From Novosphingobium sp. Gsoil 351 (GTDB lineage: Bacteria > Pseudomonadota > Alphaproteobacteria > Sphingomonadales > Sphingomonadaceae), in NCBI RefSeq assembly GCF_009707465.1, contig NZ_CP046120.1, positions 1,703,501-1,767,500 of the forward strand: DNA of 64,000 nt, written 5' to 3'. Numbering within the stretch: the first letter of the stretch is position 1; the number at the start of each line of letters is the position of its first letter. Below are positions 1 through 64,000 of the stretch, one piece after another. The notes below the pieces were generated by a model that worked only from the letters and a program-made list of their open reading frames with translations, made no database searches and was not told the origin of the DNA. A program made the position numbers and the translations under genes.

Positions 1-933
1 GGCCGCGAAAAGATCCTTGCCGTCCACATGAAGAAGGTGCCGCTGGCCCCCGACGTCAATCCGCGCACGATCGCGCGCGGCACGCCAGGTTTTTCGGGCG
101 CGGACCTCGCCAACCTGGTCAACGAAGCCGCCTTGCTCGCCGCGCGCCGCAACAAGCGGCTGGTCGCGATGCAGGAGTTCGAGGACGCGAAGGACAAGGT
201 CATGATGGGCGCCGAACGGCGCAGCATGGTGATGACCGACGACGAGAAGAAGATGACCGCCTATCACGAGGCCGGCCACGCCATCGTCAGCGTGTTCGAA
301 CCCGCGAGCGATCCGATCCACAAGGCCACGATCATTCCGCGCGGCCGCGCCCTCGGCATGGTCATGCGCCTGCCCGAGCGCGACAGCTATTCCTATCATC
401 GCGACAAGATGCACGCGAACCTGTCGGTCAGCATGGGCGGCCGCGTCGCCGAGGAGCTGATCTTCGGCCACGACAAGGTCAGCAGCGGCGCCTCGTCCGA
501 CATCCAGTACGCGACCAGCCTGGCGCGCAACATGGTCACCCAGTGGGGCATGTCGGACAAGCTGGGGCCGCTTCAGTACGAGCAGACCCAGGAAGGCTAT
601 CTCGGCTACGGCGGCAGCCAGCGGACGATGAATTCGGACGAGACCAACAAGGCGATCGACGCGGAGATCCGCGCGCTGGTCGAGGGGGCGCATGCCCGCG
701 CCAGCGAGGTGCTCAAGGGCAACGAGGACAAGCTCCATCTGCTCGCGCAGGCGCTGCTCGAATACGAGACGCTCAGCGGCGACGAGATCAAGCAGTTGCT
801 CGATGCCGGCAAGATCGACCGCCCCGATGCCCCGACGGGGCCGGTGCGACCCGTGACCACGGTTGGCTCGGCGATCCCCAAGGCCGGTCGCCGCTTCGGC
901 GGCGCGGGCGAGGCGGCGCCGCAGGGGGCGTGA
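1..933 (+). CDS. ftsH: ATP-dependent zinc metalloprotease FtsH, C-terminal part (cut by window start)
   Basis: This is the C-terminal half of FtsH, the membrane-anchored AAA+ protease that degrades misfolded membrane proteins and some short-lived cytosolic regulators. The reading frame is open from base 1 (GREKILAVHMKK...), so the real start lies upstream. The visible part holds the end of the AAA domain (FSGADLANLVNEAALLAAR), the zinc-binding HEAGH motif near bases 265-279, and the downstream GASSDIQ segment that supplies the third metal ligand. The Gly/Ala/Pro-rich tail is typical of FtsH. It ends at 933, abutting the convergent gene that ends at 934. Identification is secure; only the N-terminal membrane and Walker part is missing from view. 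Confidence 0.97.
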   Translation, partial: GREKILAVHMKKVPLAPDVNPRTIARGTPGFSGADLANLVNEAALLAARRNKRLVAMQEFEDAKDKVMMGAERRSMVMTDDEKKMTAYHEAGHAIVSVFEPASDPIHKATIIPRGRALGMVMRLPERDSYSYHRDKMHANLSVSMGGRVAEELIFGHDKVSSGASSDIQYATSLARNMVTQWGMSDKLGPLQYEQTQEGYLGYGGSQRTMNSDETNKAIDAEIRALVEGAHARASEVLKGNEDKLHLLAQALLEYETLSGDEIKQLLDAGKIDRPDAPTGPVRPVTTVGSAIPKAGRRFGGAGEAAPQGA

Positions 934-1993
934 TCAACTCAGCGTAAGGGCGACCAGCGCCAGCGCGAAAAGCAAGAGCGAGATCGCGGCGAACAGCGAC
1001 AACGCCGTAGTCCGCGCGAGCGCCCCGCCGCGGGACGTCGCGTAAGTCTCGCGCAGCTGGCGGTACATGTGAAGCGGCACGTAGAGCAACAGCACGACGG
1101 GCAGCACGGGAACATCGTACGTCACCGCCAGGCTGATCGCGGCGATCTGCAAAAGCATGAAGCACAGCGAGTACGTCACGAATACCGTGTGATCGTAAAG
1201 CCCGAAGCGGCGGCTGAAGGGAAACAGCAGCCACACGAACGGGACGCTGAGCGGTATCAGCATCCAGCTGTATTTGTAAGCGCTCGATTGCAGCTTGTAG
1301 ATCAGCAGGTCGGGATTGGCCTTGGCCTTCTTCCACAGCGCGTTGATCCGGTTGACGAGGTTTCCGTCGCTCGCGCCATCGGACACCGCCAGTTGATCGG
1401 GCAGCTTGCCCGCTCGCCCGGCTCGGATCGCGGCAAGCGCGCTACGATCGAACACCAGTTCGCTTTCCAGATCGCCGGTCGGCCGCCCCGCGGCGCGCGC
1501 GCGCGAGCCGGGCCTCGGTCGTCGCAAGCTCGCGGGCCGCGTCGGCCTCGGCCTGAACGCCGCCGGACTTGGCGGCGATCACGGCGGAGGGTTCGACGTG
1601 GATCGGTCCCACCGCCAGGTTGAACAGCGCGAAGGTGAGGAATACGACGAACAGGAACAGTGCGATCGGGCTGACATAGCTGGCGCGGCGGCCATCGATG
1701 TACTCGCGCGTGAGCAGCCCCGGTCGCCACACCAGCAACGGCAGCGTGCGCCAGATCTTGCCTTCGAAGTGGAACACGCCGTGGAGCAGATCGTGGAAGA
1801 ACGCGGCCAGCGTCTTATGGACATGTGCAGCCTGGCCGCACGAGTGACAGTGGCTGCCGCAAAGGGTCGTCCCGCAGTTGAGGCACGCCGTCTCTTGCGT
1901 GTGCCCATCTGGCGCCTCGCCCGCAGCGGGCTCGACCGCCCGGGCGAGCAGCGCTCCCTCAGCAATATCGCCGACGATCTCGCTTCCGCTCAT
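934..1993 (-). CDS. DUF3667-type zinc-ribbon membrane protein, frameshifted
   Basis: The N-terminal part carries a zinc ribbon (CLNCGTTLCGSHCHSCGQ) followed by a conserved stretch around FFHDLLHGVFHFEGKIWRT and a hydrophobic segment, as in DUF3667 proteins of unknown function. This frame stops at 1442. The rest of the protein, with three to four membrane segments (for example YSWMLIPLSVPFVWLLFPF), continues in another frame down to 934. The frames join between about 1486 and 1506, in a C4 run followed by a GC dinucleotide repeat (forward strand), so a one-base indel breaks the gene, or the assembly is wrong there. The start ATG at 1993 (GTG at 1999 is an alternative) was chosen because the longer frame upstream runs into the neighbouring gene. 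Function unknown. Confidence 0.72.
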
Positions 1994-2102
1994 GCTCACC
2001 CCGCACGGCGAGGTAGCCCGGGTCAGGTCGTCTAGGCAATTGCCCTCGTAAGCAAAAAGGGCCGACGTTGCCGCCAGCCCTTCATTGATGCGAACCTCGC
2101 GA

Positions 2103-2639
2103 TCAGTTGCAGCGCACTCTGCCTCGCTCGACCTCGCGGCCCAGCGCGGCGCCGGCGCCTGCACCGATGATGGTGCCGAGCACGTTGGATCTGCCCCGGG
2201 CGATCTGGTTGCCGAGCAACCCGCCAACCGCCGCGCCGACGATCAGCCCGGTCGTCCCGTCGTTGCGGCGGCAATAGTAGCGGCCGTCGTTGCCGCGATA
2301 GATGCGGTCGGTGCGGCTGAGGGTGTACGGCCGGTAATAGCTGCCGTCGCGGTAGTAGCGCTGGGCATCGTAATACCGGTATCCGGGCTCGTAGCGGTTG
2401 TAGTCGTAAGCCGCATAACGCCGCCAGTCGCGGTTGTCCTTGCGCTGCGCCTTGGCGAGTTCGCGGCGGCACTCACGCAGTTCCCGGCGATACTCGGCTC
2501 GCGAATCGGCGCGGCGCAGCTCGCGGTTGCATTCACGCACCTCGCGGTCGGTGCGGTAGCCTGTCTGCGTGGCGGCGGGTGCGCTCGCCAATGGGATCGA
2601 GGCCATGCCGATCACGGCGGCCAATGCCAGTTTCTTCAC
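2103..2639 (-). CDS. Secreted glycine-zipper 2TM-domain protein
   Basis: A 178-residue exported protein. Residues 1-23 form a clear signal peptide (MKKLALAAVIGMASIPLASA). A charged Arg/Glu/Tyr-rich middle with many YR and RYY pairs follows. The C-terminus (about 127-170) is a glycine-zipper segment (LIVGAAVGGLLGNQIA, then IIGAGAGAALGREVE) of the kind seen in Rick_17kDa_Anti/YMGG-like envelope proteins. Such proteins associate with the outer membrane, but their exact role is not established. It lies between the ParA-like and DUF3667 genes on the same strand. A good AGGAG-type ribosome site precedes the ATG. Confidence 0.8.
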   Translation of the reverse strand: MKKLALAAVIGMASIPLASAPAATQTGYRTDREVRECNRELRRADSRAEYRRELRECRRELAKAQRKDNRDWRRYAAYDYNRYEPGYRYYDAQRYYRDGSYYRPYTLSRTDRIYRGNDGRYYCRRNDGTTGLIVGAAVGGLLGNQIARGRSNVLGTIIGAGAGAALGREVERGRVRCN

Positions 2640-2729
2640 GATAACTCTCCTGCTCGTGCGATTTCGCCCATGGCCGTCAGAACGACTGCGGCAAGACGGC
2701 GTTCCCGCCGTTCCCGCCCCGTGCCGCGG

Positions 2730-3464
2730 TCAGGCAGCCCGCGTCAGGCGCCGCTCGACGATCGCCCACAGCGCGGCGAAGGCTTGGGCCGCCGGGCTCG
2801 CCGGGGCGAATGCGCCGATCGGCGCCCGGCGCGTGGCCATCTGCTCGATCGCGCTGGCCATGGGAATCACCGGCCAGCCCGGGTGCGCGAGAATCGCCGC
2901 GCGGTGGCTGGCGCGGCGGCGGTCGATCATCGAGAGCACCGGCAGCAGGGGCGGGTGGCGCTTGTGGTTGTCGGCAAGATCCGCGCGGATCTGTTCGAGC
3001 GCGCGCAGCGACAGGAGCGAGGGCGTGAGCGGCACGACCACCGCATCGGCGGCGCGCATCACCTGGGCGCTTACCTCGTTGAGTACCGGCGGACAATCGA
3101 GCACGATCCGCGGGTAATCGCTGTCGAGCCGCTCGATCAGCCGGGCGAGGCGGCGTTTCTTGCCAATCTTGAGCAGCGCCGCATCGAGCGCGCGCAGGCT
3201 GGCGTCGGCGGGCAGGAGCGCGAGCCCTGGCCAGGCCGTGGCACGGGCCAAGGCGGCGGGTTCCTGTTCGTGCGCGAACAGCCCGGCGGCGCGCTGACGC
3301 GGCGGCGGATCGACATCCAGCAGGAAACTGGCACCACCCGAGGCGTCGAGGTCCCACAGCAACGTGGCGCGCTTGGAGATCGTCGCCGCGCACCATGCCA
3401 AATTGGCGGCGATGGTCGTTTTCCCGACTCCGCCCTTAACGCTGTAGACCGCGATCGTCGCCAT
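2730..3464 (-). CDS. ParA/MinD-family ATPase
   Basis: A 244-residue deviant-Walker ATPase. It begins with the P-loop YSVKGGVGKTTIAANLAW, followed by LLWDLDASGGAS (the Walker A' aspartate) and IVLDCPPVLNE (Walker B region). Family members partition chromosomes, plasmids or large protein assemblies by ATP-driven dimerisation on DNA or membranes. No ParB-like partner or parS site is nearby, so this looks like an orphan ParA rather than the main chromosome-segregation pair. It lies 31 bp downstream of rpoZ on the same strand and may be co-transcribed with it. Cargo unknown. Confidence 0.82.
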   Translation of the reverse strand: MATIAVYSVKGGVGKTTIAANLAWCAATISKRATLLWDLDASGGASFLLDVDPPPRQRAAGLFAHEQEPAALARATAWPGLALLPADASLRALDAALLKIGKKRRLARLIERLDSDYPRIVLDCPPVLNEVSAQVMRAADAVVVPLTPSLLSLRALEQIRADLADNHKRHPPLLPVLSMIDRRRASHRAAILAHPGWPVIPMASAIEQMATRRAPIGAFAPASPAAQAFAALWAIVERRLTRAA

Positions 3465-3495
3465 CCGCGCAGACTAGTGGCGAACGGCGGGGGTG

Positions 3496-3840
3496 TCAGC
3501 CGTCGTAGTCGGCGCCCAGCGAGGTGTTGCGCACCGGCGCGGCAGCAGTGATCCGCAGTGCTTCGGCCGACTGGCTGAGCGAGCCGACCGCATCGGCCTC
3601 GTCCTCGTCGTCGGGGAGGATCTTCTGCAGCGACGAGACCAAGTTCTCGTGAAGGTGCTTGGGCCTGATCGTCTCGTCGGCGATCTCGCGCAGTGCGACG
3701 ACGGGGTTCTTGTCGCGATCACGCTCGATCGTCAGCTCGGCCCCGCCCGAAATTGCGCGCGCTCGGGTCGCGGCGAGCAGGACGAGGTCGAAACGGTTGG
3801 GAACCTTGTCGACACAATCTTCGACGGTAACGCGCGCCAT
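3496..3840 (-). CDS. rpoZ: DNA-directed RNA polymerase omega subunit
   Basis: The omega subunit stabilises the beta-prime subunit of RNA polymerase. The 114-residue product starts [28 protein letters not shown], the standard omega signature, and contains the [16 protein letters not shown] segment typical of alphaproteobacteria. The acidic tail (DDEDEADAV) is longer than in Escherichia coli but usual in this class. It lies between dnaB and a ParA-like gene on the minus strand. Confidence 0.96.
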
Positions 3841-3952
3841 CGGGCACTCCGATCAAATTGCAGAGTCTGCGGGAAAGCGCGTGAGGTACGGGCCGAGCAC
3901 GCGAAAGTCAAGATTTTCGGGCAGGATGACGGGTTGATTCTCACGAACTCGA

Positions 3953-5473
3953 TCAGTCGTAGCCGTTGCTCGCACGGTCCCCTTCGGCCAGATCGCTGAA
4001 CTTGGTGATGCGCGGTTCGAAGCGGAGGCGGACCTTGCCGGTCGATCCGTGGCGCTGCTTGGCGACGATCAGCTCGGCTAGGCCGTAGACCCGCTCCATG
4101 TCCGCAGCCCATTGCGCGTGGGCATCGTGGGTCTTGGCGTCGTCACCTTCGACCGGGCGCTTGGGCTCGCGCGAGCCGACGTAGTAGTCTTCTCGGAACA
4201 CGAACAGAACGATGTCGGCGTCCTGTTCGATCGAACCCGATTCGCGCAAGTCCGAGAGCATGGGGCGCTTGTCCTCGCGCTGCTCGACCGCCCGGCTGAG
4301 CTGCGACAGCGCCAGCACCGGCACGTTCAACTCCTTGGCCAGCGTCTTCAAGCCGCGGCTGATCTCGGAAATCTCATTGACGCGGTTGTCCTGCGCGCGA
4401 CCCGAGCCCTGGAGCAGCTGGAGGTAATCGACAACGATCAGGCCGATGTCGTGCCGCCGCTTCAGGCGCCGCGCACGCGCCCGCAGCGCAGCGATCGACA
4501 GCGCCGGGGTGTCGTCGATATAGAGCGGCAGTTCGGCAAGGCGCTGGCTTGCGAACGACAGTTGCTGGAAATCGTCGCGGCTGATCTTGCCCATCCGCAG
4601 CATCTCGCTGGAGATACCCGACTGCTCGGCGAGGATTCGCGTGGCCAGCTGGTCGGCGCTCATTTCAAGGCTGAAGAACGCCACCGCCGCACCGACCGAC
4701 TTGTCCGCCGCGATGCCGTCGACCAGGTCGCGGCGCATGCGGTCGGCGGCGTTGAAAGCGATGTTGGTGGCCAGCGCGGTCTTGCCCATGCCGGGGCGCC
4801 CGGCGAGGATCAACAGGTCGGATTCGTGCAAGCCCCCGATCTTCTCGTTGACCGATGTCAGCCCGGTGGTGGTGCCCGAAACGTGACCGCCCGAAAGCAG
4901 CGCCTGCTCGATCATCCCCAGCGAGATACGCGTCGCGACCGCGAAAGTCTGCGCCTCGCGTCCGCTGCTGGCGCCGTCGGCGACGGCATATAGCGCCGCC
5001 TCCGCTTCCTCGACCTGTTGCATTGGGGCGACATCGTTCGAGGTGTCCATCGCCCCGGTGACGAGGTTGCGCCCGACCGAAACCAGTTCGCGCAGCAGCG
5101 CCAGGTCATAGATCTGCGCGGCCAGTTCGCGCGGGGCGAGCAGGCCTTGGCCATCGGCGGTCAACCGCGCGAGATAGGTTATGCCCCCCAGCTCCTTGAG
5201 CGCCTCGTCCGCCTCGAAATAAGGCTTGAGGGTCACCGGGGTGACGGTCGCGTTGCGATCGAGCAGCTGAAGAATGCGCTCGTATATGCGCTGGTGGAGC
5301 GGCTCGAAGAAGTGCTGCGGGCGCAGGTTGCCTGCGTGCTCTTCGATAACCCGGTTGTCGATCAGCGCTGCGCCGAGAAATGCCGCCTCGGCCTCCAGAT
5401 TCGCCGGCAACGCGCGGATTCCCGACTCGTCTGCGGAAGCGGGTGCGGGAAAGGGGATCGGTTCGCTGGCCAT
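3953..5473 (-). CDS. dnaB: Replicative DNA helicase DnaB
   Basis: The hexameric helicase that unwinds DNA at the replication fork. The 506-residue protein has the N-terminal primase-interacting domain (LPANLEAEAAFLGAALIDN...) and the RecA-like domain with P-loop GRPGMGKTALATN, the Walker B region IGLIVVDYLQLL, and the conserved LSQLSRAVEQR and DLRESGSIEQDADIV blocks. The ATG at 5473 (MASEPIPF) was preferred over the longer upstream frame because homology begins just after it. Length matches the family, and no intein is present. Confidence 0.96.
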   Translation of the reverse strand: MASEPIPFPAPASADESGIRALPANLEAEAAFLGAALIDNRVIEEHAGNLRPQHFFEPLHQRIYERILQLLDRNATVTPVTLKPYFEADEALKELGGITYLARLTADGQGLLAPRELAAQIYDLALLRELVSVGRNLVTGAMDTSNDVAPMQQVEEAEAALYAVADGASSGREAQTFAVATRISLGMIEQALLSGGHVSGTTTGLTSVNEKIGGLHESDLLILAGRPGMGKTALATNIAFNAADRMRRDLVDGIAADKSVGAAVAFFSLEMSADQLATRILAEQSGISSEMLRMGKISRDDFQQLSFASQRLAELPLYIDDTPALSIAALRARARRLKRRHDIGLIVVDYLQLLQGSGRAQDNRVNEISEISRGLKTLAKELNVPVLALSQLSRAVEQREDKRPMLSDLRESGSIEQDADIVLFVFREDYYVGSREPKRPVEGDDAKTHDAHAQWAADMERVYGLAELIVAKQRHGSTGKVRLRFEPRITKFSDLAEGDRASNGYD

Positions 5474-5625
5474 GCGGGGGTCAATGCGACGGGCGGTGCC
5501 GCGGCGGCAAGGGCGTTGCGACGAACGGCTGGGGATCGCCCTGTCTATAAGTATCGCCTGCGCCATTTCCCGACAGGCCATGCTCCCTTGCCCCCGCATG
5601 TTGCATCTGCGAGACAGCGTGCGCC

Positions 5626-6126
5626 ATGGCGGACCCCGGTAAAATCGAAAACTGGCGCATCAGCCACATCGATCTGGACGAAGCGACTATCCTGTGGCGC
5701 AATCCAGATATCGAACAGGAACGGCGGATCGCTATCTTCGACCTGATCGAGGAGAACTCGTTTCGTCCGGTGCGCTCGGCCGAGGCGGGGCACGATGGTC
5801 CGTACCGGCTGCGCCTGTCGGTCGAAGACGGGCGGCTGGCGTTGGCGATCGCCGACGAAGCCGGCACGCTGCTGGAAACGATTATTCTCGCACTGGGGCG
5901 TTTCCGCCGCCCGATCCGCGATTATTTCGCGATCTGCGACAGCTATTACCAAGCGATCCGCCGCGCCACCGCAGCCGAAATCGAGACCATCGACATGGCC
6001 CGCCGCGGGGTCCACAACGAAGCGGCGGAGCTGCTGCTTGAACGCCTGGAGGGCAAGGTCGAAACCGACTTCGCCACCGCACGGCGGCTCTTTACCCTGA
6101 TCTGCGTGCTGCATATCAGGGGTTGA
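5626..6126 (+). CDS. UPF0262 family protein
   Basis: A 166-residue soluble protein matching UPF0262, a family restricted largely to alphaproteobacteria and without an assigned function. Recognisable blocks are ISHIDLDEATILWRNPDIEQER near the start and YFAICDSYYQAIR followed by IDMARRGVHNEAAELL in the second half. The ATG at 5626 directly begins the conserved domain. It is divergent from dnaB across 152 bp. The next gene starts about 38 bp downstream or, if a TTG start is used, overlaps it. Confidence 0.88.
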   Translation: MADPGKIENWRISHIDLDEATILWRNPDIEQERRIAIFDLIEENSFRPVRSAEAGHDGPYRLRLSVEDGRLALAIADEAGTLLETIILALGRFRRPIRDYFAICDSYYQAIRRATAAEIETIDMARRGVHNEAAELLLERLEGKVETDFATARRLFTLICVLHIRG

Positions 6127-6164
6127 ATCAGACCAGAATCGAGCACGGGGCGCACGACAAGATC

Positions 6165-6872
6165 ATGGCAAGGGCGAAGCGTTCGACGACGCGCGTCGTC
6201 CGGCGGCGGCTGTTCGCGGCGGGCGGGCTGCTGGCGCTGGTGCTGATCGGCACGGCTTGGTGGGAGGCTGGCGAATGGCGTCCCACGCGCGCGCGCTTTC
6301 CCGTGCAGGGCGCGGAAATCGGCAGCGGCGACAGCGCCGTGAACTTCGCCGCGCTGAAGGCGAGCGGCGCGGATTTCGTCTATCTCGACGCCAGCGAGGG
6401 CACCACGCAGCGCAACGCCGGGTTCGAGGAGCATCTTGCCGCCGCGCGCGAAGCCGGGTTGCAGGTCGGCGCGCTCCACCGCTTCGATCCGTGCCTGGGG
6501 GCCGATCCCCAGGCCGGCAATTTCGTCACCGTGGTCCCCCGCGACGCCAAGTTGCTGCCGCCCGCGATCGAGCTCGCCATCGACGACGAGGCCTGCGCAG
6601 CGCCTCCCGCCGAGGCGGCGATGCAGAGCGAACTGACGACTTTGGTCAACCAGCTCGAGGCGCATTCGGGCAAGCCCGCGATCCTCAAGCTGTCGCGCGG
6701 GTTCGAGGCGCGCTATCACGTGTCCGCGATGATCGATCGAAACTTGTGGGTGACCGGCGCCTATCTCGCGCCGGGCTATGCCGGGCGGCCATGGGTGATG
6801 TGGAGCGCCAACCCCCGCCTGCGCTCGCCCGCCGCCGCGGGTAGACTTCACTGGGTGGTGGTGCGGCCGTGA
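6165..6872 (+). CDS. Membrane-anchored glycoside hydrolase family 25 (lysozyme-like) protein
   Basis: The protein has a basic cytosolic start, one membrane segment (LFAAGGLLALVLIGTAWW) and a periplasmic domain resembling GH25 muramidases. Family features are the first strand VQGAEIGSGDSAVNFAALK with FVYLDASEG (GH25 enzymes usually have WxxxSxG-like blocks here), and LAIDDE, which could supply the acidic catalytic pair. The typical first-strand Asp is not obvious, so hydrolase activity is uncertain. ATG 6165 was chosen; an in-frame TTG at 6123 overlapping the upstream stop is possible. The stop overlaps the next start (GTGA), so it is probably coupled to cdd. Confidence 0.7.
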   Translation: MARAKRSTTRVVRRRLFAAGGLLALVLIGTAWWEAGEWRPTRARFPVQGAEIGSGDSAVNFAALKASGADFVYLDASEGTTQRNAGFEEHLAAAREAGLQVGALHRFDPCLGADPQAGNFVTVVPRDAKLLPPAIELAIDDEACAAPPAEAAMQSELTTLVNQLEAHSGKPAILKLSRGFEARYHVSAMIDRNLWVTGAYLAPGYAGRPWVMWSANPRLRSPAAAGRLHWVVVRP

Positions 6873-7321
6873 GTGGGCTGTCGTCCGCCCAGCGCGATTC
6901 ACTGATCGCAGCAGCGCGCGAAGCGTCGAGCGGGGCGTACGCGCCGTATTCGAACTTCCACGTCGGCGCAGCGCTGTTGCTGGCTGACGGCACCGTAGTC
7001 ACCGGCGCAAACGTCGAGAATGCCAGTTACGGCCTGTCGCTGTGCGCCGAGACGGTGGCGGTGGCCAAGCTTATGTCGGATGGCAAGCGAGGCGGGCTCA
7101 TCGCGGTGGCGGTGGTCGGGGGCCGGCCCGCCGCTTCGGGGGAAGCGACCCCCGGGGCCGATCCGGTCAGCCCCTGCGGGCGTTGCCGCCAGGTCCTCAA
7201 CGAGATCGCCCAGCTCGGCGGAACCGATCCGGCGGTGCTGTGCATCGGCGCCAACGATGTGGTGGAAACCACCCTAGCCGCGCTCTTGCCGCTGGCCTTC
7301 GGCCCGGCCAGTCTGGGCTGA
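6869..7321 (+). CDS. cdd: Cytidine deaminase
   Basis: Deaminates cytidine and deoxycytidine to uridine forms in pyrimidine salvage. The zinc-binding signature is complete: LCAETVA (Cys and catalytic Glu) and PCGRCRQ (two Cys). The NENASYG-like block (NVENASYG) and [11 protein letters not shown] fit the short tetrameric class. The start is GTG at 6869, overlapping the upstream TGA by four bases. dCTP deaminase follows 11 bp downstream, forming a small pyrimidine operon. Confidence 0.95.
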
Positions 7322-7332
7322 CAGGAGCGGGC

Positions 7333-7887
7333 ATGGCAATTCTTTCGGACAAGTGGATTCGTACCCAGGCGATCGAGCACGGCATGATCGAGCCGTTCGT
7401 CGAGGCGCAGCGGCGCGATGGGTGCATCAGCTATGGGTTGTCGTCTTACGGCTACGACGCGCGGGTTGCCGAGGACTTCAAGATCTTCACCAACGTCAAT
7501 TCCTCGGTGGTCGATCCCAAGGCGTTCGATCCCGACAGCTTCGTCGATCGCACGACCCAGTGCTGCGTGATCCCGCCCAACTCGTTCGCGCTGGCGCGCA
7601 CCGTCGAATACTTCCGCGTCCCGCGCGACGTGCTGGTGATCTGCCTGGGCAAGAGCACTTATGCCCGGTGCGGGATTATCGTGAATGTCACCCCGCTCGA
7701 ACCCGGCTGGGAGGGGCACGTGACGCTCGAATTCAGCAACACCACGCCCCTGCCCGCCAAGATCTATGCCAATGAGGGCGCGTGCCAGTTCCTGTTCCTC
7801 CAAGGCAACGAGCCGTGCGAGATCAGCTATGCCGACCGCGCGGGCAAATACATGGGCCAGCGCGGAGTTACCCTGCCCAAGCTGTAG
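7333..7887 (+). CDS. dcd: dCTP deaminase
   Basis: Converts dCTP to dUTP, the main route to dTTP in many Gram-negatives. The 184-residue product matches Dcd throughout: [13 protein letters not shown] at the start, [36 protein letters not shown] (active-site Ser, Arg and Glu) and the C-terminal [17 protein letters not shown] at 7333 is preceded by AGGAG. It is coupled to cdd upstream. A long hairpin begins about 50 bp after its stop. Confidence 0.97.
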
Positions 7888-7935
7888 AGTTGTATTGCTT
7901 CCGGGAACCTATCGCCGCCAAACTCGCTTGATCGC

Positions 7936-7983
7936 CAAGGCGCGGAGGTTTCGTCCCTGGCGAAACCGGCCGTCCGCGCCTTG
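7936..7983 (+). terminator. Compound hairpin downstream of dcd / upstream of the DoxX gene
   Basis: An 11-bp perfect outer stem (CAAGGCGCGGA at 7936-7946 with TCCGCGCCTTG at 7973-7983) encloses a 7-bp inner hairpin (GGTTTCG 7947-7953, CGAAACC 7961-7967). CTTT follows. It could terminate the cdd-dcd transcript or form a structured leader for the gene that starts 33 bp later. No long U run is present, so factor-independent termination is uncertain. Confidence 0.55.
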
Positions 7984-8016
7984 CCTTTCAAAGCGCTATG
8001 CCGGGAGCAAGCCGCC

Positions 8017-8670
8017 ATGAACGTCATCGCCGCCGTCATCGGACGAATCTTCATCGCGCTGCTGTTTCTCTATTCCGGCGCGACCAAGCTGTTCAATCCC
8101 GCGGCGGCCGAAGCAATGATCACCGGCGCGGGGCTGCCCAACGGGCTGGCGATCCCCACCGGGATATTCGAGGTGGTCGCCGCCTTGTGCCTGATCATCG
8201 GCTTCATGACTCGGCTCGCCTCGATCCTGCTCGCCGGTTTCGTCGCGCTCACGATCGTGTTCTTCCATAACGATCTCACGACCATGCCGGGCGCGATCAC
8301 GGCTTTGAGCCACCTTGCGCTGATCGGCGGGCTGCTGTGTCTGTTCGCGCACAGTCAGATGCGCTGGAGCTACGATTCGATGCGGCTGACCCGCCGCGCG
8401 GAGATCGCCGAGCGCGATGCAGCCGCCAAAGTCCATGAGGCCGAGCTGCGCGCGGCCAAGGCCGAAGCGCACGCCGAAGGCCTGCGGACCGCGCCGGTCG
8501 CTCCGGCGCCGGTGGTGGCAGCCCCAGTGGTTGCCGCGCCAGTGATCGACCGGAACCGTGACGGCATCGACGACCGCGACCAGCGGGCCGTCCCCGCCGC
8601 GCGCCACGATATGGATCGCGACGGGATTGACGACCGAGCCGAAGCCATAGACCCTCGCCTGCGGCCCTGA
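8017..8670 (+). CDS. DoxX-family membrane protein with C-terminal DxDxDG repeats
   Basis: The first about 130 residues are a four-helix DoxX membrane domain (IGRIFIALLFLYSGATKLFNP, IFEVVAALCLIIGFMTRLASILL). An Ala/Glu/Lys-rich segment that may be coiled coil follows, then an Ala-Pro-Val linker. The tail contains two copies of a DRNRDGIDDRDQ / DMDRDGIDDRAE motif that resembles EF-hand or thrombospondin type-3 calcium loops. DoxX proteins are small inner-membrane proteins, some linked to quinone or thiol redox; the role here is unknown. ATG 8017 was chosen over an upstream TTG because it begins the first helix. Confidence 0.78.
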   Translation: MNVIAAVIGRIFIALLFLYSGATKLFNPAAAEAMITGAGLPNGLAIPTGIFEVVAALCLIIGFMTRLASILLAGFVALTIVFFHNDLTTMPGAITALSHLALIGGLLCLFAHSQMRWSYDSMRLTRRAEIAERDAAAKVHEAELRAAKAEAHAEGLRTAPVAPAPVVAAPVVAAPVIDRNRDGIDDRDQRAVPAARHDMDRDGIDDRAEAIDPRLRP

Positions 8671-8694
8671 TTCAACCGGGCCGGGAGAGGCCCC

Positions 8695-9887
8695 ATGGCG
8701 CAGACCAGCCCGCGCGACGCGCGCGAATTCGACATCGTGATCTACGGCGCAACCGGCTATACCGGACGTCTCGTCGCCGAATACCTGTCGCAACACTATG
8801 CCGGCCGCGCCGACGCGCCGAAATGGGCGATGGCCGGGCGCAGCGAAACCAAGCTGCGCGAAGTGCGCGACCTGATCGGCGCGCCCGAATCGACCCCCTG
8901 ATCGTGGCGGATGCCGACGACCCCGGCAGCCTCGCCGCGATGTGCGGGCGGGCGCGAGTCGTGATCACCACCGTCGGTCCCTATCAACTTTACGGCGAGC
9001 CGCTGGTCGCAGCCTGCTCCGCTGCGGGGACCGACTACGCGGACCTGTGCGGCGAGCCCGGGTGGATGCACCAGATGATCGAAAGGTACGATGCCGCCGC
9101 CAAAGCCAGCGGCGCGCACATCTGCTTTTCCGCCGGCTTCGATTCGATCCCGTTCGATCTGGGCGTGCTGATGCTCCAGAACGAGGCCAAGGCCCGCTTC
9201 GGCAAGCCCGCGCCGCGCGTCCGTGGCCGGGTCCGAGCGATGAAGGGAACCTTTTCGGGCGGCACCGCGGCGAGCCTGACCGAGACGATGAAGGCGGTCG
9301 CCAAGAACCCCAAGCTGATATCTGTGCTCAACGATCCCTTCGCGCTCACCCCCGGCTTTTCCGGGCCGAGCCAGCCCGGCGGCCTGATCCCGCACTACGA
9401 GGCCGATCTCGACAAGTGGGCAGCGCCGTTCATCATGGCCACGATCAACACCAAGAACGTGCACCGCACCAATTTCCTCCTGGGCCACCCCTATGGCGAG
9501 GACTTCCGTTATGACGAGATGATGCTGACCAGCCCCGGCGAGGCCGGCAAGGCGGCGGCGCATGCGGTCGCCGAAATGCTCAAGAACCCGTTCGGGGCCA
9601 AACCGCCCAAGCCCGGTGAAGGGCCGAGCAAGGAGGAGCGCGAGACCGGGCACTACGACGTATTGTTTATAGGCGAGATGCCCGGCGGCGAGAAACTGCA
9701 CTATGCGGTCAAAGGGCGTTATGATCCGGGCTACGGCTCGACCAGCCGAATGATCGCCGAGACGGCGATCGCGCTGCTGTCGTGCGCCAAGCCAGGCGGT
9801 GTCGGGACACCGGGGTCGTTCGTCGGCGAGGCGCTGGCAAAGCGGCTGCAGGACAACGCCGAGATTTCGTTTGGGGTGGAAGCCTAG
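8695..9887 (+). CDS. Saccharopine dehydrogenase-like (trans-acting enoyl reductase family) protein, frameshifted
   Basis: The N-terminus has a Rossmann fold (DIVIYGATGYTGRLVAEYL) and the rest (VVITTVGPYQLYGEPLVAAC, HICFSAGFDSIPFDLG, MKGTFSGGTAAS) matches the saccharopine-dehydrogenase-like/trans-acting enoyl reductase family. The first frame stops at 8901 and the remainder reads in another frame to 9887. Both frames meet at a run of five C at 8894-8898. Six C would restore the sequence APESTPLIVADADD without a gap, so a one-base deletion or sequencing error is likely. Physiological substrate unknown. The stop overlaps the convergent beta-helix gene by 4 bp. Confidence 0.75.
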
Positions 9888-10876
9888 CGCCGCTCGAAGC
9901 GCTTCAACCCCAGCCCCAGCCGGTTGTCGCCCAGCGCAAGGCGGTCGCCCGACCAATCGGCCACGAAAGTCGTGGTCCGATCGACGTTAGGCGCCAGGCG
10001 GGCGTCGTTGGCGGCGATGATCAGCCCGTTCGACGTATGGGCCTTACCTTCCGCCGCCACCGCGATGAACGCGCTGTAGTTTTCCTTGTCCGCCCCTTGC
10101 ACGAACCAGTTCTCGGCGATCGTTCCGCTGGCTCCGCCCGGCAGGTCGACCATGTAGTTGGTCGCCTTGCCGCGGCTGTCGTCGAAGCTCGACTGGACGA
10201 TCTCGATCCGCACCGCGCGGCTTTTGACGTAGTGTCCGCCGCGGCCCTGTTCGAAGCGGCAGCGGCGCACGGTCAGCGCGCCATAGTTGCCGATGTAAAG
10301 CGAATGCGCGCAGCCGCCCGCGCCTTCGCAGGTGCCGAGCCGGGTGAAGGTTGATTTCTCGATCAGGATCGAGCCGCCGGGGTCCTCGGCGGTGAGGATG
10401 CCCTGGTTGCTGTCCATGAACCAGCTTTGGGTGACCGCGAGGTCGCCGTGCTCGAGCCGGATACCCGCGCCATTGGCTTCGGGCACGCGCAAGCGCGCGA
10501 AGATCAGTCCTTCGACGCGCGCGCTGCGCCCGCGCAGGACCAGCGCCGCCTTGCCCTCGCACACCCCGCCGTCGAGCGCGGCCTGGCCGGGAACTTGCGC
10601 GACATAGCCGACCGAACCCTTGGTCTGCACTGCACAATCGCGCCACCGGCCCGAAGCGATGCGGATCGTGCCGCTGGCGTCGCCGATGGCGTCGACCGCC
10701 TGCTGGAGCGAGCCATACGAGCGCCCGGTCTCGGCAATCGTGTAGGGCCGCTGCGGCGTGCCTTGCGCGAACAGCGCGCCAAGCGGGATGATCGCCAGCG
10801 CCAGCCCGCCGAGCAGATACAGCGCGAGCCGGTCGTTGCGCGCCGCGCCGCTGGTCGGTTGCGAAAGCAAAGGCAT
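9884..10876 (-). CDS. Right-handed parallel beta-helix repeat protein
   Basis: A 330-residue protein with one N-terminal membrane or signal-anchor segment (LALYLLGGLALAIIPLGALF). A periplasmic beta-helix domain follows, built of short repeated strands such as LVLRGRSARVEGLIF, GIRLEHGDLAVTQSWF and LTVRRCRFEQG. Such folds occur in polysaccharide lyases and in carbohydrate-binding or adhesive proteins. No lyase active site was recognised, so the function is open. It stands alone on the minus strand. Confidence 0.75.
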   Translation of the reverse strand: MPLLSQPTSGAARNDRLALYLLGGLALAIIPLGALFAQGTPQRPYTIAETGRSYGSLQQAVDAIGDASGTIRIASGRWRDCAVQTKGSVGYVAQVPGQAALDGGVCEGKAALVLRGRSARVEGLIFARLRVPEANGAGIRLEHGDLAVTQSWFMDSNQGILTAEDPGGSILIEKSTFTRLGTCEGAGGCAHSLYIGNYGALTVRRCRFEQGRGGHYVKSRAVRIEIVQSSFDDSRGKATNYMVDLPGGASGTIAENWFVQGADKENYSAFIAVAAEGKAHTSNGLIIAANDARLAPNVDRTTTFVADWSGDRLALGDNRLGLGLKRFERR

Positions 10877-10931
10877 CGGCGGTCCCCCCGGAAACCGCCT
10901 CCGTTTCTAGGCCGCAATGGTTAACCGAGCG

Positions 10932-11162
10932 TTAGGACGCGGGCTTGACGGGGTCCTTGGGCGGCCGACCCCGCTTCGGCTGGGGCGAAGCCTGCAAGCG
11001 CACCCCACGCCTGGTCAGCGCCTCGCGCAGCAGGCATTCGATCTGCGCGTTGACCGAGCGCAAGTCTGACGCCGCGGCGCGCTCGACCGCGGCGTGGAGC
11101 GCCGGGTCGAGCCGCAACGGGAATGCCTTCTTGCCCGTGCCCGAAGGTCCGCTTCCAGCCAT
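10932..11162 (-). CDS. Ribbon-helix-helix (Arc/CopG-like) DNA-binding protein
   Basis: A 76-residue protein. KKAFPLRLDPALHAAVERAAASDLRSVNAQIECLLREAL is a complete ribbon-helix-helix: an antiparallel strand followed by two helices, as in Arc, CopG and HicB-type repressors. A basic tail (PKRGRPPKDP) has an AT-hook-like GRP. ATG 11162 lies one base after the stop of the SPFH gene (11164), so the two are co-transcribed and probably translationally coupled. It is a good candidate for the repressor that binds the palindrome upstream of the operon at 12091-12115. No toxin gene is adjacent. Confidence 0.8.
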   Translation of the reverse strand: MAGSGPSGTGKKAFPLRLDPALHAAVERAAASDLRSVNAQIECLLREALTRRGVRLQASPQPKRGRPPKDPVKPAS

Positions 11163-11163
11163 G

Positions 11164-12075
11164 CTACTGGTAAAGCGAGCCTGCGTTGACAATGGGCTGG
11201 GTGTCGCGCTCGCCACACAGCACGACCATCAGGTTCGAGACCATCGCGGCGCGGCGCTCGTCGTCGAGCTCGACCACATTTTTCTCGCTGAGCAGCGCCA
11301 GCGCCATCTCGACCATGCCGACCGCGCCTTCGACCAAGGTCTTGCGCGCTGCGACCACAGCCTCGGCCTGCTGGCGGCGAAGCATCGCTCCGGCGATCTC
11401 CTGCGCATAGGCAAGGTGGGTGAATCCGCACTCATCGACGGTGATTCCGGCCAGCCGCAGCCGCTCGATCAATTCGCTGCGCAATTCCGCGCCGACCTGG
11501 TCGTGGTTGCCGCGCAGGGTAACTTCGGCGTGGGAGAAATCGTCATAAGGGTAGCGCGACCCGATGGTCCGCACGGCGGCTTCGATCTGGACCATGACGA
11601 ACGCCTTGTAATCATCGACATCGTACAGCGCCTGCGCGGTATCGACCACCCGCCAGACCACTTGTGCGGCCATCTCGATCGGGTTGCCGCGCAAGTCGTT
11701 GACCTTGATCTTGTCGGAAATCAGGTTGTTGGCGCGCACCGAAATCTTGGCCTTACCCATCCATGGCCAGACCCAGCGCAGGCCGGCATGGCGGTCCGTT
11801 CCGCGATAGCTGCCGAACAGCGTGATCGCGGCAGCGGTATTGGGCTGGAGCATGTAGAAGCCCGAGGAGATCAGGATCAGCGCGAGCACCGCCAGTCCGG
11901 TCGTTACGAGAAAGCCGAAGACCTCCGTGTCGAGCGGCTCGCTGCCCGCAAACGCGACAACGTGCCAAACCGTCCATGCGAGCAGCACAAGGAACAGCAC
12001 GAGCATCAAATAGCCGGTGGTGCTCCACGCACCCCGTTCGCGGCTGAGGTTCATGGCAGAATGCGAATCGGTCAT
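11164..12075 (-). CDS. SPFH/Band 7 (stomatin/prohibitin-like) membrane protein
   Basis: A 303-residue protein with two N-terminal membrane helices ([19 protein letters not shown] and [17 protein letters not shown]). A stomatin-type domain follows ([27 protein letters not shown] ... [24 protein letters not shown]), then a helical region with a likely oligomerisation segment ([28 protein letters not shown]). SPFH proteins form large membrane scaffolds, often regulating proteases or microdomains. The Arc-like gene follows directly, an arrangement that suggests autoregulation. ATG 12075 has a G-rich ribosome site. Confidence 0.85.
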
Positions 12076-12090
12076 CGATGTACCCCCCTT

Positions 12091-12115
12091 TAATATGATA
12101 TCATATTAATATCAT
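12091..12115 (-). promoter_or_regulatory. Palindromic operator upstream of the SPFH/ribbon-helix-helix operon
   Basis: TAATATGATATCATATTA at 12091-12108 is an 18-bp perfect palindrome. It contains ATATCAT at 12098-12104; a second ATATCAT sits at 12109-12115, exactly 11 bp (one helical turn) further on, and the inverse ATGATAT is at 12095-12101. AT-rich DNA of this kind stands out in a GC-rich genome. It lies 16 bp upstream of the SPFH start codon. Tandem half-sites one turn apart suit cooperative binding of a ribbon-helix-helix repressor. The regulator assignment is inference. Confidence 0.65.
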
Positions 12116-12348
12116 TGCGGCATGACTGGTCAAGAGCCCTTGCATTGCGGTGCGGCCAAGCCCATCTGGAGTTCACAGGACCGGGCCCCTCTGGCGCGGC
12201 ATGGTGGCGGCAACGCCGGTATGCCTCGTGATGTCGGACTGTATCGGATGTTTCCGATGCTGTGGTCCGGGCTCGACCATCCACCCGCACCAGGCTCCGG
12301 CACGGCTCATCCGATCGAACGTCAATTCGTTTTCGATAGGGATTTGTC

Positions 12349-12522
12349 ATGCCAGACACCGTTTTCCGCCTGATGGAGCGCCACCAGACGCTCGATGAGC
12401 GCCTGCGCCGGTTGCAGACCGCGCGCTGGCCCGATCCGTTCGAGATCGCCCGCCTGAAGAAGCTCAAGCTCGCGCTTAAGGACCGGCTCAACCGCGTTCT
12501 CCAGCGCCGCGCGCGCGCCTGA
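12349..12522 (+). CDS. DUF465 (YdcH-like) small protein
   Basis: A 57-residue protein beginning MPDTVFRLMERHQTLDERLRR and ending in a basic helix (IARLKKLKLALKDRLNRVL). The pattern matches DUF465, short alpha-helical proteins with a conserved H-x-x-L-D and LKK-x-KL-x-LKD core that probably form coiled-coil dimers. The family function is unknown. It precedes terC by 13 bp and is likely co-transcribed with it. The upstream spacer 12116-12348 shows no other gene. Confidence 0.8.
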   Translation: MPDTVFRLMERHQTLDERLRRLQTARWPDPFEIARLKKLKLALKDRLNRVLQRRARA

Positions 12523-12535
12523 CGGGGACGCCACG

Positions 12536-13522
12536 ATGGAAATCCTGTTCGCCGAGATACTCGGCACCCCGGCCTGGTTCTGGCTGGCCTTCGCCGGCCT
12601 CGTCGTCGCCCTCACCGCATTCGATCTCGGCGTGCTCCACAAGGAGGACCGCGCCATGGGCATCGCCGAATCGCTCAAGCTCACCGCGTTCTACGTGAGC
12701 GTCGCGCTCGCCTTCGGAGCGTGGATCTGGGCCGCGCGCGGCGCCGAGCTGGGTATGCAGTACTTCACCGGGTTCTTCATCGAAAAGGCGCTGTCGATCG
12801 ACAACGTATTCGTGATCAGCCTGATCTTCAGCTTCTTCGCGATCCCGGTGAAATACCAGTATCGCGCGCTGTTGTGGGGGATCGTCGCGGTCATCGTGCT
12901 GCGCGGGATCATGATCGCGGGCGGCGCGGCGCTGGTCGACCAGGCCTATTGGGTGCTCTACCTGTTCGCCGCGTTCCTGGTGTTCACCGGGATCAAGATG
13001 TTCTTCGCCGGCGATGCGCAACCCGATCTGGCGAACAACGCGGCGGTGCGCTGGATCTCGACCCGCATGCGGGTCACCCAGAAGCATCACGACCAGCGGT
13101 TCTTCGTCAAGGTGCCCGACGAAAGGACCGGCAGGCAGGTGACGGCGGCGACCCCGCTGTTCCTGGCGCTGGTGGTGATCAACCTCGCAGACCTGGTTTT
13201 CGCGGTCGATTCGGTGCCCGCGATCTTCGCGATCACCACCGATACGTTCGTCGTCTACACCAGCAACATCATGGCCATCCTGGGCCTGCGGGCGCTGTAT
13301 TTCGCGCTCGCCGCGATGATCCACCGCTTCCACTATCTCAAATACGCGCTGGCGGCCGTGCTGGTGTTCATCGGCTCAAAGATCTTCGTCGCCGATTTCG
13401 TGCTGGGCGGAGACAAGTTCCCACCGGTGCTCAGCCTGGGCGTGACGCTCGCTCTGATCGCGGCGGGAGTCGGCTACTCGCTGTGGAAGACGCGCGGCCA
13501 AGTCCCGCTCACAACTGCCTGA
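12536..13522 (+). CDS. TerC/Alx-family membrane protein
   Basis: A 328-residue integral membrane protein with about eight to nine helices. It carries TerC hallmarks: acidic residues within membrane segments (FFIEKALSIDNVFVISLIFSFF and VVINLADLVFAVDSVPAIFAI). TerC/Alx proteins are linked to manganese export and metal loading of exported proteins. The N-terminus (ILGTPAWFWLAFAGLVVALTAFDLGVLHK) is typical of the longer Alx form. It follows a DUF465 gene. Its 3' end overlaps that of convergent recQ by 14 bp. No Mn riboswitch was recognised upstream. Confidence 0.88.
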   Translation: MEILFAEILGTPAWFWLAFAGLVVALTAFDLGVLHKEDRAMGIAESLKLTAFYVSVALAFGAWIWAARGAELGMQYFTGFFIEKALSIDNVFVISLIFSFFAIPVKYQYRALLWGIVAVIVLRGIMIAGGAALVDQAYWVLYLFAAFLVFTGIKMFFAGDAQPDLANNAAVRWISTRMRVTQKHHDQRFFVKVPDERTGRQVTAATPLFLALVVINLADLVFAVDSVPAIFAITTDTFVVYTSNIMAILGLRALYFALAAMIHRFHYLKYALAAVLVFIGSKIFVADFVLGGDKFPPVLSLGVTLALIAAGVGYSLWKTRGQVPLTTA

Positions 13523-15305
13523 TGACCGCCAGGAACGCGTCGCCGTAGGCCTCGAGCTTACGTGCACCGATCCCGCCGATCGCGCCCAGGGCGGCGCGGT
13601 CGGCGGGACGCGCCGCGGCCATCTCGCGCAATGTGGCGTCGTGGAAGATCACATAGGGTGGGACCTGCGCCTCGGCCGCGAGATCGCGGCGCAGCGCGCG
13701 CAGCGCCTCGAACAGCGGATCGCCGACCGGGTTGACCCCACCTCCCTCGCGGCCGCCCGCACGATCGCGCCGCCGCTTGCGTTCGGGCCGCGCGGCCAAC
13801 GCGACCAGCACCGGCAGTTCGCCCTTGAGGATCGCCCGCGCATCGCCGCCCAGCGCCAGCCCGCCATGCTCGGTCGCCACCAGGCTCCCGCGCGCCTGGA
13901 GAGCGCGGGCAAGCGGCTTGAGCAGCGGCGCTTCATCGGCGGTGGCGATCCCGAACACGCTCAGCTTGTCGTGGCCGCGCGCGGTCACGCGCTCGTCGGC
14001 AACGCCGGTCAGCACCTTCTCGAGGTGGCCGAGGCCGAAGCTCTGCCCGGTGCGATAGGCGGCGGAGAGCAGCTTGCGCGCGGTCTCGGTGGCGTCGACC
14101 ACCCCGGGCGCGTCGAGGCAGTTGTCGCAGTTGCCGCACGACTGCGGCGGGTCCTCGCCGAAGTGGCGCAACAGGATAGCGCGGCGGCAGCCCGCGGTTT
14201 CGACCAGCGTCGCGAGCGCCTCCAGCCGAGTGCGTTCGCTGGCGCGGCGATGATCCTCGACCTCGCCCAGCCGCTGCCGGGCGCGGGCGAAATCGTCGGC
14301 GCCCCACAGCATCAGCGCGGTCGCGGGATCGCCATCGCGCCCGGCGCGACCGGTCTCCTGGTAATAGGCCTCGATCGACTTGGGGATGCCTGCGTGCGCC
14401 ACGAACCGCACGTCGGGTTTGTCGATCCCCATGCCGAACGCGACCGTGGCGACCATCACCATGTCCTCGCTGGCGACGAACGCGGCCTGGTTGGCGGCGC
14501 GCACCTGCGGGTCGAGCCCGGCATGATAGGGCAGCACCCGCCTTCCGCTCCGCCCCAGCGCCTCGGCCAGCTTTTCGACCTGGTTGCGGGTCTGGGCGTA
14601 GACGATCCCCGGCCCCGACTGTTCGGCGATCAATTGCGCGAGCTGGCGTTGCGCCTGATCGCGCGGGCGGATCGCATAGCGGATGTTGGGCCGGTCGAAC
14701 CCGGCGACGATCAGGCCCTCGTCCGGTATCCCGAGCTGGGCGAGAATGTCGGCCCGGGTATGCGCGTCGGCGGTGGCGGTCAGGGCGAGCCGGGGGACAT
14801 CGCCGAACCGGTCGAGCAGCGGACGCAGTAGGCGATAGTCGGGGCGAAAATCGTGGCCCCACTCGGACACGCAGTGCGCCTCGTCGATCGCGAACAGGCA
14901 GATCGGCGACTTGCTCAACAACTCGCGGAAATGCGGCTGGCTGGCGCGTTCGGGGGCGACGTAGAGCAAGTCGAGCGCACCGCTGCGGAAGCGGTCGATC
15001 GCAGCCTCGCGATAGTCGTCGCTGTCGGCGCTGGTCAGCGTCGCGGCGCGGATGCCGTTGGCCGTCGCCGCGCGCAACTGGTCGTGCATCAGCGCGATCA
15101 GCGGCGAGACCACCACGCAAGTGCCAGGCAGCATGACCGCGGGCAGCTGATAGGTCAGCGACTTGCCGGCGCCCGTCGGCATCACCGCCAGCGTCGATTC
15201 GCCCGCCAGCACCCTGCGCACGACGTCTTCCTGCGCGCCGCGGAAATCGGCGAAACCGAAGACGCGGTGGAGGGCTTCTCGCGCCTCTTGGACCACATGG
15301 ACCAC
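13509..15305 (-). CDS. recQ: ATP-dependent DNA helicase RecQ
   Basis: A 3'-5' DNA helicase in recombination and replication repair. Domain order: helicase core with P-loop MPTGAGKSLTYQLP, FAIDEAHCVSEWGHDFRPDY (motif II and the aromatic-rich loop) and ETGRAGRDGDP; a zinc-binding RQC part (CRRAIL ... CGNCDNC); a winged helix; and a C-terminal HRDC domain (LRRDLAAEAQVPPYVIFHDATL). The start is uncertain. The frame is open to 15608, but homology begins near 15290. GTG 15305 or 15296 fits the family length of about 600; ATG 15413 is the alternative. Confidence 0.93.
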   Translation of the reverse strand: MVHVVQEAREALHRVFGFADFRGAQEDVVRRVLAGESTLAVMPTGAGKSLTYQLPAVMLPGTCVVVSPLIALMHDQLRAATANGIRAATLTSADSDDYREAAIDRFRSGALDLLYVAPERASQPHFRELLSKSPICLFAIDEAHCVSEWGHDFRPDYRLLRPLLDRFGDVPRLALTATADAHTRADILAQLGIPDEGLIVAGFDRPNIRYAIRPRDQAQRQLAQLIAEQSGPGIVYAQTRNQVEKLAEALGRSGRRVLPYHAGLDPQVRAANQAAFVASEDMVMVATVAFGMGIDKPDVRFVAHAGIPKSIEAYYQETGRAGRDGDPATALMLWGADDFARARQRLGEVEDHRRASERTRLEALATLVETAGCRRAILLRHFGEDPPQSCGNCDNCLDAPGVVDATETARKLLSAAYRTGQSFGLGHLEKVLTGVADERVTARGHDKLSVFGIATADEAPLLKPLARALQARGSLVATEHGGLALGGDARAILKGELPVLVALAARPERKRRRDRAGGREGGGVNPVGDPLFEALRALRRDLAAEAQVPPYVIFHDATLREMAAARPADRAALGAIGGIGARKLEAYGDAFLAVIRQL

Positions 15306-15677
15306 TGTCCTGGGCAAAATTTCTTCGGGGCCGCAATGAGGCGGCGCGGGTCCTTCGCGAGCATCGACCCCGTCTTCGTGGATCGAAAGGGCGAAAGGAG
15401 GGAGCGAGGCCATGCGATCGCCCATGGCAAATTTCGGCGTCGTAGGAAAATTGCTTCGGCGAATGCCGTCAGAAAGGCGTCCGAAAAGCCGAACCCGCTG
15501 CCATCCAAAGCAAATCTTGCTTCGCTTGCGCGGCGCGGGACCTAGATTGGAGCCGTCGATGGCCCGCCACCGACCGCGGCTTTTGAGGTTCAGCTTGCTC
15601 CGCGTCAAAAAAGGCTAAAGCGCACGGCCGAGGCGACGACGCCAGACTCGTGTTCCATCGCAACATGGAGACTGGAA
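15306..15677. other. Region between recQ start and a small ORF, no convincing gene
   Basis: If recQ begins at 15305 or 15296, about 370 bp remain before the next small ORF. The recQ frame stays open through it up to 15608, so part may still be recQ leader or N-terminal extension. An A6 run (15608-15613) lies in the middle. No promoter, RNA or repeat was recognised with confidence. Confidence 0.4.
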
Positions 15678-15821
15678 ATGACGATTCGTCGAAATACCCG
15701 CCGCCGCGATCGCGTGCCGCCGATTCCACACCCATCATGGACTTACGGCAGCGACCGGCTCGCCGCGCTTTCCGGCAAACGCCTGAGCGCGCGCGATTTC
15801 TGGGAACGGGTCGGACCCTGA
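15678..15821 (+). CDS. Small basic hypothetical protein (47 aa)
   Basis: A short ORF with an Arg-rich start (MTIRRNTRRRDRVPPIPHP) and a C-terminal half (YGSDRLAALSGKRLSARDFW) that looks like structured coding sequence. GGAG lies 7 bases before the ATG. It is in the spacer between divergent recQ and the convergent sorbosone-dehydrogenase-like gene. No family was recognised and function is unknown. Size and ribosome site support it moderately; it could be spurious. Confidence 0.4.
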   Translation: MTIRRNTRRRDRVPPIPHPSWTYGSDRLAALSGKRLSARDFWERVGP

Positions 15822-15842
15822 GCCAATCGCCACCCGGGTGGG

Positions 15843-17147
15843 TTAGCCTGCCGGGGTGACCCGCCAGATCGCGTGTCCGACGTCGTCGGCGACGAGCAAC
15901 GCGCCCTGCCGGTCGAGCGCGACCCCGACCGGACGGCCCCGCGCCTTGCCGCTCGCTTGGTCGATGAACCCGGTCAGGAACGGCACCGGCTTGCCCGTGG
16001 GCCTGCCGCCCGCGAAGGGCACATAGGCTACTTGATAGCCATAGAAGACCGTGCGGTCCCAGCTGCCGTGCTCGCCGACGAACGCGCCGCCCTGGAAGCG
16101 CGGCGGCATCAGGGGGCCGTTCGAAAACGCGAGGCCGAGCGCGGCGACATGGGGGCCGAGCGCATAATCGGGCGAGGTCGCGCGGGCGACCATCTCGGGC
16201 CGCTGCGGGCGGACGCGGACATCGACGTGCTGGCCGTAGTACGACCACGGCCAGCCGTAGAACCCGCCGTCCTTCACCGAGGTGAGATAATCGGGTACCA
16301 GGTTGTTGCCGATCTCATCACGCTCGTTGACCACGGTGTAGAGGGTGTTCGAACCGGGTCGGAAGCTGAGGCCGTTGGGGTTGCGCAGCCCGCCCGCGAA
16401 CAGGCGATGCGCCCCGGTGGCAGGATCGACTTCCCAAATCGCGGCGCGATTGTGCTCGGCTTCGAGGCCATTTTCGACAATGTTGCTGTTCGATCCGATC
16501 CCGACATAAAGCTTCGAACCGTCGGGGCTGGCGACGAGATCCTTGGTCCAGTGGTGATCGATCGGCCCGCCGGGGAGCGCGGTGAGCATCGTTCCGGGAC
16601 CGGCGCTGGTCCCGCCGGAAGTGAACGGATAACGCCAGATCGCATTGGTCGCGGCGACGTACAGCGTGTTGCCGATCGTCGCGATGCCGAACGGCGAGGT
16701 CAGCTTGTCGACGATCACGAACTTCTTTTCGGCCACGCCATCGCCATCGCCGTCGCGCAACAGCACCACGCGGTTGCCCGGCTTCACCGGCGAATGCGCC
16801 TGGCCGATCACCAACCCATAGATGATATCCTTGGGCCGCAGCACCGGTTCGAACCCCGGCCCGCCGCTTTCGACCACAAGCACGTCGCCGTTCGCGAGCG
16901 GGAGCACGCGGCGCGGGGCTTTGAGATTGCGCGCGAACGCCTTGACCGTGAAGCCGGGCAACGCGGTCGGGGTCTCGTTCGCCTTGAATCCCACCGGTTT
17001 GGCGATGCCCATCGGCGGAAACAGATACTGCTGCGGTTCGGGCAACTTGGGATTGGCCCCATACTGGTCCTCCCCTGGAAATTGCGGGTGGGAGCAGGCC
17101 GAGGCGAGCGACGCCGCGCCGAGCGCGAGTGCTAAACGAGCGCGCAT
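15843..17147 (-). CDS. PQQ-dependent sugar dehydrogenase / L-sorbosone dehydrogenase-like lipoprotein
   Basis: A 434-residue exported protein. The N-terminal signal (MRARLALALGAASLASAC) ends in a lipobox, so it is probably a lipoprotein. The body is a six-bladed beta-propeller of the GDH/sorbosone dehydrogenase type (FARNLKAPRRVLPLANGDVLVVES, LTSPFGIATIGNTLYVAATNAIWRY, FAGGLRNPNGLSFRPGSNTLYTVVNERDEIG, VGEHGSWDR). These periplasmic enzymes oxidise sugars or aldehydes using PQQ, but the substrate cannot be read from sequence. ATG 17147 overlaps the upstream stop (TGATG), coupling it to the DUF2231 gene. Confidence 0.85.
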   Translation of the reverse strand: MRARLALALGAASLASACSHPQFPGEDQYGANPKLPEPQQYLFPPMGIAKPVGFKANETPTALPGFTVKAFARNLKAPRRVLPLANGDVLVVESGGPGFEPVLRPKDIIYGLVIGQAHSPVKPGNRVVLLRDGDGDGVAEKKFVIVDKLTSPFGIATIGNTLYVAATNAIWRYPFTSGGTSAGPGTMLTALPGGPIDHHWTKDLVASPDGSKLYVGIGSNSNIVENGLEAEHNRAAIWEVDPATGAHRLFAGGLRNPNGLSFRPGSNTLYTVVNERDEIGNNLVPDYLTSVKDGGFYGWPWSYYGQHVDVRVRPQRPEMVARATSPDYALGPHVAALGLAFSNGPLMPPRFQGGAFVGEHGSWDRTVFYGYQVAYVPFAGGRPTGKPVPFLTGFIDQASGKARGRPVGVALDRQGALLVADDVGHAIWRVTPAG

Positions 17148-17599
17148 CACCGGATTCCCCCGCGCTGGTGGACGTAGGCGAGCCGGTGACCGAGGAACCC
17201 GGTCACCGCCAGCGCCAGCACGGTCAGTAACGACAGGGTCAGCCCGGTCGGAACGACGCCGGTCCAACCGTCGCGGGCGTGGACCAGGTTGTTGAACAGC
17301 CCGAGCACGAGGACCAGCGCGCTCAGCCCCAAGTGCAGCCACGCGCTGGCGGGGCGTGCGTGGCGCCGCGTAGCCAGCAGGTCGATCAACCCGAACAGCG
17401 CCGCCAAAGCGCCGAAGAATTCACCGGACGCCAGCAGCCATTGGGCGAAGTTGGACCACTGGACCTGCCCGTTGCTGCCGACATAGGCGAGATCGCACAG
17501 CAGCGCGCCGGTGAAGCCCACGATCGGAAACGGCACGAGCATGGCGTGGACGGGCACTCCGCCGATCGCCGCGCGTGGTCTGAAGCTTGCGTCCGCCAT
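17147..17599 (-). CDS. DUF2231 membrane protein
   Basis: A 150-residue protein with four hydrophobic segments (VHAMLVPFPIVGFTGALLCDLAY, FGALAALFGLIDLLA, LGLSALVLVLGLFNNLVH, TLSLLTVLALAVTGFLGHRLAY). This is the layout of DUF2231 (a predicted heme- or cytochrome-associated membrane module). The VHAMLVPFP histidine block is the family hallmark. It is translationally coupled to the downstream propeller dehydrogenase, so it may serve as its membrane partner; that pairing is inference. Confidence 0.82.
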   Translation of the reverse strand: MADASFRPRAAIGGVPVHAMLVPFPIVGFTGALLCDLAYVGSNGQVQWSNFAQWLLASGEFFGALAALFGLIDLLATRRHARPASAWLHLGLSALVLVLGLFNNLVHARDGWTGVVPTGLTLSLLTVLALAVTGFLGHRLAYVHQRGGIR

Positions 17600-17687
17600 C
17601 GTTTATGCGCCCCATTGGCCTGTACAGGCGCAACGGCGCAGGCGGGGTTTGGTTGCCTTACCGTTTTGTCATCCGGGGGCGAGGCGC

Positions 17688-20291
<2,604 letters not shown>

Positions 20292-20327
20292 GGGATCGCA
20301 GTCGAAATGGGGTTGCAGGATAGCTTG

Positions 20328-20495
20328 TCCTCCCCCCTGCAAGGGGAGAGGATAGCCAAGCTTGGCCCGCGGAGCGGGACTAGCGCAGCTTGGAGAGGGG
20401 TGGTCTCCGGCCAGAGCACCCCTCTCCAACTTCGCCTAGCCAGCAAGCTGGCAAGTCTCCGTATCCTCTCCCCTTTCAAGGGTGAGGGCTGCCAA
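20328..20495. repeat. Inverted intergenic repeat, family A, copy 1
   Basis: Two inverted arms face each other. The left arm runs from TCCTCCCCCCTGCAAGGGGAGAG to TTGGAGAGGGGTG (about 20328-20402); the right arm from CACCCCTCTCCAA to the CCTCTCCCC/GGTGAGG end (about 20418-20488). The same GC-rich arms occur at 31282, 36075 and 61488. The element sits between the two halves of methionine synthase, in an otherwise tight operon. Confidence 0.7.
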
Positions 20496-20519
20496 GCCGA
20501 GATTTCACGCACGTTACCG

Positions 20520-21566
20520 CTAAGCCGCCATCACGAACGGCTCCAACCCTGCCAGCCGCGTGACGGGCGCCAGCTCGGGTAGCTTGCGCGGCGGCCGGCT
20601 CGCCGCCGCCGCGGCGATCGCCGCGATGTGCTCGGGCGTCGAGCCACAGCAGCCGCCCAGCACGTTGACCTGCCCCGCCTCGGCCCATTCGCGGACCAGC
20701 GCGGCGGTGGTTTCGGGACGTTCGTCGTACTCGCCCAGCTCGTTGGGCAGCCCGGCGTTGGGATAGACCATGATTGCGGCGTCGGCGATCGCGCTCAGCG
20801 CGCGCACGTGCGGGCGCAATTGCGTCGCGCCGAACGAGCAGTTGAGCCCGATCGTCAGCGGGCGGGCATGGCGCACCGCGTACCAGAACGCCTCCACCGT
20901 GTGGCCCGACAGATTGCGCCCCGAAAGGTCGGTCAGGGTCATCGACAGCATCAGCGGCACCTCGCGGCCCAGCTCGGATTCGAGCTGCTTGACCGCCATG
21001 ATCCCGGCCTTGCAGTTGAGCGTGTCGAACACGGTCTCGATCAGGATGAAATCGGCCCCGCCTTCGACCAGCGCGGCGGCCTGTTCCTTGTAAACCTCGA
21101 CGAGGAAGTCCCAGTCGATCTCGCGAAAGCCCGGATCGTTGACGTCGGGCGAGAGCGACAGCGTCTTGTTGGTCGGCCCGATGGCGCCGGCCACGAAGCG
21201 CGGGCGGCCATCGGCAGCCTCGAACTCGTCCGCCACCCGCCGCGCCATCCGCGCGGATCCCAGGTTGATGTCGCGCACCAGATGCTCTGCTGCGTAGTCG
21301 GCCTGGCTGATCCGGTTGGCCGAGAAGGTGTTGGTCTCGGCGATGTCGGCACCGGCGGCGAAATAGGCGCGGTGGATCGATTCCGGAACGTGCGGTGCGG
21401 TCAGCGCGAGGATGTCGTTGTTGCCCTTCTGGTCCTTGGCCAGCCCCAGCGATCCGGCATAGTCGGCTTCGGCCAGCTTCCAGTTCTGGATCTCGGTGCC
21501 GAATGCGCCGTCGGTGATCAGGATGCGCCTGGCGGCGGCGTCGAGAAACTGTTCGCGCTTGGTCAT
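20520..21566 (-). CDS. metH: Methionine synthase, homocysteine S-methyltransferase subunit
   Basis: A 348-residue Hcy-binding barrel corresponding to the N-terminal domain of MetH ([46 protein letters not shown]). The zinc-binding pair CCG occurs in [14 protein letters not shown]. It supplies homocysteine to the methylcobalamin subunit encoded just downstream. MetH as two polypeptides is common in alphaproteobacteria. ATG 21566 overlaps the metF stop by four bases (ATGA). Confidence 0.95.
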
Positions 21567-22486
21567 GGCGTGGGCTCCGGGCGCAATCCGAGCAACTGGC
21601 AGATCGCGTAAGCCTGCTCGGCGCGGTTGAGGGTATAGAAGTGAAAGTCCCGCACCCCGCCCGCGTAGAGCTGGCGGCACAAGTCCGCCGCGGCGACCGC
21701 GGCGACCAGCGCGCGCGGGCCGGGACGTTCGTCGAGCCCTTCGAACAGCGCTTCGAGCGAGGCGGGGATCGTGGTGTTGCCCGACATCCGGCGGATTGCT
21801 GAAAAGCTGGTCACCGGCATGATCCCCGGGACGATCGGCGCCGTGATCCCGGCGGCGAGCGTCTGGTCGAGAAAGCGGAAATAGGCATCGGCGGAAAAGA
21901 AGAACTGCGTGATCGCGCGTGTCGCTCCCGCATCCAGCTTGCGCTTGAGGTTGTCGAGATCGGCCGCGGCGGTCGCGGCGTCGGGATGAACCTCGGGATA
22001 GGCGGCGACCGACAGCTCGAAGTCGCGGCGGGCCTTGAGTCCCGCGACCAGCTCGGCCGCGCTCGAATAGCCGTCGGGATGGGGCGTGAACCTGGCGCCC
22101 TCACCCGGCGGGGGATCGCCGCGCAGCGCGACGATATGACGCACCCCCGCGTCCCAGTACTGCTCGGCGATGTCCCCGATCTCGGCCTTGCTGGCCGCGA
22201 CGCAGGTAAGGTGCGCAGCCGGAACCAGCGCAGTCTCCTGCACGATCCGCGCGACCGTCGCGTGGGTGCGCTCGCGGGTAGAACCGCCCGCGCCGTAGGT
22301 CACCGATACGAAGCTGGGATTGAGCGGAGCGAGCTGGGTGATCGCGTCCCACAGCTGCTGCTCCATCTTCTCGGACTTGGGCGGGAAGAATTCGAACGAG
22401 ACCGCGATGTCGCCGGGCAGGTGCGCGAACGAAGGCTCGCTCGCCGCGCCAGGCTCGGGCCCAGGACGGGGCGCAAGGCGCGTCAT
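21563..22486 (-). CDS. metF: 5,10-methylenetetrahydrofolate reductase
   Basis: Makes 5-methyl-THF, the methyl donor of methionine synthase. The 307-residue protein shows SFEFFPPKSEKMEQQLW at the start, then VTYGAGGSTRERT, GDPPPGEG and ITQFFFSADAYFRF, all standard for the FAD-dependent MetF barrel. Start ATG 22486 overlaps the stop of the regulator gene by four bases. Position between the regulator and metH indicates one SAH/methionine-responsive operon. Confidence 0.96.
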   Translation of the reverse strand: MTRLAPRPGPEPGAASEPSFAHLPGDIAVSFEFFPPKSEKMEQQLWDAITQLAPLNPSFVSVTYGAGGSTRERTHATVARIVQETALVPAAHLTCVAASKAEIGDIAEQYWDAGVRHIVALRGDPPPGEGARFTPHPDGYSSAAELVAGLKARRDFELSVAAYPEVHPDAATAAADLDNLKRKLDAGATRAITQFFFSADAYFRFLDQTLAAGITAPIVPGIMPVTSFSAIRRMSGNTTIPASLEALFEGLDERPGPRALVAAVAAADLCRQLYAGGVRDFHFYTLNRAEQAYAICQLLGLRPEPTP

Positions 22487-23499
22487 GCGCTTTCCTTTCG
22501 GCGGGGGAGCCGGCTGACCGCGTCGGCCCGGCGCAACCCCGTCCAGATCATCACGGTAAGCTCACCGCCGCCCAGCGCTTCGCTGGCCTCGGGAGCGAAC
22601 CCCGCCGCGTCGAGCAATGCGGCGACTTGCTCGCTGGAAAAGCCCAGGCGGACATGGGCGTGGGCGCTGCGCAATTCCTCGCGATCGTGCGGCGCGAAAT
22701 CGACGATGGCGACACGCCCGCCCGAACGAGTGACGCGCGCGGCTTCGGCGAGCACAGCTTCGGGCGACTGTGCGTAGTGAAGCACCTGATGAAACAGCAC
22801 CGTATCGAAGCTGGCATCGGCGAACGGCAAGGCGGCGAAGTCGCCCTGGACCAGCTCGACCCGTCCGGGAGCCAGGTGCTGGAGACGGGCGCGCGCGAGC
22901 CGCAGCATCTCGGGGCTGTTGTCGAGCGCGATTACGGCATCGGCGGCAGGCTCGAACAGTTCGGCCATCCGCCCGGTGCCGGTGCCGACGTCGAGCACGC
23001 GGCCCAGGCCCAACGCATTCTGGGACACGCCGCCGAGCAGCCGGGCCAGCTCCGCCTCGACCGTCGCCTCGGCGCTGTGGAGCGAGCGCAGCACGTCCCA
23101 CTGCGCGGCGTGGCGAGCGAAGTAATCGGCGGCGCGGGCTTCGCGGGCGTGGCGGATCTGGCCCAGGCGCAGGCGGTCGGCCTCGGCCTGCGCGGCGAAC
23201 GCGGGATCGCCCGCTTCGCCGCGGTCGATCAGCCCGGCAACAGCGGCGGCAAGCGGCGGTCGATCCACGCCGGAAATGCTGCGCACAAACACCCAGCTGC
23301 CCTCGCGGCGGCGTTCGGCGAGGCCTGCTTCGGCGAGGATGCGGATATGGCGCGAGACGCGCGGCTGCGACTGGTCGAGCACTTGCGCCAACTCGCCCAC
23401 CGCCAGCTCCATCCGCGTCAAAAGACGCATGATCCGCAGGCGCGTAGGATCGGCGAGCGCGCGCAGGATGTCGATCAGGGTGGCGTCGATCCGGCTCAT
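22483..23499 (-). CDS. ArsR-type regulator fused to a SAM-dependent methyltransferase (SahR-like)
   Basis: The N-terminal 95 residues are an ArsR winged helix (IDILRALADPTRLRIMRLLTRMELAVGELAQVLDQSQPRVSRHIRIL). A class I methyltransferase domain follows with motif I VLDVGTGTGRMAELF and later GDFAALPFADASFDTVLFHQVLHY. Fusions of this type next to methionine genes correspond to SahR-like regulators that sense S-adenosylhomocysteine. Here the gene leads the metF-metH operon and has a 24-bp perfect palindrome just upstream. Whether the methyltransferase fold is catalytic or only a ligand sensor is unknown. ATG 23499 was chosen because upstream codons lie within the palindrome. Confidence 0.88.
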   Translation of the reverse strand: MSRIDATLIDILRALADPTRLRIMRLLTRMELAVGELAQVLDQSQPRVSRHIRILAEAGLAERRREGSWVFVRSISGVDRPPLAAAVAGLIDRGEAGDPAFAAQAEADRLRLGQIRHAREARAADYFARHAAQWDVLRSLHSAEATVEAELARLLGGVSQNALGLGRVLDVGTGTGRMAELFEPAADAVIALDNSPEMLRLARARLQHLAPGRVELVQGDFAALPFADASFDTVLFHQVLHYAQSPEAVLAEAARVTRSGGRVAIVDFAPHDREELRSAHAHVRLGFSSEQVAALLDAAGFAPEASEALGGGELTVMIWTGLRRADAVSRLPRRKESA

Positions 23500-23506
23500 C
23501 GGACAG

Positions 23507-23530
23507 TCATATAAAGAATTCTTTATATGA
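23507..23530 (-). promoter_or_regulatory. 24-bp perfect palindrome, probable SahR-like operator
   Basis: The half-site TCATATAAAGAA at 23507-23518 is repeated in perfect inverted orientation at 23519-23530, so the whole 24 bp is self-complementary with AATTC-like centre. It begins 8 bp upstream of the regulator's ATG. The ATAAAG...CTTTAT core resembles operators of ArsR-family methionine-cycle regulators. Binding would block transcription of the regulator-metF-metH operon. The assignment to this regulator is inferred from position and symmetry. Confidence 0.72.
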
Positions 23531-23657
23531 TGCAACCACTCGGTCGAGCGGTGGCTGGCCCGTCTTGCTCCGCGCCGAACGGGAAGCTGCGCAAGGTGAA
23601 CCGCGGATGAATTTTGGCGTTTGCCTTGGGCTTGGCAAATCGGTAAACAGCCCTCCG

Positions 23658-23707
23658 CCGCCGCGTGTGCGCCTCCCTTAAGGAAGCGGTTCGCGGCGGT
23701 CGTTTTA
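23658..23707 (+). other. GC-rich hairpin followed by TCGTTTTA, upstream of a lipoprotein gene
   Basis: CCGCCGCG at 23658-23665 pairs with CGCGGCGG at 23692-23699, with an inner CCTTAAGG palindrome. TCGTTTTA follows. On the plus strand this looks like an intrinsic terminator placed 17-24 bp before the lipoprotein start. It could be a leader attenuator or end a short RNA transcribed from the 193-bp divergent spacer. No such RNA was identified. Confidence 0.4.
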
Positions 23708-23723
23708 TCGAAGAGGGCCTCTC

Positions 23724-24014
23724 ATGAAGAAGATCATTGCTGCCGCGTTTGCGGTGACCGCCTCCCTGGCTCTCGCCGCTTGCGGCTCGAGCGACAAGGC
23801 TGCCGACGAAGCTGCCGCCGACAACGTCGAAATGCCGGCTGAAGAAGCCATGCCTGCCGACGCCGCGACTGCTCCGGCCGACGCGATGGCGCCTGCCGCC
23901 GATGCTTCGGCTGCTGCTGGCGCCGCGAACGACGCCAAGATGGATGCCGAAGCCGCTGCCGGTGCCGCCGAGAAGGCCGCCGACGAAGCCAAGGCCGAAG
24001 AAAAGAAGATGTAA
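23724..24014 (+). CDS. Small Ala-rich lipoprotein
   Basis: A 96-residue protein with signal peptide MKKIIAAAFAVTASLALAAC ending in a lipobox (LAAC, acylated Cys at 20). The mature part is dominated by Ala, Asp, Glu and Met with repeated EAADNA/ADAAAA-like segments. It is low complexity and probably disordered or helical. No domain was recognised. A GC-rich hairpin with T-rich tail at 24071-24110 fits as its terminator. Confidence 0.75.
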   Translation: MKKIIAAAFAVTASLALAACGSSDKAADEAAADNVEMPAEEAMPADAATAPADAMAPAADASAAAGAANDAKMDAEAAAGAAEKAADEAKAEEKKM

Positions 24015-24070
24015 TCGGCTCCGGCTGCGTGGAAGCGCGGCCGGGATTGCATCCGCCGCAAGGCAATCGG

Positions 24071-24110
24071 GGGACGGAAGCCGGGATGCCGGTTTCCGTC
24101 CCTTTGGTTT
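24071..24110 (+). terminator. Probable intrinsic terminator of the Ala-rich lipoprotein gene
   Basis: GGGACGGAA at 24071-24079 pairs perfectly with TTCCGTCCC at 24094-24102, and an inner CCGG-gatg-CCGG helix extends the stem. TTTGGTTT follows. A second 8-bp hairpin (GCGAGACG 24116-24123 with CGTCTCGC 24129-24136) lies just downstream. The rest of the 24015-24290 spacer is occupied by a family B repeat. Confidence 0.65.
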
Positions 24111-24202
24111 GCGCGGCGAGACGGCTTTCGTCTCGCGGGCCGCCGTGGCATGGCTGGCCGGATGAGACCCGCCACGCCCAAACCGCTTGCCGATTACGTG
24201 AT

Positions 24203-24276
24203 CCGCTCGGGTCGAGCGAAGTCGAGACATGCTGATCTCGCGCAATCGTATCTCGACTGCGCTCGACACGAGCGGG
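24203..24276. repeat. Inverted intergenic repeat, family B, copy 1
   Basis: The left arm (24203-24230) contains GGTCGAGCGAAGTCGAGACAT and the right arm (24251-24276) the inverse, with TCTCGACT and CGCTCGACACGAGCGG. They can pair as one long imperfect hairpin. A second copy with closely similar arms is at 39165-39250 between cbbP and cbbA. It lies directly upstream of the small lipoprotein gene at 24291. Confidence 0.7.
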
Positions 24277-24290
24277 GAGATGCAAAAACC

Positions 24291-24506
24291 ATGAGGGTTG
24301 CCGCCGCGGCGTTTTGCCTATCCCTCGCCGCGTGCGGGCCGGGCGCGGACGATCCCGGCCCGGGCGCGGTGACCGTGGGCGAAGCCAAGGCGCTCGACGA
24401 TGCCGCCGCGATGCTCGACGCGCGTCGCCCGCCTGCCGAAGCCGCGACGGTCGCCCCCGCTCCGCCACCGCCCACGCCCCCGACCACACCATCGGCCAAG
24501 CCATGA
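24291..24506 (+). CDS. Small Pro/Ala-rich lipoprotein
   Basis: A 71-residue product with a short signal peptide MRVAAAAFCLSLAAC (lipobox SLAAC) and a Pro/Ala-rich mature part (APAPPPPTPPTTP). ATG 24291 follows GGGGAGATG-type purine-rich sequence. Its TGA overlaps the next ATG (ATGA at 24503), so translation is coupled to the hydratase-like gene. This pairing is odd because one product is exported and the other cytosolic. Function unknown. Confidence 0.62.
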   Translation: MRVAAAAFCLSLAACGPGADDPGPGAVTVGEAKALDDAAAMLDARRPPAEAATVAPAPPPPTPPTTPSAKP

Positions 24507-25351
24507 GCGATTGGGACGCCTGGATCGGACGCGAGGAACGGCGCGAGGACCGCGTCGAGCCGAGCGCCTATGCGCGCTGGCTGGCCACGCTCGACCGCGA
24601 GGCGCCCGCGGATGGATCGGTCGCGCAGGGATTTCACTGGTGCTTGGCGCTGCCCGACGCGCCGACCGCGGGCCTGGGCGAGGACGGCCACCCGTTGCGC
24701 GATGCCTCGCCGGACAGCTTCCTCCCGCCGGTCCCGCAACCGCGCCGGATGTGGGCTTCGAGCAAAGTCGAATTCCTCGCCCCGCTCCGCGTCGGCGCGG
24801 CGATCGAGCGTCGTTCGAAGGTCGCCTCGGTCACGGCCAAGAGCGGCGCGAGCGGGCCCCTGGTGTTCGTCGATGTAGCCCACGAAACGCACGCCGACGG
24901 CACGCTGGCGGTGCGCGAGGTCCAGAGCCTCGTTTATCGCGATCCGCCGCCCGCGGGGACGCCGCCTGCTCCTCCGGTCGCGGGTCCGGGCAGCTTCGAT
25001 CCCGCCGCGTGGACCGCGCACCGCGCGCTGGCGCCATCCGAGCCGCTGCTGTTCCGTTTCTCCGCGCTGACGTTCAACAGTCACCGCATCCACTACGACG
25101 CGCCCTATGCCACGCATGTCGAAGGCTATCGCGGACTCGTCGTCCATGGCCCGTTGACCGCCAGCTTGCTGCTCGATCTGGCGCGGCGCGAGCTGGGCGA
25201 CAACGCGCTGAAGTCATTCGCTTTCCGCGGCGTCTCGCCGGCCATCGCCGGAGAATTGCTGCACCTCGTGATGCGCAGCAAAAGTGCAGCATACGAACTC
25301 GGTGCCTTCGCGCCCGACGGTCGCGAGGTCATGCGCGCGAGCGCGACCTAG
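24503..25351 (+). CDS. MaoC/FAS1-like dehydratase (HTD2/mesaconyl-CoA hydratase type)
   Basis: A 282-residue double hot-dog protein. The N-terminal half has an FAS1-like dehydratase pattern (FHWCLALPDAP, MWASSKVEFLAPLRVGAAIERRS). The C-terminal half holds the MaoC-like active-site region FSALTFNSHRIHYDAPYATHVEGYRGLVVHGPLTASLL with conserved His/Asp. The family hydrates or dehydrates CoA- or ACP-bound beta-hydroxy or mesaconyl-type acids; the substrate here cannot be decided. It is coupled to the lipoprotein gene upstream and converges with arfB. Confidence 0.83.
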   Translation: MSDWDAWIGREERREDRVEPSAYARWLATLDREAPADGSVAQGFHWCLALPDAPTAGLGEDGHPLRDASPDSFLPPVPQPRRMWASSKVEFLAPLRVGAAIERRSKVASVTAKSGASGPLVFVDVAHETHADGTLAVREVQSLVYRDPPPAGTPPAPPVAGPGSFDPAAWTAHRALAPSEPLLFRFSALTFNSHRIHYDAPYATHVEGYRGLVVHGPLTASLLLDLARRELGDNALKSFAFRGVSPAIAGELLHLVMRSKSAAYELGAFAPDGREVMRASAT

Positions 25352-25768
25352 TCAGTCGAAAGAGACTTTTCCGCGCCCGGCCTTGACCGCGCCGCGCAGC
25401 TTCTTGCCCGCCAGCCGCTCGACCTTGTTGATCCGGTTGACCCGGCTGCGAGCGCGCTTTTCCGGCACCTTGAAGGCATCGGCGACCAGCTTGGCGATCC
25501 GCTCGCGCGCGTCGACGCGGTTCGCCTCCTGGGTGCGGAAGCGGCGCGCGGTCAGCACGATCTCCCCAGCGGCGGTCATCCGGCTGCCCGCCAGCGTCTT
25601 GAGCCGCGCGAACACCGCCTCGTCCAGGCGGAGCGCGAACACGTCGAGCCGCACCTGCACCGCGGTGGCGACCTTGTTGACGTTCTGGCCGCCCGGCCCG
25701 GCCGCCGCGATGAACCGCTCCTCGATCGACGCCAACGCGCGGGCGATCGTCTCGGCCGCGTCGCTCAC
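25352..25768 (-). CDS. arfB: Alternative ribosome-rescue factor ArfB (YaeJ)
   Basis: Peptidyl-tRNA hydrolase that frees stalled ribosomes. The 138-residue protein carries AAGPGGQNVNK with the catalytic GGQ, the release-factor domain-3 fold, and a basic C-terminal tail (AGKKLRGAVKAGRGK) that enters the mRNA channel. The start is GTG at 25768, overlapping the upstream stop (GTGA). It lacks the codon-recognition domains of RF1/RF2, as expected for ArfB. Confidence 0.92.
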   Translation of the reverse strand: MSDAAETIARALASIEERFIAAAGPGGQNVNKVATAVQVRLDVFALRLDEAVFARLKTLAGSRMTAAGEIVLTARRFRTQEANRVDARERIAKLVADAFKVPEKRARSRVNRINKVERLAGKKLRGAVKAGRGKVSFD

Positions 25769-26433
25769 GCTACAGAATCCGGGAGGGCGAACCCCAGCGC
25801 GGCGAAATCGGCGGGCAGCGGGCTGGTCGCGGCGACCGGCGGCTTGCCTTCGCGGGCGATGCTCAGCATCCGGGCGTGGAGCATCGTCCGCATGCCGTTG
25901 CGCGCCGCGCCGTAGACCGGATCGCCGAACAGCGCCGCCCCCAGCCCCGAGGCGGCGTGGACCCGGATCTGGTGGGTGCGCCCGGTCTCGGGCCGGAATT
26001 CGACGAGCGTCAGCCCGCCGCGCTCGTCCAGCTTGCGCCAGTGCGTCAACGAAGGCTTGCCCTTGCGCGCGGGGATCATGCGCCAGCCGTGCTCCGCCGA
26101 GCTGATCTTGCTCAGCGCCAGTTCGATGGTTCCCTCGGCGTCGGCCAGCACCCCGGCCACCACCCCGAGATAGACCTTCTCGACCGCGCGCGCCTCGAAC
26201 GCCGCCGAGAACCGCTTCAGCGCCTTGGGGTTGCGCGCCAGCAGCAGGCAGCCGGAGGTATCGGTATCGAGGCGGTGGACCGGCACCGGCGAACGCTGAA
26301 ACCCGAGCCTGAGTTCGTGCGCCCGATCCTCGAGACAGGCGCCGCCCGCGCGCGGCCGCTCGATCGGCAGGCCCGCGGGCTTGTCGATGATCAGCGCTTC
26401 GCCGTCTTCGAACAGGATGGGAATGGCGTTCAC
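25765..26433 (-). CDS. RluA-family pseudouridine synthase
   Basis: Isomerises uridine to pseudouridine in rRNA or tRNA. The catalytic motif HRLDTDTSGCLLLAR holds the active-site Asp, and RPETGRTHQIRVH is the family's second signature. There is no S4 domain, and at about 222 residues it is a short RluA/YlyB-like member. GTG 26433 is preferred; another GTG at 26451 lies inside a repeat arm. It is coupled to arfB by a four-base overlap. The exact target is not known. Confidence 0.9.
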   Translation of the reverse strand: MNAIPILFEDGEALIIDKPAGLPIERPRAGGACLEDRAHELRLGFQRSPVPVHRLDTDTSGCLLLARNPKALKRFSAAFEARAVEKVYLGVVAGVLADAEGTIELALSKISSAEHGWRMIPARKGKPSLTHWRKLDERGGLTLVEFRPETGRTHQIRVHAASGLGAALFGDPVYGAARNGMRTMLHARMLSIAREGKPPVAATSPLPADFAALGFALPDSVA

Positions 26434-26446
26434 TGGGTCCAATCTT

Positions 26447-26577
26447 TTCACACGAAGACACCAATAAGTCGTGCCGACCGCAGGTCGATCCGATCAATCG
26501 CGGCGAGCGCGCCCTTCGATCGGCAAGCGGCTTCGCCCCGGGTTCAACGTCTTCGTGTCTTCGTGTCTTCGTGTGAA
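26447..26577. repeat. 15-bp inverted repeats with 8-bp tandem repeats between RluA-type and aminotransferase genes
   Basis: TTCACACGAAGACAC at 26447-26461 recurs inverted at 26563-26577. The right side also contains three tandem copies of CTTCGTGT (26551-26574). The 100 bp between the arms holds no gene. No transposase is nearby; the element may be a small non-autonomous repeat. Confidence 0.6.
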
Positions 26578-26584
26578 CCCATCT

Positions 26585-27763
26585 TCACGCCAACGCCACC
26601 GCCTCGGCAATCCGCCGCAGCGCCTCGTCGAGCATCGCCTCGTCGGCGGCAAAGCTGATGCGAAAGCCTGACTCTCCACCGAACGCGCTGGCCGCGACCA
26701 CCGCCACGCCGTGGTCGAGCAGGTGCAGGCATAGCGCCTCATCGGTTCCGAACCGCCCCATCAGCGGCGCGGCGTCGACCAGGCAATAGAACGCACCGTC
26801 GGGCGTCGGGGTCGACAGCCCGGGAATCGCGGCGATCGCCGCCACAACCCGGTCGCGCCGCGCGCGGAACCGCACGCGCCAGTCGGCGAGGAAATCCTGC
26901 GGCCCTTCGAAAGCCGCCACCGCCGCGGCCTGGCTGATCGAGCACGGGTTGCCCGAGCTGTGCGACTGGAGCCGTTCCATTGCCGCGATCAGCCAGCGCG
27001 GGCCGGTCGCCACCCCGATCCGGAAGCCGGTCATCGCATGGCTTTTGGACACGCCCGAGACGGTCAGGATGCGGTCGGCCAGATCGGGGCATTCGACCGC
27101 CAGCGTCGCGTGCGCGCCCGGCGTGTAGCGCAGCGGGGCGTAGATGTCGTCCGACAGCACCAGAACGCGGGGATTTTCGCGCAGTACTGCGCCAATTTCG
27201 CGCAACTGGGAGACCGAATAGACCGCGCCGGTCGGATTGCCGGGGCTGTTGAGCAGGAACCAGCGGGTGCGCGGGGTGATCGCGGCGGCGAGCTGGGCGG
27301 CGGTGATGCGGAAGCCGCCCGCCGCGCTGGTCGGCAACGCGACCACCTCGGCCCCGGCGAAGCGCACCACCTCGGGATAGCTGACCCACCACGGCGCGGG
27401 GATCAGCACGTCGTCGCCCGGATCAAGCGTGGCGAGCAGCGCGTGGAAGATCGCCTGCTTGCCCCCGGCGCTGACCGTGACTCGATCCGGCGTTGCCGCA
27501 ACGCCCAGGTCGCGCGCGAAATGCAGCGCCGCGGCCGCCTTGAGCCGGGCGGTGCCGCCGACGGGCGTGTAGCGGGTGTCGCCCGCATCGAGCGCGGCCT
27601 TGGCCGCGGCCACCACATGCGGCGGGGTCGCGAAGTCGGGTTCGCCGACCGACAGCGAGATGATGTCCCGGCCTTCGGCGCGCAGCCGAGTCGCGCGGTC
27701 GGTCATCGCGCTGGTCTGCGAAGGAGCGATGCGCTGCAACGCGGCGGACAGCCGCTCGCTCAC
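26585..27763 (-). CDS. Class I PLP-dependent aminotransferase (aspartate aminotransferase type)
   Basis: A 392-residue fold-type I aminotransferase of the AspC/AAT subgroup 1b. Visible are SLSVGEPDFATPPHV, NSPGNPTGAVYS, VLSDDIYAPLRY and the PLP lysine in SGVSKSHAMTGFRIG, with the substrate-binding Arg in GFRISFAAD. It probably interconverts aspartate and glutamate, but related transaminations are possible. ATG 27763 overlaps the upstream pabBC stop by four bases. Confidence 0.92.
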   Translation of the reverse strand: MSERLSAALQRIAPSQTSAMTDRATRLRAEGRDIISLSVGEPDFATPPHVVAAAKAALDAGDTRYTPVGGTARLKAAAALHFARDLGVAATPDRVTVSAGGKQAIFHALLATLDPGDDVLIPAPWWVSYPEVVRFAGAEVVALPTSAAGGFRITAAQLAAAITPRTRWFLLNSPGNPTGAVYSVSQLREIGAVLRENPRVLVLSDDIYAPLRYTPGAHATLAVECPDLADRILTVSGVSKSHAMTGFRIGVATGPRWLIAAMERLQSHSSGNPCSISQAAAVAAFEGPQDFLADWRVRFRARRDRVVAAIAAIPGLSTPTPDGAFYCLVDAAPLMGRFGTDEALCLHLLDHGVAVVAASAFGGESGFRISFAADEAMLDEALRRIAEAVALA

Positions 27764-29589
27764 GTCCCCATCAGCCGCGCCGGGACCAGCCCGCGCAGCG
27801 CGTTGCCGATCCAGAACCCGCGCTCCAGATCGCCGATCCGCAGCTCCGCCTCGACCGCGCGGCCCTCGCCGAGCAACGACGCGCGCAGCACGCCCGGGAG
27901 CAGACCGAGCGCGGCGGGAGGAGTTAGCAGCGGGGCGTCCTGAGCATCCCCGGCCCGCGCGACGAACACGCTAGTGAAGCTGCCCTCGGTGACCAGCCCG
28001 GCCGCGTCGAGGAACACCGCCTCGTCGGCCCCGGCGGCGCGCGCCACCGCCAGAGCTTCTTCGTAAAAGCCCCGATCCGAGGTCTTGTGACGCAGCCGCC
28101 AGTCGGTCGCCGCAACCGGCAGCGGCAGCAGCGCGACCCGCGCCGGCACCGGCAGAGGCCGCGGCAACGGCGCCATCTCGATTGCATGCGCCCCGCTGCG
28201 CGCCGCGACCACCCGCAGCCGCGACGGCGCCTCCAGATCGAAGCACAGCGCCTGGATCGCGTTGCGCAAGGCGTGGCGGTCGAACGCAAAGCCGAGTTCG
28301 GCGGCGCTCGCCTTCATCCGTTCGAGGTGGAATTCGATCAGCGGCACACCGACCGCCGGATCGAACCGCATGGTCTCGATCAGGTCGCACTGTGCCGCCG
28401 TCGAACGCCCCACGAACCCTCCCTTGACCACGCACTCGCGCCATTCGTCGAGCGGCTGCGAATCGGCGACGATCGCCGATCCCACCCCCATCGTCGCACG
28501 GCCCGCCAACCCGTCCGGGCCGGGATCGAGCCGCAGGGTGCGGATTGCCACATTGAACGCCGCGTCGGAAGTGCCGTTGGCATCGGCGGGGTCAATCCGG
28601 CCGATCGCGCCGCAATAAGGCCCGCGCGCGTCGCGCTCGACCGCCTCGATCAGCTCCATAGCGCGGATCTTTGGCGCGCCGGTGATCGAGCCGCAGGGAA
28701 AGATCGCGCGGATCACGTCGATCGCGCCCAGCCCCGATCGCAAGCGTGCGCGCACGGTGGTGGTCATCTGGTGGACCGTGGGATAGCTCTCGACCGCAAA
28801 CGCGCGCTCGACCCGAACGCTGCCGGGCCGGGACACGCGGCTTAGGTCGTTGCGCATCAGATCGACGATCATCAGGTTTTCGGCGCGATCCTTGATGCTG
28901 GCGGCGAGTTCGCCGGCGACCTCGGCATCGCGCGCCGGATCGGCTTCCCGCGGACGCGTGCCCTTCATCGGCTTGGCGGTGACCGCATCGTCCTTGAGCG
29001 CCACGAACAGCTCGGGCGACAGGCTCAGCAGCCAGTGCGAGCCGTCGAATACGATCCCGCCATAGCCTGCCGCCGCCTGCGGACGGAGCGCGGCGTAAAG
29101 CGCCAGCGGATCGCCGCGCCAGGTCCCAGAGAGCGGAAAGGTCAGATTGGCCTGGTAGATGTCGCCTGCGAGAATTGCCGCGCGCAAGCCGGCAAAGGCG
29201 GCGAGATAGCCCCCGGGGGAGAGTTGCGGATCGAGCGGGCCGATCGAAGCGGGCGCCGACCCAGACTGCTCCGCCAGCCAGCCCGGCACCGCCTCAGCGG
29301 CGATCTCTTCCCACCCGGCAAACGCCCCGAACCACACCAGCGGGCCGCCCGCGCCGCAGCGCCTGGCGGCCAGCGGGGCGAGCCGCGGTTCGATCGCCAG
29401 CCCGGCCTCGTAAGCGATGGTTCCGGCCAGGGCGTGGCCCTCTGCCGCCAAGTGTTCGATCCTCAGCAAGGCGCCCGCGACGTCCTCGGGCCGACGCGCG
29501 ACGACGATCTCGAGCGGGTCGCGATAGAGCCGCGCCGGGCTCGCGCCCTCGCCGCGGGCGTCGTCGAGGAGGATGAACGGGGCGACCAT
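27760..29589 (-). CDS. pabBC: Aminodeoxychorismate synthase component I fused to aminodeoxychorismate lyase
   Basis: A 609-residue fusion for p-aminobenzoate, the folate precursor. Residues to about 370 are PabB ([56 protein letters not shown]). The C-terminal part is a class IV PLP lyase (PabC-like) with [11 protein letters not shown] and [23 protein letters not shown]. The fusion is well known in alphaproteobacteria. No pabA is next to it. It is coupled to the aminotransferase gene. Confidence 0.93.
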
Positions 29590-29695
29590 TTCGGTGAGGC
29601 GGCCCCTAGCCCAGACGCGGCGCCATGCAAAATCCCTCGCCTGTCCCGCCGCTGCGTTCTATCCACTGCGCGAGAACCGACGACGGAGCAAATGC

Positions 29696-31270
29696 ATGGC
29701 GGAGATCTTTCTGGGCTCGACCGAAGGCGGCGAACGCCAGACGCTGCTGCTGGGCCGGGCCAACCGCCACGGCCTGGTCGCGGGGGCGACCGGCACCGGC
29801 AAGACGGTCACGCTCCAGACGATGGCAGAGCAGTTTTCCGCCAACGGCGTCCCGGTGTTCCTGGCCGACGTGAAGGGCGATCTTTCGGGCATCTGCATGG
29901 CCGGCAGCCACGATTTCAAGCACGCCGACAGCCTCGAGGCGCGTGCGCTCCAGCTTGGCATCGTGCCCTACGAATACCACGACAACCCGGCGGTGTTCTG
30001 GGACCTTTACGGCAAGAAGGGCCACCCGATCCGCACCACGATTTCGGAAATGGGCCCGCTGCTGCTGTCGCGCCTGCTGGACCTGAACGAGACGCAGGAA
30101 GGCGTGCTGTCGATCGCGTTCAAGTGGGCCGACGACAACGGGCTGCTGCTGCTCGACTTCGAGGACCTGCAGCAGACGCTGATCGCCTGCGCCGAGCAGG
30201 CGAGTGAGCTGGCGACGAAATACGGCAATATCTCCAAGGCCAGCGTCGGCACGATCCAGCGCCAGCTGCTTGCCTTCCAGACCCAGGGGGCGGACGCGTT
30301 CTTCGGCGAGCCCGCGTTCGAAATCAACGACTTCATACGCACCGACGACAGCGGCAAGGGGATCATCAACATCCTCGCCGCCGACCAGTTGATGCAGAGC
30401 CCCAAGCTTTACGCCACCTTCCTGCTGTGGCTGCTGTCCGAACTGTTCGAGGCGCTGCCCGAAGTCGGCGATCCCGAAAAGCCAAACCTGGTGTTCTTCT
30501 TCGACGAGGCGCATCTATTGTTCGACGACGCTCCGCAAGCGCTGTTCGACAAGGTCGAGCAGGTCGTCCGGCTGATCCGTTCGAAGGGCGTAGGCGTGTT
30601 TTTCATCACCCAGAACCCGATCGATATCCCCGAGAAGATCGCGGGCCAGCTCGGCAACCGCGTCCAGCATGCCTTGCGCGCGTTCACCCCGCGCGACCAG
30701 CGGGCGATCAAGGCCGCGGCGGAGACCTTCCGGATCAACAAGGACCTCGACGTCGAGACCGTGATCACCGAATTGAAGGTCGGCGAGGCGCTGGTCTCGA
30801 CGCTCGACGAAGACGGCGCACCGACGGTGGTCCAGCGCACGCTGATCGCGCCGCCGCACTCGCGGCTGGGTCCGGTGACCGACAAGGAACGCGCGATCAT
30901 CCGCTCGATCAGCCCGTTCGACGGCAAGTACGACAGCGCGGTCGATCGCGAGAGCGCGGCCGAAGTGCTGGCGAAGAAGTCGGAAGATGCCGCCGCGGCC
31001 GCGCAAGTGGTCGAAACCCAAGGCGTCGAAGCGCAGCGCGCCCAGCCGCGCCAGACCCCGAGCATGTGGGAAAAGGCGGGCAAAGCCGCGTTCGGCGCGG
31101 CCGCTGCCTCCGCCGGAACGATGATCGCACGCTCGATGACCGGGCGCAGGTCGGGCGGATCGGTCGCCGCCAGCGCGGCCAGCGCCGCCGCGGGGTCGAT
31201 CGGCACCGCGCTGGGCGGGGCAATGCTCGGCCGGTTCGCGCGCGGGCTGCTGGGCGGATTGCTGCGGTAG
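29696..31270 (+). CDS. HerA-like ATPase / DUF853 family (YjgR)
   Basis: A 524-residue ATPase. Walker A is [14 protein letters not shown] and Walker [18 protein letters not shown]. Conserved blocks of the DUF853/YjgR family include [30 protein letters not shown] and [17 protein letters not shown]. The C-terminus is an Ala/Gly/Ser-rich hydrophobic stretch ([21 protein letters not shown]). HerA-like proteins move DNA, but the role of YjgR is not established. ATG 29696 starts the domain. Confidence 0.88.
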
Positions 31271-31281
31271 GCGAAACCAGA

Positions 31282-31303
31282 TCCTCCCCCGCCAGGGGAG
31301 GAG
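31282..31303. repeat. Partial family A repeat
   Basis: A single arm, starting ATCCTCCCCCGCC and ending AGGGGAGGA, follows the HerA-like gene. It matches the ends of the longer inverted elements at 20328, 36075 and 61488. No inverted partner is present, and the following bases lead into the ivd ribosome site. Confidence 0.55.
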
Positions 31304-31364
31304 ACCGCCCGCCCCCTTGCCGACTCTCGCCGCCGCGCTATGGCTGGGACGAGAGGAGAGATCG

Positions 31365-32525
31365 TTGCGAGCGACACCGGATTTCGACTTCGCCCTGGGC
31401 GACAACGCCGAGATGATCCGCGATGCTGCGGGGCGTTTCGCCGACGAGCAAATTGCGCCGCTGGCCGCCAAGGTCGATCGCGAGGACTGGTTCCCTCAGC
31501 TGCTGTGGCCGGCGATGGGCGAGCTGGGCCTGCACGGGATCACCGTTGAGGAGGAGTGGGGTGGGCTCGGCCTGGGCTATCTCGAGCACGTGATCGCGGT
31601 CGAGGAAGTCAGCCGCGCGAGCGCGAGCGTCGGCCTGTCTTACGGCGCGCATTCCAACTTGTGCGTCAACCAGATCAGGCGTTGGGGCAATCCCGAGCAG
31701 AAGGCCAAATACCTGCCCAAGTTGGTCAGCGGCGAGCATGTCGGCAGCTTGGCGATGAGCGAGGCCGGGGCCGGTTCGGACGTGGTCTCGATGAAATTGA
31801 AGGCGCACGCGGTCCAGGGCGGCTGGGTGCTCAACGGCACCAAGTTCTGGATCACCAACGCGACCTATGCCGACACGCTGGTGGTCTATGCCAAGACCGG
31901 CGAAGGGAGCCGCGGGATCACCACCTTCCTGATCGAGAAGGACATGCCCGGCTTCTCGATCGGCCAGAAGATCGACAAGGTCGGGATGCGCGGCTCGCCC
32001 ACCGCCGAGCTGGTGTTCAACGACTGCGAGGTTCCGGCGGAGAACGTCATGGGCCCCGAGAACGGCGGCGTCGGCGTGCTGATGAGCGGCCTCGACTATG
32101 AGCGCACGGTGCTCGCCGGAATCCAGCTCGGGATCATGCAGGCCTGCCTCGACACGGTCATCCCCTACGTCCGCGAGCGGAAACAGTTCGGCAAGCCGAT
32201 CGGGGCGTTCCAGCTGATCCAGGCCAAAATCGCCGACATGTACGTCGCGCTGCAATCGGCGCGGGCCTACACTTATGCAGTCGCCAAGAATTGCGACGCC
32301 GGCAACACCACCCGGTTCGACGCCGCGGGCGCGATCCTGCTCGCCAGCGAGAACGCGTTCCGCGTCGCGGGCGAGGCGATCCAGGCGCTGGGCGGCGCGG
32401 GCTATACCACCGATTGGCCGGTCGAACGGTACATGCGCGACGCCAAGCTCCTCGACATCGGCGCGGGGACCAACGAGATCAGGCGGATGCTGATCGGGCG
32501 CGAACTGATCGGAGCTGGCGCGTGA
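31365..32525 (+). CDS. ivd: Isovaleryl-CoA dehydrogenase
   Basis: An FAD acyl-CoA dehydrogenase of leucine breakdown, oxidising isovaleryl-CoA to 3-methylcrotonyl-CoA. The product has 386 residues, as in the family. The motifs [15 protein letters not shown] and [19 protein letters not shown] bind FAD and substrate. The glutamate in [12 protein letters not shown] is at the position characteristic of isovaleryl-CoA dehydrogenases. The start is TTG 31365, supported by GAGAGGAGAG 5-14 bp upstream and by length. It overlaps mccB by four bases, and the next two genes catalyse the following step. Confidence 0.94.
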
Positions 32526-34123
32526 GCGGACCGGTTCTGACGACCGCGCTCAACCTCGACAGCGACGACGCGAGGCAGCGCGCCGCGCATAACCGCGGTT
32601 TGGCCGAAGCGTTGCGATCCAAAGTCGCCGAAGCCGCGCTGGGTGGGACCGAGAAATCGCGCGAACGCCACGTCTCGCGCGGCAAGCTGCTGCCCCGCGA
32701 CCGCGTCGAACGGCTGCTCGATCCGGGCTCGCCGCTGCTCGAGATCGGGCAGTTGGCCGCCAACGGGATGTACGAGGGCGACGTGCACGGCGCATCGCTG
32801 ATCACCGCGATCGGGCGGGTCAGCGGCCGCCAGTGCATGATCGTGTGCAACGATGCGACCGTCAAAGGCGGCACCTATTACCCGCTGACGGTCAAGAAGC
32901 ACCTGCGCGCGCAGGAGATCGCACGCGAAAACCGGCTGCCGTGCATCTACCTGGTCGACAGCGGCGGGGCCAACCTGCCGCACCAGGCCGAGGTCTTCCC
33001 CGACCGCGACCACTTCGGCCGCATCTTCTTCAATCAGGCGCAGATGAGCGCAGCTCAGATCCCGCAGATCGCCTGCGTTATGGGGAGCTGCACTGCGGGC
33101 GGGGCCTATGTTCCGGCGATGAGCGACGAGAGCGTGATCGTGCGCGAGCAGGGCACGATCTTCCTGGCCGGACCGCCCTTGGTCAAAGCCGCGACCGGCG
33201 AGGAGATCAGCGCGGAGGACCTGGGCGGGGGCGATCTCCATGCAAAGAAATCGGGCGTGGTCGATCACCTCGCCGAGGACGACGAGCACGCGCTGACCAT
33301 CGTGCGCGATATCGTCAGCCACCTGGGTGCGGTCCACCAGCCCGATATCGACCTGCGCGAACCGCGCGCGCCCAAATACGACGCCGAAGAACTCTACGCG
33401 ATCGTCCCCGACGACGTGCGCGCGCCCTATGATGTCCACGAAGTCATCGCCCGGCTGGTCGATGCATCCGAGTTCCACGAGTTCAAGGCACTCTACGGCA
33501 GCACGCTGGTCTGCGGCTTCGCGCATATCTGGGGCCAGCCGGTCGCGATCCTCGCCAACAACGGGGTGTTGTTCAGCGAGAGCGCGGTCAAAGGAGCGCA
33601 CTTCATCGAACTCGCCTGCCAGCGGCGGATACCGCTGCTGTTCCTCCAGAACATCAGCGGCTTCATGGTCGGCGGCAAATACGAGGCCGAGGGCATCGCC
33701 AAGCACGGCGCCAAGCTGGTCACCGCAGTCGCCACCGCCAGCGTGCCGAAGCTGACCGTGGTGATCGGCGGCAGCTTCGGCGCGGGCAACTACGGCATGT
33801 GCGGACGAGCCTACTCCCCGCGCTTCCTCTTCACCTGGCCCAATGCCCGGATCAGCGTGATGGGCGGCGAACAGGCGGCGTCGGTTCTGGCGACGGTCCA
33901 CCGCGATGCGGAGAGTTGGACGCCCGAGCAGGCCGAAGCGTTCAAGGCCCCGATCCGCCAGAAGTACGAGGACGAGGGCAACCCCTATTACGCCACCGCG
34001 CGGCTGTGGGACGACGGCGTGATCGACCCCGCACAGACCCGCGACGTGCTGGGTCTGGCGCTGGCCGCGGCGCTGAACGCCCCGGTGGAGGAGGCGCCCC
34101 GGTTTGGGGTGTTCCGGATGTGA
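32522..34123 (+). CDS. mccB: Methylcrotonyl-CoA carboxylase, carboxyltransferase subunit
   Basis: A 533-residue carboxyltransferase subunit that transfers CO2 from biotin to 3-methylcrotonyl-CoA. Family blocks are [30 protein letters not shown] (acyl-CoA site), [32 protein letters not shown] and [16 protein letters not shown]. The start is GTG 32522 overlapping the ivd stop (GTGA). mccA follows after 2 bp. This is a compact leucine-catabolic operon, but the hydratase and lyase genes (liuC, liuE) are not in the window. Confidence 0.95.
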
Positions 34124-34125
34124 CG

Positions 34126-36066
34126 ATGATCCAATCGCTCCTCATCGCCAACCGCGGCGAGATCGCCTGCCGGATCATCCGCACCGCGCGGCGGATGGGG
34201 ATTCGCACCGTCGCGGTCTATTCTGACGCCGACGCCAAGGCCTTGCATGTGCGTTCGGCGGACGAGGCGGTGCATATCGGTCCCTCCCCGGCGCGCGAGA
34301 GCTACCTCGTCGGCGAGAAGATCATCGCCGCCGCCAAAGCCACGAACGCCGAGGCGATCCATCCGGGATACGGCTTCCTTTCGGAGAACGCCGACTTCGC
34401 GCAGGCCGTGATCGACGCCGGGCTGGTGTGGGTCGGCCCCTCGCCCCAGAGCATCCGCGCGATGGGGCTCAAGGATGCCGCGAAAGAGCGGATGATCGCC
34501 GCCGGAGTGCCCGTGACGCCGGGCTATCTCGGGGCGGACCAGTCGCCCGAACGCCTGCAGGCCGAGGCCGACGCGATCGGCTATCCGGTGCTGATCAAGG
34601 CGGTCGCGGGCGGCGGGGGCAAAGGGATGCGGCGGGTCGAGAGCGCGGGCGAGTTCTCCCACTCGCTCGACTCCTGCTGCAGGGAAGCCGCCTCTTCGTT
34701 CGGAAATACCGACGTGCTGATCGAGAAGTACATTCTCAGCCCGCGCCACATCGAGGTCCAGGTGTTCGGCGACAGCCACGGCAATGTCGTCCACCTGTTC
34801 GAGCGCGACTGCTCGCTCCAGCGCCGCCACCAGAAGGTGATCGAGGAGGCCCCCGCGCCGGGGATGGACCCGGAAACGCGCGAGGCGATCTGCGCCGCCG
34901 CGGTGCGCGCGGCCAAGGCGGTCGACTACGTCGGCGCGGGCACGATCGAGTTCATCGCCGATGCCTCGGAAGGGCTGAGGGCCGACCGCATCTGGTTCAT
35001 GGAAATGAATACGCGGTTGCAGGTCGAGCACCCGGTGACCGAGGAGATCACCGGGGTCGATCTGGTCGAATGGCAACTCCGCGTGGCGAGCGGCGAGCCG
35101 CTGCCCAAGCGGCAGGACGAGCTGGCGATAAACGGCTGGGCGATGGAAGCGCGGCTCTATGCCGAGGACCCCACGAAGGGGTTTTTGCCGAGTATCGGGA
35201 AGCTGGAGCACCTGACGCTCCCCGAGCACATCATCCGCGTCGAGACGGGGGTCGAGGAAGGTGGCGAGGTTTCGCCATTCTACGATCCGATGATCGCCAA
35301 GCTCGTTTCGCGTGGCAACGACCGGCAAAGCGCTATCGACGACTTGGCACAGGCGGCTGCGACAACCGCCGTGTGGCCGGTGCGGACCAACGCGGCGTTC
35401 ATTCTCAACTGTCTGCGCTCGCCGGATTTCGCCGCCGGGACAATCAATACCGGTTTCATCTCCGATGCTGGGGAGCAGCTGATCCCCGACGACGCGCCGC
35501 CAGCCGCTGTCGTAGTTGCCGGGGCAATGGCCGTCGCAAGCAGATCGGCGGGGAACCCTGTCCAGCAATTCGGTCACGGATTGATTGGACTCTCCGAAGC
35601 GAATTCACGCCCCTGGACTGGCGCATTCGGTTTTCGTCTCAACGCCGGACCGAACCAGATGGTCACCATCGACGTTGATGGTAACCCCCAAACCGCGTCG
35701 ATTCCTGATCCTTATGACGAACTCGACGCTTGGGTTGAGACTTGCGGAAACACGATCTTGGTCGGCCAGAATGATGGCCGAGTCTTCGCGATCCACGATT
35801 CCCGCAATGACGGAGCCGGCCACCACCACGCCCACGACGGCGACATCCTTTCGCCGATGCCGGGCAAGATTATCGCGGTCGAGGTCACGCAAGGCCAGGC
35901 GGTGACCAAGGGCCAGAAGCTGCTCACGCTCGAGGCGATGAAGATGGAGCATACGCTGACCGCGCCGTTCGACGGGGTGGTGACCGAGCTTGCCGCGGTC
36001 GCGGGCGCGCAAGTGCAGGTCGAGGCGGTGCTGGCCCGGATCGCGGCGAGCGAAGAACAAGGCTGA
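34126..36066 (+). CDS. mccA: Methylcrotonyl-CoA carboxylase, biotin carboxylase/biotin carrier subunit
   Basis: A 646-residue subunit with the biotin carboxylase domain (SLLIANRGEIACRIIRTARRMG, GGGGKGMRRVES, MEMNTRLQVEHPVTE), a linking BT domain and a C-terminal biotinyl domain with the modified lysine in LEAMKMEHTL. Paired with MccB upstream. Between about 35290 and 35830 codon use shifts toward A/T-ending codons compared with either flank, within the variable BT region. Reading frame stays intact. A family A repeat follows the stop. Confidence 0.94.
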   Translation: MIQSLLIANRGEIACRIIRTARRMGIRTVAVYSDADAKALHVRSADEAVHIGPSPARESYLVGEKIIAAAKATNAEAIHPGYGFLSENADFAQAVIDAGLVWVGPSPQSIRAMGLKDAAKERMIAAGVPVTPGYLGADQSPERLQAEADAIGYPVLIKAVAGGGGKGMRRVESAGEFSHSLDSCCREAASSFGNTDVLIEKYILSPRHIEVQVFGDSHGNVVHLFERDCSLQRRHQKVIEEAPAPGMDPETREAICAAAVRAAKAVDYVGAGTIEFIADASEGLRADRIWFMEMNTRLQVEHPVTEEITGVDLVEWQLRVASGEPLPKRQDELAINGWAMEARLYAEDPTKGFLPSIGKLEHLTLPEHIIRVETGVEEGGEVSPFYDPMIAKLVSRGNDRQSAIDDLAQAAATTAVWPVRTNAAFILNCLRSPDFAAGTINTGFISDAGEQLIPDDAPPAAVVVAGAMAVASRSAGNPVQQFGHGLIGLSEANSRPWTGAFGFRLNAGPNQMVTIDVDGNPQTASIPDPYDELDAWVETCGNTILVGQNDGRVFAIHDSRNDGAGHHHAHDGDILSPMPGKIIAVEVTQGQAVTKGQKLLTLEAMKMEHTLTAPFDGVVTELAAVAGAQVQVEAVLARIAASEEQG

Positions 36067-36074
36067 TCGCATGA

Positions 36075-36190
36075 TCCTCCCCTGCAAGGGGAGGTGCCGG
36101 AGCGAAGCGGAGGCGGAGGGGTGTCCACACCCGCGTCGTCACCCCTTCGTCAGCCCAAGGGGGCTGCCATCTCCCCTTGCAGGGGAGGAA
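36075..36190. repeat. Inverted intergenic repeat, family A, between mccA and cbbR
   Basis: The left arm CCTCCCCTGCAAGGGGAGG at 36076-36094 and beyond, ending GGAGGGGTG, mirrors the right arm from CACCCCTTCG to TCTCCCCTTGCAGGGGAGG, ending near 36188. The whole can fold as one long hairpin. It separates convergent mccA and cbbR and may help to terminate both. It marks the border between core metabolism and the cbb/photosynthesis block. Confidence 0.75.
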
Positions 36191-36191
36191 C

Positions 36192-37100
36192 TCACCCCGG
36201 CAGGAAATTCCGCCCGCGCCGCGCCACGAACTCCCTGAACGCGGCCAGCGTGGGCGAGGAGGGCCGATCCGCCAGGCTGACCACGAACCACTGGCGCATC
36301 AACGGCGTGCCGACCACGTCGAGCACCGCCAGCCGCCCGACCTCCAGCTCGAGCGCGATGGTGTGGGCGGACAGCATCGCGACGCCCATCCGCGCCATCA
36401 CCGCCTGCTTGATCGTCTCGTTGGAGTTGAATTCGGGGCCGGGGCGATCCAGCCCGCCCGGAATTTCCCCGAGGAACAGTTCGAGCGAGGTGCGGGTGCC
36501 CGAGCCGGCTTCGCGCATCAGGATCGTCTCCTGGGCGATGCGCCGTTTGGGGATGGCGCGCTGGCCCGCCAGCGGATGGTCGGGCGCGGCGATGATCACC
36601 AGCGGGTGGTCGCCGATCAGCGCGGTGGCGACGTCGGCGGCGCGCGGCGGGCGCCCCATCAGCGCGACGTCGATCTCGCGCGCATCGAGCGCGGCGATGA
36701 TCCCGGCGCGGTTGGCCACGGTGAGCTGGAGTTCGATGCCCGGATGCTCGGCGGCGAACCCGGCGATCAGGCCCGGCACGAAATACTTGGCGGTCGAGAC
36801 CGCGCCAAGCCGCAGCAGGCCCTGCTCGGCTCCGCCGATCGCCGCGATCTCCTCGCCAAGCAGGAGCAGGCGCTGCGCAATGTCCCGCGCCGCGGCGATC
36901 GTCGCCCGGCCCGCGTCGGTGGCGCGAAAGCCGTCGCTGGCGCGTTCGAACAGCGGGGTTCCGGCGGCGGCCTCGGCCTGCTGGATCTGCAGCGTGACCG
37001 CAGGGGCGGTGAGGCCGAGGTCGCGCGCGGCGGCGCTGACTTTGCCCAGCCGGGAGATCGCGAGCACCGCCCGAAGCTGACGAAGGGTAAGACCGCGCAT
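36192..37100 (-). CDS. cbbR: LysR-type regulator CbbR
   Basis: A 302-residue LysR protein divergent from cbbF. The N-terminal winged helix (TLRQLRAVLAISRLGKVSAAARDLGLTAPAVTLQIQQAEAAAGTPLFER) and the effector domain (LLRLGAVSTAKYFVPGLIAGFAAEHPGIEL) match CbbR, the activator of Calvin-cycle operons that senses metabolites such as RuBP. Position, orientation and sequence agree. The 114-bp spacer to cbbF contains candidate binding sites. Confidence 0.92.
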   Translation of the reverse strand: MRGLTLRQLRAVLAISRLGKVSAAARDLGLTAPAVTLQIQQAEAAAGTPLFERASDGFRATDAGRATIAAARDIAQRLLLLGEEIAAIGGAEQGLLRLGAVSTAKYFVPGLIAGFAAEHPGIELQLTVANRAGIIAALDAREIDVALMGRPPRAADVATALIGDHPLVIIAAPDHPLAGQRAIPKRRIAQETILMREAGSGTRTSLELFLGEIPGGLDRPGPEFNSNETIKQAVMARMGVAMLSAHTIALELEVGRLAVLDVVGTPLMRQWFVVSLADRPSSPTLAAFREFVARRGRNFLPG

Positions 37101-37214
37101 GGACTATGCTAAGATTTTCTCACTACATATGTAAAGAGATTAAACTTTACTGAAATCGGACTAGCGTCTCACCTGTCGCTCAAGGCGCCACCAAGGCGCC
37201 ACGGAGCGGACGCG
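37101..37214 (+). promoter_or_regulatory. cbbR-cbbF divergent control region with candidate CbbR boxes
   Basis: The first 60 bp are notably AT-rich. Two matches to the CbbR consensus TNA-N7/8-TNA are visible: TAA-N7-TCA at 37110-37122 and TTA-N8-TGA at 37140-37153. A small palindrome ACATATGT lies between them. Nearer the gene, CAAGGCGCCAC occurs twice in perfect tandem (37181-37191 and 37192-37202), each copy containing the palindrome GGCGCC. A promoter for the cbb operon is expected here; exact -35/-10 boxes were not assigned. Confidence 0.6.
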
Positions 37215-38255
37215 GTGATCGGAACCACCCTCGACGACTGGCTCGATCGCCACCGCGCCACGGACGCGGCACAGGGCGCGGCCGTCGCCGACACGATTGC
37301 GATCCTCGCGCGCACCGGGGCCGGGCTTGCGGCGACGATCGCCGCCGGACCGCTGGGCGGCACCGTCGCCGATCCTGGCGCAGTCAACGCCGGGGGCGAC
37401 GCCCAGCGCGGACTCGACTTGCTCGCCGACGACCGCTTCCTGACCGCGCTCAGCCGCTCGCCCGTCGGGCTCTATGCTTCAGAGGAACTGGCCCAGCCGG
37501 TGGTTATCGATGCCGCGCGGCCGCTGGCGCTGGCGATCGATCCGCTCGACGGCTCGTCGAACATCGATACCAACGTCTCGATCGGCACGATCTTTTCCGT
37601 CCGCGCCAACGACGCCGGGGCCGATCCGCTCGCGCCGTTCCTGCGTTCGGGGCGCGAGCAGTTGGCCGCCGGCTTCCTGATCTATGGTCCGCAACTCGCG
37701 CTGGTCCTGTCGCTGGGCGAAGGCACCCAGATTTTCATCCACGACCCCGCCGAGGGAGCCTTCCGCCTGATCAACGAGCGCAGCGCGATCCCGCCCAAGA
37801 CCCGCGAATTCGCGATCAACGCCTCCAACTACCGCCACTGGCACGAGGCGGTGCGGCTCTATTTCGACGATTGCCTGAAGGGCGGCCACGGCCCGCGCGA
37901 GGACGAGTTCAACATGCGCTGGGTCGCCTCGCTGGTCGCCGAGACTTATCGCATCCTCGCCCGTGGCGGGACCTTCCTGTACCCCGGCGACCGCCGCCGC
38001 GGCTATGCCAAGGGCCGTTTGCGGCTGGTCTACGAGGCGCAGCCGATCGCGATGCTGATCGAGCAGGCCGGCGGGCTGGCGACCGATACGATCGAGCCGA
38101 TCCTCGATCTGTGCGCGACCGAACTCCACCAGCGCGTTCCGCTGGTGTTCGGCTCGGCCAACGAAGTGCGCCGGATCGGCCGCTACCACACCCGCCCCAG
38201 CGACATGAGCGACCGCGCCCCGCTGTTCGCCAAGCGCACGCTGTTCCAGGCCTGA
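37215..38255 (+). CDS. cbbF: Class I fructose-1,6-bisphosphatase, Calvin cycle
   Basis: Dephosphorylates fructose-1,6-bisphosphate, and in such operons often sedoheptulose-1,7-bisphosphate, for RuBP regeneration. The 346-residue protein has the metal-binding motif LAIDPLDGSSNIDTNVSIGT and the substrate-binding ARGGTFLYPGD, both class I. The start is GTG 37215. It is the first gene of the cbb operon, five bases before cbbP. Confidence 0.94.
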   Translation: MIGTTLDDWLDRHRATDAAQGAAVADTIAILARTGAGLAATIAAGPLGGTVADPGAVNAGGDAQRGLDLLADDRFLTALSRSPVGLYASEELAQPVVIDAARPLALAIDPLDGSSNIDTNVSIGTIFSVRANDAGADPLAPFLRSGREQLAAGFLIYGPQLALVLSLGEGTQIFIHDPAEGAFRLINERSAIPPKTREFAINASNYRHWHEAVRLYFDDCLKGGHGPREDEFNMRWVASLVAETYRILARGGTFLYPGDRRRGYAKGRLRLVYEAQPIAMLIEQAGGLATDTIEPILDLCATELHQRVPLVFGSANEVRRIGRYHTRPSDMSDRAPLFAKRTLFQA

Positions 38256-38260
38256 CGGAC

Positions 38261-39136
38261 ATGAGCGCGCGTCACCCCATCATCTCGGTCACCGGCTCGT
38301 CGGGCGCGGGCACGACCACGGTCAAGCACACCTTCGAGCAGATCTTTCGCCGCGAGGGCATCGCCGCCGCGACGATCGAGGGCGACGCGTTCCACCGCTA
38401 TGACCGGGCGACGATGCGCGAGAAGCTCGCGACCGCGGAAGCCGCGGGCAATCGGCACCTCAGCCACTTCGGCCCCGGCGAGAACCTGTTCGAGGAGCTG
38501 GAGCAGACCTTTCGCCAGTACGGCGCGACCGGCACGGGCAAATCGCGCCACTACATCCACGACGATGCCGAGGCCGAGCTTCACGGCGCGCCTCCCGGCA
38601 CGTTCACCGAATGGGCGGACCTGCCCTCGCCCACCGACGTGTTGTTCTACGAAGGGCTGCACGGCGCGGTCGTTACCGACACCGTCGACATCGCCCAGCA
38701 TGCCGATCTGCGGATCGGCGTGGTTCCGGTGATCAACCTCGAATGGATCCAGAAGCTCCACCGCGACAAGGCGGCACGCGGCCATTCGGCCGAGGCGATT
38801 ACCGACACGATCCTGCGGCGGATGCCCGATTACATTCACTACATCTGTCCGCAGTTCGTCGAGACCGACATCAATTTTCAGCGGGTGCCGGTGGTCGATA
38901 CCTCGAACCCGTTCATCGCCCGCTCGATCCCTACCCCCGACGAATCGATGGTGGTGATCCGCTTCAAGAACCCGCGCGGGATCGATTTTCCCTACCTCAC
39001 CACGATGATCCAGAACGCGTTCATGAGCCGGGCCAACTCGATCGTGATTCCCGGCGGCAAGCTCGACCTGGCGATGCAGTTGATCCTGACCCCCCTGATC
39101 CTGCGCCTGGTCGAGCGCAAACGGAGGATGGACTGA
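38261..39136 (+). CDS. cbbP: Phosphoribulokinase
   Basis: Makes ribulose-1,5-bisphosphate from ribulose-5-phosphate and ATP, a reaction essentially diagnostic of the Calvin cycle. The 291-residue length fits the octameric bacterial class I form. The P-loop is VTGSSGAGTTTVKHTF, and EGDAFHRYDR and FYEGLHGAVVTD carry the conserved active-site residues. A family B repeat of about 85 bp separates it from cbbA. Confidence 0.96.
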   Translation: MSARHPIISVTGSSGAGTTTVKHTFEQIFRREGIAAATIEGDAFHRYDRATMREKLATAEAAGNRHLSHFGPGENLFEELEQTFRQYGATGTGKSRHYIHDDAEAELHGAPPGTFTEWADLPSPTDVLFYEGLHGAVVTDTVDIAQHADLRIGVVPVINLEWIQKLHRDKAARGHSAEAITDTILRRMPDYIHYICPQFVETDINFQRVPVVDTSNPFIARSIPTPDESMVVIRFKNPRGIDFPYLTTMIQNAFMSRANSIVIPGGKLDLAMQLILTPLILRLVERKRRMD

Positions 39137-39164
39137 TGGTGAGACGGGCTTCCCATTCCCCCTC

Positions 39165-39250
39165 CCCGCTCATCCCGAGCCAAGTCGAGGAATCCCGCGC
39201 AAGGGTGCGACCTCACGAGAGATGTCTCGACTTCGCTCGACATGAGCGGG
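39165..39250. repeat. Inverted intergenic repeat, family B, inside the cbb operon
   Basis: The left arm (39165-39192) has CCCGCTCATCCCGAGCCAAGTCGAGG and the right arm (39224-39250) TCTCGACTTCGCTCGACATGAG with GCGGG, able to pair over about 25 bp. The same arms form the element at 24203-24276. Lying between cbbP and cbbA, it could create a processing or partial termination point within the operon. Confidence 0.7.
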
Positions 39251-39265
39251 TTTCTGGAGGGCAAC

Positions 39266-41817
<2,552 letters not shown>

Positions 41818-41828
41818 GGAGTCAACCG

Positions 41829-42251
41829 ATGCGCGTCACCCAGGGAACCTTCAGCTTCCTTCCCGACTTCACCGACGAGCAGATCACCGCCCAGGTGCAG
41901 TACTGCCTCGACCACGGCTGGGCGATCAATCTGGAGTTCACCGACGACCCTCACCCCCGCAACACCTATTGGGAGATGTGGGGCATCCCGATGTTCGACA
42001 TCGCCGATGCCAAGGGGGTGATGATGGAGCTGGCCGAATGCCGCAAGGTCCACGCCGGTGCGAACTATATCCGCCTGACCGCATTCGACAATTCGCACGG
42101 CTGGGAGTCGATCAGGCTGTCGTTCATCACCGACCGCCCGGCCGACGAGCCAGGCTTCCGGCTCGAACGCAAGGAAATCGGCGGTCGGCAGATCCAGTAC
42201 ACCACGCGCCCCTATTCGTCGGCCAAGCCCGTGGGGCAGAGGTACGCGTGA
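41829..42251 (+). CDS. cbbS: RuBisCO small subunit, red type
   Basis: A 140-residue small subunit starting [19 protein letters not shown], the standard red-type start. It contains [24 protein letters not shown] and a C-terminal extension ([19 protein letters not shown]) that forms the beta-hairpins lining the central pore in form IC/ID enzymes. It lies 11 bp downstream of cbbL and overlaps cbbX by four bases. Confidence 0.96.
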
Positions 42252-43138
42252 GTGGCGACCCGATCGACCTCAAGCGCGAATTCGCCGAGGCCGGGCTCGG
42301 CGACGAACTGGCGGTACTCGATGCCGAGCTGATCGGGCTCGCTCCGGTCAAGCAGCGCATCCGCGAGATCGCCGCGCTGCTCCTGGTCGACCGGGTGCGC
42401 GAGCGGCTGGGGCTGACCAGCGAGCCGCCAACGCTGCACATGAGCTTCACCGGCAATCCCGGCACCGGCAAGACCACCGTGGCGCAACGGATGGCGGGGA
42501 TCCTCCACAAGCTAGGCTACGTGCGCAAGGGTCACCTCGTCTCGGTTACCCGCGACGATCTGGTCGGCCAGTACATCGGCCACACCGCACCCAAGACCAA
42601 GGAAGTGCTCAAACGCGCGATGGGTGGCGTGCTGTTCATCGACGAGGCCTATTACCTCTATCGCCCCGAGAACGAGCGCGACTACGGCCAGGAAGCGATC
42701 GAGATCCTGCTCCAGGTGATGGAAAACCAGCGCGAGGACCTGGTGGTGATCCTGGCCGGCTATGCCGACCGGATGGACACCTTCTTCGGCAGCAACCCCG
42801 GCTTTCGCAGCCGCATCGCCCATCACATCGATTTCCCCGACTATGCCGACGCCGAGCTGGTCGAGATCGCCGCGCTGATGCTGGCACGCCAGGGCTACAA
42901 CCTGTCGGACGAAGCGCAAACGGCGCTGGGCGAGTACATCGCGCTGCGCCGCGGCCAGCCACATTTCGCCAACGCCCGCTCGATCCGCAACGCGCTCGAC
43001 CGCGCCCGTCTGCGCCAGGCGGTGCGCCTGGTCGAGGGCGGCGGGGCGGTTGCGGCGGAGCGGCTTTCGACGATCGAAGCCGAGGACATCCGGGGCAGCC
43101 GCGTCTTCGCAACGGCCAGTGACGGCCCCGCGCCATGA
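42248..43138 (+). CDS. cbbX: Red-type RuBisCO activase CbbX
   Basis: A hexameric AAA+ remodeller that removes inhibitory sugar phosphates from red-type RuBisCO by pulling the large-subunit C-terminus. The 296-residue protein has Walker [15 protein letters not shown], pore loop [16 protein letters not shown], Walker [15 protein letters not shown] and the arginine-containing [17 protein letters not shown] region. The start is GTG 42248, overlapping the cbbS stop. Its presence agrees with the red-type cbbLS. Confidence 0.96.
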
Positions 43139-43857
43139 CGCTGAAGGCGCTGATCTTCGATGTCGACGGAACTCTCGCCGAGACCGAGGAAGCGCATCGT
43201 AGCGCGTTCAACCGGACTTTCGCCGAGGCCGGGCATGACTGGGAGTGGTCGCCCGAGCACTACCGCCGCCTGCTCGAGACGACCGGCGGAAAAGAGCGGA
43301 TCGCCGCGTTTCTGGACGAGATCGGCGAGTCGCTTGCGGCAGAAACGATCGCCCGGCTCCACGCCCGCAAGAACGCGATCTACGCGCAACTTGTGGCCGG
43401 CGGCGAAGTGGCTTTACGCCCCGGCGTCGTCCGCCTGATCGACGAAGCGCGCGCGGCCGGGGTGGGGCTCGCCATCGCGACCACAACCAGCCGTGCCAAT
43501 CTGGCCGCGCTGCTCGGCCGCCTCTTCGGCCTGTCCGCGCTCGGCATCTTCGCCGCTGTTGTTGCGGGAGAGGACGTGTCCGCCAAAAAGCCCGATCCGG
43601 AAGTCTACGCACGCACGCTCGCCCTGCTCGGCCTCGCCCCCGGCGAATGCCTGGCGATCGAGGATTCACGCAACGGGATGCTGGCCGCGCGGGCCGCGGG
43701 GCTGCCGGTGCTCGTCACCCCGTCGCGCTACACCGACCACGAGGTGTTCGACGGCGCGGCACTGCTCCGCCCCGATCTCGACTCCGCGCCCGCGATCACA
43801 CTCGCCGATTGCGAACGGCTGGTGTCCGAGTCGCCGGCCACGGCCAACGCCGCATGA
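43135..43857 (+). CDS. cbbY: CbbY HAD phosphatase (xylulose-1,5-bisphosphate phosphatase type)
   Basis: A 240-residue haloacid dehalogenase-like phosphatase. Motif I is [17 protein letters not shown], motif [11 protein letters not shown], motif [11 protein letters not shown] and motif [14 protein letters not shown]. CbbY proteins next to cbbX remove the RuBisCO inhibitor xylulose-1,5-bisphosphate, a repair role that fits here. ATGA overlap with cbbX upstream and with the next gene downstream. Confidence 0.92.
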
Positions 43858-44279
43858 CCGCGTCCGATCCGCTTCCGAACCTCGACGAAGCGCCGCTGGC
43901 CGGGCACGGCGGGCGGACCGAGACGATGGTGCTGGCGGGGTTCAGCTCCGTCGAGCACGCGCTACTGATCGTCATCGCGCTGCTGACGATCGGCGCGGCA
44001 AGCCTCGAACTCTACGGCGTGTTCGTCGCGCGGACAGTCGCGCTCGCCGACATCCTGCTGATGTTCCTCTACACCGAAGTCATCGGGATGATCGCGGTGT
44101 TCTACACCGGGCGCGGATCGCCGTTCGTCTATCCGATCTTCATCGCGATGACCGCGCTGGCGCGGCTGATCGTGCTCCAGGGCAAGGACATGGCCCCGGA
44201 GAACATTCTGTTCGAGGCGGGGGCGATCCTGCTGCTGTCGTTCGCCGCGGTGATCATCGCGCGCGCCGGGCGGCACTGA
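43854..44279 (+). CDS. PsiE-like small membrane protein in the cbb operon
   Basis: A 141-residue protein with about four hydrophobic helices (ALLIVIALLTIGAASLELYGVF, ILLMFLYTEVIGMIAVFY, PIFIAMTALARLIVLQ, FEAGAILLLSFAAVIIARAG). The arrangement and the MFLYTEVI region resemble the PsiE (phosphate-starvation-inducible) superfamily, which has no known biochemical role. Overlaps on both sides (ATGA with cbbY; 2 bp to the next gene) put it firmly within the operon. A link to phosphate use in the Calvin cycle is possible but unproven. Confidence 0.75.
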   Translation: MTASDPLPNLDEAPLAGHGGRTETMVLAGFSSVEHALLIVIALLTIGAASLELYGVFVARTVALADILLMFLYTEVIGMIAVFYTGRGSPFVYPIFIAMTALARLIVLQGKDMAPENILFEAGAILLLSFAAVIIARAGRH

Positions 44280-44281
44280 CC

Positions 44282-44956
44282 TTGGCGGCCTCTCGCTTCG
44301 ATGTAGTCGCGTTCGATCTCGACGGGACATTGGCGGACACCGCAGACGACCTTGCCGCCGCGCTCAACTATGCGCTGGTCCTGGCAGATCGGGCCCCTCT
44401 TGGCCTCGAAACGGTTCGCGCGATGGTTGGCCACGGGACCCGCGCGCTGATGCGCAAGGGGCTGGCGGCTACCGGTGATGTCACCGAAGCGCTGGTCGAC
44501 GCCAGCCTGCCCGATCTGACCAATTTCTACGCGGCCAACATCTGCACCGCGACGACCGGCTACCCCGGGGTCGAACAGGCGCTCGATATGCTCGCAGAGC
44601 AAGGGTCACGCCTCGCGGTGTGCACTAACAAGCCCGAGCGGCTCGCGACGATGCTTGTCGAAGCGCTCGGCTGGACAGACCGATTCGCGGCCGTCATCGG
44701 CGGCGATACGCTGGCCTTCACCAAGCCGGACCCCGCGATGCTCCACGCCGCGATCTCCCGCGCCGGCGGGGGCCGCGCCGCCTATGTCGGCGATTCGATC
44801 ACCGATGCCGACACCGCCCGCGCCGCCGCGATACCGTTCGTCGCGGTTTCGTTCGGGTTTCTCGACCGGCCGGTGGGGGAGCTGGGTGCGGCGGCGGTGA
44901 TCGACCACTACGACGAACTGCCGGCGGCGCTTGCCAGTCTCGTCCGAGTGACATAG
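44282..44956 (+). CDS. gph: Phosphoglycolate phosphatase
   Basis: A 224-residue HAD phosphatase (also called cbbZ) that removes 2-phosphoglycolate formed by RuBisCO oxygenation. Motif I is VVAFDLDGTLADTADDLAAALN, and GHGTRALMRKG, VCTNKP, TKPDPAMLHAAI and YVGDSITDADTARAA follow the Gph pattern. The start is a TTG at 44282 with no strong ribosome site, suggesting coupling to the gene two bases upstream. It is the last gene of the cbb operon. Confidence 0.9.
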   Translation: MAASRFDVVAFDLDGTLADTADDLAAALNYALVLADRAPLGLETVRAMVGHGTRALMRKGLAATGDVTEALVDASLPDLTNFYAANICTATTGYPGVEQALDMLAEQGSRLAVCTNKPERLATMLVEALGWTDRFAAVIGGDTLAFTKPDPAMLHAAISRAGGGRAAYVGDSITDADTARAAAIPFVAVSFGFLDRPVGELGAAAVIDHYDELPAALASLVRVT

Positions 44957-44979
44957 CACTATGACAAACGACCCTGACA
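44949..44979 (+). promoter_or_regulatory. Three TGACA repeats phased at 13 bp upstream of idi
   Basis: TGACA occurs at 44949-44953, 44962-44966 and 44975-44979, each start exactly 13 bp from the last, over the end of gph and the 29-bp spacer before idi. TGACA is half of the PpsR/CrtJ palindrome (TGTCA...TGACA), but here all three point the same way. It may be a control element at the border of the cbb and photosynthesis operons, or coincidence. Confidence 0.4.
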
Positions 44980-44985
44980 CTCGGG

Positions 44986-45543
44986 ATGAGTACCCTGTTC
45001 GGCCAGACGCCTACGTCCGCATCGCCACGCGCAGCGCCAGCCGAGGCGCTGCTGATCCTCGTCGATGAGACCGACGCCGAGGTCGGGCATGCCGAAAAGC
45101 TCGAGGCGCACCGGCTTGGCGCGCTCCACCGCGCGGTCTCGGTGAGCATCGCCGACAGCAAGGGCAACATCCTGATCCAGCGCCGGGCGAGCGGCAAATA
45201 TCATTCCGCCGGGCTGTGGTCGAACGCCTGCTGCTCGCACCCCCTGCCGGGCGAGGAAGCGCTGGCGGCGGCGCAACGCCGGTTGGGCGAGGAGATGGGG
45301 TTCGTCTGTGATCTCGGGTTCCGGCAGAAGCTGCGCTATTCGAGCGAGGTCGGTGCGGGACTGATCGAGAACGAACTGGTCCATTTCTTCGCGGGAACCT
45401 ACGACGGCGAAGTGATCCCCGAGCCGAGCGAAGTCGGCGAGATCGCCTGGGTGCCGCATGCCGAACTCTACGCCCGGGTGCGCGCCAATCCCGTCGACTT
45501 TTCGGCGTGGTTCCGGATCTATGTCGAAGCCGGGGTCATCTAG
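44986..45543 (+). CDS. idi: Isopentenyl-diphosphate delta-isomerase type I
   Basis: Interconverts IPP and DMAPP, feeding carotenoid and phytol/geranylgeranyl synthesis. The 185-residue Nudix-fold protein has GLWSNACCSHPLPGE (active-site Cys), RRLGEEMGF (Nudix-like metal site) and ENELVHFFAG. Position just ahead of bchI ties it to pigment production. ATG 44986 follows GGGATGAG-type purines. Confidence 0.93.
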   Translation: MSTLFGQTPTSASPRAAPAEALLILVDETDAEVGHAEKLEAHRLGALHRAVSVSIADSKGNILIQRRASGKYHSAGLWSNACCSHPLPGEEALAAAQRRLGEEMGFVCDLGFRQKLRYSSEVGAGLIENELVHFFAGTYDGEVIPEPSEVGEIAWVPHAELYARVRANPVDFSAWFRIYVEAGVI

Positions 45544-45594
45544 CATCCGCGACGCTTGCCGCCCCGCCGACGCTTCTCCAGAGTAACCCCGCGC

Positions 45595-46596
45595 ATGGCC
45601 CGCTTTCCCTTCTCGGCGATCGTCGGACAGGACGAGATGAAGCTGGCGCTGCTGATCGCGGCGGTCGAGCCGGGGATCGGCGGCGTCATGGTGTTCGGCG
45701 ACCGCGGCACCGGCAAGTCCACCGCCGCGCGAGCCTTGGCGGCGCTGCTCCCGCCGATGAAGGTGGTCGCGGGCTGCCGCTTTCATTGCGCGCCCGAACA
45801 GCGCGGCTCGTGTCCCGATTGCTGCACCTCGCCCAGGTCCGCCCTGCGCCCGGTGCCGTTCGTCGATCTGCCGCTCGGCGCGACCGAAGACCGCGTGGTC
45901 GGCGCGCTCGATCTCGAACGCGCGCTGCGCTCGGGCGAGAAGGCGTTCGAACCTGGGCTGCTGGCGCACGCGCACCGCGGGTTCCTGTATATCGATGAGA
46001 TCAACCTGCTCGAGGACCACATCGTCGACCTGCTGCTCGATGTCGCCGCCTCGGGCGAGAACCTGGTCGAACGCGAGGGACTGTCGGTGCGCCACGCCGC
46101 CAGGTTCGTGCTGATCGGCAGCGGCAATCCCGAGGAAGGCGAGCTGCGCCCGCAACTGCTCGACCGCTTCGGCCTGTCGGTGGAAGTGCGCACCCCGCAA
46201 GAGATCGCGCCGCGGGTCGAGATCATGCGGCGCTGCGCCGCGCAGGAGCGCGACGGCGAGGCGTTCGTGGCCGAATGGGCGGCGGAAGACGCCAAGACGG
46301 TCGCGCGTATCGCGCGCGGGCGCAAGCGGCTTGCGGCGCTGACCGTGCCCGACGAGGTGCTGACCGATGCCGCCGAGCTGTGCCAGGCGGTCAACGCCGA
46401 CGGGTTGCGCGGCGAACTGACCCTGATGCGCGCGGCGCGGGCGCTGGCGGCGCTCGACGGGGCCAAGGCGGTACGGCGCAGCCATCTGCTGAGCGTCGCG
46501 CCGATGGCGCTGCGCCATCGCCTGCGCCGCGACGTGCTCGACGAGACCGGCTCGACCGTGCGGATCGAACGCGCGGTGGGCGAGCTGTTCGGGTGA
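45595..46596 (+). CDS. bchI: Magnesium chelatase ATPase subunit I
   Basis: AAA+ motor of the Mg-protoporphyrin chelatase, the first committed step of bacteriochlorophyll synthesis. The 333-residue protein shows FSAIVGQDEMKLALLIAAVEP, Walker A VFGDRGTGKSTAARAL, Walker B GFLYIDEINLLEDHIVDLLLD, and the Cys-containing insert CPDCCTSPRS. ATG 45595 starts the conserved region. It overlaps bchD by four bases. Confidence 0.97.
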   Translation: MARFPFSAIVGQDEMKLALLIAAVEPGIGGVMVFGDRGTGKSTAARALAALLPPMKVVAGCRFHCAPEQRGSCPDCCTSPRSALRPVPFVDLPLGATEDRVVGALDLERALRSGEKAFEPGLLAHAHRGFLYIDEINLLEDHIVDLLLDVAASGENLVEREGLSVRHAARFVLIGSGNPEEGELRPQLLDRFGLSVEVRTPQEIAPRVEIMRRCAAQERDGEAFVAEWAAEDAKTVARIARGRKRLAALTVPDEVLTDAAELCQAVNADGLRGELTLMRAARALAALDGAKAVRRSHLLSVAPMALRHRLRRDVLDETGSTVRIERAVGELFG

Positions 46597-48263
46597 GCCC
46601 GGAGGACTTCGAGTCCGCCGCAGCCGCCAAGCCCGGCGAGGATGCGCTGCTCGCCGCGCGCTTGTTCCTGATCGATCCCATCGGGTTGGGCGGGCTGGTG
46701 CTGCGCGGCGCCGGTCCCGCGCGCGATGCGGTGGTCGAAAGCATCCGTGCGCATCTGCCGTTGCGCCGCTTGCCCGCCAACGTCGACGACGCCCGCCTGC
46801 TCGGCGGGATCGACATCGCCGCGAGTCTTACGGCGGGCAAGCCGGTCCACGAACGCGGCCTGCTCGCCGAGGCTGCGGGCGGGGCGCTGCTGGTGACGAT
46901 GGCCGAACGGATCGAGGATGCGACCGCCGGGCGGCTGGCGCAGGCGACAGAGGGCGAGGCCCGGGTCGCGCTGGTGCTGCTCGATGACGGCGCCAACCCC
47001 GACGAGCGGCCGGCGCCGGCTTTGGTCGAGCGGTTGGCGTTCGCGTGCGACCTGTCCGGGTCGCGCGGCATCGCTGCCTTGCGCGCGTGCCAGATGCCGG
47101 GGATCCTTCCGCGCGAGGTCGCCGCCGCTGAGGCAGCGTTGGAGGCCTTGGCCGCCACGTCGCTCGCGCTCGGCATCGATTCGGCTCGGGCGCTGGGGTT
47201 CGCGTTGCGCGCCGCCCGCGCCCACGCCGCGCTGAACGGGCGGACCGTGCTCGACCAAGCCGATTTGCAGGTCGCCGCGCGCCTCGTGCTCGCGCCACGG
47301 GCGACGCGGTTGCCCGCTTCGGAGGCGGACGCGACGCCCGAGTCCGGCGAGCAGGAGCCGCATGATGGCGGCGAAGGCGACGAGCGTCAGCTCGAAGCGC
47401 CGCCCGAAGACATGGTCCTCGCCGCCGCAATCGCCGCGATCCCGCCCGATGTCCTTTCGGCTATCGCCGAGGGGCGCGCGACGCGCAGCGCACGCGGTAG
47501 CGGGGCGGGAGCCAAGCGTCATTCGAAGCTGCGCGGACGCCCGCTCGGCGCGCGGCCGGGAACGCCGCGCGGCGGAGCGCGGCTGGCGCTGATCGACACC
47601 TTGCGAGCGGCGGTGCCGTGGCAGGCGCTGCGCCGGCGCGAAACGGGCACGGTGGCCGGACGCCTGCTGATCCACAAGGCCGACTTGCGCATCCGCCGCT
47701 TCGCCGAGCGGGCGGGCGCGGTGACCGTGTTCTGCGTCGACGCCTCGGGTTCGGCGGCGCTGGCGCGGCTGGCGGAGGCCAAGGGCGCGGTCGAGCTGAT
47801 GCTGGCGCAAGCCTACGTCAAGCGGGCCGAAGTCGCGCTGGTGGCGTTTCGCGGAGCGGGCGCCGAACTGATCCTGCCGCCGACCCGCTCGCTGGTCCGC
47901 GCGCGGCGCACCCTTGCCGAACTGCCGGGCGGTGGGGGCACCCCGCTGGCGGCCGGGCTGACGCTGGCCCAGCGCGTGAGCGAGAGCGCGGCGGCGCGCG
48001 GACACACTCCGTTTCTGGTGGTCATGACTGACGGGCGCGCCAACATCGCCGCCGATGGCGCGCCGGGTCGAGTCGCGGCGGTCGCCGACGCGACCGCCGC
48101 GGCCCGGCGCATCGCCGCCCACGGCACCGCCGGGATCGTCATCGACATCTCGGCGCGCCCACGCCCCGAAGCCGCGCAACTCGCAAACGCGATGCGCGCG
48201 CGCTATCTGCCGCTGCCGTTCGGCGACGCCCGTACCGTCCACCGCGCGGTCACCGCGGCATGA
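46593..48263 (+). CDS. bchD: Magnesium chelatase subunit D
   Basis: A 556-residue partner of BchI. The N-terminal half is an AAA+ domain without a working Walker A, as usual for BchD. An acidic linker (PESGEQEPHDGGEGDERQ) follows, then a C-terminal von Willebrand A domain with MIDAS motif DASGSAA and VVMTDGRAN. It forms the platform for the BchI ring. GTG 46593 overlaps bchI; the stop overlaps bchO. Confidence 0.95.
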   Translation: MSPEDFESAAAAKPGEDALLAARLFLIDPIGLGGLVLRGAGPARDAVVESIRAHLPLRRLPANVDDARLLGGIDIAASLTAGKPVHERGLLAEAAGGALLVTMAERIEDATAGRLAQATEGEARVALVLLDDGANPDERPAPALVERLAFACDLSGSRGIAALRACQMPGILPREVAAAEAALEALAATSLALGIDSARALGFALRAARAHAALNGRTVLDQADLQVAARLVLAPRATRLPASEADATPESGEQEPHDGGEGDERQLEAPPEDMVLAAAIAAIPPDVLSAIAEGRATRSARGSGAGAKRHSKLRGRPLGARPGTPRGGARLALIDTLRAAVPWQALRRRETGTVAGRLLIHKADLRIRRFAERAGAVTVFCVDASGSAALARLAEAKGAVELMLAQAYVKRAEVALVAFRGAGAELILPPTRSLVRARRTLAELPGGGGTPLAAGLTLAQRVSESAAARGHTPFLVVMTDGRANIAADGAPGRVAAVADATAAARRIAAHGTAGIVIDISARPRPEAAQLANAMRARYLPLPFGDARTVHRAVTAA

Positions 48264-49143
48264 GCGCGCCGCGCTGGGAGGTCGAGGGCCGCCACTGGCC
48301 GCATCGCGACGCCAGCCGGTTCGTCGCCGCGGGCGGCCTGACCTGGCATGTCCAGACGCTGGGCAGCGGCCCGGCACTTGCCCTGCTCCACGGCACCGGC
48401 GCGGCGACGCATAGCTGGCGCGGGGTCATGCCGCTGCTGGCCGAACGGTTCACCGTAGTCGCGATGGACCTGCCCGGTCACGGCTTTACCCGCGGGCGGG
48501 TGCGCGGTGGACCGTCCTTGCCCGCGATCGCAGGCGCGGTTGGCGCGCTTCTCGACGCAATGGACGTGCGTCCCAGCGTCATCGCCGGCCACTCGGCGGG
48601 CGCGGCGATCGCGCTGCGGATGGTCCACGATTCAGGCGAGCGCACCCCCCGTCGTCGGCCTCAGCCCCGCGCTGATGCCTTTCCCCGGCCTTGCCGCGAA
48701 GCTGTTTCCGGCGCTGGCCAAGGCATTGTTCGTCAACCCCTTCGCCCCGCGCATCTTCTCGCGCCTGGCGAGAGGGCCGGGCGAGATCGAGCGCTTCCTC
48801 CACCGCGCGATCGCCTCGCGGATCGATGCCGAAGGGGTGCGCTGCTACCGCGCGCTGCTCGGCAGTTCGGAGCATTGCGCGGGGGCGTTGGCGATGATGG
48901 CCAACTGGGATCTCGAGGGACTTGCCCGGCTGCTCCCGGAGATCGCTGCGCCGGTGACCCTGCTCCACGGGGAGCGAGATAGCGCGGTGCCGCTCGATTC
49001 GGTGCGCCGGGCCACCGCGTTGCTACCCGGTGCGCGGCTCGAGGTGCTGCCCGGGTTGGGCCACTTGGCCCACGAGGAGCGGCCCGATCTGGCGGTCGCG
49101 GCGATCCTCACGCGCCGCGGCCGAACATGCTATGGCGGCGTGA
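48260..49143 (+). CDS. bchO: BchO alpha/beta hydrolase (magnesium chelatase accessory), frameshifted
   Basis: An alpha/beta-hydrolase that follows bchID in photosynthesis clusters; its reaction is not firmly established. The N-terminal half is intact (LTWHVQTLGSGPALALLHGTGAATHSWR, VAMDLPGHGFTRG, nucleophile VIAGHSAGAAIALRMVHD). The frame is then lost at a run of six C (48645-48650); five C would restore VVGLSPALMPFPGLAAKLF, and the rest continues in that frame to GLGHLAHEERPDLAVAAIL. That frame then overruns into the next gene. A second shift near 49105-49115 would give a natural stop at 49143. Sequencing error seems likelier than loss. Confidence 0.75.
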
Positions 49144-49167
49144 GGAAGCGAGCGGGGAGGACGGCGG

Positions 49168-49356
49168 ATGGCAGAGCATTTCGGGTGGATCGAGATGGTC
49201 CTGGCCGGGATTTTCGGCCTCGGCTTCGGCGTGTGGCAATTGTGGTCGGTCAACCGCGAGATCGCCAAGGACAAGCTGGCCAAAGACGGCGCGGCCGAGG
49301 TCTCAGCCAGTGGCTCGCGGCATCCGGTAGGGGAGCATGAACTGGACGATCGGTGA
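49168..49356 (+). CDS. Small single-helix membrane protein between bchO and crtC
   Basis: A 62-residue protein. One membrane helix (MVLAGIFGLGFGVWQLWSV) is followed by a charged stretch NREIAKDKLAKDG and a tail SRHPVGEHELDDR. GGGGAGG lies seven bases before the ATG, which supports it strongly. It ends inside the 3' end of crtC on the other strand (54-bp tail-to-tail overlap). Small proteins with a similar helix and RHPxGEHxLDDR tail are familiar from sphingomonad genomes (recollection, not checked). Function unknown. Confidence 0.68.
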   Translation: MAEHFGWIEMVLAGIFGLGFGVWQLWSVNREIAKDKLAKDGAAEVSASGSRHPVGEHELDDR

Positions 49357-50223
49357 GGCGAACCGGTTCAGGTCGAGGCTTTCCTGCACCGCCACCGTGC
49401 TCTCGCCGAACAATCGCGTCGACAAGGTCGAGCGGGCATAGAACGGCGCGTCTTCCCAGGTCTTGATCACCCCGGCATGACCACGATCGGCGCGCGTCTT
49501 GCGCTCCATCTGCCACAGCGTGTTCGGCAGCGGCGCGACCAGCGGCAAGTCCTCGTGATGCGGCGCGCCGGTCCTGTCGAAGCGCAAGGCGCTGGCGAAG
49601 CGAGAACCGTCGCGGCGCTCGCCCTCGTACGTCACCGCCGCGCCGTCCTTCAGATGCGCGCGCGACCAGTGCCAGACACGAAAACCCTCTTCCAGCGACT
49701 CCGAACCCCGGTTCGAATCGAAATATCCGCTGCCCCGCCAGCGCAACGCCGGGCGCTCCATTTCGACCTCGACGCGCGCCCTGGGGGCATAGCACTGCCA
49801 CTCGTGCCGCCTGGCCGGATCGAGCGCCAGCGCGCTGGCGTTGAGCGTTTCGGGATGGATCGTCACCCGCCCGCACACCCGTCGCTGCCAAGGCACGCCG
49901 AGCCGCTTGTCGCGTTCCTCGATATCGATCGTCAGCGCGTCGCCGCTCCAGCGCACCTCGCTCGGCCCGATCGCGAGCGTATCGGCGTCGCGCACGATCG
50001 CGCCGCGCGGGCGCTCGGTCATCGTCCAGCGTGCACGCGCGCCATAGAGCGCGACGTTGAGCGCGGCGTGATCGATCGGATCGCCGCGCCCGCTCGCCTT
50101 GAAATAGGGCGAGAACACGCTGCCCAGAAAGGCGATGATGGTCAGGCCATGTTTGCCGTCGTCGGAGAGTGCGTCGATATACCACCAGGCATAGCCGCCG
50201 GGCGGGACGGCCGCATCGAAGCG
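49303..50223 (-). CDS. crtC: Carotenoid 1,2-hydratase (hydroxyneurosporene synthase) CrtC
   Basis: Adds water to the psi end of acyclic carotenoids in the spheroidene/spirilloxanthin pathway. Conserved sequence starts at RFDAAVPPGGYAWWYIDALSDDGKHGLTIIAFLGSVFSPYF and runs to the C-terminus, with GSGYFDSNRGSESLEEGF typical of CrtC. The start is unresolved: no ATG, GTG or TTG lies near the beginning of homology. The nearest in-frame ATG is at 50478 (the frame is open to 50511), deep within crtD. A rare codon or an assembly error is possible. The limits given mark the conserved part, which overlaps crtD by 82 bp. Confidence 0.85.
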   Translation of the reverse strand, partial: RFDAAVPPGGYAWWYIDALSDDGKHGLTIIAFLGSVFSPYFKASGRGDPIDHAALNVALYGARARWTMTERPRGAIVRDADTLAIGPSEVRWSGDALTIDIEERDKRLGVPWQRRVCGRVTIHPETLNASALALDPARRHEWQCYAPRARVEVEMERPALRWRGSGYFDSNRGSESLEEGFRVWHWSRAHLKDGAAVTYEGERRDGSRFASALRFDRTGAPHHEDLPLVAPLPNTLWQMERKTRADRGHAGVIKTWEDAPFYARSTLSTRLFGESTVAVQESLDLNRFASPIVQFMLPYRMPRATG

Positions 50224-51719
50224 CGGTCGCGGATCAGGCTTTCGGCCGCGAGCCGCCCCGACAAGGCGGCCATCGGCACCCCTGCGCCCGGATGGGTGCT
50301 CCCGCCCGCGCAGTAGAGCCCAGGGATCCGCGTCCGGGCGCCCTGGCGCAGGAAGGACGCCGCCCACCCGTGCGAGGCCCGTCCATAAAGGGCTCCACCC
50401 GTCGACGGGAACAGCCTCGCGAAAGTATTGGGCGTCGCCAGCGAATGCGACAGCGGCGCCTCCAGCGTCAGCCCGCATCGCGTAAGACTGCGCACCATGG
50501 CCTGCGTGCATCGCTCGATCTCCTCGGGGGTGTAGTCGTGGGTGTCGCCATTGGCGGGGGCGTTGACGATGATCTGGAAGCGCTCACGGCCCTCCGAACT
50601 CGACTTGGCAGGCGCGAGGCCATCGGCGGCATCGCGATCCTGCGCGCAGACGTAGACGCTGGGATCGGCGGGCGGGCGGCCCGCGGCGATGGCGCGGAAC
50701 TCGGCGGGATAGTCGGGCGAGAAGAACACGTTGTGACGCGACAGGGGGAAGCCGTCGGCGCGCGCATGAGCGAGCCAGGTGAACGCCGAAAGCGAACGAT
50801 TGGCTGGGCCGAGCGGGCCGCCAGCGCGCTCCGCTTCGGGCCCGAACGCGCCGTCTCCCAGCGCTGCGGGATCGGCGTTGACCAACACCGCATCGGCGGC
50901 GATGCGCTCGCCATCCCGGCTGATCACCCCCGCCGCACGGCCATGCGCAACCTCGATCCGCGCCACCGCGGTGGAGGTCCGAAAGGTCACCCCGCGCGCC
51001 TCGGCCAGCTTGCGCAGCGCCTGCGCCAGCGCGCTCATCCCGCCCTCGATCAGCCACACCCCGCGCGCCTCGACGTGGGCGATCAGCATCAGCGTGGCAG
51101 GGGTCGCGAACGGCGAGGAGCCGCAATAGGTTGCATAGCGCCCGAACAACTGGCGCAGCCGGGGGTCGGCGAATTGCTCGCCGAGCACTTTCCATAGCGT
51201 TTCATAGGGCCGGATCGCGAGCAGATCGCCGACGCGCGCCAGCCCGATCCGCCGCATCAGCGGCAGCGGCCACGCGGCCTTGGGCGCGCGCAGGAAACTG
51301 TTCTCGAGGATCGCGAAGATGCGCGCCGCCTCGGCGCGGAAGGCACGGTATCCGGCCGCCGCCTGCGCCCCGGCGAAATCGCCGATGGCCGCCTCGCTGC
51401 GCGCAGGATCGGCGTGGAGGTCGAGTCGGCCGGAGTCGTTCCAGGCGTGGCGGGCGAGCACTGGGGCGGGACGGACCGCGAGGTGGTCGTCGAGCCGCTC
51501 GCCGGCCTCGGCGAACACCTCGTCGAACACCTCGCGCAGGGCGAAGACCGTAGGCCCGGCATCGATCAGCGCGCCGTCGACCGCGACCCTGCGGACCTTG
51601 CCCCCGACGTCGGCCTCTTTCTCCAGCACCGTCACCACGCAGCCGCGCAAGGCGAGGAGCAGCGCGCCGACCAGCCCGCCGATACCGGCCCCGATCACCA
51701 CCACCCGCGTGTCCGCCAT
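50142..51719 (-). CDS. crtD: Methoxyneurosporene / 1-hydroxycarotenoid 3,4-desaturase CrtD
   Basis: An FAD-dependent desaturase of the acyclic carotenoid pathway, related to CrtI. The 525-residue protein starts VVVIGAGIGGLVGALLLALRG (dinucleotide fold) with VLEKEADVGGKVR and ends with CAGGSTHPGAGVPMAALSGRLAAESL, the classic CrtI/CrtD C-terminal signature. ATG 51719 has GGAGAGG upstream. It is divergent from crtF across a 59-bp spacer holding a PpsR-type site. Confidence 0.95.
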   Translation of the reverse strand: MADTRVVVIGAGIGGLVGALLLALRGCVVTVLEKEADVGGKVRRVAVDGALIDAGPTVFALREVFDEVFAEAGERLDDHLAVRPAPVLARHAWNDSGRLDLHADPARSEAAIGDFAGAQAAAGYRAFRAEAARIFAILENSFLRAPKAAWPLPLMRRIGLARVGDLLAIRPYETLWKVLGEQFADPRLRQLFGRYATYCGSSPFATPATLMLIAHVEARGVWLIEGGMSALAQALRKLAEARGVTFRTSTAVARIEVAHGRAAGVISRDGERIAADAVLVNADPAALGDGAFGPEAERAGGPLGPANRSLSAFTWLAHARADGFPLSRHNVFFSPDYPAEFRAIAAGRPPADPSVYVCAQDRDAADGLAPAKSSSEGRERFQIIVNAPANGDTHDYTPEEIERCTQAMVRSLTRCGLTLEAPLSHSLATPNTFARLFPSTGGALYGRASHGWAASFLRQGARTRIPGLYCAGGSTHPGAGVPMAALSGRLAAESLIRDRASMRPSRPAAMPGGISTHSPTTANMA

Positions 51720-51759
51720 GGCCTCTCCTCGCGAGGAGGATTGACCAAAGCACCCGGAG

Positions 51760-51777
51760 TGTCCAGTCCCATGGACA
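51760..51777. promoter_or_regulatory. PpsR/CrtJ-type operator between crtD and crtF
   Basis: TGTCCAGTCCCATGGACA matches TGT-N12-ACA exactly and is nearly palindromic (TGTCCA...TGGACA). It lies in the spacer of the divergent crtD and crtF genes, two bases before the crtF start codon, a typical location for the redox- and light-responsive repressor PpsR/CrtJ. The ppsR gene itself is not in the window. Confidence 0.72.
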
Positions 51778-51778
51778 G

Positions 51779-52888
51779 ATGCAGACGTCGGGCGATCTGG
51801 GCGACAAGCCCCCATCCGGAGTGCGCGCGGCATGGCTGCGCTGGCGCAACCGGGTGCTGGCTTCGACGCGGTTCCAGCAGGCCGCCGCCGCATTCCCCCT
51901 CAGCCGCGCGATCGCGCGGCGCAAGGCCGCCGGATTGTTCGATCTGGTCGCCGGGTTCGCCTATTCGCAAGTGCTGGCCGCGACGCTCGACAGCGAGCTG
52001 CTGGACTTCCTCGAAGCGGCCCCGGCGACAACCGGAGCGGTCGCCGCACGGACCGGGCTCTCGCCCCAGGCCGCCGAGCGCCTGCTCCGCGCCGCCGCCG
52101 CGCTCGACCTGACTGAGCAGATCGCGCCGGGGTGGTGGACGCTGGGCCAGCAGGGCGCGGCGCTGTCGGGCAACCTGGGCGCGCGGGCGATGATCCGCCA
52201 CCACCGCCTGCTCTACGCCGACCTTGCCGATCCGCTGGCGCTGCTCCGCGCCGACCGCCGCGAACCGACCGCGCTGGCGAAATTCTGGACCTATTCGGCG
52301 TCGGCCACGGGTGCCGAAGCCGGACCTTACACGCAGTTGATGGCGGCATCGCAGGCGATGGTCGCCGCGCAAGTGGTCCCCGCCTATCGCTTCGATCGTC
52401 ATCGCGCGCTGCTCGATGTCGGCGGAGGCAGCGGCACCTTCGCGCGCGCGGTCGGAGCCGCGCATCCTGCTCTTCGGATCGGCGTGCTCGACCTGCCGGG
52501 CGTGATCGCCTCGCTACCGCCGTCCGCGATCGAACCCCACGCCGGCGACTTTCTGCGCGATCCGCTGCCACCGGGCTACGACCTGATCAGCCTGGTCCGC
52601 GTGCTCCACGATCACGACGACTCACCCGCCCAGCACCTGCTGTACGCGATCCACGCCGCGCTTCCCCCCGGCGGCAGCCTGCTGCTCGCCGAGCCGATGG
52701 CGGATACGCGCGGGGCGCGGGCGATGGGCGACGCCTACTTCGGAACGTACCTGTGGGCGATGGGATCGGGGCGACCGCGGACGGCGCGCGAGATCGGCGC
52801 GATGCTGAAGGCGGCCGGCTTTCGCCGATGGCGCGAAGTAGCAACGAGCCAGCCGCTCATCGCACGGATCATCGTCGCGTTAAGTTGA
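51779..52888 (+). CDS. crtF: Hydroxyneurosporene O-methyltransferase CrtF
   Basis: A SAM-dependent methylation of the 1-hydroxy group of carotenoids. The 369-residue protein has a dimerisation/helical N-terminus and a methyltransferase domain with LLDVGGGSGTFARAVG (SAM site), DFLRDPLPPGYDLISLVRVLHDHDD (catalytic His region) and a C-terminal YLWAMGSGRPRTAREIGAML. Together with CrtC and CrtD it points to spirilloxanthin- or spheroidene-type carotenoids. It is followed by bchC after a PpsR-type site. Confidence 0.93.
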   Translation: MQTSGDLGDKPPSGVRAAWLRWRNRVLASTRFQQAAAAFPLSRAIARRKAAGLFDLVAGFAYSQVLAATLDSELLDFLEAAPATTGAVAARTGLSPQAAERLLRAAAALDLTEQIAPGWWTLGQQGAALSGNLGARAMIRHHRLLYADLADPLALLRADRREPTALAKFWTYSASATGAEAGPYTQLMAASQAMVAAQVVPAYRFDRHRALLDVGGGSGTFARAVGAAHPALRIGVLDLPGVIASLPPSAIEPHAGDFLRDPLPPGYDLISLVRVLHDHDDSPAQHLLYAIHAALPPGGSLLLAEPMADTRGARAMGDAYFGTYLWAMGSGRPRTAREIGAMLKAAGFRRWREVATSQPLIARIIVALS

Positions 52889-52898
52889 CACCTTTCTC

Positions 52899-52916
52899 TG
52901 TCATGAACGATTGACA
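52899..52916 (+). promoter_or_regulatory. PpsR/CrtJ-type operator and probable promoter upstream of bchC
   Basis: TGTCATGAACGATTGACA is a canonical TGTCA-N8-TGACA site. Its right half overlaps TTGACA (52911-52916), a good -35 box; TACGTT (52933-52938) after 16 bp is a weak -10 candidate. Another TTGACA lies upstream at 52885-52890. Binding over the -35 box would repress the bchCXYZ-puf operon in oxygen, as known for Rhodobacter bchC. Confidence 0.75.
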
Positions 52917-53003
52917 CCCGTTTCCGTTTGGTTACGTTGCCAACTGGGCGAGCATCCCGCCGATGCCGTCCGGGGTTCTTCGCCCGGAAAGGAAGCGAAG
53001 CCG

Positions 53004-53938
53004 ATGGAGGGAGTCGCAGTCATCCTCGAAGCGCCGCGGCAGCTTGCGCTCCGCTCGCTCGAGCTGACTCCCCCGCTGCCGGCGACGTGGTTGTCGAAAC
53101 GCGCTGGAGCGCGATCAGCAGCGGCACCGAAAAGCTCCTGTGGACCGGCGAGATGCCGTCCTTCCCCGGCATGGGTTATCCGCTGGTTCCCGGCTACGAA
53201 TCGGTTGGCCGGGTGGTCGATGCCGGCACCGAGGCCGAGGCGCGGATCGGCGACTGGGTCTTCGTTCCCGGCGCGGCCTGTTATCGCGATGCGCGTGGGT
53301 TGTTCGGCGGCACCGCCGCGCGCCTGGTGGTGCCATCCGCGCGCGCCTTGCCGGTCGCTGAATCGCTCGGCCGGGACGGCACCTTGTTCGCGCTCGCCGC
53401 GACCGCGCTCCACGCGCTCGAAGGCGGTGAGGCGCCGGACCTGATCGTCGGCCACGGCGTGCTCGGCCGCCTGCTCGCGCGCCTCGCCATCGCCTCGGGT
53501 GCGCCGGCCCCGGTGGTGTGGGACACCAACCCGCTGCGCCGCGGTGGCGCGGCCAGCTATGATGTGATCGATCCCGCCGACGACGACCGCCGCGACTATC
53601 GCGCGATCTACGACGTCAGCGGCGACGCCACGCTGCTCGACGTGTTGATCGGACGCGTCGCCAAGCGCGGCGAGATCGTCCTCGCCGGGTTCTATCGCGA
53701 CCGCCTCAGCTTCGGCTTCGCCCCGGCGTTCCGCGCCGAGGCGCGGCTGCGCGTCGCCGCGGAATGGGGGCCGGACGACCTGTTCTCGACCCGCGCGCTG
53801 ATCGAATCGGGCGCGCTCGACCTCTCGGGCCTGATCACCGACGTTCGCCCCGCCGGGCAGGCCGCCAGCGCCTATCCGATGGCGTTCGACGATCCCGACT
53901 GCCTCAAGATGGTTCTCGACTGGAGCGGCACCGCATGA
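53004..53938 (+). CDS. bchC: Bacteriochlorophyllide 3-hydroxyethyl dehydrogenase BchC, frameshifted
   Basis: Oxidises the 3-hydroxyethyl group to acetyl in bacteriochlorophyll a synthesis. The N-terminus [21 protein letters not shown] reads from ATG 53004. The rest ([40 protein letters not shown] ... [17 protein letters not shown]) reads in another frame to 53938. The frames meet at a run of five C (53070-53074); six C would give [12 protein letters not shown] with no gap. As the enzyme is needed for pigment and the cluster is otherwise intact, an assembly error is the likely cause. It overlaps bchX by four bases. Confidence 0.88.
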
Positions 53939-54921
53939 CCATGCTCGATCTCCATTCCGGCCTGCGCGACGAAGCGGGAATCGAACCCGACCCGGTACCG
54001 ACCGGCGAGGTCAAGAGCGCCACGCAGATCATCGCGATCTACGGCAAGGGCGGCAGCGGCAAATCGTTCGCGCTCGCCAACCTCAGCTACATGATGGCCC
54101 AGCAGGGCAAGCGCGTGCTGCTGATCGGCTGCGATCCGAAGTCCGACACCACCAGCCTGCTGTTCGGCGGCAAATCGACCCCGACGATCATCGAGACCTC
54201 GAGCGCCAAGAAACTGGCGGGCGAGGAGATCGGGATCGAGGACGTCTGCTTCCAGCGCGACGGGGTGTTCGCGATGGAGCTGGGCGGGCCCGAGGTCGGG
54301 CGCGGCTGCGGCGGGCGCGGGATCATCCACGGGTTCGAGACGCTCGAGAAGCTTGGCTTCCACGAATGGGGCTTCGACTACGTCCTGCTCGATTTCCTCG
54401 GCGACGTGGTCTGCGGCGGGTTCGGTCTGCCGATCGCGCGCGACATGTGCCAGAAGGTGATCGTCGTCGCCTCTAACGACCTGCAATCGCTCTACGTCGC
54501 CAACAACGTCTGCAAGGCGGTCGAATACTTCCGCAAGATGGGCGGCAACGTCGGCGTCGCGGGCATGATCCTGAACAAGGACGACGGCACCGGCGAGGCC
54601 AATGCCTTCGCCGAGGCGGTCGGCATCCCGGTGCTGTGCGCGATCCCCGCCAACGAGGACATCCGCAAGAAGTCGGCCAACTACCAGATCATCGGCAAGC
54701 CCGGCGGGCAGTGGGCCGGCCTGTTCGAGGAGCTGGCGATCAACGTCGCCGAGGCCCCGCCGCTGCGCCCCAACCCGCTCGACCAGGACGGTCTGCTGAA
54801 CCTGTTCAGCGCCGACATCACCGGCGCGGACTTCACGCTCAAGCCCGCGACCCAGGCCGACATGCGCGGGGTCGAATTCGTCACCAAGCCGAGCCTCGAG
54901 GTCATTTATGACGAGGCCTGA
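53935..54921 (+). CDS. bchX: Chlorophyllide reductase iron protein BchX
   Basis: The ATP-dependent electron donor of chlorophyllide a reductase (COR), which reduces ring B to the bacteriochlorin. The 328-residue, NifH-like protein has the P-loop [20 protein letters not shown] and the two Cys that bridge the 4Fe-4S cluster between subunits (GRGCGGRG and [10 protein letters not shown]). ATG 53935 overlaps the bchC stop. It works with BchY and BchZ encoded next. Confidence 0.97.
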
Positions 54922-54924
54922 CGC

Positions 54925-56460
54925 ATGACCGACCTCGCCCTTCCCGTGGCGACGCGCGAACGCGACCGGATCGATCTCGATCCCGTCGCCGAAGCCGGCG
55001 GCTGCCACGGCGGGGCGGAGACGATGCGCGAAGCCGCTAAGGCAGCGGGCAAGAGCGAGATCCTCGATCGTTACGCACAGGATTACCCACAGGGACCGCA
55101 CGACCAGCCGCAATCGATGTGCCCGGCGTTTGGGTCGCTTCGGGTAGGCCTCAGGATGCGGCGCACCGCGACCGTGCTCTCGGGCTCGGCCTGCTGCGTC
55201 TATGGCCTGACCTTCACCTCGCACTTCTACGGCGCGCGGCGCAGCGTCGGCTACGTTCCGTTCAGCTCGGAGACGCTGGTCACCGGCAAGCTGTTCGAGG
55301 ACATCAAGGAAGCGGTCGAGGGCCTCGCCGATCCGGCCAACTACGACGCGATCGTCGTCACCAACTTGTGCGTGCCGACCGCCAGCGGAGTACCGCTGCG
55401 GCTGCTCGGCAAATCGATCAACGGCGTGCGGATCATCGGCATCGACGTGCCGGGCTTCGGCATCCCGACCCACGCCGAGGCCAAGGACGTGCTGGCGGGC
55501 GCGATGCTGAACTATGCGCGCGGCGAGGTCGAGGAAGGCCCAGTCGCCGCGCCGAAGACCCGTTCGGACAAGCCGACTATCACCCTGCTGGGCGAGATGT
55601 TCCCCGCCGATCCGGTCGGGGTGGGGATGATGCTCGAACCGCTCGGCCTCGCCGCCGGGCCGGTGGTGCCGACACGCGAATGGCGCGAGCTCTATGCCGC
55701 GCTCGATTGCGCCGCGGTCGCCGCGATCCATCCGTTTTACACCGCCAGCGTCCGCGAATTCGAGGCCGCGGGGCGAGGCATCGTGGGATCGGCGCCGGTC
55801 GGCGCGGACGGAACGGCGGCGTGGCTCGACGCGATCGGCTCGGCGTGCGGTATCGCTCAGGAAAAAGTCGATGTGGCCAAGAACCGCTTCGTCCCCGCGA
55901 TCCGCGGCGCGCTCGCCGCCAATCCGATCAAGGGGCGGATCACGGTTTCGGGCTATGAAGGGTCCGAGCTGCTCGTCGCCCGGCTGCTGATCGAGAGCGG
56001 CGCGGATGTGCCCTACGTCGGCAGCGCCTGTCCCCGAACCCGCTGGTCCGATCCCGACCGCGAATGGCTCGAAGCCAAGGGCGTGCGCGTCCAATACCGC
56101 GCCAGCCTCGAACAGGATCTCGCCGCGGTCGACGAGTTCGGGCCCGACCTGGCGATCGGCACCACCCCGGTGGTCCAGCACGCCAAATCGCGGGCGATCC
56201 CCGCGCTCTATTTCACCAACCTGATCTCCGCGCGCCCGCTGATGGGCGTCGCCGGGGCGGGAAGCCTCGCCGCGGTGATCAACGCCGCGATGGGCAACAA
56301 GGCGCGCTTCGACAAGATGCGCGAATTCTTCGAAGGCGTCGGCGAGGGCCACGCCGCGGGGATCTGGGACGAGACCCCGCAGGATCGCCCGCAGTTCAAG
56401 AAGAAGTACGCCGCCTTGAACGAAGCCGCGCGCAAGGCCGCCGAGGCGGTGGGATCATGA
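54925..56460 (+). CDS. bchY: Chlorophyllide reductase subunit Y
   Basis: A NifD-like half of the COR catalytic component. The 511-residue protein keeps cluster-ligand cysteines in [22 protein letters not shown] and [11 protein letters not shown], followed by [18 protein letters not shown] and later [12 protein letters not shown]. It starts 3 bp after bchX and overlaps bchZ (ATGA). Confidence 0.97.
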
Positions 56461-57899
56461 CCCTGGTCCTCGATCACGATCGCGCGGGCGGATACTGGGG
56501 CGCGGTCTACGTGTTCACCGCGATCAAGGGTCTGCAGGTGATCATCGACGGCCCCGTGGGGTGCGAGAACCTGCCGGTGACGTCGGTGCTCCACTACACC
56601 GACGGGCTTCCCCCGCACGAGCTGCCGATCGTGGTTACCGGGCTGGGTGAAGAAGAACTCGGCAAGACCGGCACCGAAGGCGCGATGAAGCGGGCGTGGA
56701 AGACGCTCGATCCCGATCTGCCCGCAGTGGTCGTGACCGGATCGATCGCCGAGATGATCGGCGGCGGGGTGACCCCCGAAGGCACCAACATCAAGCGCTT
56801 CCTGCCGCGCACGATCGACGAGGACCAGTGGCAGTGCGCCGACCGCGCGCTGTCGTGGCTGTGGAAGGAATTCGGCCCCAAGGCGGTGCCGGCGCTCAAG
56901 GAGCGCAAGGAGGGCGAGAAGCCCCGGGTCAACATCATCGGCCCGGCTTACGGCATGTTCAACATGGCCTCGGACGTCGCGGAAATCCGCCGCCTCGTCG
57001 AAGGCATCGGGGCCCAGGTCAACATGGCCTTTCCGCTCGGCAGCCACCTTGCCGACGTTCGCCGCCTGGCCGATGCCGAGGCCAACGTCTGCCTCTACCG
57101 CGAATACGGGCGCAATTTGTGCGAGGTGCTCGAGCGGCCATATTTCCAGGCCCCGGTCGGGCTCAGCTCGACCACCGCCTTCCTGCGCGCGCTGGGCGCC
57201 GAACTGGGCCTCGATCCCGAACCGTTCATCGCGCAGGAAAAGCACACCACGATCAAGCCGCTGTGGGACCTGTGGCGATCGGTCACCCAGGACTTCTTCG
57301 CCACCGCCAATTTCGGGATCGTCGCCAACGAGACCTATGCGCGCGGCATCCGTCACTTCCTCGAAGACGACATGGGGCTGCCCTGTGCATTCGCGTTCAG
57401 CCGCAGCGCCGGGATCAAGCCGAAGAACGAAGAAGTCCGCGCCGCGATCCACGCCGCGCCGCCGCTGGTGGTGTTCGGCAGCTACAACGAGCGGATGTAT
57501 CTCGCCGAGTGCAACGCGCGCAGCATCTACATTCCGGCGAGCTTCCCAGGCGCGGCGATCCGCCGCCACACCGGCACGCCGTTCATGGGCTATTCGGGCG
57601 CGACCTACCTCGTCCAGGAAGTGTGCAACGCGCTGTTCGACGCGTTGTTCAACATCATCCCGCTCTCGACCCAGCTCGACGCAGTCGAAGCGACCCCGGC
57701 GCGGCCGCACCGCGAACTGGCGTGGGACGCCGACGCCAAGGCCAAGCTCGACGCCCTGGTCGAGGCGCAGCCGGTGCTGGTTCGGATATCCGCCGCCAAG
57801 CGCCTGCGCGATGCCGCCGAACGCGCCGCGCGCCGCGCCGGCGACGACCGCGTCACCGCCGATCGGCTGGCCGACGCCCTTTTGGAGGGAGCCGGCTGA
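56457..57899 (+). CDS. bchZ: Chlorophyllide reductase subunit Z
   Basis: A NifK-like partner of BchY. The 480-residue protein starts [25 protein letters not shown] and has the conserved [20 protein letters not shown] (cluster Cys), [13 protein letters not shown] and [30 protein letters not shown]. The C-terminal DUF3498-like helical tail ([18 protein letters not shown]) is normal for BchZ. pufB follows after 138 bp with no pufQ between. Confidence 0.97.
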
Positions 57900-57934
57900 T
57901 GCGCGGCCCTCGCCCCCGCAGTTTTCACCCCATT

Positions 57935-57979
57935 GCCCGCGCCGCGGGCTCAGAAATCCCCACGACTCGCTCGGGGGAT
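57935..57979 (+). other. Two hairpins in the bchZ-pufB spacer
   Basis: GCCCGC (57935-57940) pairs with GCGGGC (57944-57949). ATCCCC (57956-57961) pairs with GGGGAT (57974-57979). The 138-bp spacer has no ORF like pufQ. The hairpins may be mRNA processing or stability elements at the 5' side of the puf transcript. Confidence 0.4.
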
Positions 57980-58037
57980 ACCGCCGGAGGGGCGCCAGCC
58001 GCTTCTCGCACAGCAAGGCAAGACTGGAGATGGAGCT

Positions 58038-58202
58038 ATGAATGATCCGACACCACGCGACGATCGCTTCGGGCTGAGGACCTACCTCACCCCCGAGGAG
58101 GCCAAGGAATTCCACAAGCTGTTCATGAGCAGCTTCCTCGGCTTCACCGCGGTCGCCATCGTCGCCCATATCCTCGTGTGGATGTGGAGGCCGTGGCTCT
58201 GA
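58038..58202 (+). CDS. pufB: Light-harvesting complex 1 beta subunit
   Basis: A 54-residue LH1 beta polypeptide. A charged cytosolic start with the conserved [16 protein letters not shown] is followed by one helix whose AxxxH pattern ([15 protein letters not shown]) supplies the bacteriochlorophyll-binding His. GGAG lies upstream of ATG 58038. First puf gene; pufA follows after 73 bp. Confidence 0.96.
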
Positions 58203-58275
58203 GCCACTTCGACAGTCGCTCCTCACCAAACACGGTCCGGGGCGAGATAATGTTCATTTCGCAAGGATAACGACC

Positions 58276-58464
58276 ATGTGGAGAATCTGGCTCATTTTCG
58301 ACCCGCGCAGGGCCCTCGTGGCACTGTTCATTTTCCTGTTCGTGCTGGCTCTGGTGATTCACTTCATCCTGCTCAGCACCAATAAGTACAACTGGCTCGA
58401 TGGCCCGCACGATGCGGCGGCGCCGATGGCGGCACCCGCGGCAGCGGCTCCGCCGGCGACCTGA
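58276..58464 (+). CDS. pufA: Light-harvesting complex 1 alpha subunit
   Basis: A 62-residue LH1 alpha polypeptide. It has the standard start [18 protein letters not shown], one membrane helix with the ligand His in [12 protein letters not shown] and the NKYNWLDG segment that tunes the antenna. The Ala/Pro tail ([14 protein letters not shown]) is typical. A hairpin follows before pufL. Confidence 0.96.
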
Positions 58465-58484
58465 CCCACGGCTGTTGCGAGGGG

Positions 58485-58568
58485 CGGCGGCCCACAAAGC
58501 CGCCGTCTCCCGCGGTCGCCAGCCGTTGGCGAATGACGATAACACGGGTCCCGCCGAACTGCGGCGGG
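58485..58568 (+). other. Intercistronic hairpins between pufA and pufL
   Basis: Stem 1 is perfect over 7 bp: CGGCGGC (58485-58491) with GCCGCCG (58499-58505), loop CCACAAA. Stem 2 is CCCGCC (58550-58555) with GGCGGG (58563-58568), whose right arm runs into the GGGGGAGG ribosome site of pufL. In purple bacteria such structures protect pufBA mRNA from 3' decay, giving more antenna than reaction-centre message. The second stem may also limit pufL translation. Confidence 0.6.
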
Positions 58569-58581
58569 GGAGGATAAAGCT

Positions 58582-59421
58582 ATGGCGCTGCTCAGCTTCG
58601 AGCGGAAATACCGCGTGCGCGGAGGCACCCTGATCGGCGGAGACCTGTTCGACTTCTGGGTCGGCCCGTTTTACGTCGGCTTCTTCGGCGTGGTCACCGC
58701 GATATTCGCCTCGCTCGGCACCGCGCTGATCTTCTACGCCGCGTCGCAGGGACCGACCTGGAACCCGTGGCTGATCTCGATCGCGCCGCCGGACTTGTCC
58801 TACGGCCTCGGCCTGGCCCCGCTCAACCAGGGCGGTTTCTGGCAGATCATCACGGTCTGCGCGCTGATCTCGTTCACCTCGTGGGCGGCGCGCGAGGTCG
58901 AAATCTGCCGCAAGCTGGGCATGGGCTATCACGTGCCCGTCGCCTTCGGCTTCGCGATCTTCGCCTACTTCTCGCTGGTGGTGATCCGCCCGGTGCTGCT
59001 GGGCGCGTGGCACTTCGGCTTTCCCTATGGCATCTTCAGCCACTTGGATTGGGTCTCGAACACCGGCTACCAGTACCTCCATTTCCATTACAACCCGGCG
59101 CACATGCTGGCGGTGAGCTTCTTCTTCACCACCGCGCTGGCGCTGGCGCTGCACGGCAGCCTGGTGCTTTCGGCGGTCAATCCGCCCAACAACCCCGACG
59201 GCACCCCCGGCGAGGTCAAGACCCCGGAATACGAGGACACCTTCTTCCGCGATCTGATCGGCTATTCGATCGGAACGCTGGGCATCCACCGCCTCGGCCT
59301 CCTACTCGCGCTCAACGCGGCGTTCTGGAGCGCGGTGTGCATCATCATCAGCGGACCGCTGTGGACCAAGGGCTGGCCCGAGTGGTGGACCTGGTGGCTC
59401 AACCTGCCGATCTGGTCGTGA
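58582..59421 (+). CDS. pufL: Photosynthetic reaction centre L subunit
   Basis: A 279-residue type II reaction-centre core protein with five membrane helices. Recognisable are [27 protein letters not shown] at the start, [36 protein letters not shown] (special-pair and iron ligand histidines) and the quinone-side [23 protein letters not shown] 58582. pufM follows after 13 bp. Confidence 0.98.
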
Positions 59422-59434
59422 GGGAGCAACGATA

Positions 59435-60403
59435 ATGGCTCGTTATCAGAACATCTTCACCCAGGTTCAGCTCCGCGCGCCCGAATACGGCATCCCGCTG
59501 CCGCCCGGCGAAGAGCGCAGCGGCGGGATCGGCTTCAGCGACCTGTTCGGCCGGATCGGCGGGGCGCAAGTCGGCCCGATCTATCTCGGCTGGCTGGGCA
59601 CCGCATCGCTGATGTTCGGCTTCCTGGCGATCGAGATTATCGGGCTCAACATGCTCGCCTCGGTCAACTGGAACTTCATCCAGTTCATCCGCCTGCTGCC
59701 CTGGCTGGCGCTCGAGCCGCCGGGGCCCGAGTGGGGCTTCACCTTCTTCGTGCCGCTGGCCCAAGGCGGGTGGTGGCAGCTCGCCGGCTTCTCGCTCACC
59801 GCCTCGGTGCTGCTGTGGTGGCTTCGCACCTACCGCCGCGCCCGCGCGCTGGGGATGGGCACGCACGTCGCCTGGGCGTTCCTTTCGGCGATCTGGCTGA
59901 TGCTCGTGCTCGGGTTCATCCGGCCGATGCTGATGGGCAGCTGGGCTGAGAGCGTGCCGTTCGGGATCTTCCCGCACCTCGATTGGACCGCGGCGTTCTC
60001 GATCCGGTACGGCAACCTGTTCTACAACCCGTTCCACGCGCTTTCGATCGCGTTCCTCTATGGTTCGACGCTGCTCTTCGCGATGCACGGCGCGACGATC
60101 CTGGCGGTGGGCCGCTATGGCGGCGAGCGCGAGATCGAGCAGATCACCGATCGCGGCACCGCCTCGGAACGCGCCGCGCTGTTCTGGCGCTGGACGATGG
60201 GCTTCAACGCGACGATGGAATCGATCCACCGCTGGGCCTGGTGGTTCGCGGTGCTGACCACGCTGACCGGCGGGATCGGCATCCTGCTGACCGGGACGGT
60301 GGTCGACAACTGGTATCTATGGGCGCAGCAGCATCACTACGCGCCGTCCTATCCTGTAGCCGGGGTCCCCGACCCCGCCGGTCTGGGGAGCGTCGGACAA
60401 TGA
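59435..60403 (+). CDS. pufM: Photosynthetic reaction centre M subunit
   Basis: A 322-residue partner of PufL. Present are [70 protein letters not shown] (special-pair ligand and accessory pigments) and [23 protein letters not shown] (iron and QA site). It overlaps pufC by four bases. Confidence 0.98.
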
Positions 60404-61485
60404 GGAGACCTATTCTCGTCGCCGCGGCGGCAACGTTGCCGCTGGTTCTGGGCGCCTGCGAGCTGGCGCCCAAGACCACCCACCAGAACGGCTTTCGCGG
60501 CACCGGCATGGATACCATCAAGGTCTCCGCTGCCGCCGCGGCGAGCGCCGTGCCCGCGCCTCCGTACGATCCACCCGCCGCGACCGGCGGCACGCCCGCC
60601 GGCAACGTCTACAAGAACGTCCAGGTGCTGGGCGACATTTCAGACGAGCAGTTCAACTACACGATGGCCGCGATCACCCAGTGGGTCGCGCCGGCCGAGG
60701 GTTGCAACTATTGCCACAACCCGGCGAACATGGCGTCGGACGAACTCTACACCAAGGTCGTCGCGCGGCGGATGCTGCAGATGACGCGCGGGATCAACCA
60801 GGGCTGGACCAGCCACGTCGGCAAGACCGGGGTGACCTGCTACACCTGCCACCGCGGCCAGGCGGTGCCGAGCGAGCACTGGACGCTGCCCGCCGCCGAT
60901 CCGACCAGCATCGTCGGCAACCGTCACGGCCAGAACGATCCGGTCTCCAACTCGGCGTATTCCTCGCTGCCCAACGCGGCGGTGGCCAAGTACCTGCTTG
61001 GCGGGACGACGCCCGAGGACGTCCGAGTAGTGGCCAAGACCTCGCATCCTTCGCCCGCGGACAGGATCTCGATCAAGCAGACCGAGGCCAGCTATGCGAT
61101 GATGATGCACATCACCCAGGCGCTGGGGGTGAACTGCACCTATTGCCACAACGCGCAGTCGTTCCAGACCTGGGCGACCAGCAACCCGCCGCGCGCCACC
61201 GCCTGGTACGGCCTGCGGATGGTCCGCGACATCAACGGGAAGTACATCGGGCCGCTGAGCGCCGTCTTCCCCGCCAACCGCAAGGGCGAGGGCGGCGATC
61301 CGTTCAAGGTCAACTGCACCACCTGCCACCGCGGCCAGAACAAGCCGCTGGGCGGAGTCGCGATGAGCAAGGACTATCCGGCCCTGTTGCACGGGGGGTA
61401 CACCCAGACGGCGGCGCCGATGATGCCCGCGCCCGCCCCGGCGGCAGCGCCTGCTGCGGGGGCTGGGACGACGGCGACGCGGTAG
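60400..61485 (+). CDS. pufC: Reaction-centre tetraheme cytochrome c subunit
   Basis: A periplasmic electron donor to the special pair. The 361-residue protein has a lipoprotein signal (LPLVLGAC) and four heme-binding sites CNYCH, CYTCH, CTYCH and CTTCH, with Met-rich helices preceding each pair ([18 protein letters not shown]). The Ala/Pro tail ([13 protein letters not shown]) is low complexity. Some aerobic phototrophs lack pufC; it is present and intact here. A family A repeat starts two bases after the stop. Confidence 0.97.
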
Positions 61486-61487
61486 GC

Positions 61488-61621
61488 GATCCTCCCCGGC
61501 ACGGGGAGGGGGACCAGCGAAGCTGGTAGAGGGGTTTCGCGCCACCACGCGGCGTTGCGTGAGAAGGCGTCCCCCTCCGTCAGCGCTTCGCGCTGCCACT
61601 TCCCCGTCCCTGGGAGGATCG
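61488..61621. repeat. Inverted intergenic repeat, family A, after pufC
   Basis: The left arm begins GATCCTCCCCGGCACGGGGAGG and reads on to GAGGGGTTTCG. The right arm runs from GTCCCCCTCCGTC to CCCTGGGAGGATC in inverted order. It separates the convergent pufC and the reverse-strand genes and probably acts as a bidirectional terminator. Its right arm also encodes the last 14 residues of the 93-residue protein ending at 61580. Confidence 0.72.
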
Positions 61622-61861
61622 TCCCCGCCTCTTCACGTCCGCCAGATGCACCGGGAACGACAGCGCCAGCGGCAGCGCGATCCACGGCCAGGCGGCACCG
61701 GTCAGAGCGCCACGCAATGCGACGATCAGCAGCACGGCTGGCAGCAGCAGTAGAGCGACTGGGAGAGCCTCGCGCCCACGCGCGACCAGCCAGAACGCCT
61801 CGACGGCGAGCACGACGAGAATGAAATCGGCGGCGTGGCCGCTGGCGAACAGCCATGCCAT
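61580..61861 (-). CDS. Small membrane protein next to tspO
   Basis: A 93-residue protein with three hydrophobic segments (AADFILVVLAVEAFWLVA, ALPVALLLLPAVLLIVALRGAL, WPWIALPLALSFPVHLADV). ATG 61861 lies 8 bp after the tspO stop, so it is probably in the pucC-bchP-tspO operon. The last residues (RGRSSQGRGSGSAKR) are encoded by the family A repeat, suggesting that the repeat replaced the original 3' end. No family was assigned. Confidence 0.68.
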   Translation of the reverse strand: MAWLFASGHAADFILVVLAVEAFWLVARGREALPVALLLLPAVLLIVALRGALTGAAWPWIALPLALSFPVHLADVKRRGRSSQGRGSGSAKR

Positions 61862-61869
61862 CGCGTCGC

Positions 61870-62364
61870 TCAGCGGAACGGGCCGTTGAGCGCGACGATC
61901 TGCCAGTTGAGCGCGCCCGCGATCGTGACCCACACCAGATAGGGCGCCAGCAGCAGCCCGGCGGTGCGCGACAGGCGCCCGCACACCAGGATCAGCGCGG
62001 CGATCGAGCACCACAGCGCGATCAGCTCGCCGAACGCCCAGTCAGGCCGTTGGAGGCGGAAAAAGATCAGGCTCCACAGCAGGTTAAGGAAGCCGTTCAG
62101 CGCGAACATCCAGACCAGCGTGTCGGCCTCGCGGCTGCTCGCGGTCTGCCGCCAGGCGGTCACCGCGGCGCTCGCGGTCAGGGTGAAGACCACCGTCCAG
62201 ATGATTCCGAAGGCCGGGCCGGGCGGGTTCCAGTCGGGCTTGCGCAACGCCTGATACCACGGCCCCAGATCGGTGATGGTGCCCCCGACCACGCCGACCA
62301 GGATCGCCGCGAAAGCCGCGATCGTTACCGGGGCGATCCAGCTGCGGCTTACCTGCACGCTCAC
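61870..62364 (-). CDS. tspO: TspO/MBR family protein
   Basis: A five-helix outer-membrane/mitochondrial-benzodiazepine-receptor-like protein that binds porphyrins. In Rhodobacter it modulates photosynthesis gene expression in response to oxygen. The 164-residue protein contains WYQALRKPDWNPPGPAFGIIWTVVF and NGFLNLLWSLIFFRLQRPDWAF, the family signatures rich in Trp. GTG 62364 overlaps the bchP stop. Its place in the photosynthesis cluster supports a tetrapyrrole-linked role. Confidence 0.92.
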   Translation of the reverse strand: MSVQVSRSWIAPVTIAAFAAILVGVVGGTITDLGPWYQALRKPDWNPPGPAFGIIWTVVFTLTASAAVTAWRQTASSREADTLVWMFALNGFLNLLWSLIFFRLQRPDWAFGELIALWCSIAALILVCGRLSRTAGLLLAPYLVWVTIAGALNWQIVALNGPFR

Positions 62365-63554
62365 TGCGGCAGCGGCCTCAACCGCAGCAGATGCCCCATG
62401 TCCTTGAAAAATATCCGCAAATGGGCAAGCGGCTTGGCCCGCACCAGGCGCTTGTTCATATAGGCCTGCCAGGTCAGCTCCTGCACGTCGGCATCGGCGC
62501 ACATCGCCACGAACCGCTCGCGCCGCTCGTCGCTCGAGTACCAGAACCGCTGCATTATCCCCAGCACCCAGAACACCCGCCCGTGCTCGCGCATGAACGC
62601 CTTGCGCGCGGACTTGAGCGCGCGCGGGTTGCCGGTGGCGAGAAACGCCTCGCCCGCATCGGCCGCGGCGCGGCCGCCGGTCATCGCGTAGTAGATCCCC
62701 TCTCCCGAAGCCGGGGCAACCACCCCGGCGGCGTCGCCGGCGAGCAGCACATCGCGGCCGTTGTCCCAGCGTTTGAGCGGCTTGAGCGGGATCGGCGCGC
62801 CTTCGCTGCGGATGGTGGCGCAGTCGGTCAGACCCAGATCGCCGCGCATTTCCTTCACCGCGCCACGCAGCGAAAAGCCCTTGTTGGCGCTGCCGACCCC
62901 GATGCTCGCGGTCTCGCCATGCGGAAACACCCAGGCGTAGAAATCGGGCGAAAGCTTGCCCTGGTAATAGACGTCGCAGCGCCCACCGTCGAAGCCTTCG
63001 GGGGTCGACGGGGGCGAGGCGACGATCTCGTGATAGGCGAACACGCAAGGGATCCGCTCGGCCCCGGGCAGATTCTGCCGGGCCACCGCCGAACGCGCGC
63101 CGTCAGCGCCGATCACCAGCCGGGTGCGAACCTCGCGCAATTCCTCGCCGCGCGCGTCGCGATACCACACCGCAGTGCCGTCCTCGTCGCGCTCGATCCG
63201 TTCGAACACCCCGGTGCGGCGCTCGGCCCCGGCGGCGGCAGCGCGCGCGCGCAGCCATTCGTCGAACACGTCGCGGTCGACCATCCCGACGAAACCGATC
63301 TCGCCCACCGGCATGTCGACCCGGCGATTGGCGGGCGAGACCATCCGCGCCGAGCGCGCGCGCGCGACCAGCAGGCTGTCGGGGATCGCGAAGTCCTTGA
63401 GGAGGCGTGGCGGTACTGCGCCGCCACACGGCTTGATCCGCCCGGCACGGTCGAGCAACAGCACCTTGCGGCCCTTGCCTGCAAGATCGGCGGCCGCGGT
63501 CGCCCCCGCGGGGCCACCGCCGATCACCACCGCGTCATAGATCGCCTCTTTCAT
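62361..63554 (-). CDS. bchP: Geranylgeranyl diphosphate / geranylgeranyl-bacteriochlorophyll reductase BchP
   Basis: Reduces the geranylgeranyl chain to phytyl in bacteriochlorophyll. The 397-residue flavoprotein has an N-terminal dinucleotide fold ([22 protein letters not shown]), KPCGGAVPPRLL, and the FAD-binding VLLAGDAAGVVAPASGEGIYYAM near the middle-to-C-terminal region, all characteristic of BchP/ChlP. ATG 63554 overlaps the pucC-like stop, and its own stop overlaps tspO. Confidence 0.96.
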   Translation of the reverse strand: MKEAIYDAVVIGGGPAGATAAADLAGKGRKVLLLDRAGRIKPCGGAVPPRLLKDFAIPDSLLVARARSARMVSPANRRVDMPVGEIGFVGMVDRDVFDEWLRARAAAAGAERRTGVFERIERDEDGTAVWYRDARGEELREVRTRLVIGADGARSAVARQNLPGAERIPCVFAYHEIVASPPSTPEGFDGGRCDVYYQGKLSPDFYAWVFPHGETASIGVGSANKGFSLRGAVKEMRGDLGLTDCATIRSEGAPIPLKPLKRWDNGRDVLLAGDAAGVVAPASGEGIYYAMTGGRAAADAGEAFLATGNPRALKSARKAFMREHGRVFWVLGIMQRFWYSSDERRERFVAMCADADVQELTWQAYMNKRLVRAKPLAHLRIFFKDMGHLLRLRPLPQ

Positions 63555-64000
63555 GTCGAACGCACCGTCTGGGTACTCCTTCGCGCGGCGCTGACCGCGA
63601 GCAGTGCGGCGAGCGCGAACAGCCCCGCCTCGCAGGCGAAAATCAGGCGGAAAGCGGCGGCGGTGCCCATCCCGTCGGCACGCGCGAAATCGACGCCGAG
63701 CGCGCCGGTCAGCCCGCCCAATCCGAAGGCGATCGCCTGGGCCGCGCCCCACACGCCCATCCGCACGCCCTCGCGGGTCCGCGCCCCCGCGCCCGCCAGC
63801 CCCATCATCGCGCCGATCGCCGAGACCGCGAACACGCCGTTGGCGAAGCCCAGCGCGAAGACGTTGGCGGCGAGCGGCCAGCCGGCACCGAAGCTCGCCG
63901 CGACGGCCAGCCCACTTAGCGCCAGCGCCGAACCGAGGCAGCCGCCGACGATCCAGATGCGCAAGTCGGAAGGCAGTCTCCCCGCGAACGCGCTGCCGCC
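63551..64000 (-). CDS. PucC-family (BCD) transporter, C-terminal part, cut by window end
   Basis: The last about 149 residues of a major-facilitator protein. The reading frame is open to the window edge (GGSAFAGRLPSDLRIWIVGG). Helices such as NVFALGFANGVFAVSAIGAMMGLAG and the block AGARTREGVRMGVWGAAQAIAFGLGGLTGALGVDF match the PucC/LhaA/Bch2 family, which helps to assemble LH1 or LH2 antennae. The neighbour bchP fits the common bch2-bchP order. The exact member cannot be named from this fragment. Confidence 0.9.
   Translation of the reverse strand, partial: GGSAFAGRLPSDLRIWIVGGCLGSALALSGLAVAASFGAGWPLAANVFALGFANGVFAVSAIGAMMGLAGAGARTREGVRMGVWGAAQAIAFGLGGLTGALGVDFARADGMGTAAAFRLIFACEAGLFALAALLAVSAARRSTQTVRST

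Follow-up and report, generated by a model that had tools for sequence, protein, structure and literature searches.

A Calvin operon adjoining the photosynthesis gene cluster of Novosphingobium sp. Gsoil 351

Background

In the genome of Novosphingobium sp. Gsoil 351 (hereafter G000) a red-type form I Calvin operon lies directly before a photosynthesis gene cluster (PGC). Our preferred reading, to which we give a probability of about 0.6, is that a complete Calvin operon met a genus-typical PGC in this lineage, that bchIDO thereby came under the cbbF promoter, and that the organism is a photoheterotroph or mixotroph. The block bears on how photoheterotrophs acquire or retain carbon fixation. 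Within the genus some phototrophs lack RuBisCO, some have their Calvin operon on a separate contig, and two blocks are joined in different ways; with that range inside one genus it is possible to put the steps in order and test them.

Results and discussion

Gene content and order

The window is the analysed stretch of 64,000 nucleotides (NZ_CP046120.1, positions 1,703,501 to 1,767,500); the chromosome is one contig of 3,818,329 bp, and the Calvin-PGC join lies within it. The block reads cbbR/cbbFPALSXY-psiE-gph, 29 bp, idi-bchIDO and the rest of the PGC (Table 1), an order that is far beyond chance. Family models bear out the gene content named in the preliminary description, with reservations for crtF, gph and cbbR, and the coordinates agree with its placing of the Calvin operon directly before the PGC with 29 bp between gph and idi. 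The described gene run stands up to pufC; tspO, bchP and pucC are also present, but on the minus strand, and pucC continues past the end of the window.

Table 1. Features of the block in window coordinates
Feature	Position	Strand	Basis or remark
Palindromic repeat, two 22-nt arms, 95% complementary, 71 nt apart	36075..36189	.	biotin-carboxylase gene-cbbR gap; left block boundary
cbbR, LysR-type regulator	36192..37100	-	CbbR model is best match, 322 bits, under 450 cut-off
cbbR-cbbF intergenic region, presumed operon promoter	37101..37214	+	alignment of operons
Candidate CbbR operator, TGTAAA...AACTTTACT	around 37126-37152	+	upstream of cbbF, conserved in six operons
cbbF, class 1 fructose-bisphosphatase	37215..38255	+	family model
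cbbP, phosphoribulokinase	38261..39136	+	NF011997, 507 bits
cbbA, class II fructose-bisphosphate aldolase	39242..40348	+	family model
cbbL, form I RuBisCO large subunit	40363..41817	+	sole RuBisCO match in genome
cbbS, RuBisCO small subunit	41829..42251	+	PF00101, 125.7 bits
cbbX, red-type RuBisCO activase	42248..43138	+	TIGR02880, 512 bits
cbbY-like HAD phosphatase	43135..43857	+	family-level match
psiE-like membrane protein	43854..44279	+	PF06146
gph/cbbZ-like phosphoglycolate phosphatase, TTG start	44282..44956	+	TIGR01449, 174.6 bits, cut-off 180
Junction Calvin operon / PGC, 29 bp	44957..44985	+	gene coordinates
idi, isopentenyl-diphosphate isomerase	44986..45543	+	family model
bchI, Mg-chelatase subunit I	45556..46596	+	family model; without PpsR-type site at start
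bchD, Mg-chelatase subunit D	46593..48263	+	family model
bchO, reading frame changes near 48620-48650	48260..49106	+	family model
crtC, carotenoid 1,2-hydratase, start approximate	49303..50139	-	family model
crtD, 1-hydroxycarotenoid 3,4-desaturase, start approximate	50142..51704	-	family model
PpsR-type site TGT-N12-ACA between crtD and crtF	51760..51777	.	
crtF-like O-methyltransferase	51779..52888	+	PF00891; name by position
PpsR-type site upstream of bchC	52899..52916	.	
bchC	52928..53938	+	family model
bchX, start approximate	54025..54921	+	family model
bchY	54925..56460	+	family model
bchZ	56457..57899	+	family model
pufB, LH1 beta	58038..58202	+	NF040862; PF00556
pufA, LH1 alpha	58276..58464	+	PF00556
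pufL	58582..59421	+	family model
pufM	59435..60403	+	family model
pufC, reaction-centre cytochrome, start approximate	60400..61485	+	family model
tspO, extent from alignment	61876..62346	-	PF03073, 143 bits
bchP, geranylgeranyl reductase, extent from alignment	62373..63539	-	TIGR02023, 499 bits
pucC-like transporter	63629..64000, on to about 64960	-	PF03209 on part beyond window

Thirteen genes, cbbF to bchO, form a co-oriented run. Their spacings are 5 bp (cbbF-cbbP), 105 bp (cbbP-cbbA), 14 bp (cbbA-cbbL), 11 bp (cbbL-cbbS), 2 bp (psiE-gph), 29 bp (gph-idi) and 12 bp (idi-bchI), with overlaps of 4 bp at cbbS/cbbX, cbbX/cbbY, cbbY/psiE, bchI/bchD and bchD/bchO. The operon has the cbbL, cbbS, cbbX, phosphoribulokinase gene and divergent cbbR of a red-type form I Calvin operon; it is complete and probably functional. 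The candidate CbbR operator is absent from the seventh aligned operon (G317). The best relatives of gph include named Sphingosinicella and Allosphingosinicella proteins at 65-67%, and psiE-gph may therefore be a common chromosomal pair outside the Calvin operon; searches of the other PGC stretches gave no idi.

Over about 20 kb beyond the window the PGC continues on the minus strand with bchG, ppsR and a B12-binding ppaA-like gene, then bchFNBHLM, lhaA, puhABC, acsF (the oxygen-dependent cyclase), puhE and hemA, and ends at 83733 in window coordinates. Sphingomonad PGCs run bchIDO-crtCDF-bchCXYZ-pufBALM(C) together with bchFNBHLM-lhaA-puhABC-acsF-hemA. The present cluster is of this type in gene content and in its place among sphingomonad PGCs in the tree, its order is identical to that of G710 as far as the G710 stretch reaches, and its span of 38.7 kb from idi to hemA fits the size of about 39 kb given in the cited part of PMC12654162. 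In this assembly bchO and ppsR each have a frame shift, so that part of the PGC may be decaying or misread.

For an empty-site comparison, stretches around the liuD-like gene of G507, G642, G628, G661 and G361, five of the 58 matched genus mates, were set against 144 kb of G000. The liu genes are common to all, an aldehyde dehydrogenase (61%) is shared with G661 only, where it lies left of liuA, whereas in G000 it is near 90.7 kb, to the right of the PGC, and no insertion boundary of the block is definable from these five stretches.

Other joins

The arrangement is not unique, since joins are also found in genus mate G733, in L008 (Alphaproteobacteria MAG ULC027bin2), in a Burkholderiales MAG (G665/L014) and in Caulobacterales. 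On contig C6 of G733 a sphingomonad-type Calvin operon like that of G000 stands beside the PGC, but at the opposite PGC end: its cbbR neighbours tspO-bchP, from which it is separated by about 2.5 kb with two ORFs, one of them cytochrome c-like, and the PGC belongs to another clade. This contig ends inside cbbL, and in the 664 bp shared with the cbbL of contig C106 the identity is no higher than 87%, hence the G733 assembly contains two copies or two strains. L008 also has PGC genes directly beside cbbR-cbbFPALSX (cbbY was not matched in the locus), though, like G733, it has the join on the tspO/bchP side, where a cytochrome c-like ORF intervenes. The Burkholderiales MAG likewise holds Calvin operon and PGC in one block, but with the cbb operon between bchO and the crt genes, and its cbb sequences fall together with those of Burkholderiales, Rudaea, Nevskia and Hydrocarboniphaga. 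In Acaudatibacter (Caulobacterales), according to the cited part of PMC12700997, CBB genes lie inside the PGC and photoautotrophy was inferred from genes; G000, with its Calvin operon adjoining the PGC, has a combined cluster of the same kind. In both, cbbLS, cbbX, cbbY and the Calvin cycle are organised with the PGC, and the host is an alphaproteobacterium that in other respects resembles typical photoheterotrophs. The Acaudatibacter cluster differs in including LH2 genes, none of which was noticed in G000. The open-access literature searched yielded no report of linked cbb and PGC in a sphingomonad.

Control of bchIDO

A PpsR-type matrix was scored leave-one-out at the bchI start, with the criterion that a site beat at least 98% of background stretches; G357, G038, G317 and G407 (no bchI in the stretch), G101 (no stretch) and G665 (Burkholderiales) were dropped from the count, and G766 stands outside it. 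By this measure 18 of 36 other PGCs have a site and 18 do not, the latter including G140 and, in the clade of G000, G260 and G762 (at 2.8%). Nine of the ten clade mates score 15.4-23.5 and eight satisfy the criterion. The bchI start of G000 scores -3.5, without a site, and no exact PpsR-type site occurs between 36192 and 51000. Given that half of the PGCs fail, a missing site at bchI is no proof of capture. bchIDO is probably read from the Calvin operon, because no PpsR-type site was found, idi ends 12 bp before bchI and the nearest candidate promoter that can be named is that of cbbF. A sigma-70 scan, which counts as weak evidence, gave no plus-strand site in gph or idi; an alternative promoter may lie inside either gene or in the cbbP-cbbA gap.

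In Rhodobacter sphaeroides crtA-bchIDO is a ChIP-seq target of PpsR with a TGT-N12-ACA site and changed about 20-fold in a ppsR mutant, as stated in Table 2 of PMC4344238. There too bchIDO is distal to another gene in its operon, but a PpsR site controls that operon, whereas none was found in G000.

According to the preferred reading the two modules would have met by rearrangement or insertion in this lineage, or in an unsampled close donor, and the join would have removed a PpsR-controlled bchI promoter. The run from cbbF to bchO would be transcribed mainly from the CbbR-controlled cbbF promoter, and Mg-chelatase synthesis would then respond to the signal of the Calvin cycle, whereas crtF and bchC-puf retain their PpsR sites. 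The missing PpsR site and the intact candidate cbbF operator lead to the prediction that bchIDO follows CbbR and bchC-puf follows PpsR, and the join offers a simple test of whether carbon fixation and pigment making now share control. A further-reaching version, which we put forward tentatively and at somewhat less than even odds, is one of operon capture: the Calvin operon would have replaced the PpsR-controlled bchIDO promoter, so that CbbR now switches the first committed step of bacteriochlorophyll synthesis, and PGC-cbb joins would have arisen at least twice, at opposite PGC ends, within a single sphingomonad genus, each of them a step that leads from photoheterotrophy towards coupled light-driven CO2 fixation.

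That the neighbourhood is plain and has no regulatory meaning, bchIDO keeping its own promoter inside idi or gph, seems rather unlikely to us. It would agree with the half of other PGCs that have no strong PpsR-type site at bchI, and with the modules being linked in only two of the four genus genomes that carry both, the other two being draft assemblies. Against it stand the co-orientation with gaps of 12 and 29 bp and the site present in nine of ten clade mates and missing in G000; moreover, linkage seems to be favoured, as the genus has two different joins and others occur outside it.

Phylogeny of host, PGC and Calvin operon

The placement of the host within Sphingomonadales, conditional in the preliminary description, holds: genus mate G559 appears to be an assembly titled Sphingomonadales. 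An RpoB quick tree groups G000 with genus mates G111, G361 and G559 (SH-aLRT 99). In the PGC tree G000 falls in an 11-row clade (support 100/100) with N. capsulatum, G103, G260, G710, G763, G678, G637, G677, G698 and G762, and a topology holding its PGC with those of G559, G547 and G140 was rejected (p-AU 1.2e-8). The cbb tree places G000 as sister (100/99) to G140, G559, G547, G733 and G766, where the exact place of G733 is unsure as its row mixes genes of contigs C6 and C106 that differ by 13% in their overlap; omission of G733 and G766 gave the same sister relation (100/98). The nearest neighbours of the G000 cbb operon in these trees are thus operons of other phototrophic sphingomonads with RuBisCO, which have PGCs of different affinity. 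A single clade of the genus members' cbb operons (G000, G559, G733 and G766) was rejected more weakly (p-AU 0.015), with bootstrap unsettled.

Since PGC and cbb operon have different nearest relatives, the block looks to have been joined in the G000 lineage and not received whole, contrary to the earlier suggestion that the unit could be transferred in a single event. Arrival of the fused block as one unit from another phototroph is unlikely in our estimate: the PGC falls with genus-typical PGCs while the cbb operon is sister to operons from hosts with other PGC types, the G+C of the block (0.67-0.69) equals that of the left flank (0.68), and in the other two of three family-sample genomes with both modules these are 0.46 and 1.5 Mb apart. 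Joint inheritance does seem to happen in G559, G547, G733 and G766, where the PGC type more or less agrees with the cbb type, and the two modules are physically linked in G733. In addition, close relatives of psiE (79% identity), gph (81%) and idi (88%), the first match in rank for psiE and idi and the seventh for gph, come from ENA records whose longest contig is in each case exactly 3540 bp, and the equal length suggests that psiE-gph-idi of a relative adjoin in an independent assembly too. An assembly chimera is unlikely, to the point of being hardly credible, because the genome is one contig (99.46% complete) and the 3540-bp coincidence comes from an independent data set, the G+C being also continuous with the left flank, against which there are the two frame breaks, as signs of local sequence error or decay, and a contamination estimate of 2.79%.

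RuBisCO among phototrophic relatives and lifestyle

Form I RuBisCO, counted as matches above 440 bits with the G636 fragment set aside, is present in 3 of the 76 genomes with pufM in a family sample (397 genomes) and in 4 of 35 among 195 genomes of the genus, which supports the rarity of RuBisCO in phototrophic sphingomonads that had been stated before. pufM accompanies RuBisCO in 4/6 genomes of the genus versus 31/189 of those without (p 0.010) and in 3/6 versus 73/391 of the family sample (p 0.087), related genomes not being independent in either comparison. The definition of aerobic anoxygenic phototrophs in the cited part of PMC12654162 includes the lack of RuBisCO, and G000 with its cbbL falls outside it. 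Sphingomonadales of the JCM collection (Polymorphobacter) with form IC RuBisCO and pufLM have been published; like G000 they combine RuBisCO and reaction centre within the order, but they belong to a different family (PMC12999727, in the part cited).

The search for use of inorganic donors comprised SoxB and NiFe hydrogenase. SoxB reached 35 bits in the G000 genome versus a cut-off of 550 and NiFe hydrogenase had no match, so true photoautotrophy, for which potential had been proposed, is unsupported. Physiologically, aerobic photoheterotrophy or mixotrophy is most likely, not strict photoautotrophy, and light energy and the Calvin cycle would serve to refix CO2 or dispose of electrons.

Gene content and order

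Family models and coordinates bear out the gene list of the preliminary description. In Novosphingobium sp. Gsoil 351 (G000) cbbR is divergent from cbbF, which is followed head to tail by cbbP, A, L, S, X, Y, a psiE-like gene and gph; idi begins after a gap of 29 bp and ends 12 bp before bchI, with bchD and bchO next. Then crtC and crtD lie on the opposite strand, beyond them crtF, bchCXYZ and pufBALMC, and on the minus strand tspO, bchP and pucC. The photosynthesis gene cluster (PGC) extends beyond the window with bchG, ppsR, a ppaA-like gene, bchFNBHLM, lhaA, puhABC, acsF, puhE and hemA. Its span from idi to hemA, 38.7 kb, matches the size of roughly 39 kb that an excerpt of PMC12654162 gives for Sphingomonadales PGCs. 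The genome contains one RuBisCO large-subunit match.

Features of the block, its flanks and compared stretches (window coordinates unless a contig is named; values above 64000 lie beyond the window's right end)
Feature	Position	Strand	Remark
terC RNA (RF03067)	12173-12246		score above gathering score
Palindromic repeat	36075-36189		between left-neighbour genes and cbbR
tRNA-Ser call (ARAGORN)	46549-46646		inside bchI/bchD
bchO	48260-49106		frame change near 48620-48650, beside C6 run
ppsR, photosynthesis repressor	65834-67232 (L003:1828-3352)	minus	split over two frames
Mutator-family (IS256-like) transposase	L004:4595-5854		about 5 kb past hemA
cbbR-tspO gap of G733	L293:4671-6825		two ORFs
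liuA/liuB-like genes of G547	L168:9571-14573		some 16 kb from cbb operon

Two genes of the PGC have disturbed reading frames. The proteins of N. capsulatum, G103 (a relative in the same PGC clade) and G547 agree on the frame change in bchO. The N part of ppsR covers model positions 3-229 and the C part 242-442, the break falling between about 66470 and 66486, where there is no long run. These breaks reflect either sequence errors or decay.

The junction lies inside a single-contig genome (3,818,329 bp; 99.46% complete, 2.79% contaminated). For psiE, gph and idi in turn, close relatives (79, 81 and 88% identical) are each listed with a longest ENA contig of 3540 bp, and this shared figure suggests that the three genes adjoin in an independent assembly too.

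Occurrence of RuBisCO in phototrophic sphingomonads

The rarity of RuBisCO among phototrophic sphingomonads, asserted beforehand, held in both samples. In the family sample (n=397) pufM is found in 76 genomes and form-I CbbL in six (G000, G025, G065, G111, G140 and G317), three having both; for the genus (n=195) the corresponding numbers are 35, six (G000, G111, G559, G730, G733 and G766; a fragment in G636 was left out) and four. The order sample (n=396) adds G404, G407, G547 and G559 as form-I CbbL genomes, the CbbL of G404 being a divergent form I (56% identical); pufM is present in the last three and absent from G404. On a single contig, cbb and PGC are 0.46 Mb apart in G140 and 1.5 Mb in G317. 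CbbL and pufM are on separate contigs in G559, G547, G407 and G766; in draft assemblies such a split may still hide a short distance.

Other joins do occur. One contig (C6) of G733, a genome of the same genus as G000, carries cbbL-A-P-F and cbbR and, after a gap of about 2.5 kb, tspO-bchP and the remaining PGC. The gap encodes a cytochrome c-like ORF and one further ORF, which has no NCBIfam match and by eye resembles an AppA-like regulator (BLUF and B12-binding). C6 ends within cbbL and contig C106 bears another cbbL stretch, 87% identical over 664 bp, which represents either two operon copies or mixed strains. An alphaproteobacterial MAG (L008) has a join of the same kind, and its gap likewise contains a cytochrome c-like ORF. 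In a Burkholderiales MAG (G665) the cbb operon stands between bchO and the crt genes. Excerpts of the literature describe CBB genes within the PGC of Acaudatibacter (PMC12700997) and form IC RuBisCO with pufLM in a Sphingomonadales strain, Polymorphobacter (PMC12999727).

Phylogeny of the two modules

Built from BchI, X, Y, Z, PufL and M (24 rows), the PGC tree assigns G000 to a clade of 11 rows (100/100) that includes N. capsulatum and members of its own and nearby genera, and a second clade (100/100) comprises G559, G733, G766, G653, G547, G289 and G057. Forcing the PGC of G000 together with those of G559, G547 and G140 was rejected (p-AU 1.2e-8). In the tree of the cbb operon, which rests on CbbL, S, X, P, A and F (20 rows) and whose bootstrap had not settled, G000 is sister to G140, G559, G547, G733 and G766 (100/99), with G317 outside. 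A quick RpoB tree groups G000 with G111, G361 and G559.

The block had been proposed as a unit that could move in one event; this is not supported by the two trees, which give G000 different neighbours. Its PGC fits the host's neighbourhood and its cbb operon is of a kind common across genera to RuBisCO-bearing phototrophic sphingomonads. The simplest reading is that the two were joined within G000's lineage.

The close PGC relatives include one on the N. capsulatum plasmid NZ_CP140001.1. This 611-kb plasmid carries the bchIDO-to-pufC portion, and after pufC follow a ring-hydroxylating dioxygenase gene and other catabolic genes.

Regulation of bchIDO

In Rhodobacter sphaeroides, according to PMC4344238, PpsR binds TGT-N12-ACA sites; one of them serves crtA-bchIDO, and loss of PpsR alters the expression of these genes about 20-fold. 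The region searched here began 100 nt before the matched start of bchI and ended 30 nt after it. An exact site is found there in 14 of 36 other sphingomonad PGCs, and with a leave-one-out matrix 18 of the 36 score above at least 98% of own-sequence background stretches. Within G000's PGC clade nine of ten mates score 15.4-23.5, and eight of the ten rank within the top 2% against background; G260 of the same clade scores 3.8 and G000 -3.5. Exact sites occur in G000 at crtD/crtF, upstream of bchC and at four places further on in the PGC, none between 36192 and 51000. Were ppsR truly broken, this would itself weaken PpsR control.

Because idi ends so close before bchI, the cbbF promoter is the best candidate for bchIDO, which would then be transcribed from it. 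The cbbR-cbbF gap contains a TGTAAA..AACTTTACT element, similar in G000, G559, G547, G140, G733 and G766, with no similar element in G317. Transcription of bchIDO might also start within gph, within idi or in the 105-bp gap between cbbP and cbbA, and half of the other PGCs likewise have no strong PpsR-type site at bchI.

Function

Genes for the enzymes specific to the Calvin cycle, RuBisCO and phosphoribulokinase, occur with open reading frames. The gene of the oxygen-dependent cyclase, acsF, is present too. Since SoxB was matched below cut-off only and NiFe hydrogenase gave no match in G000, we prefer to photoautotrophy a role in which light supports the refixation of CO2 or the cycle acts as an electron sink. 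Such roles are discussed in PMC11762602 for Rhodothalassium, which has RuBisCO without observed autotrophy.

Genomic setting

On its left the block is bordered by genes for an acyl-CoA dehydrogenase, a carboxyltransferase and a biotin carboxylase, which we take to be liu genes. A liuD-like gene is the immediate left neighbour of cbbR and liuA/liuB-like genes lie near the cbb operon of G547, either by coincidence or as residual synteny. The window's one tRNA call is probably spurious; the next nearest tRNAs lie about 38 kb to the left of cbbR, and the 40 kb that follow the window on the right contain none. G+C of the block (0.67-0.69) equals that of the left flank (0.68) and exceeds that of the right flank. 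There, past hemA (84000-144000; L004, L203 and L204), G+C falls from 0.69 to 0.62-0.64, and the right-flank ORFs scanned include a Rieske oxygenase gene and the Mutator-family transposase; the low-G+C stretch is possibly an island. A terC RNA is located in the left part of the window.
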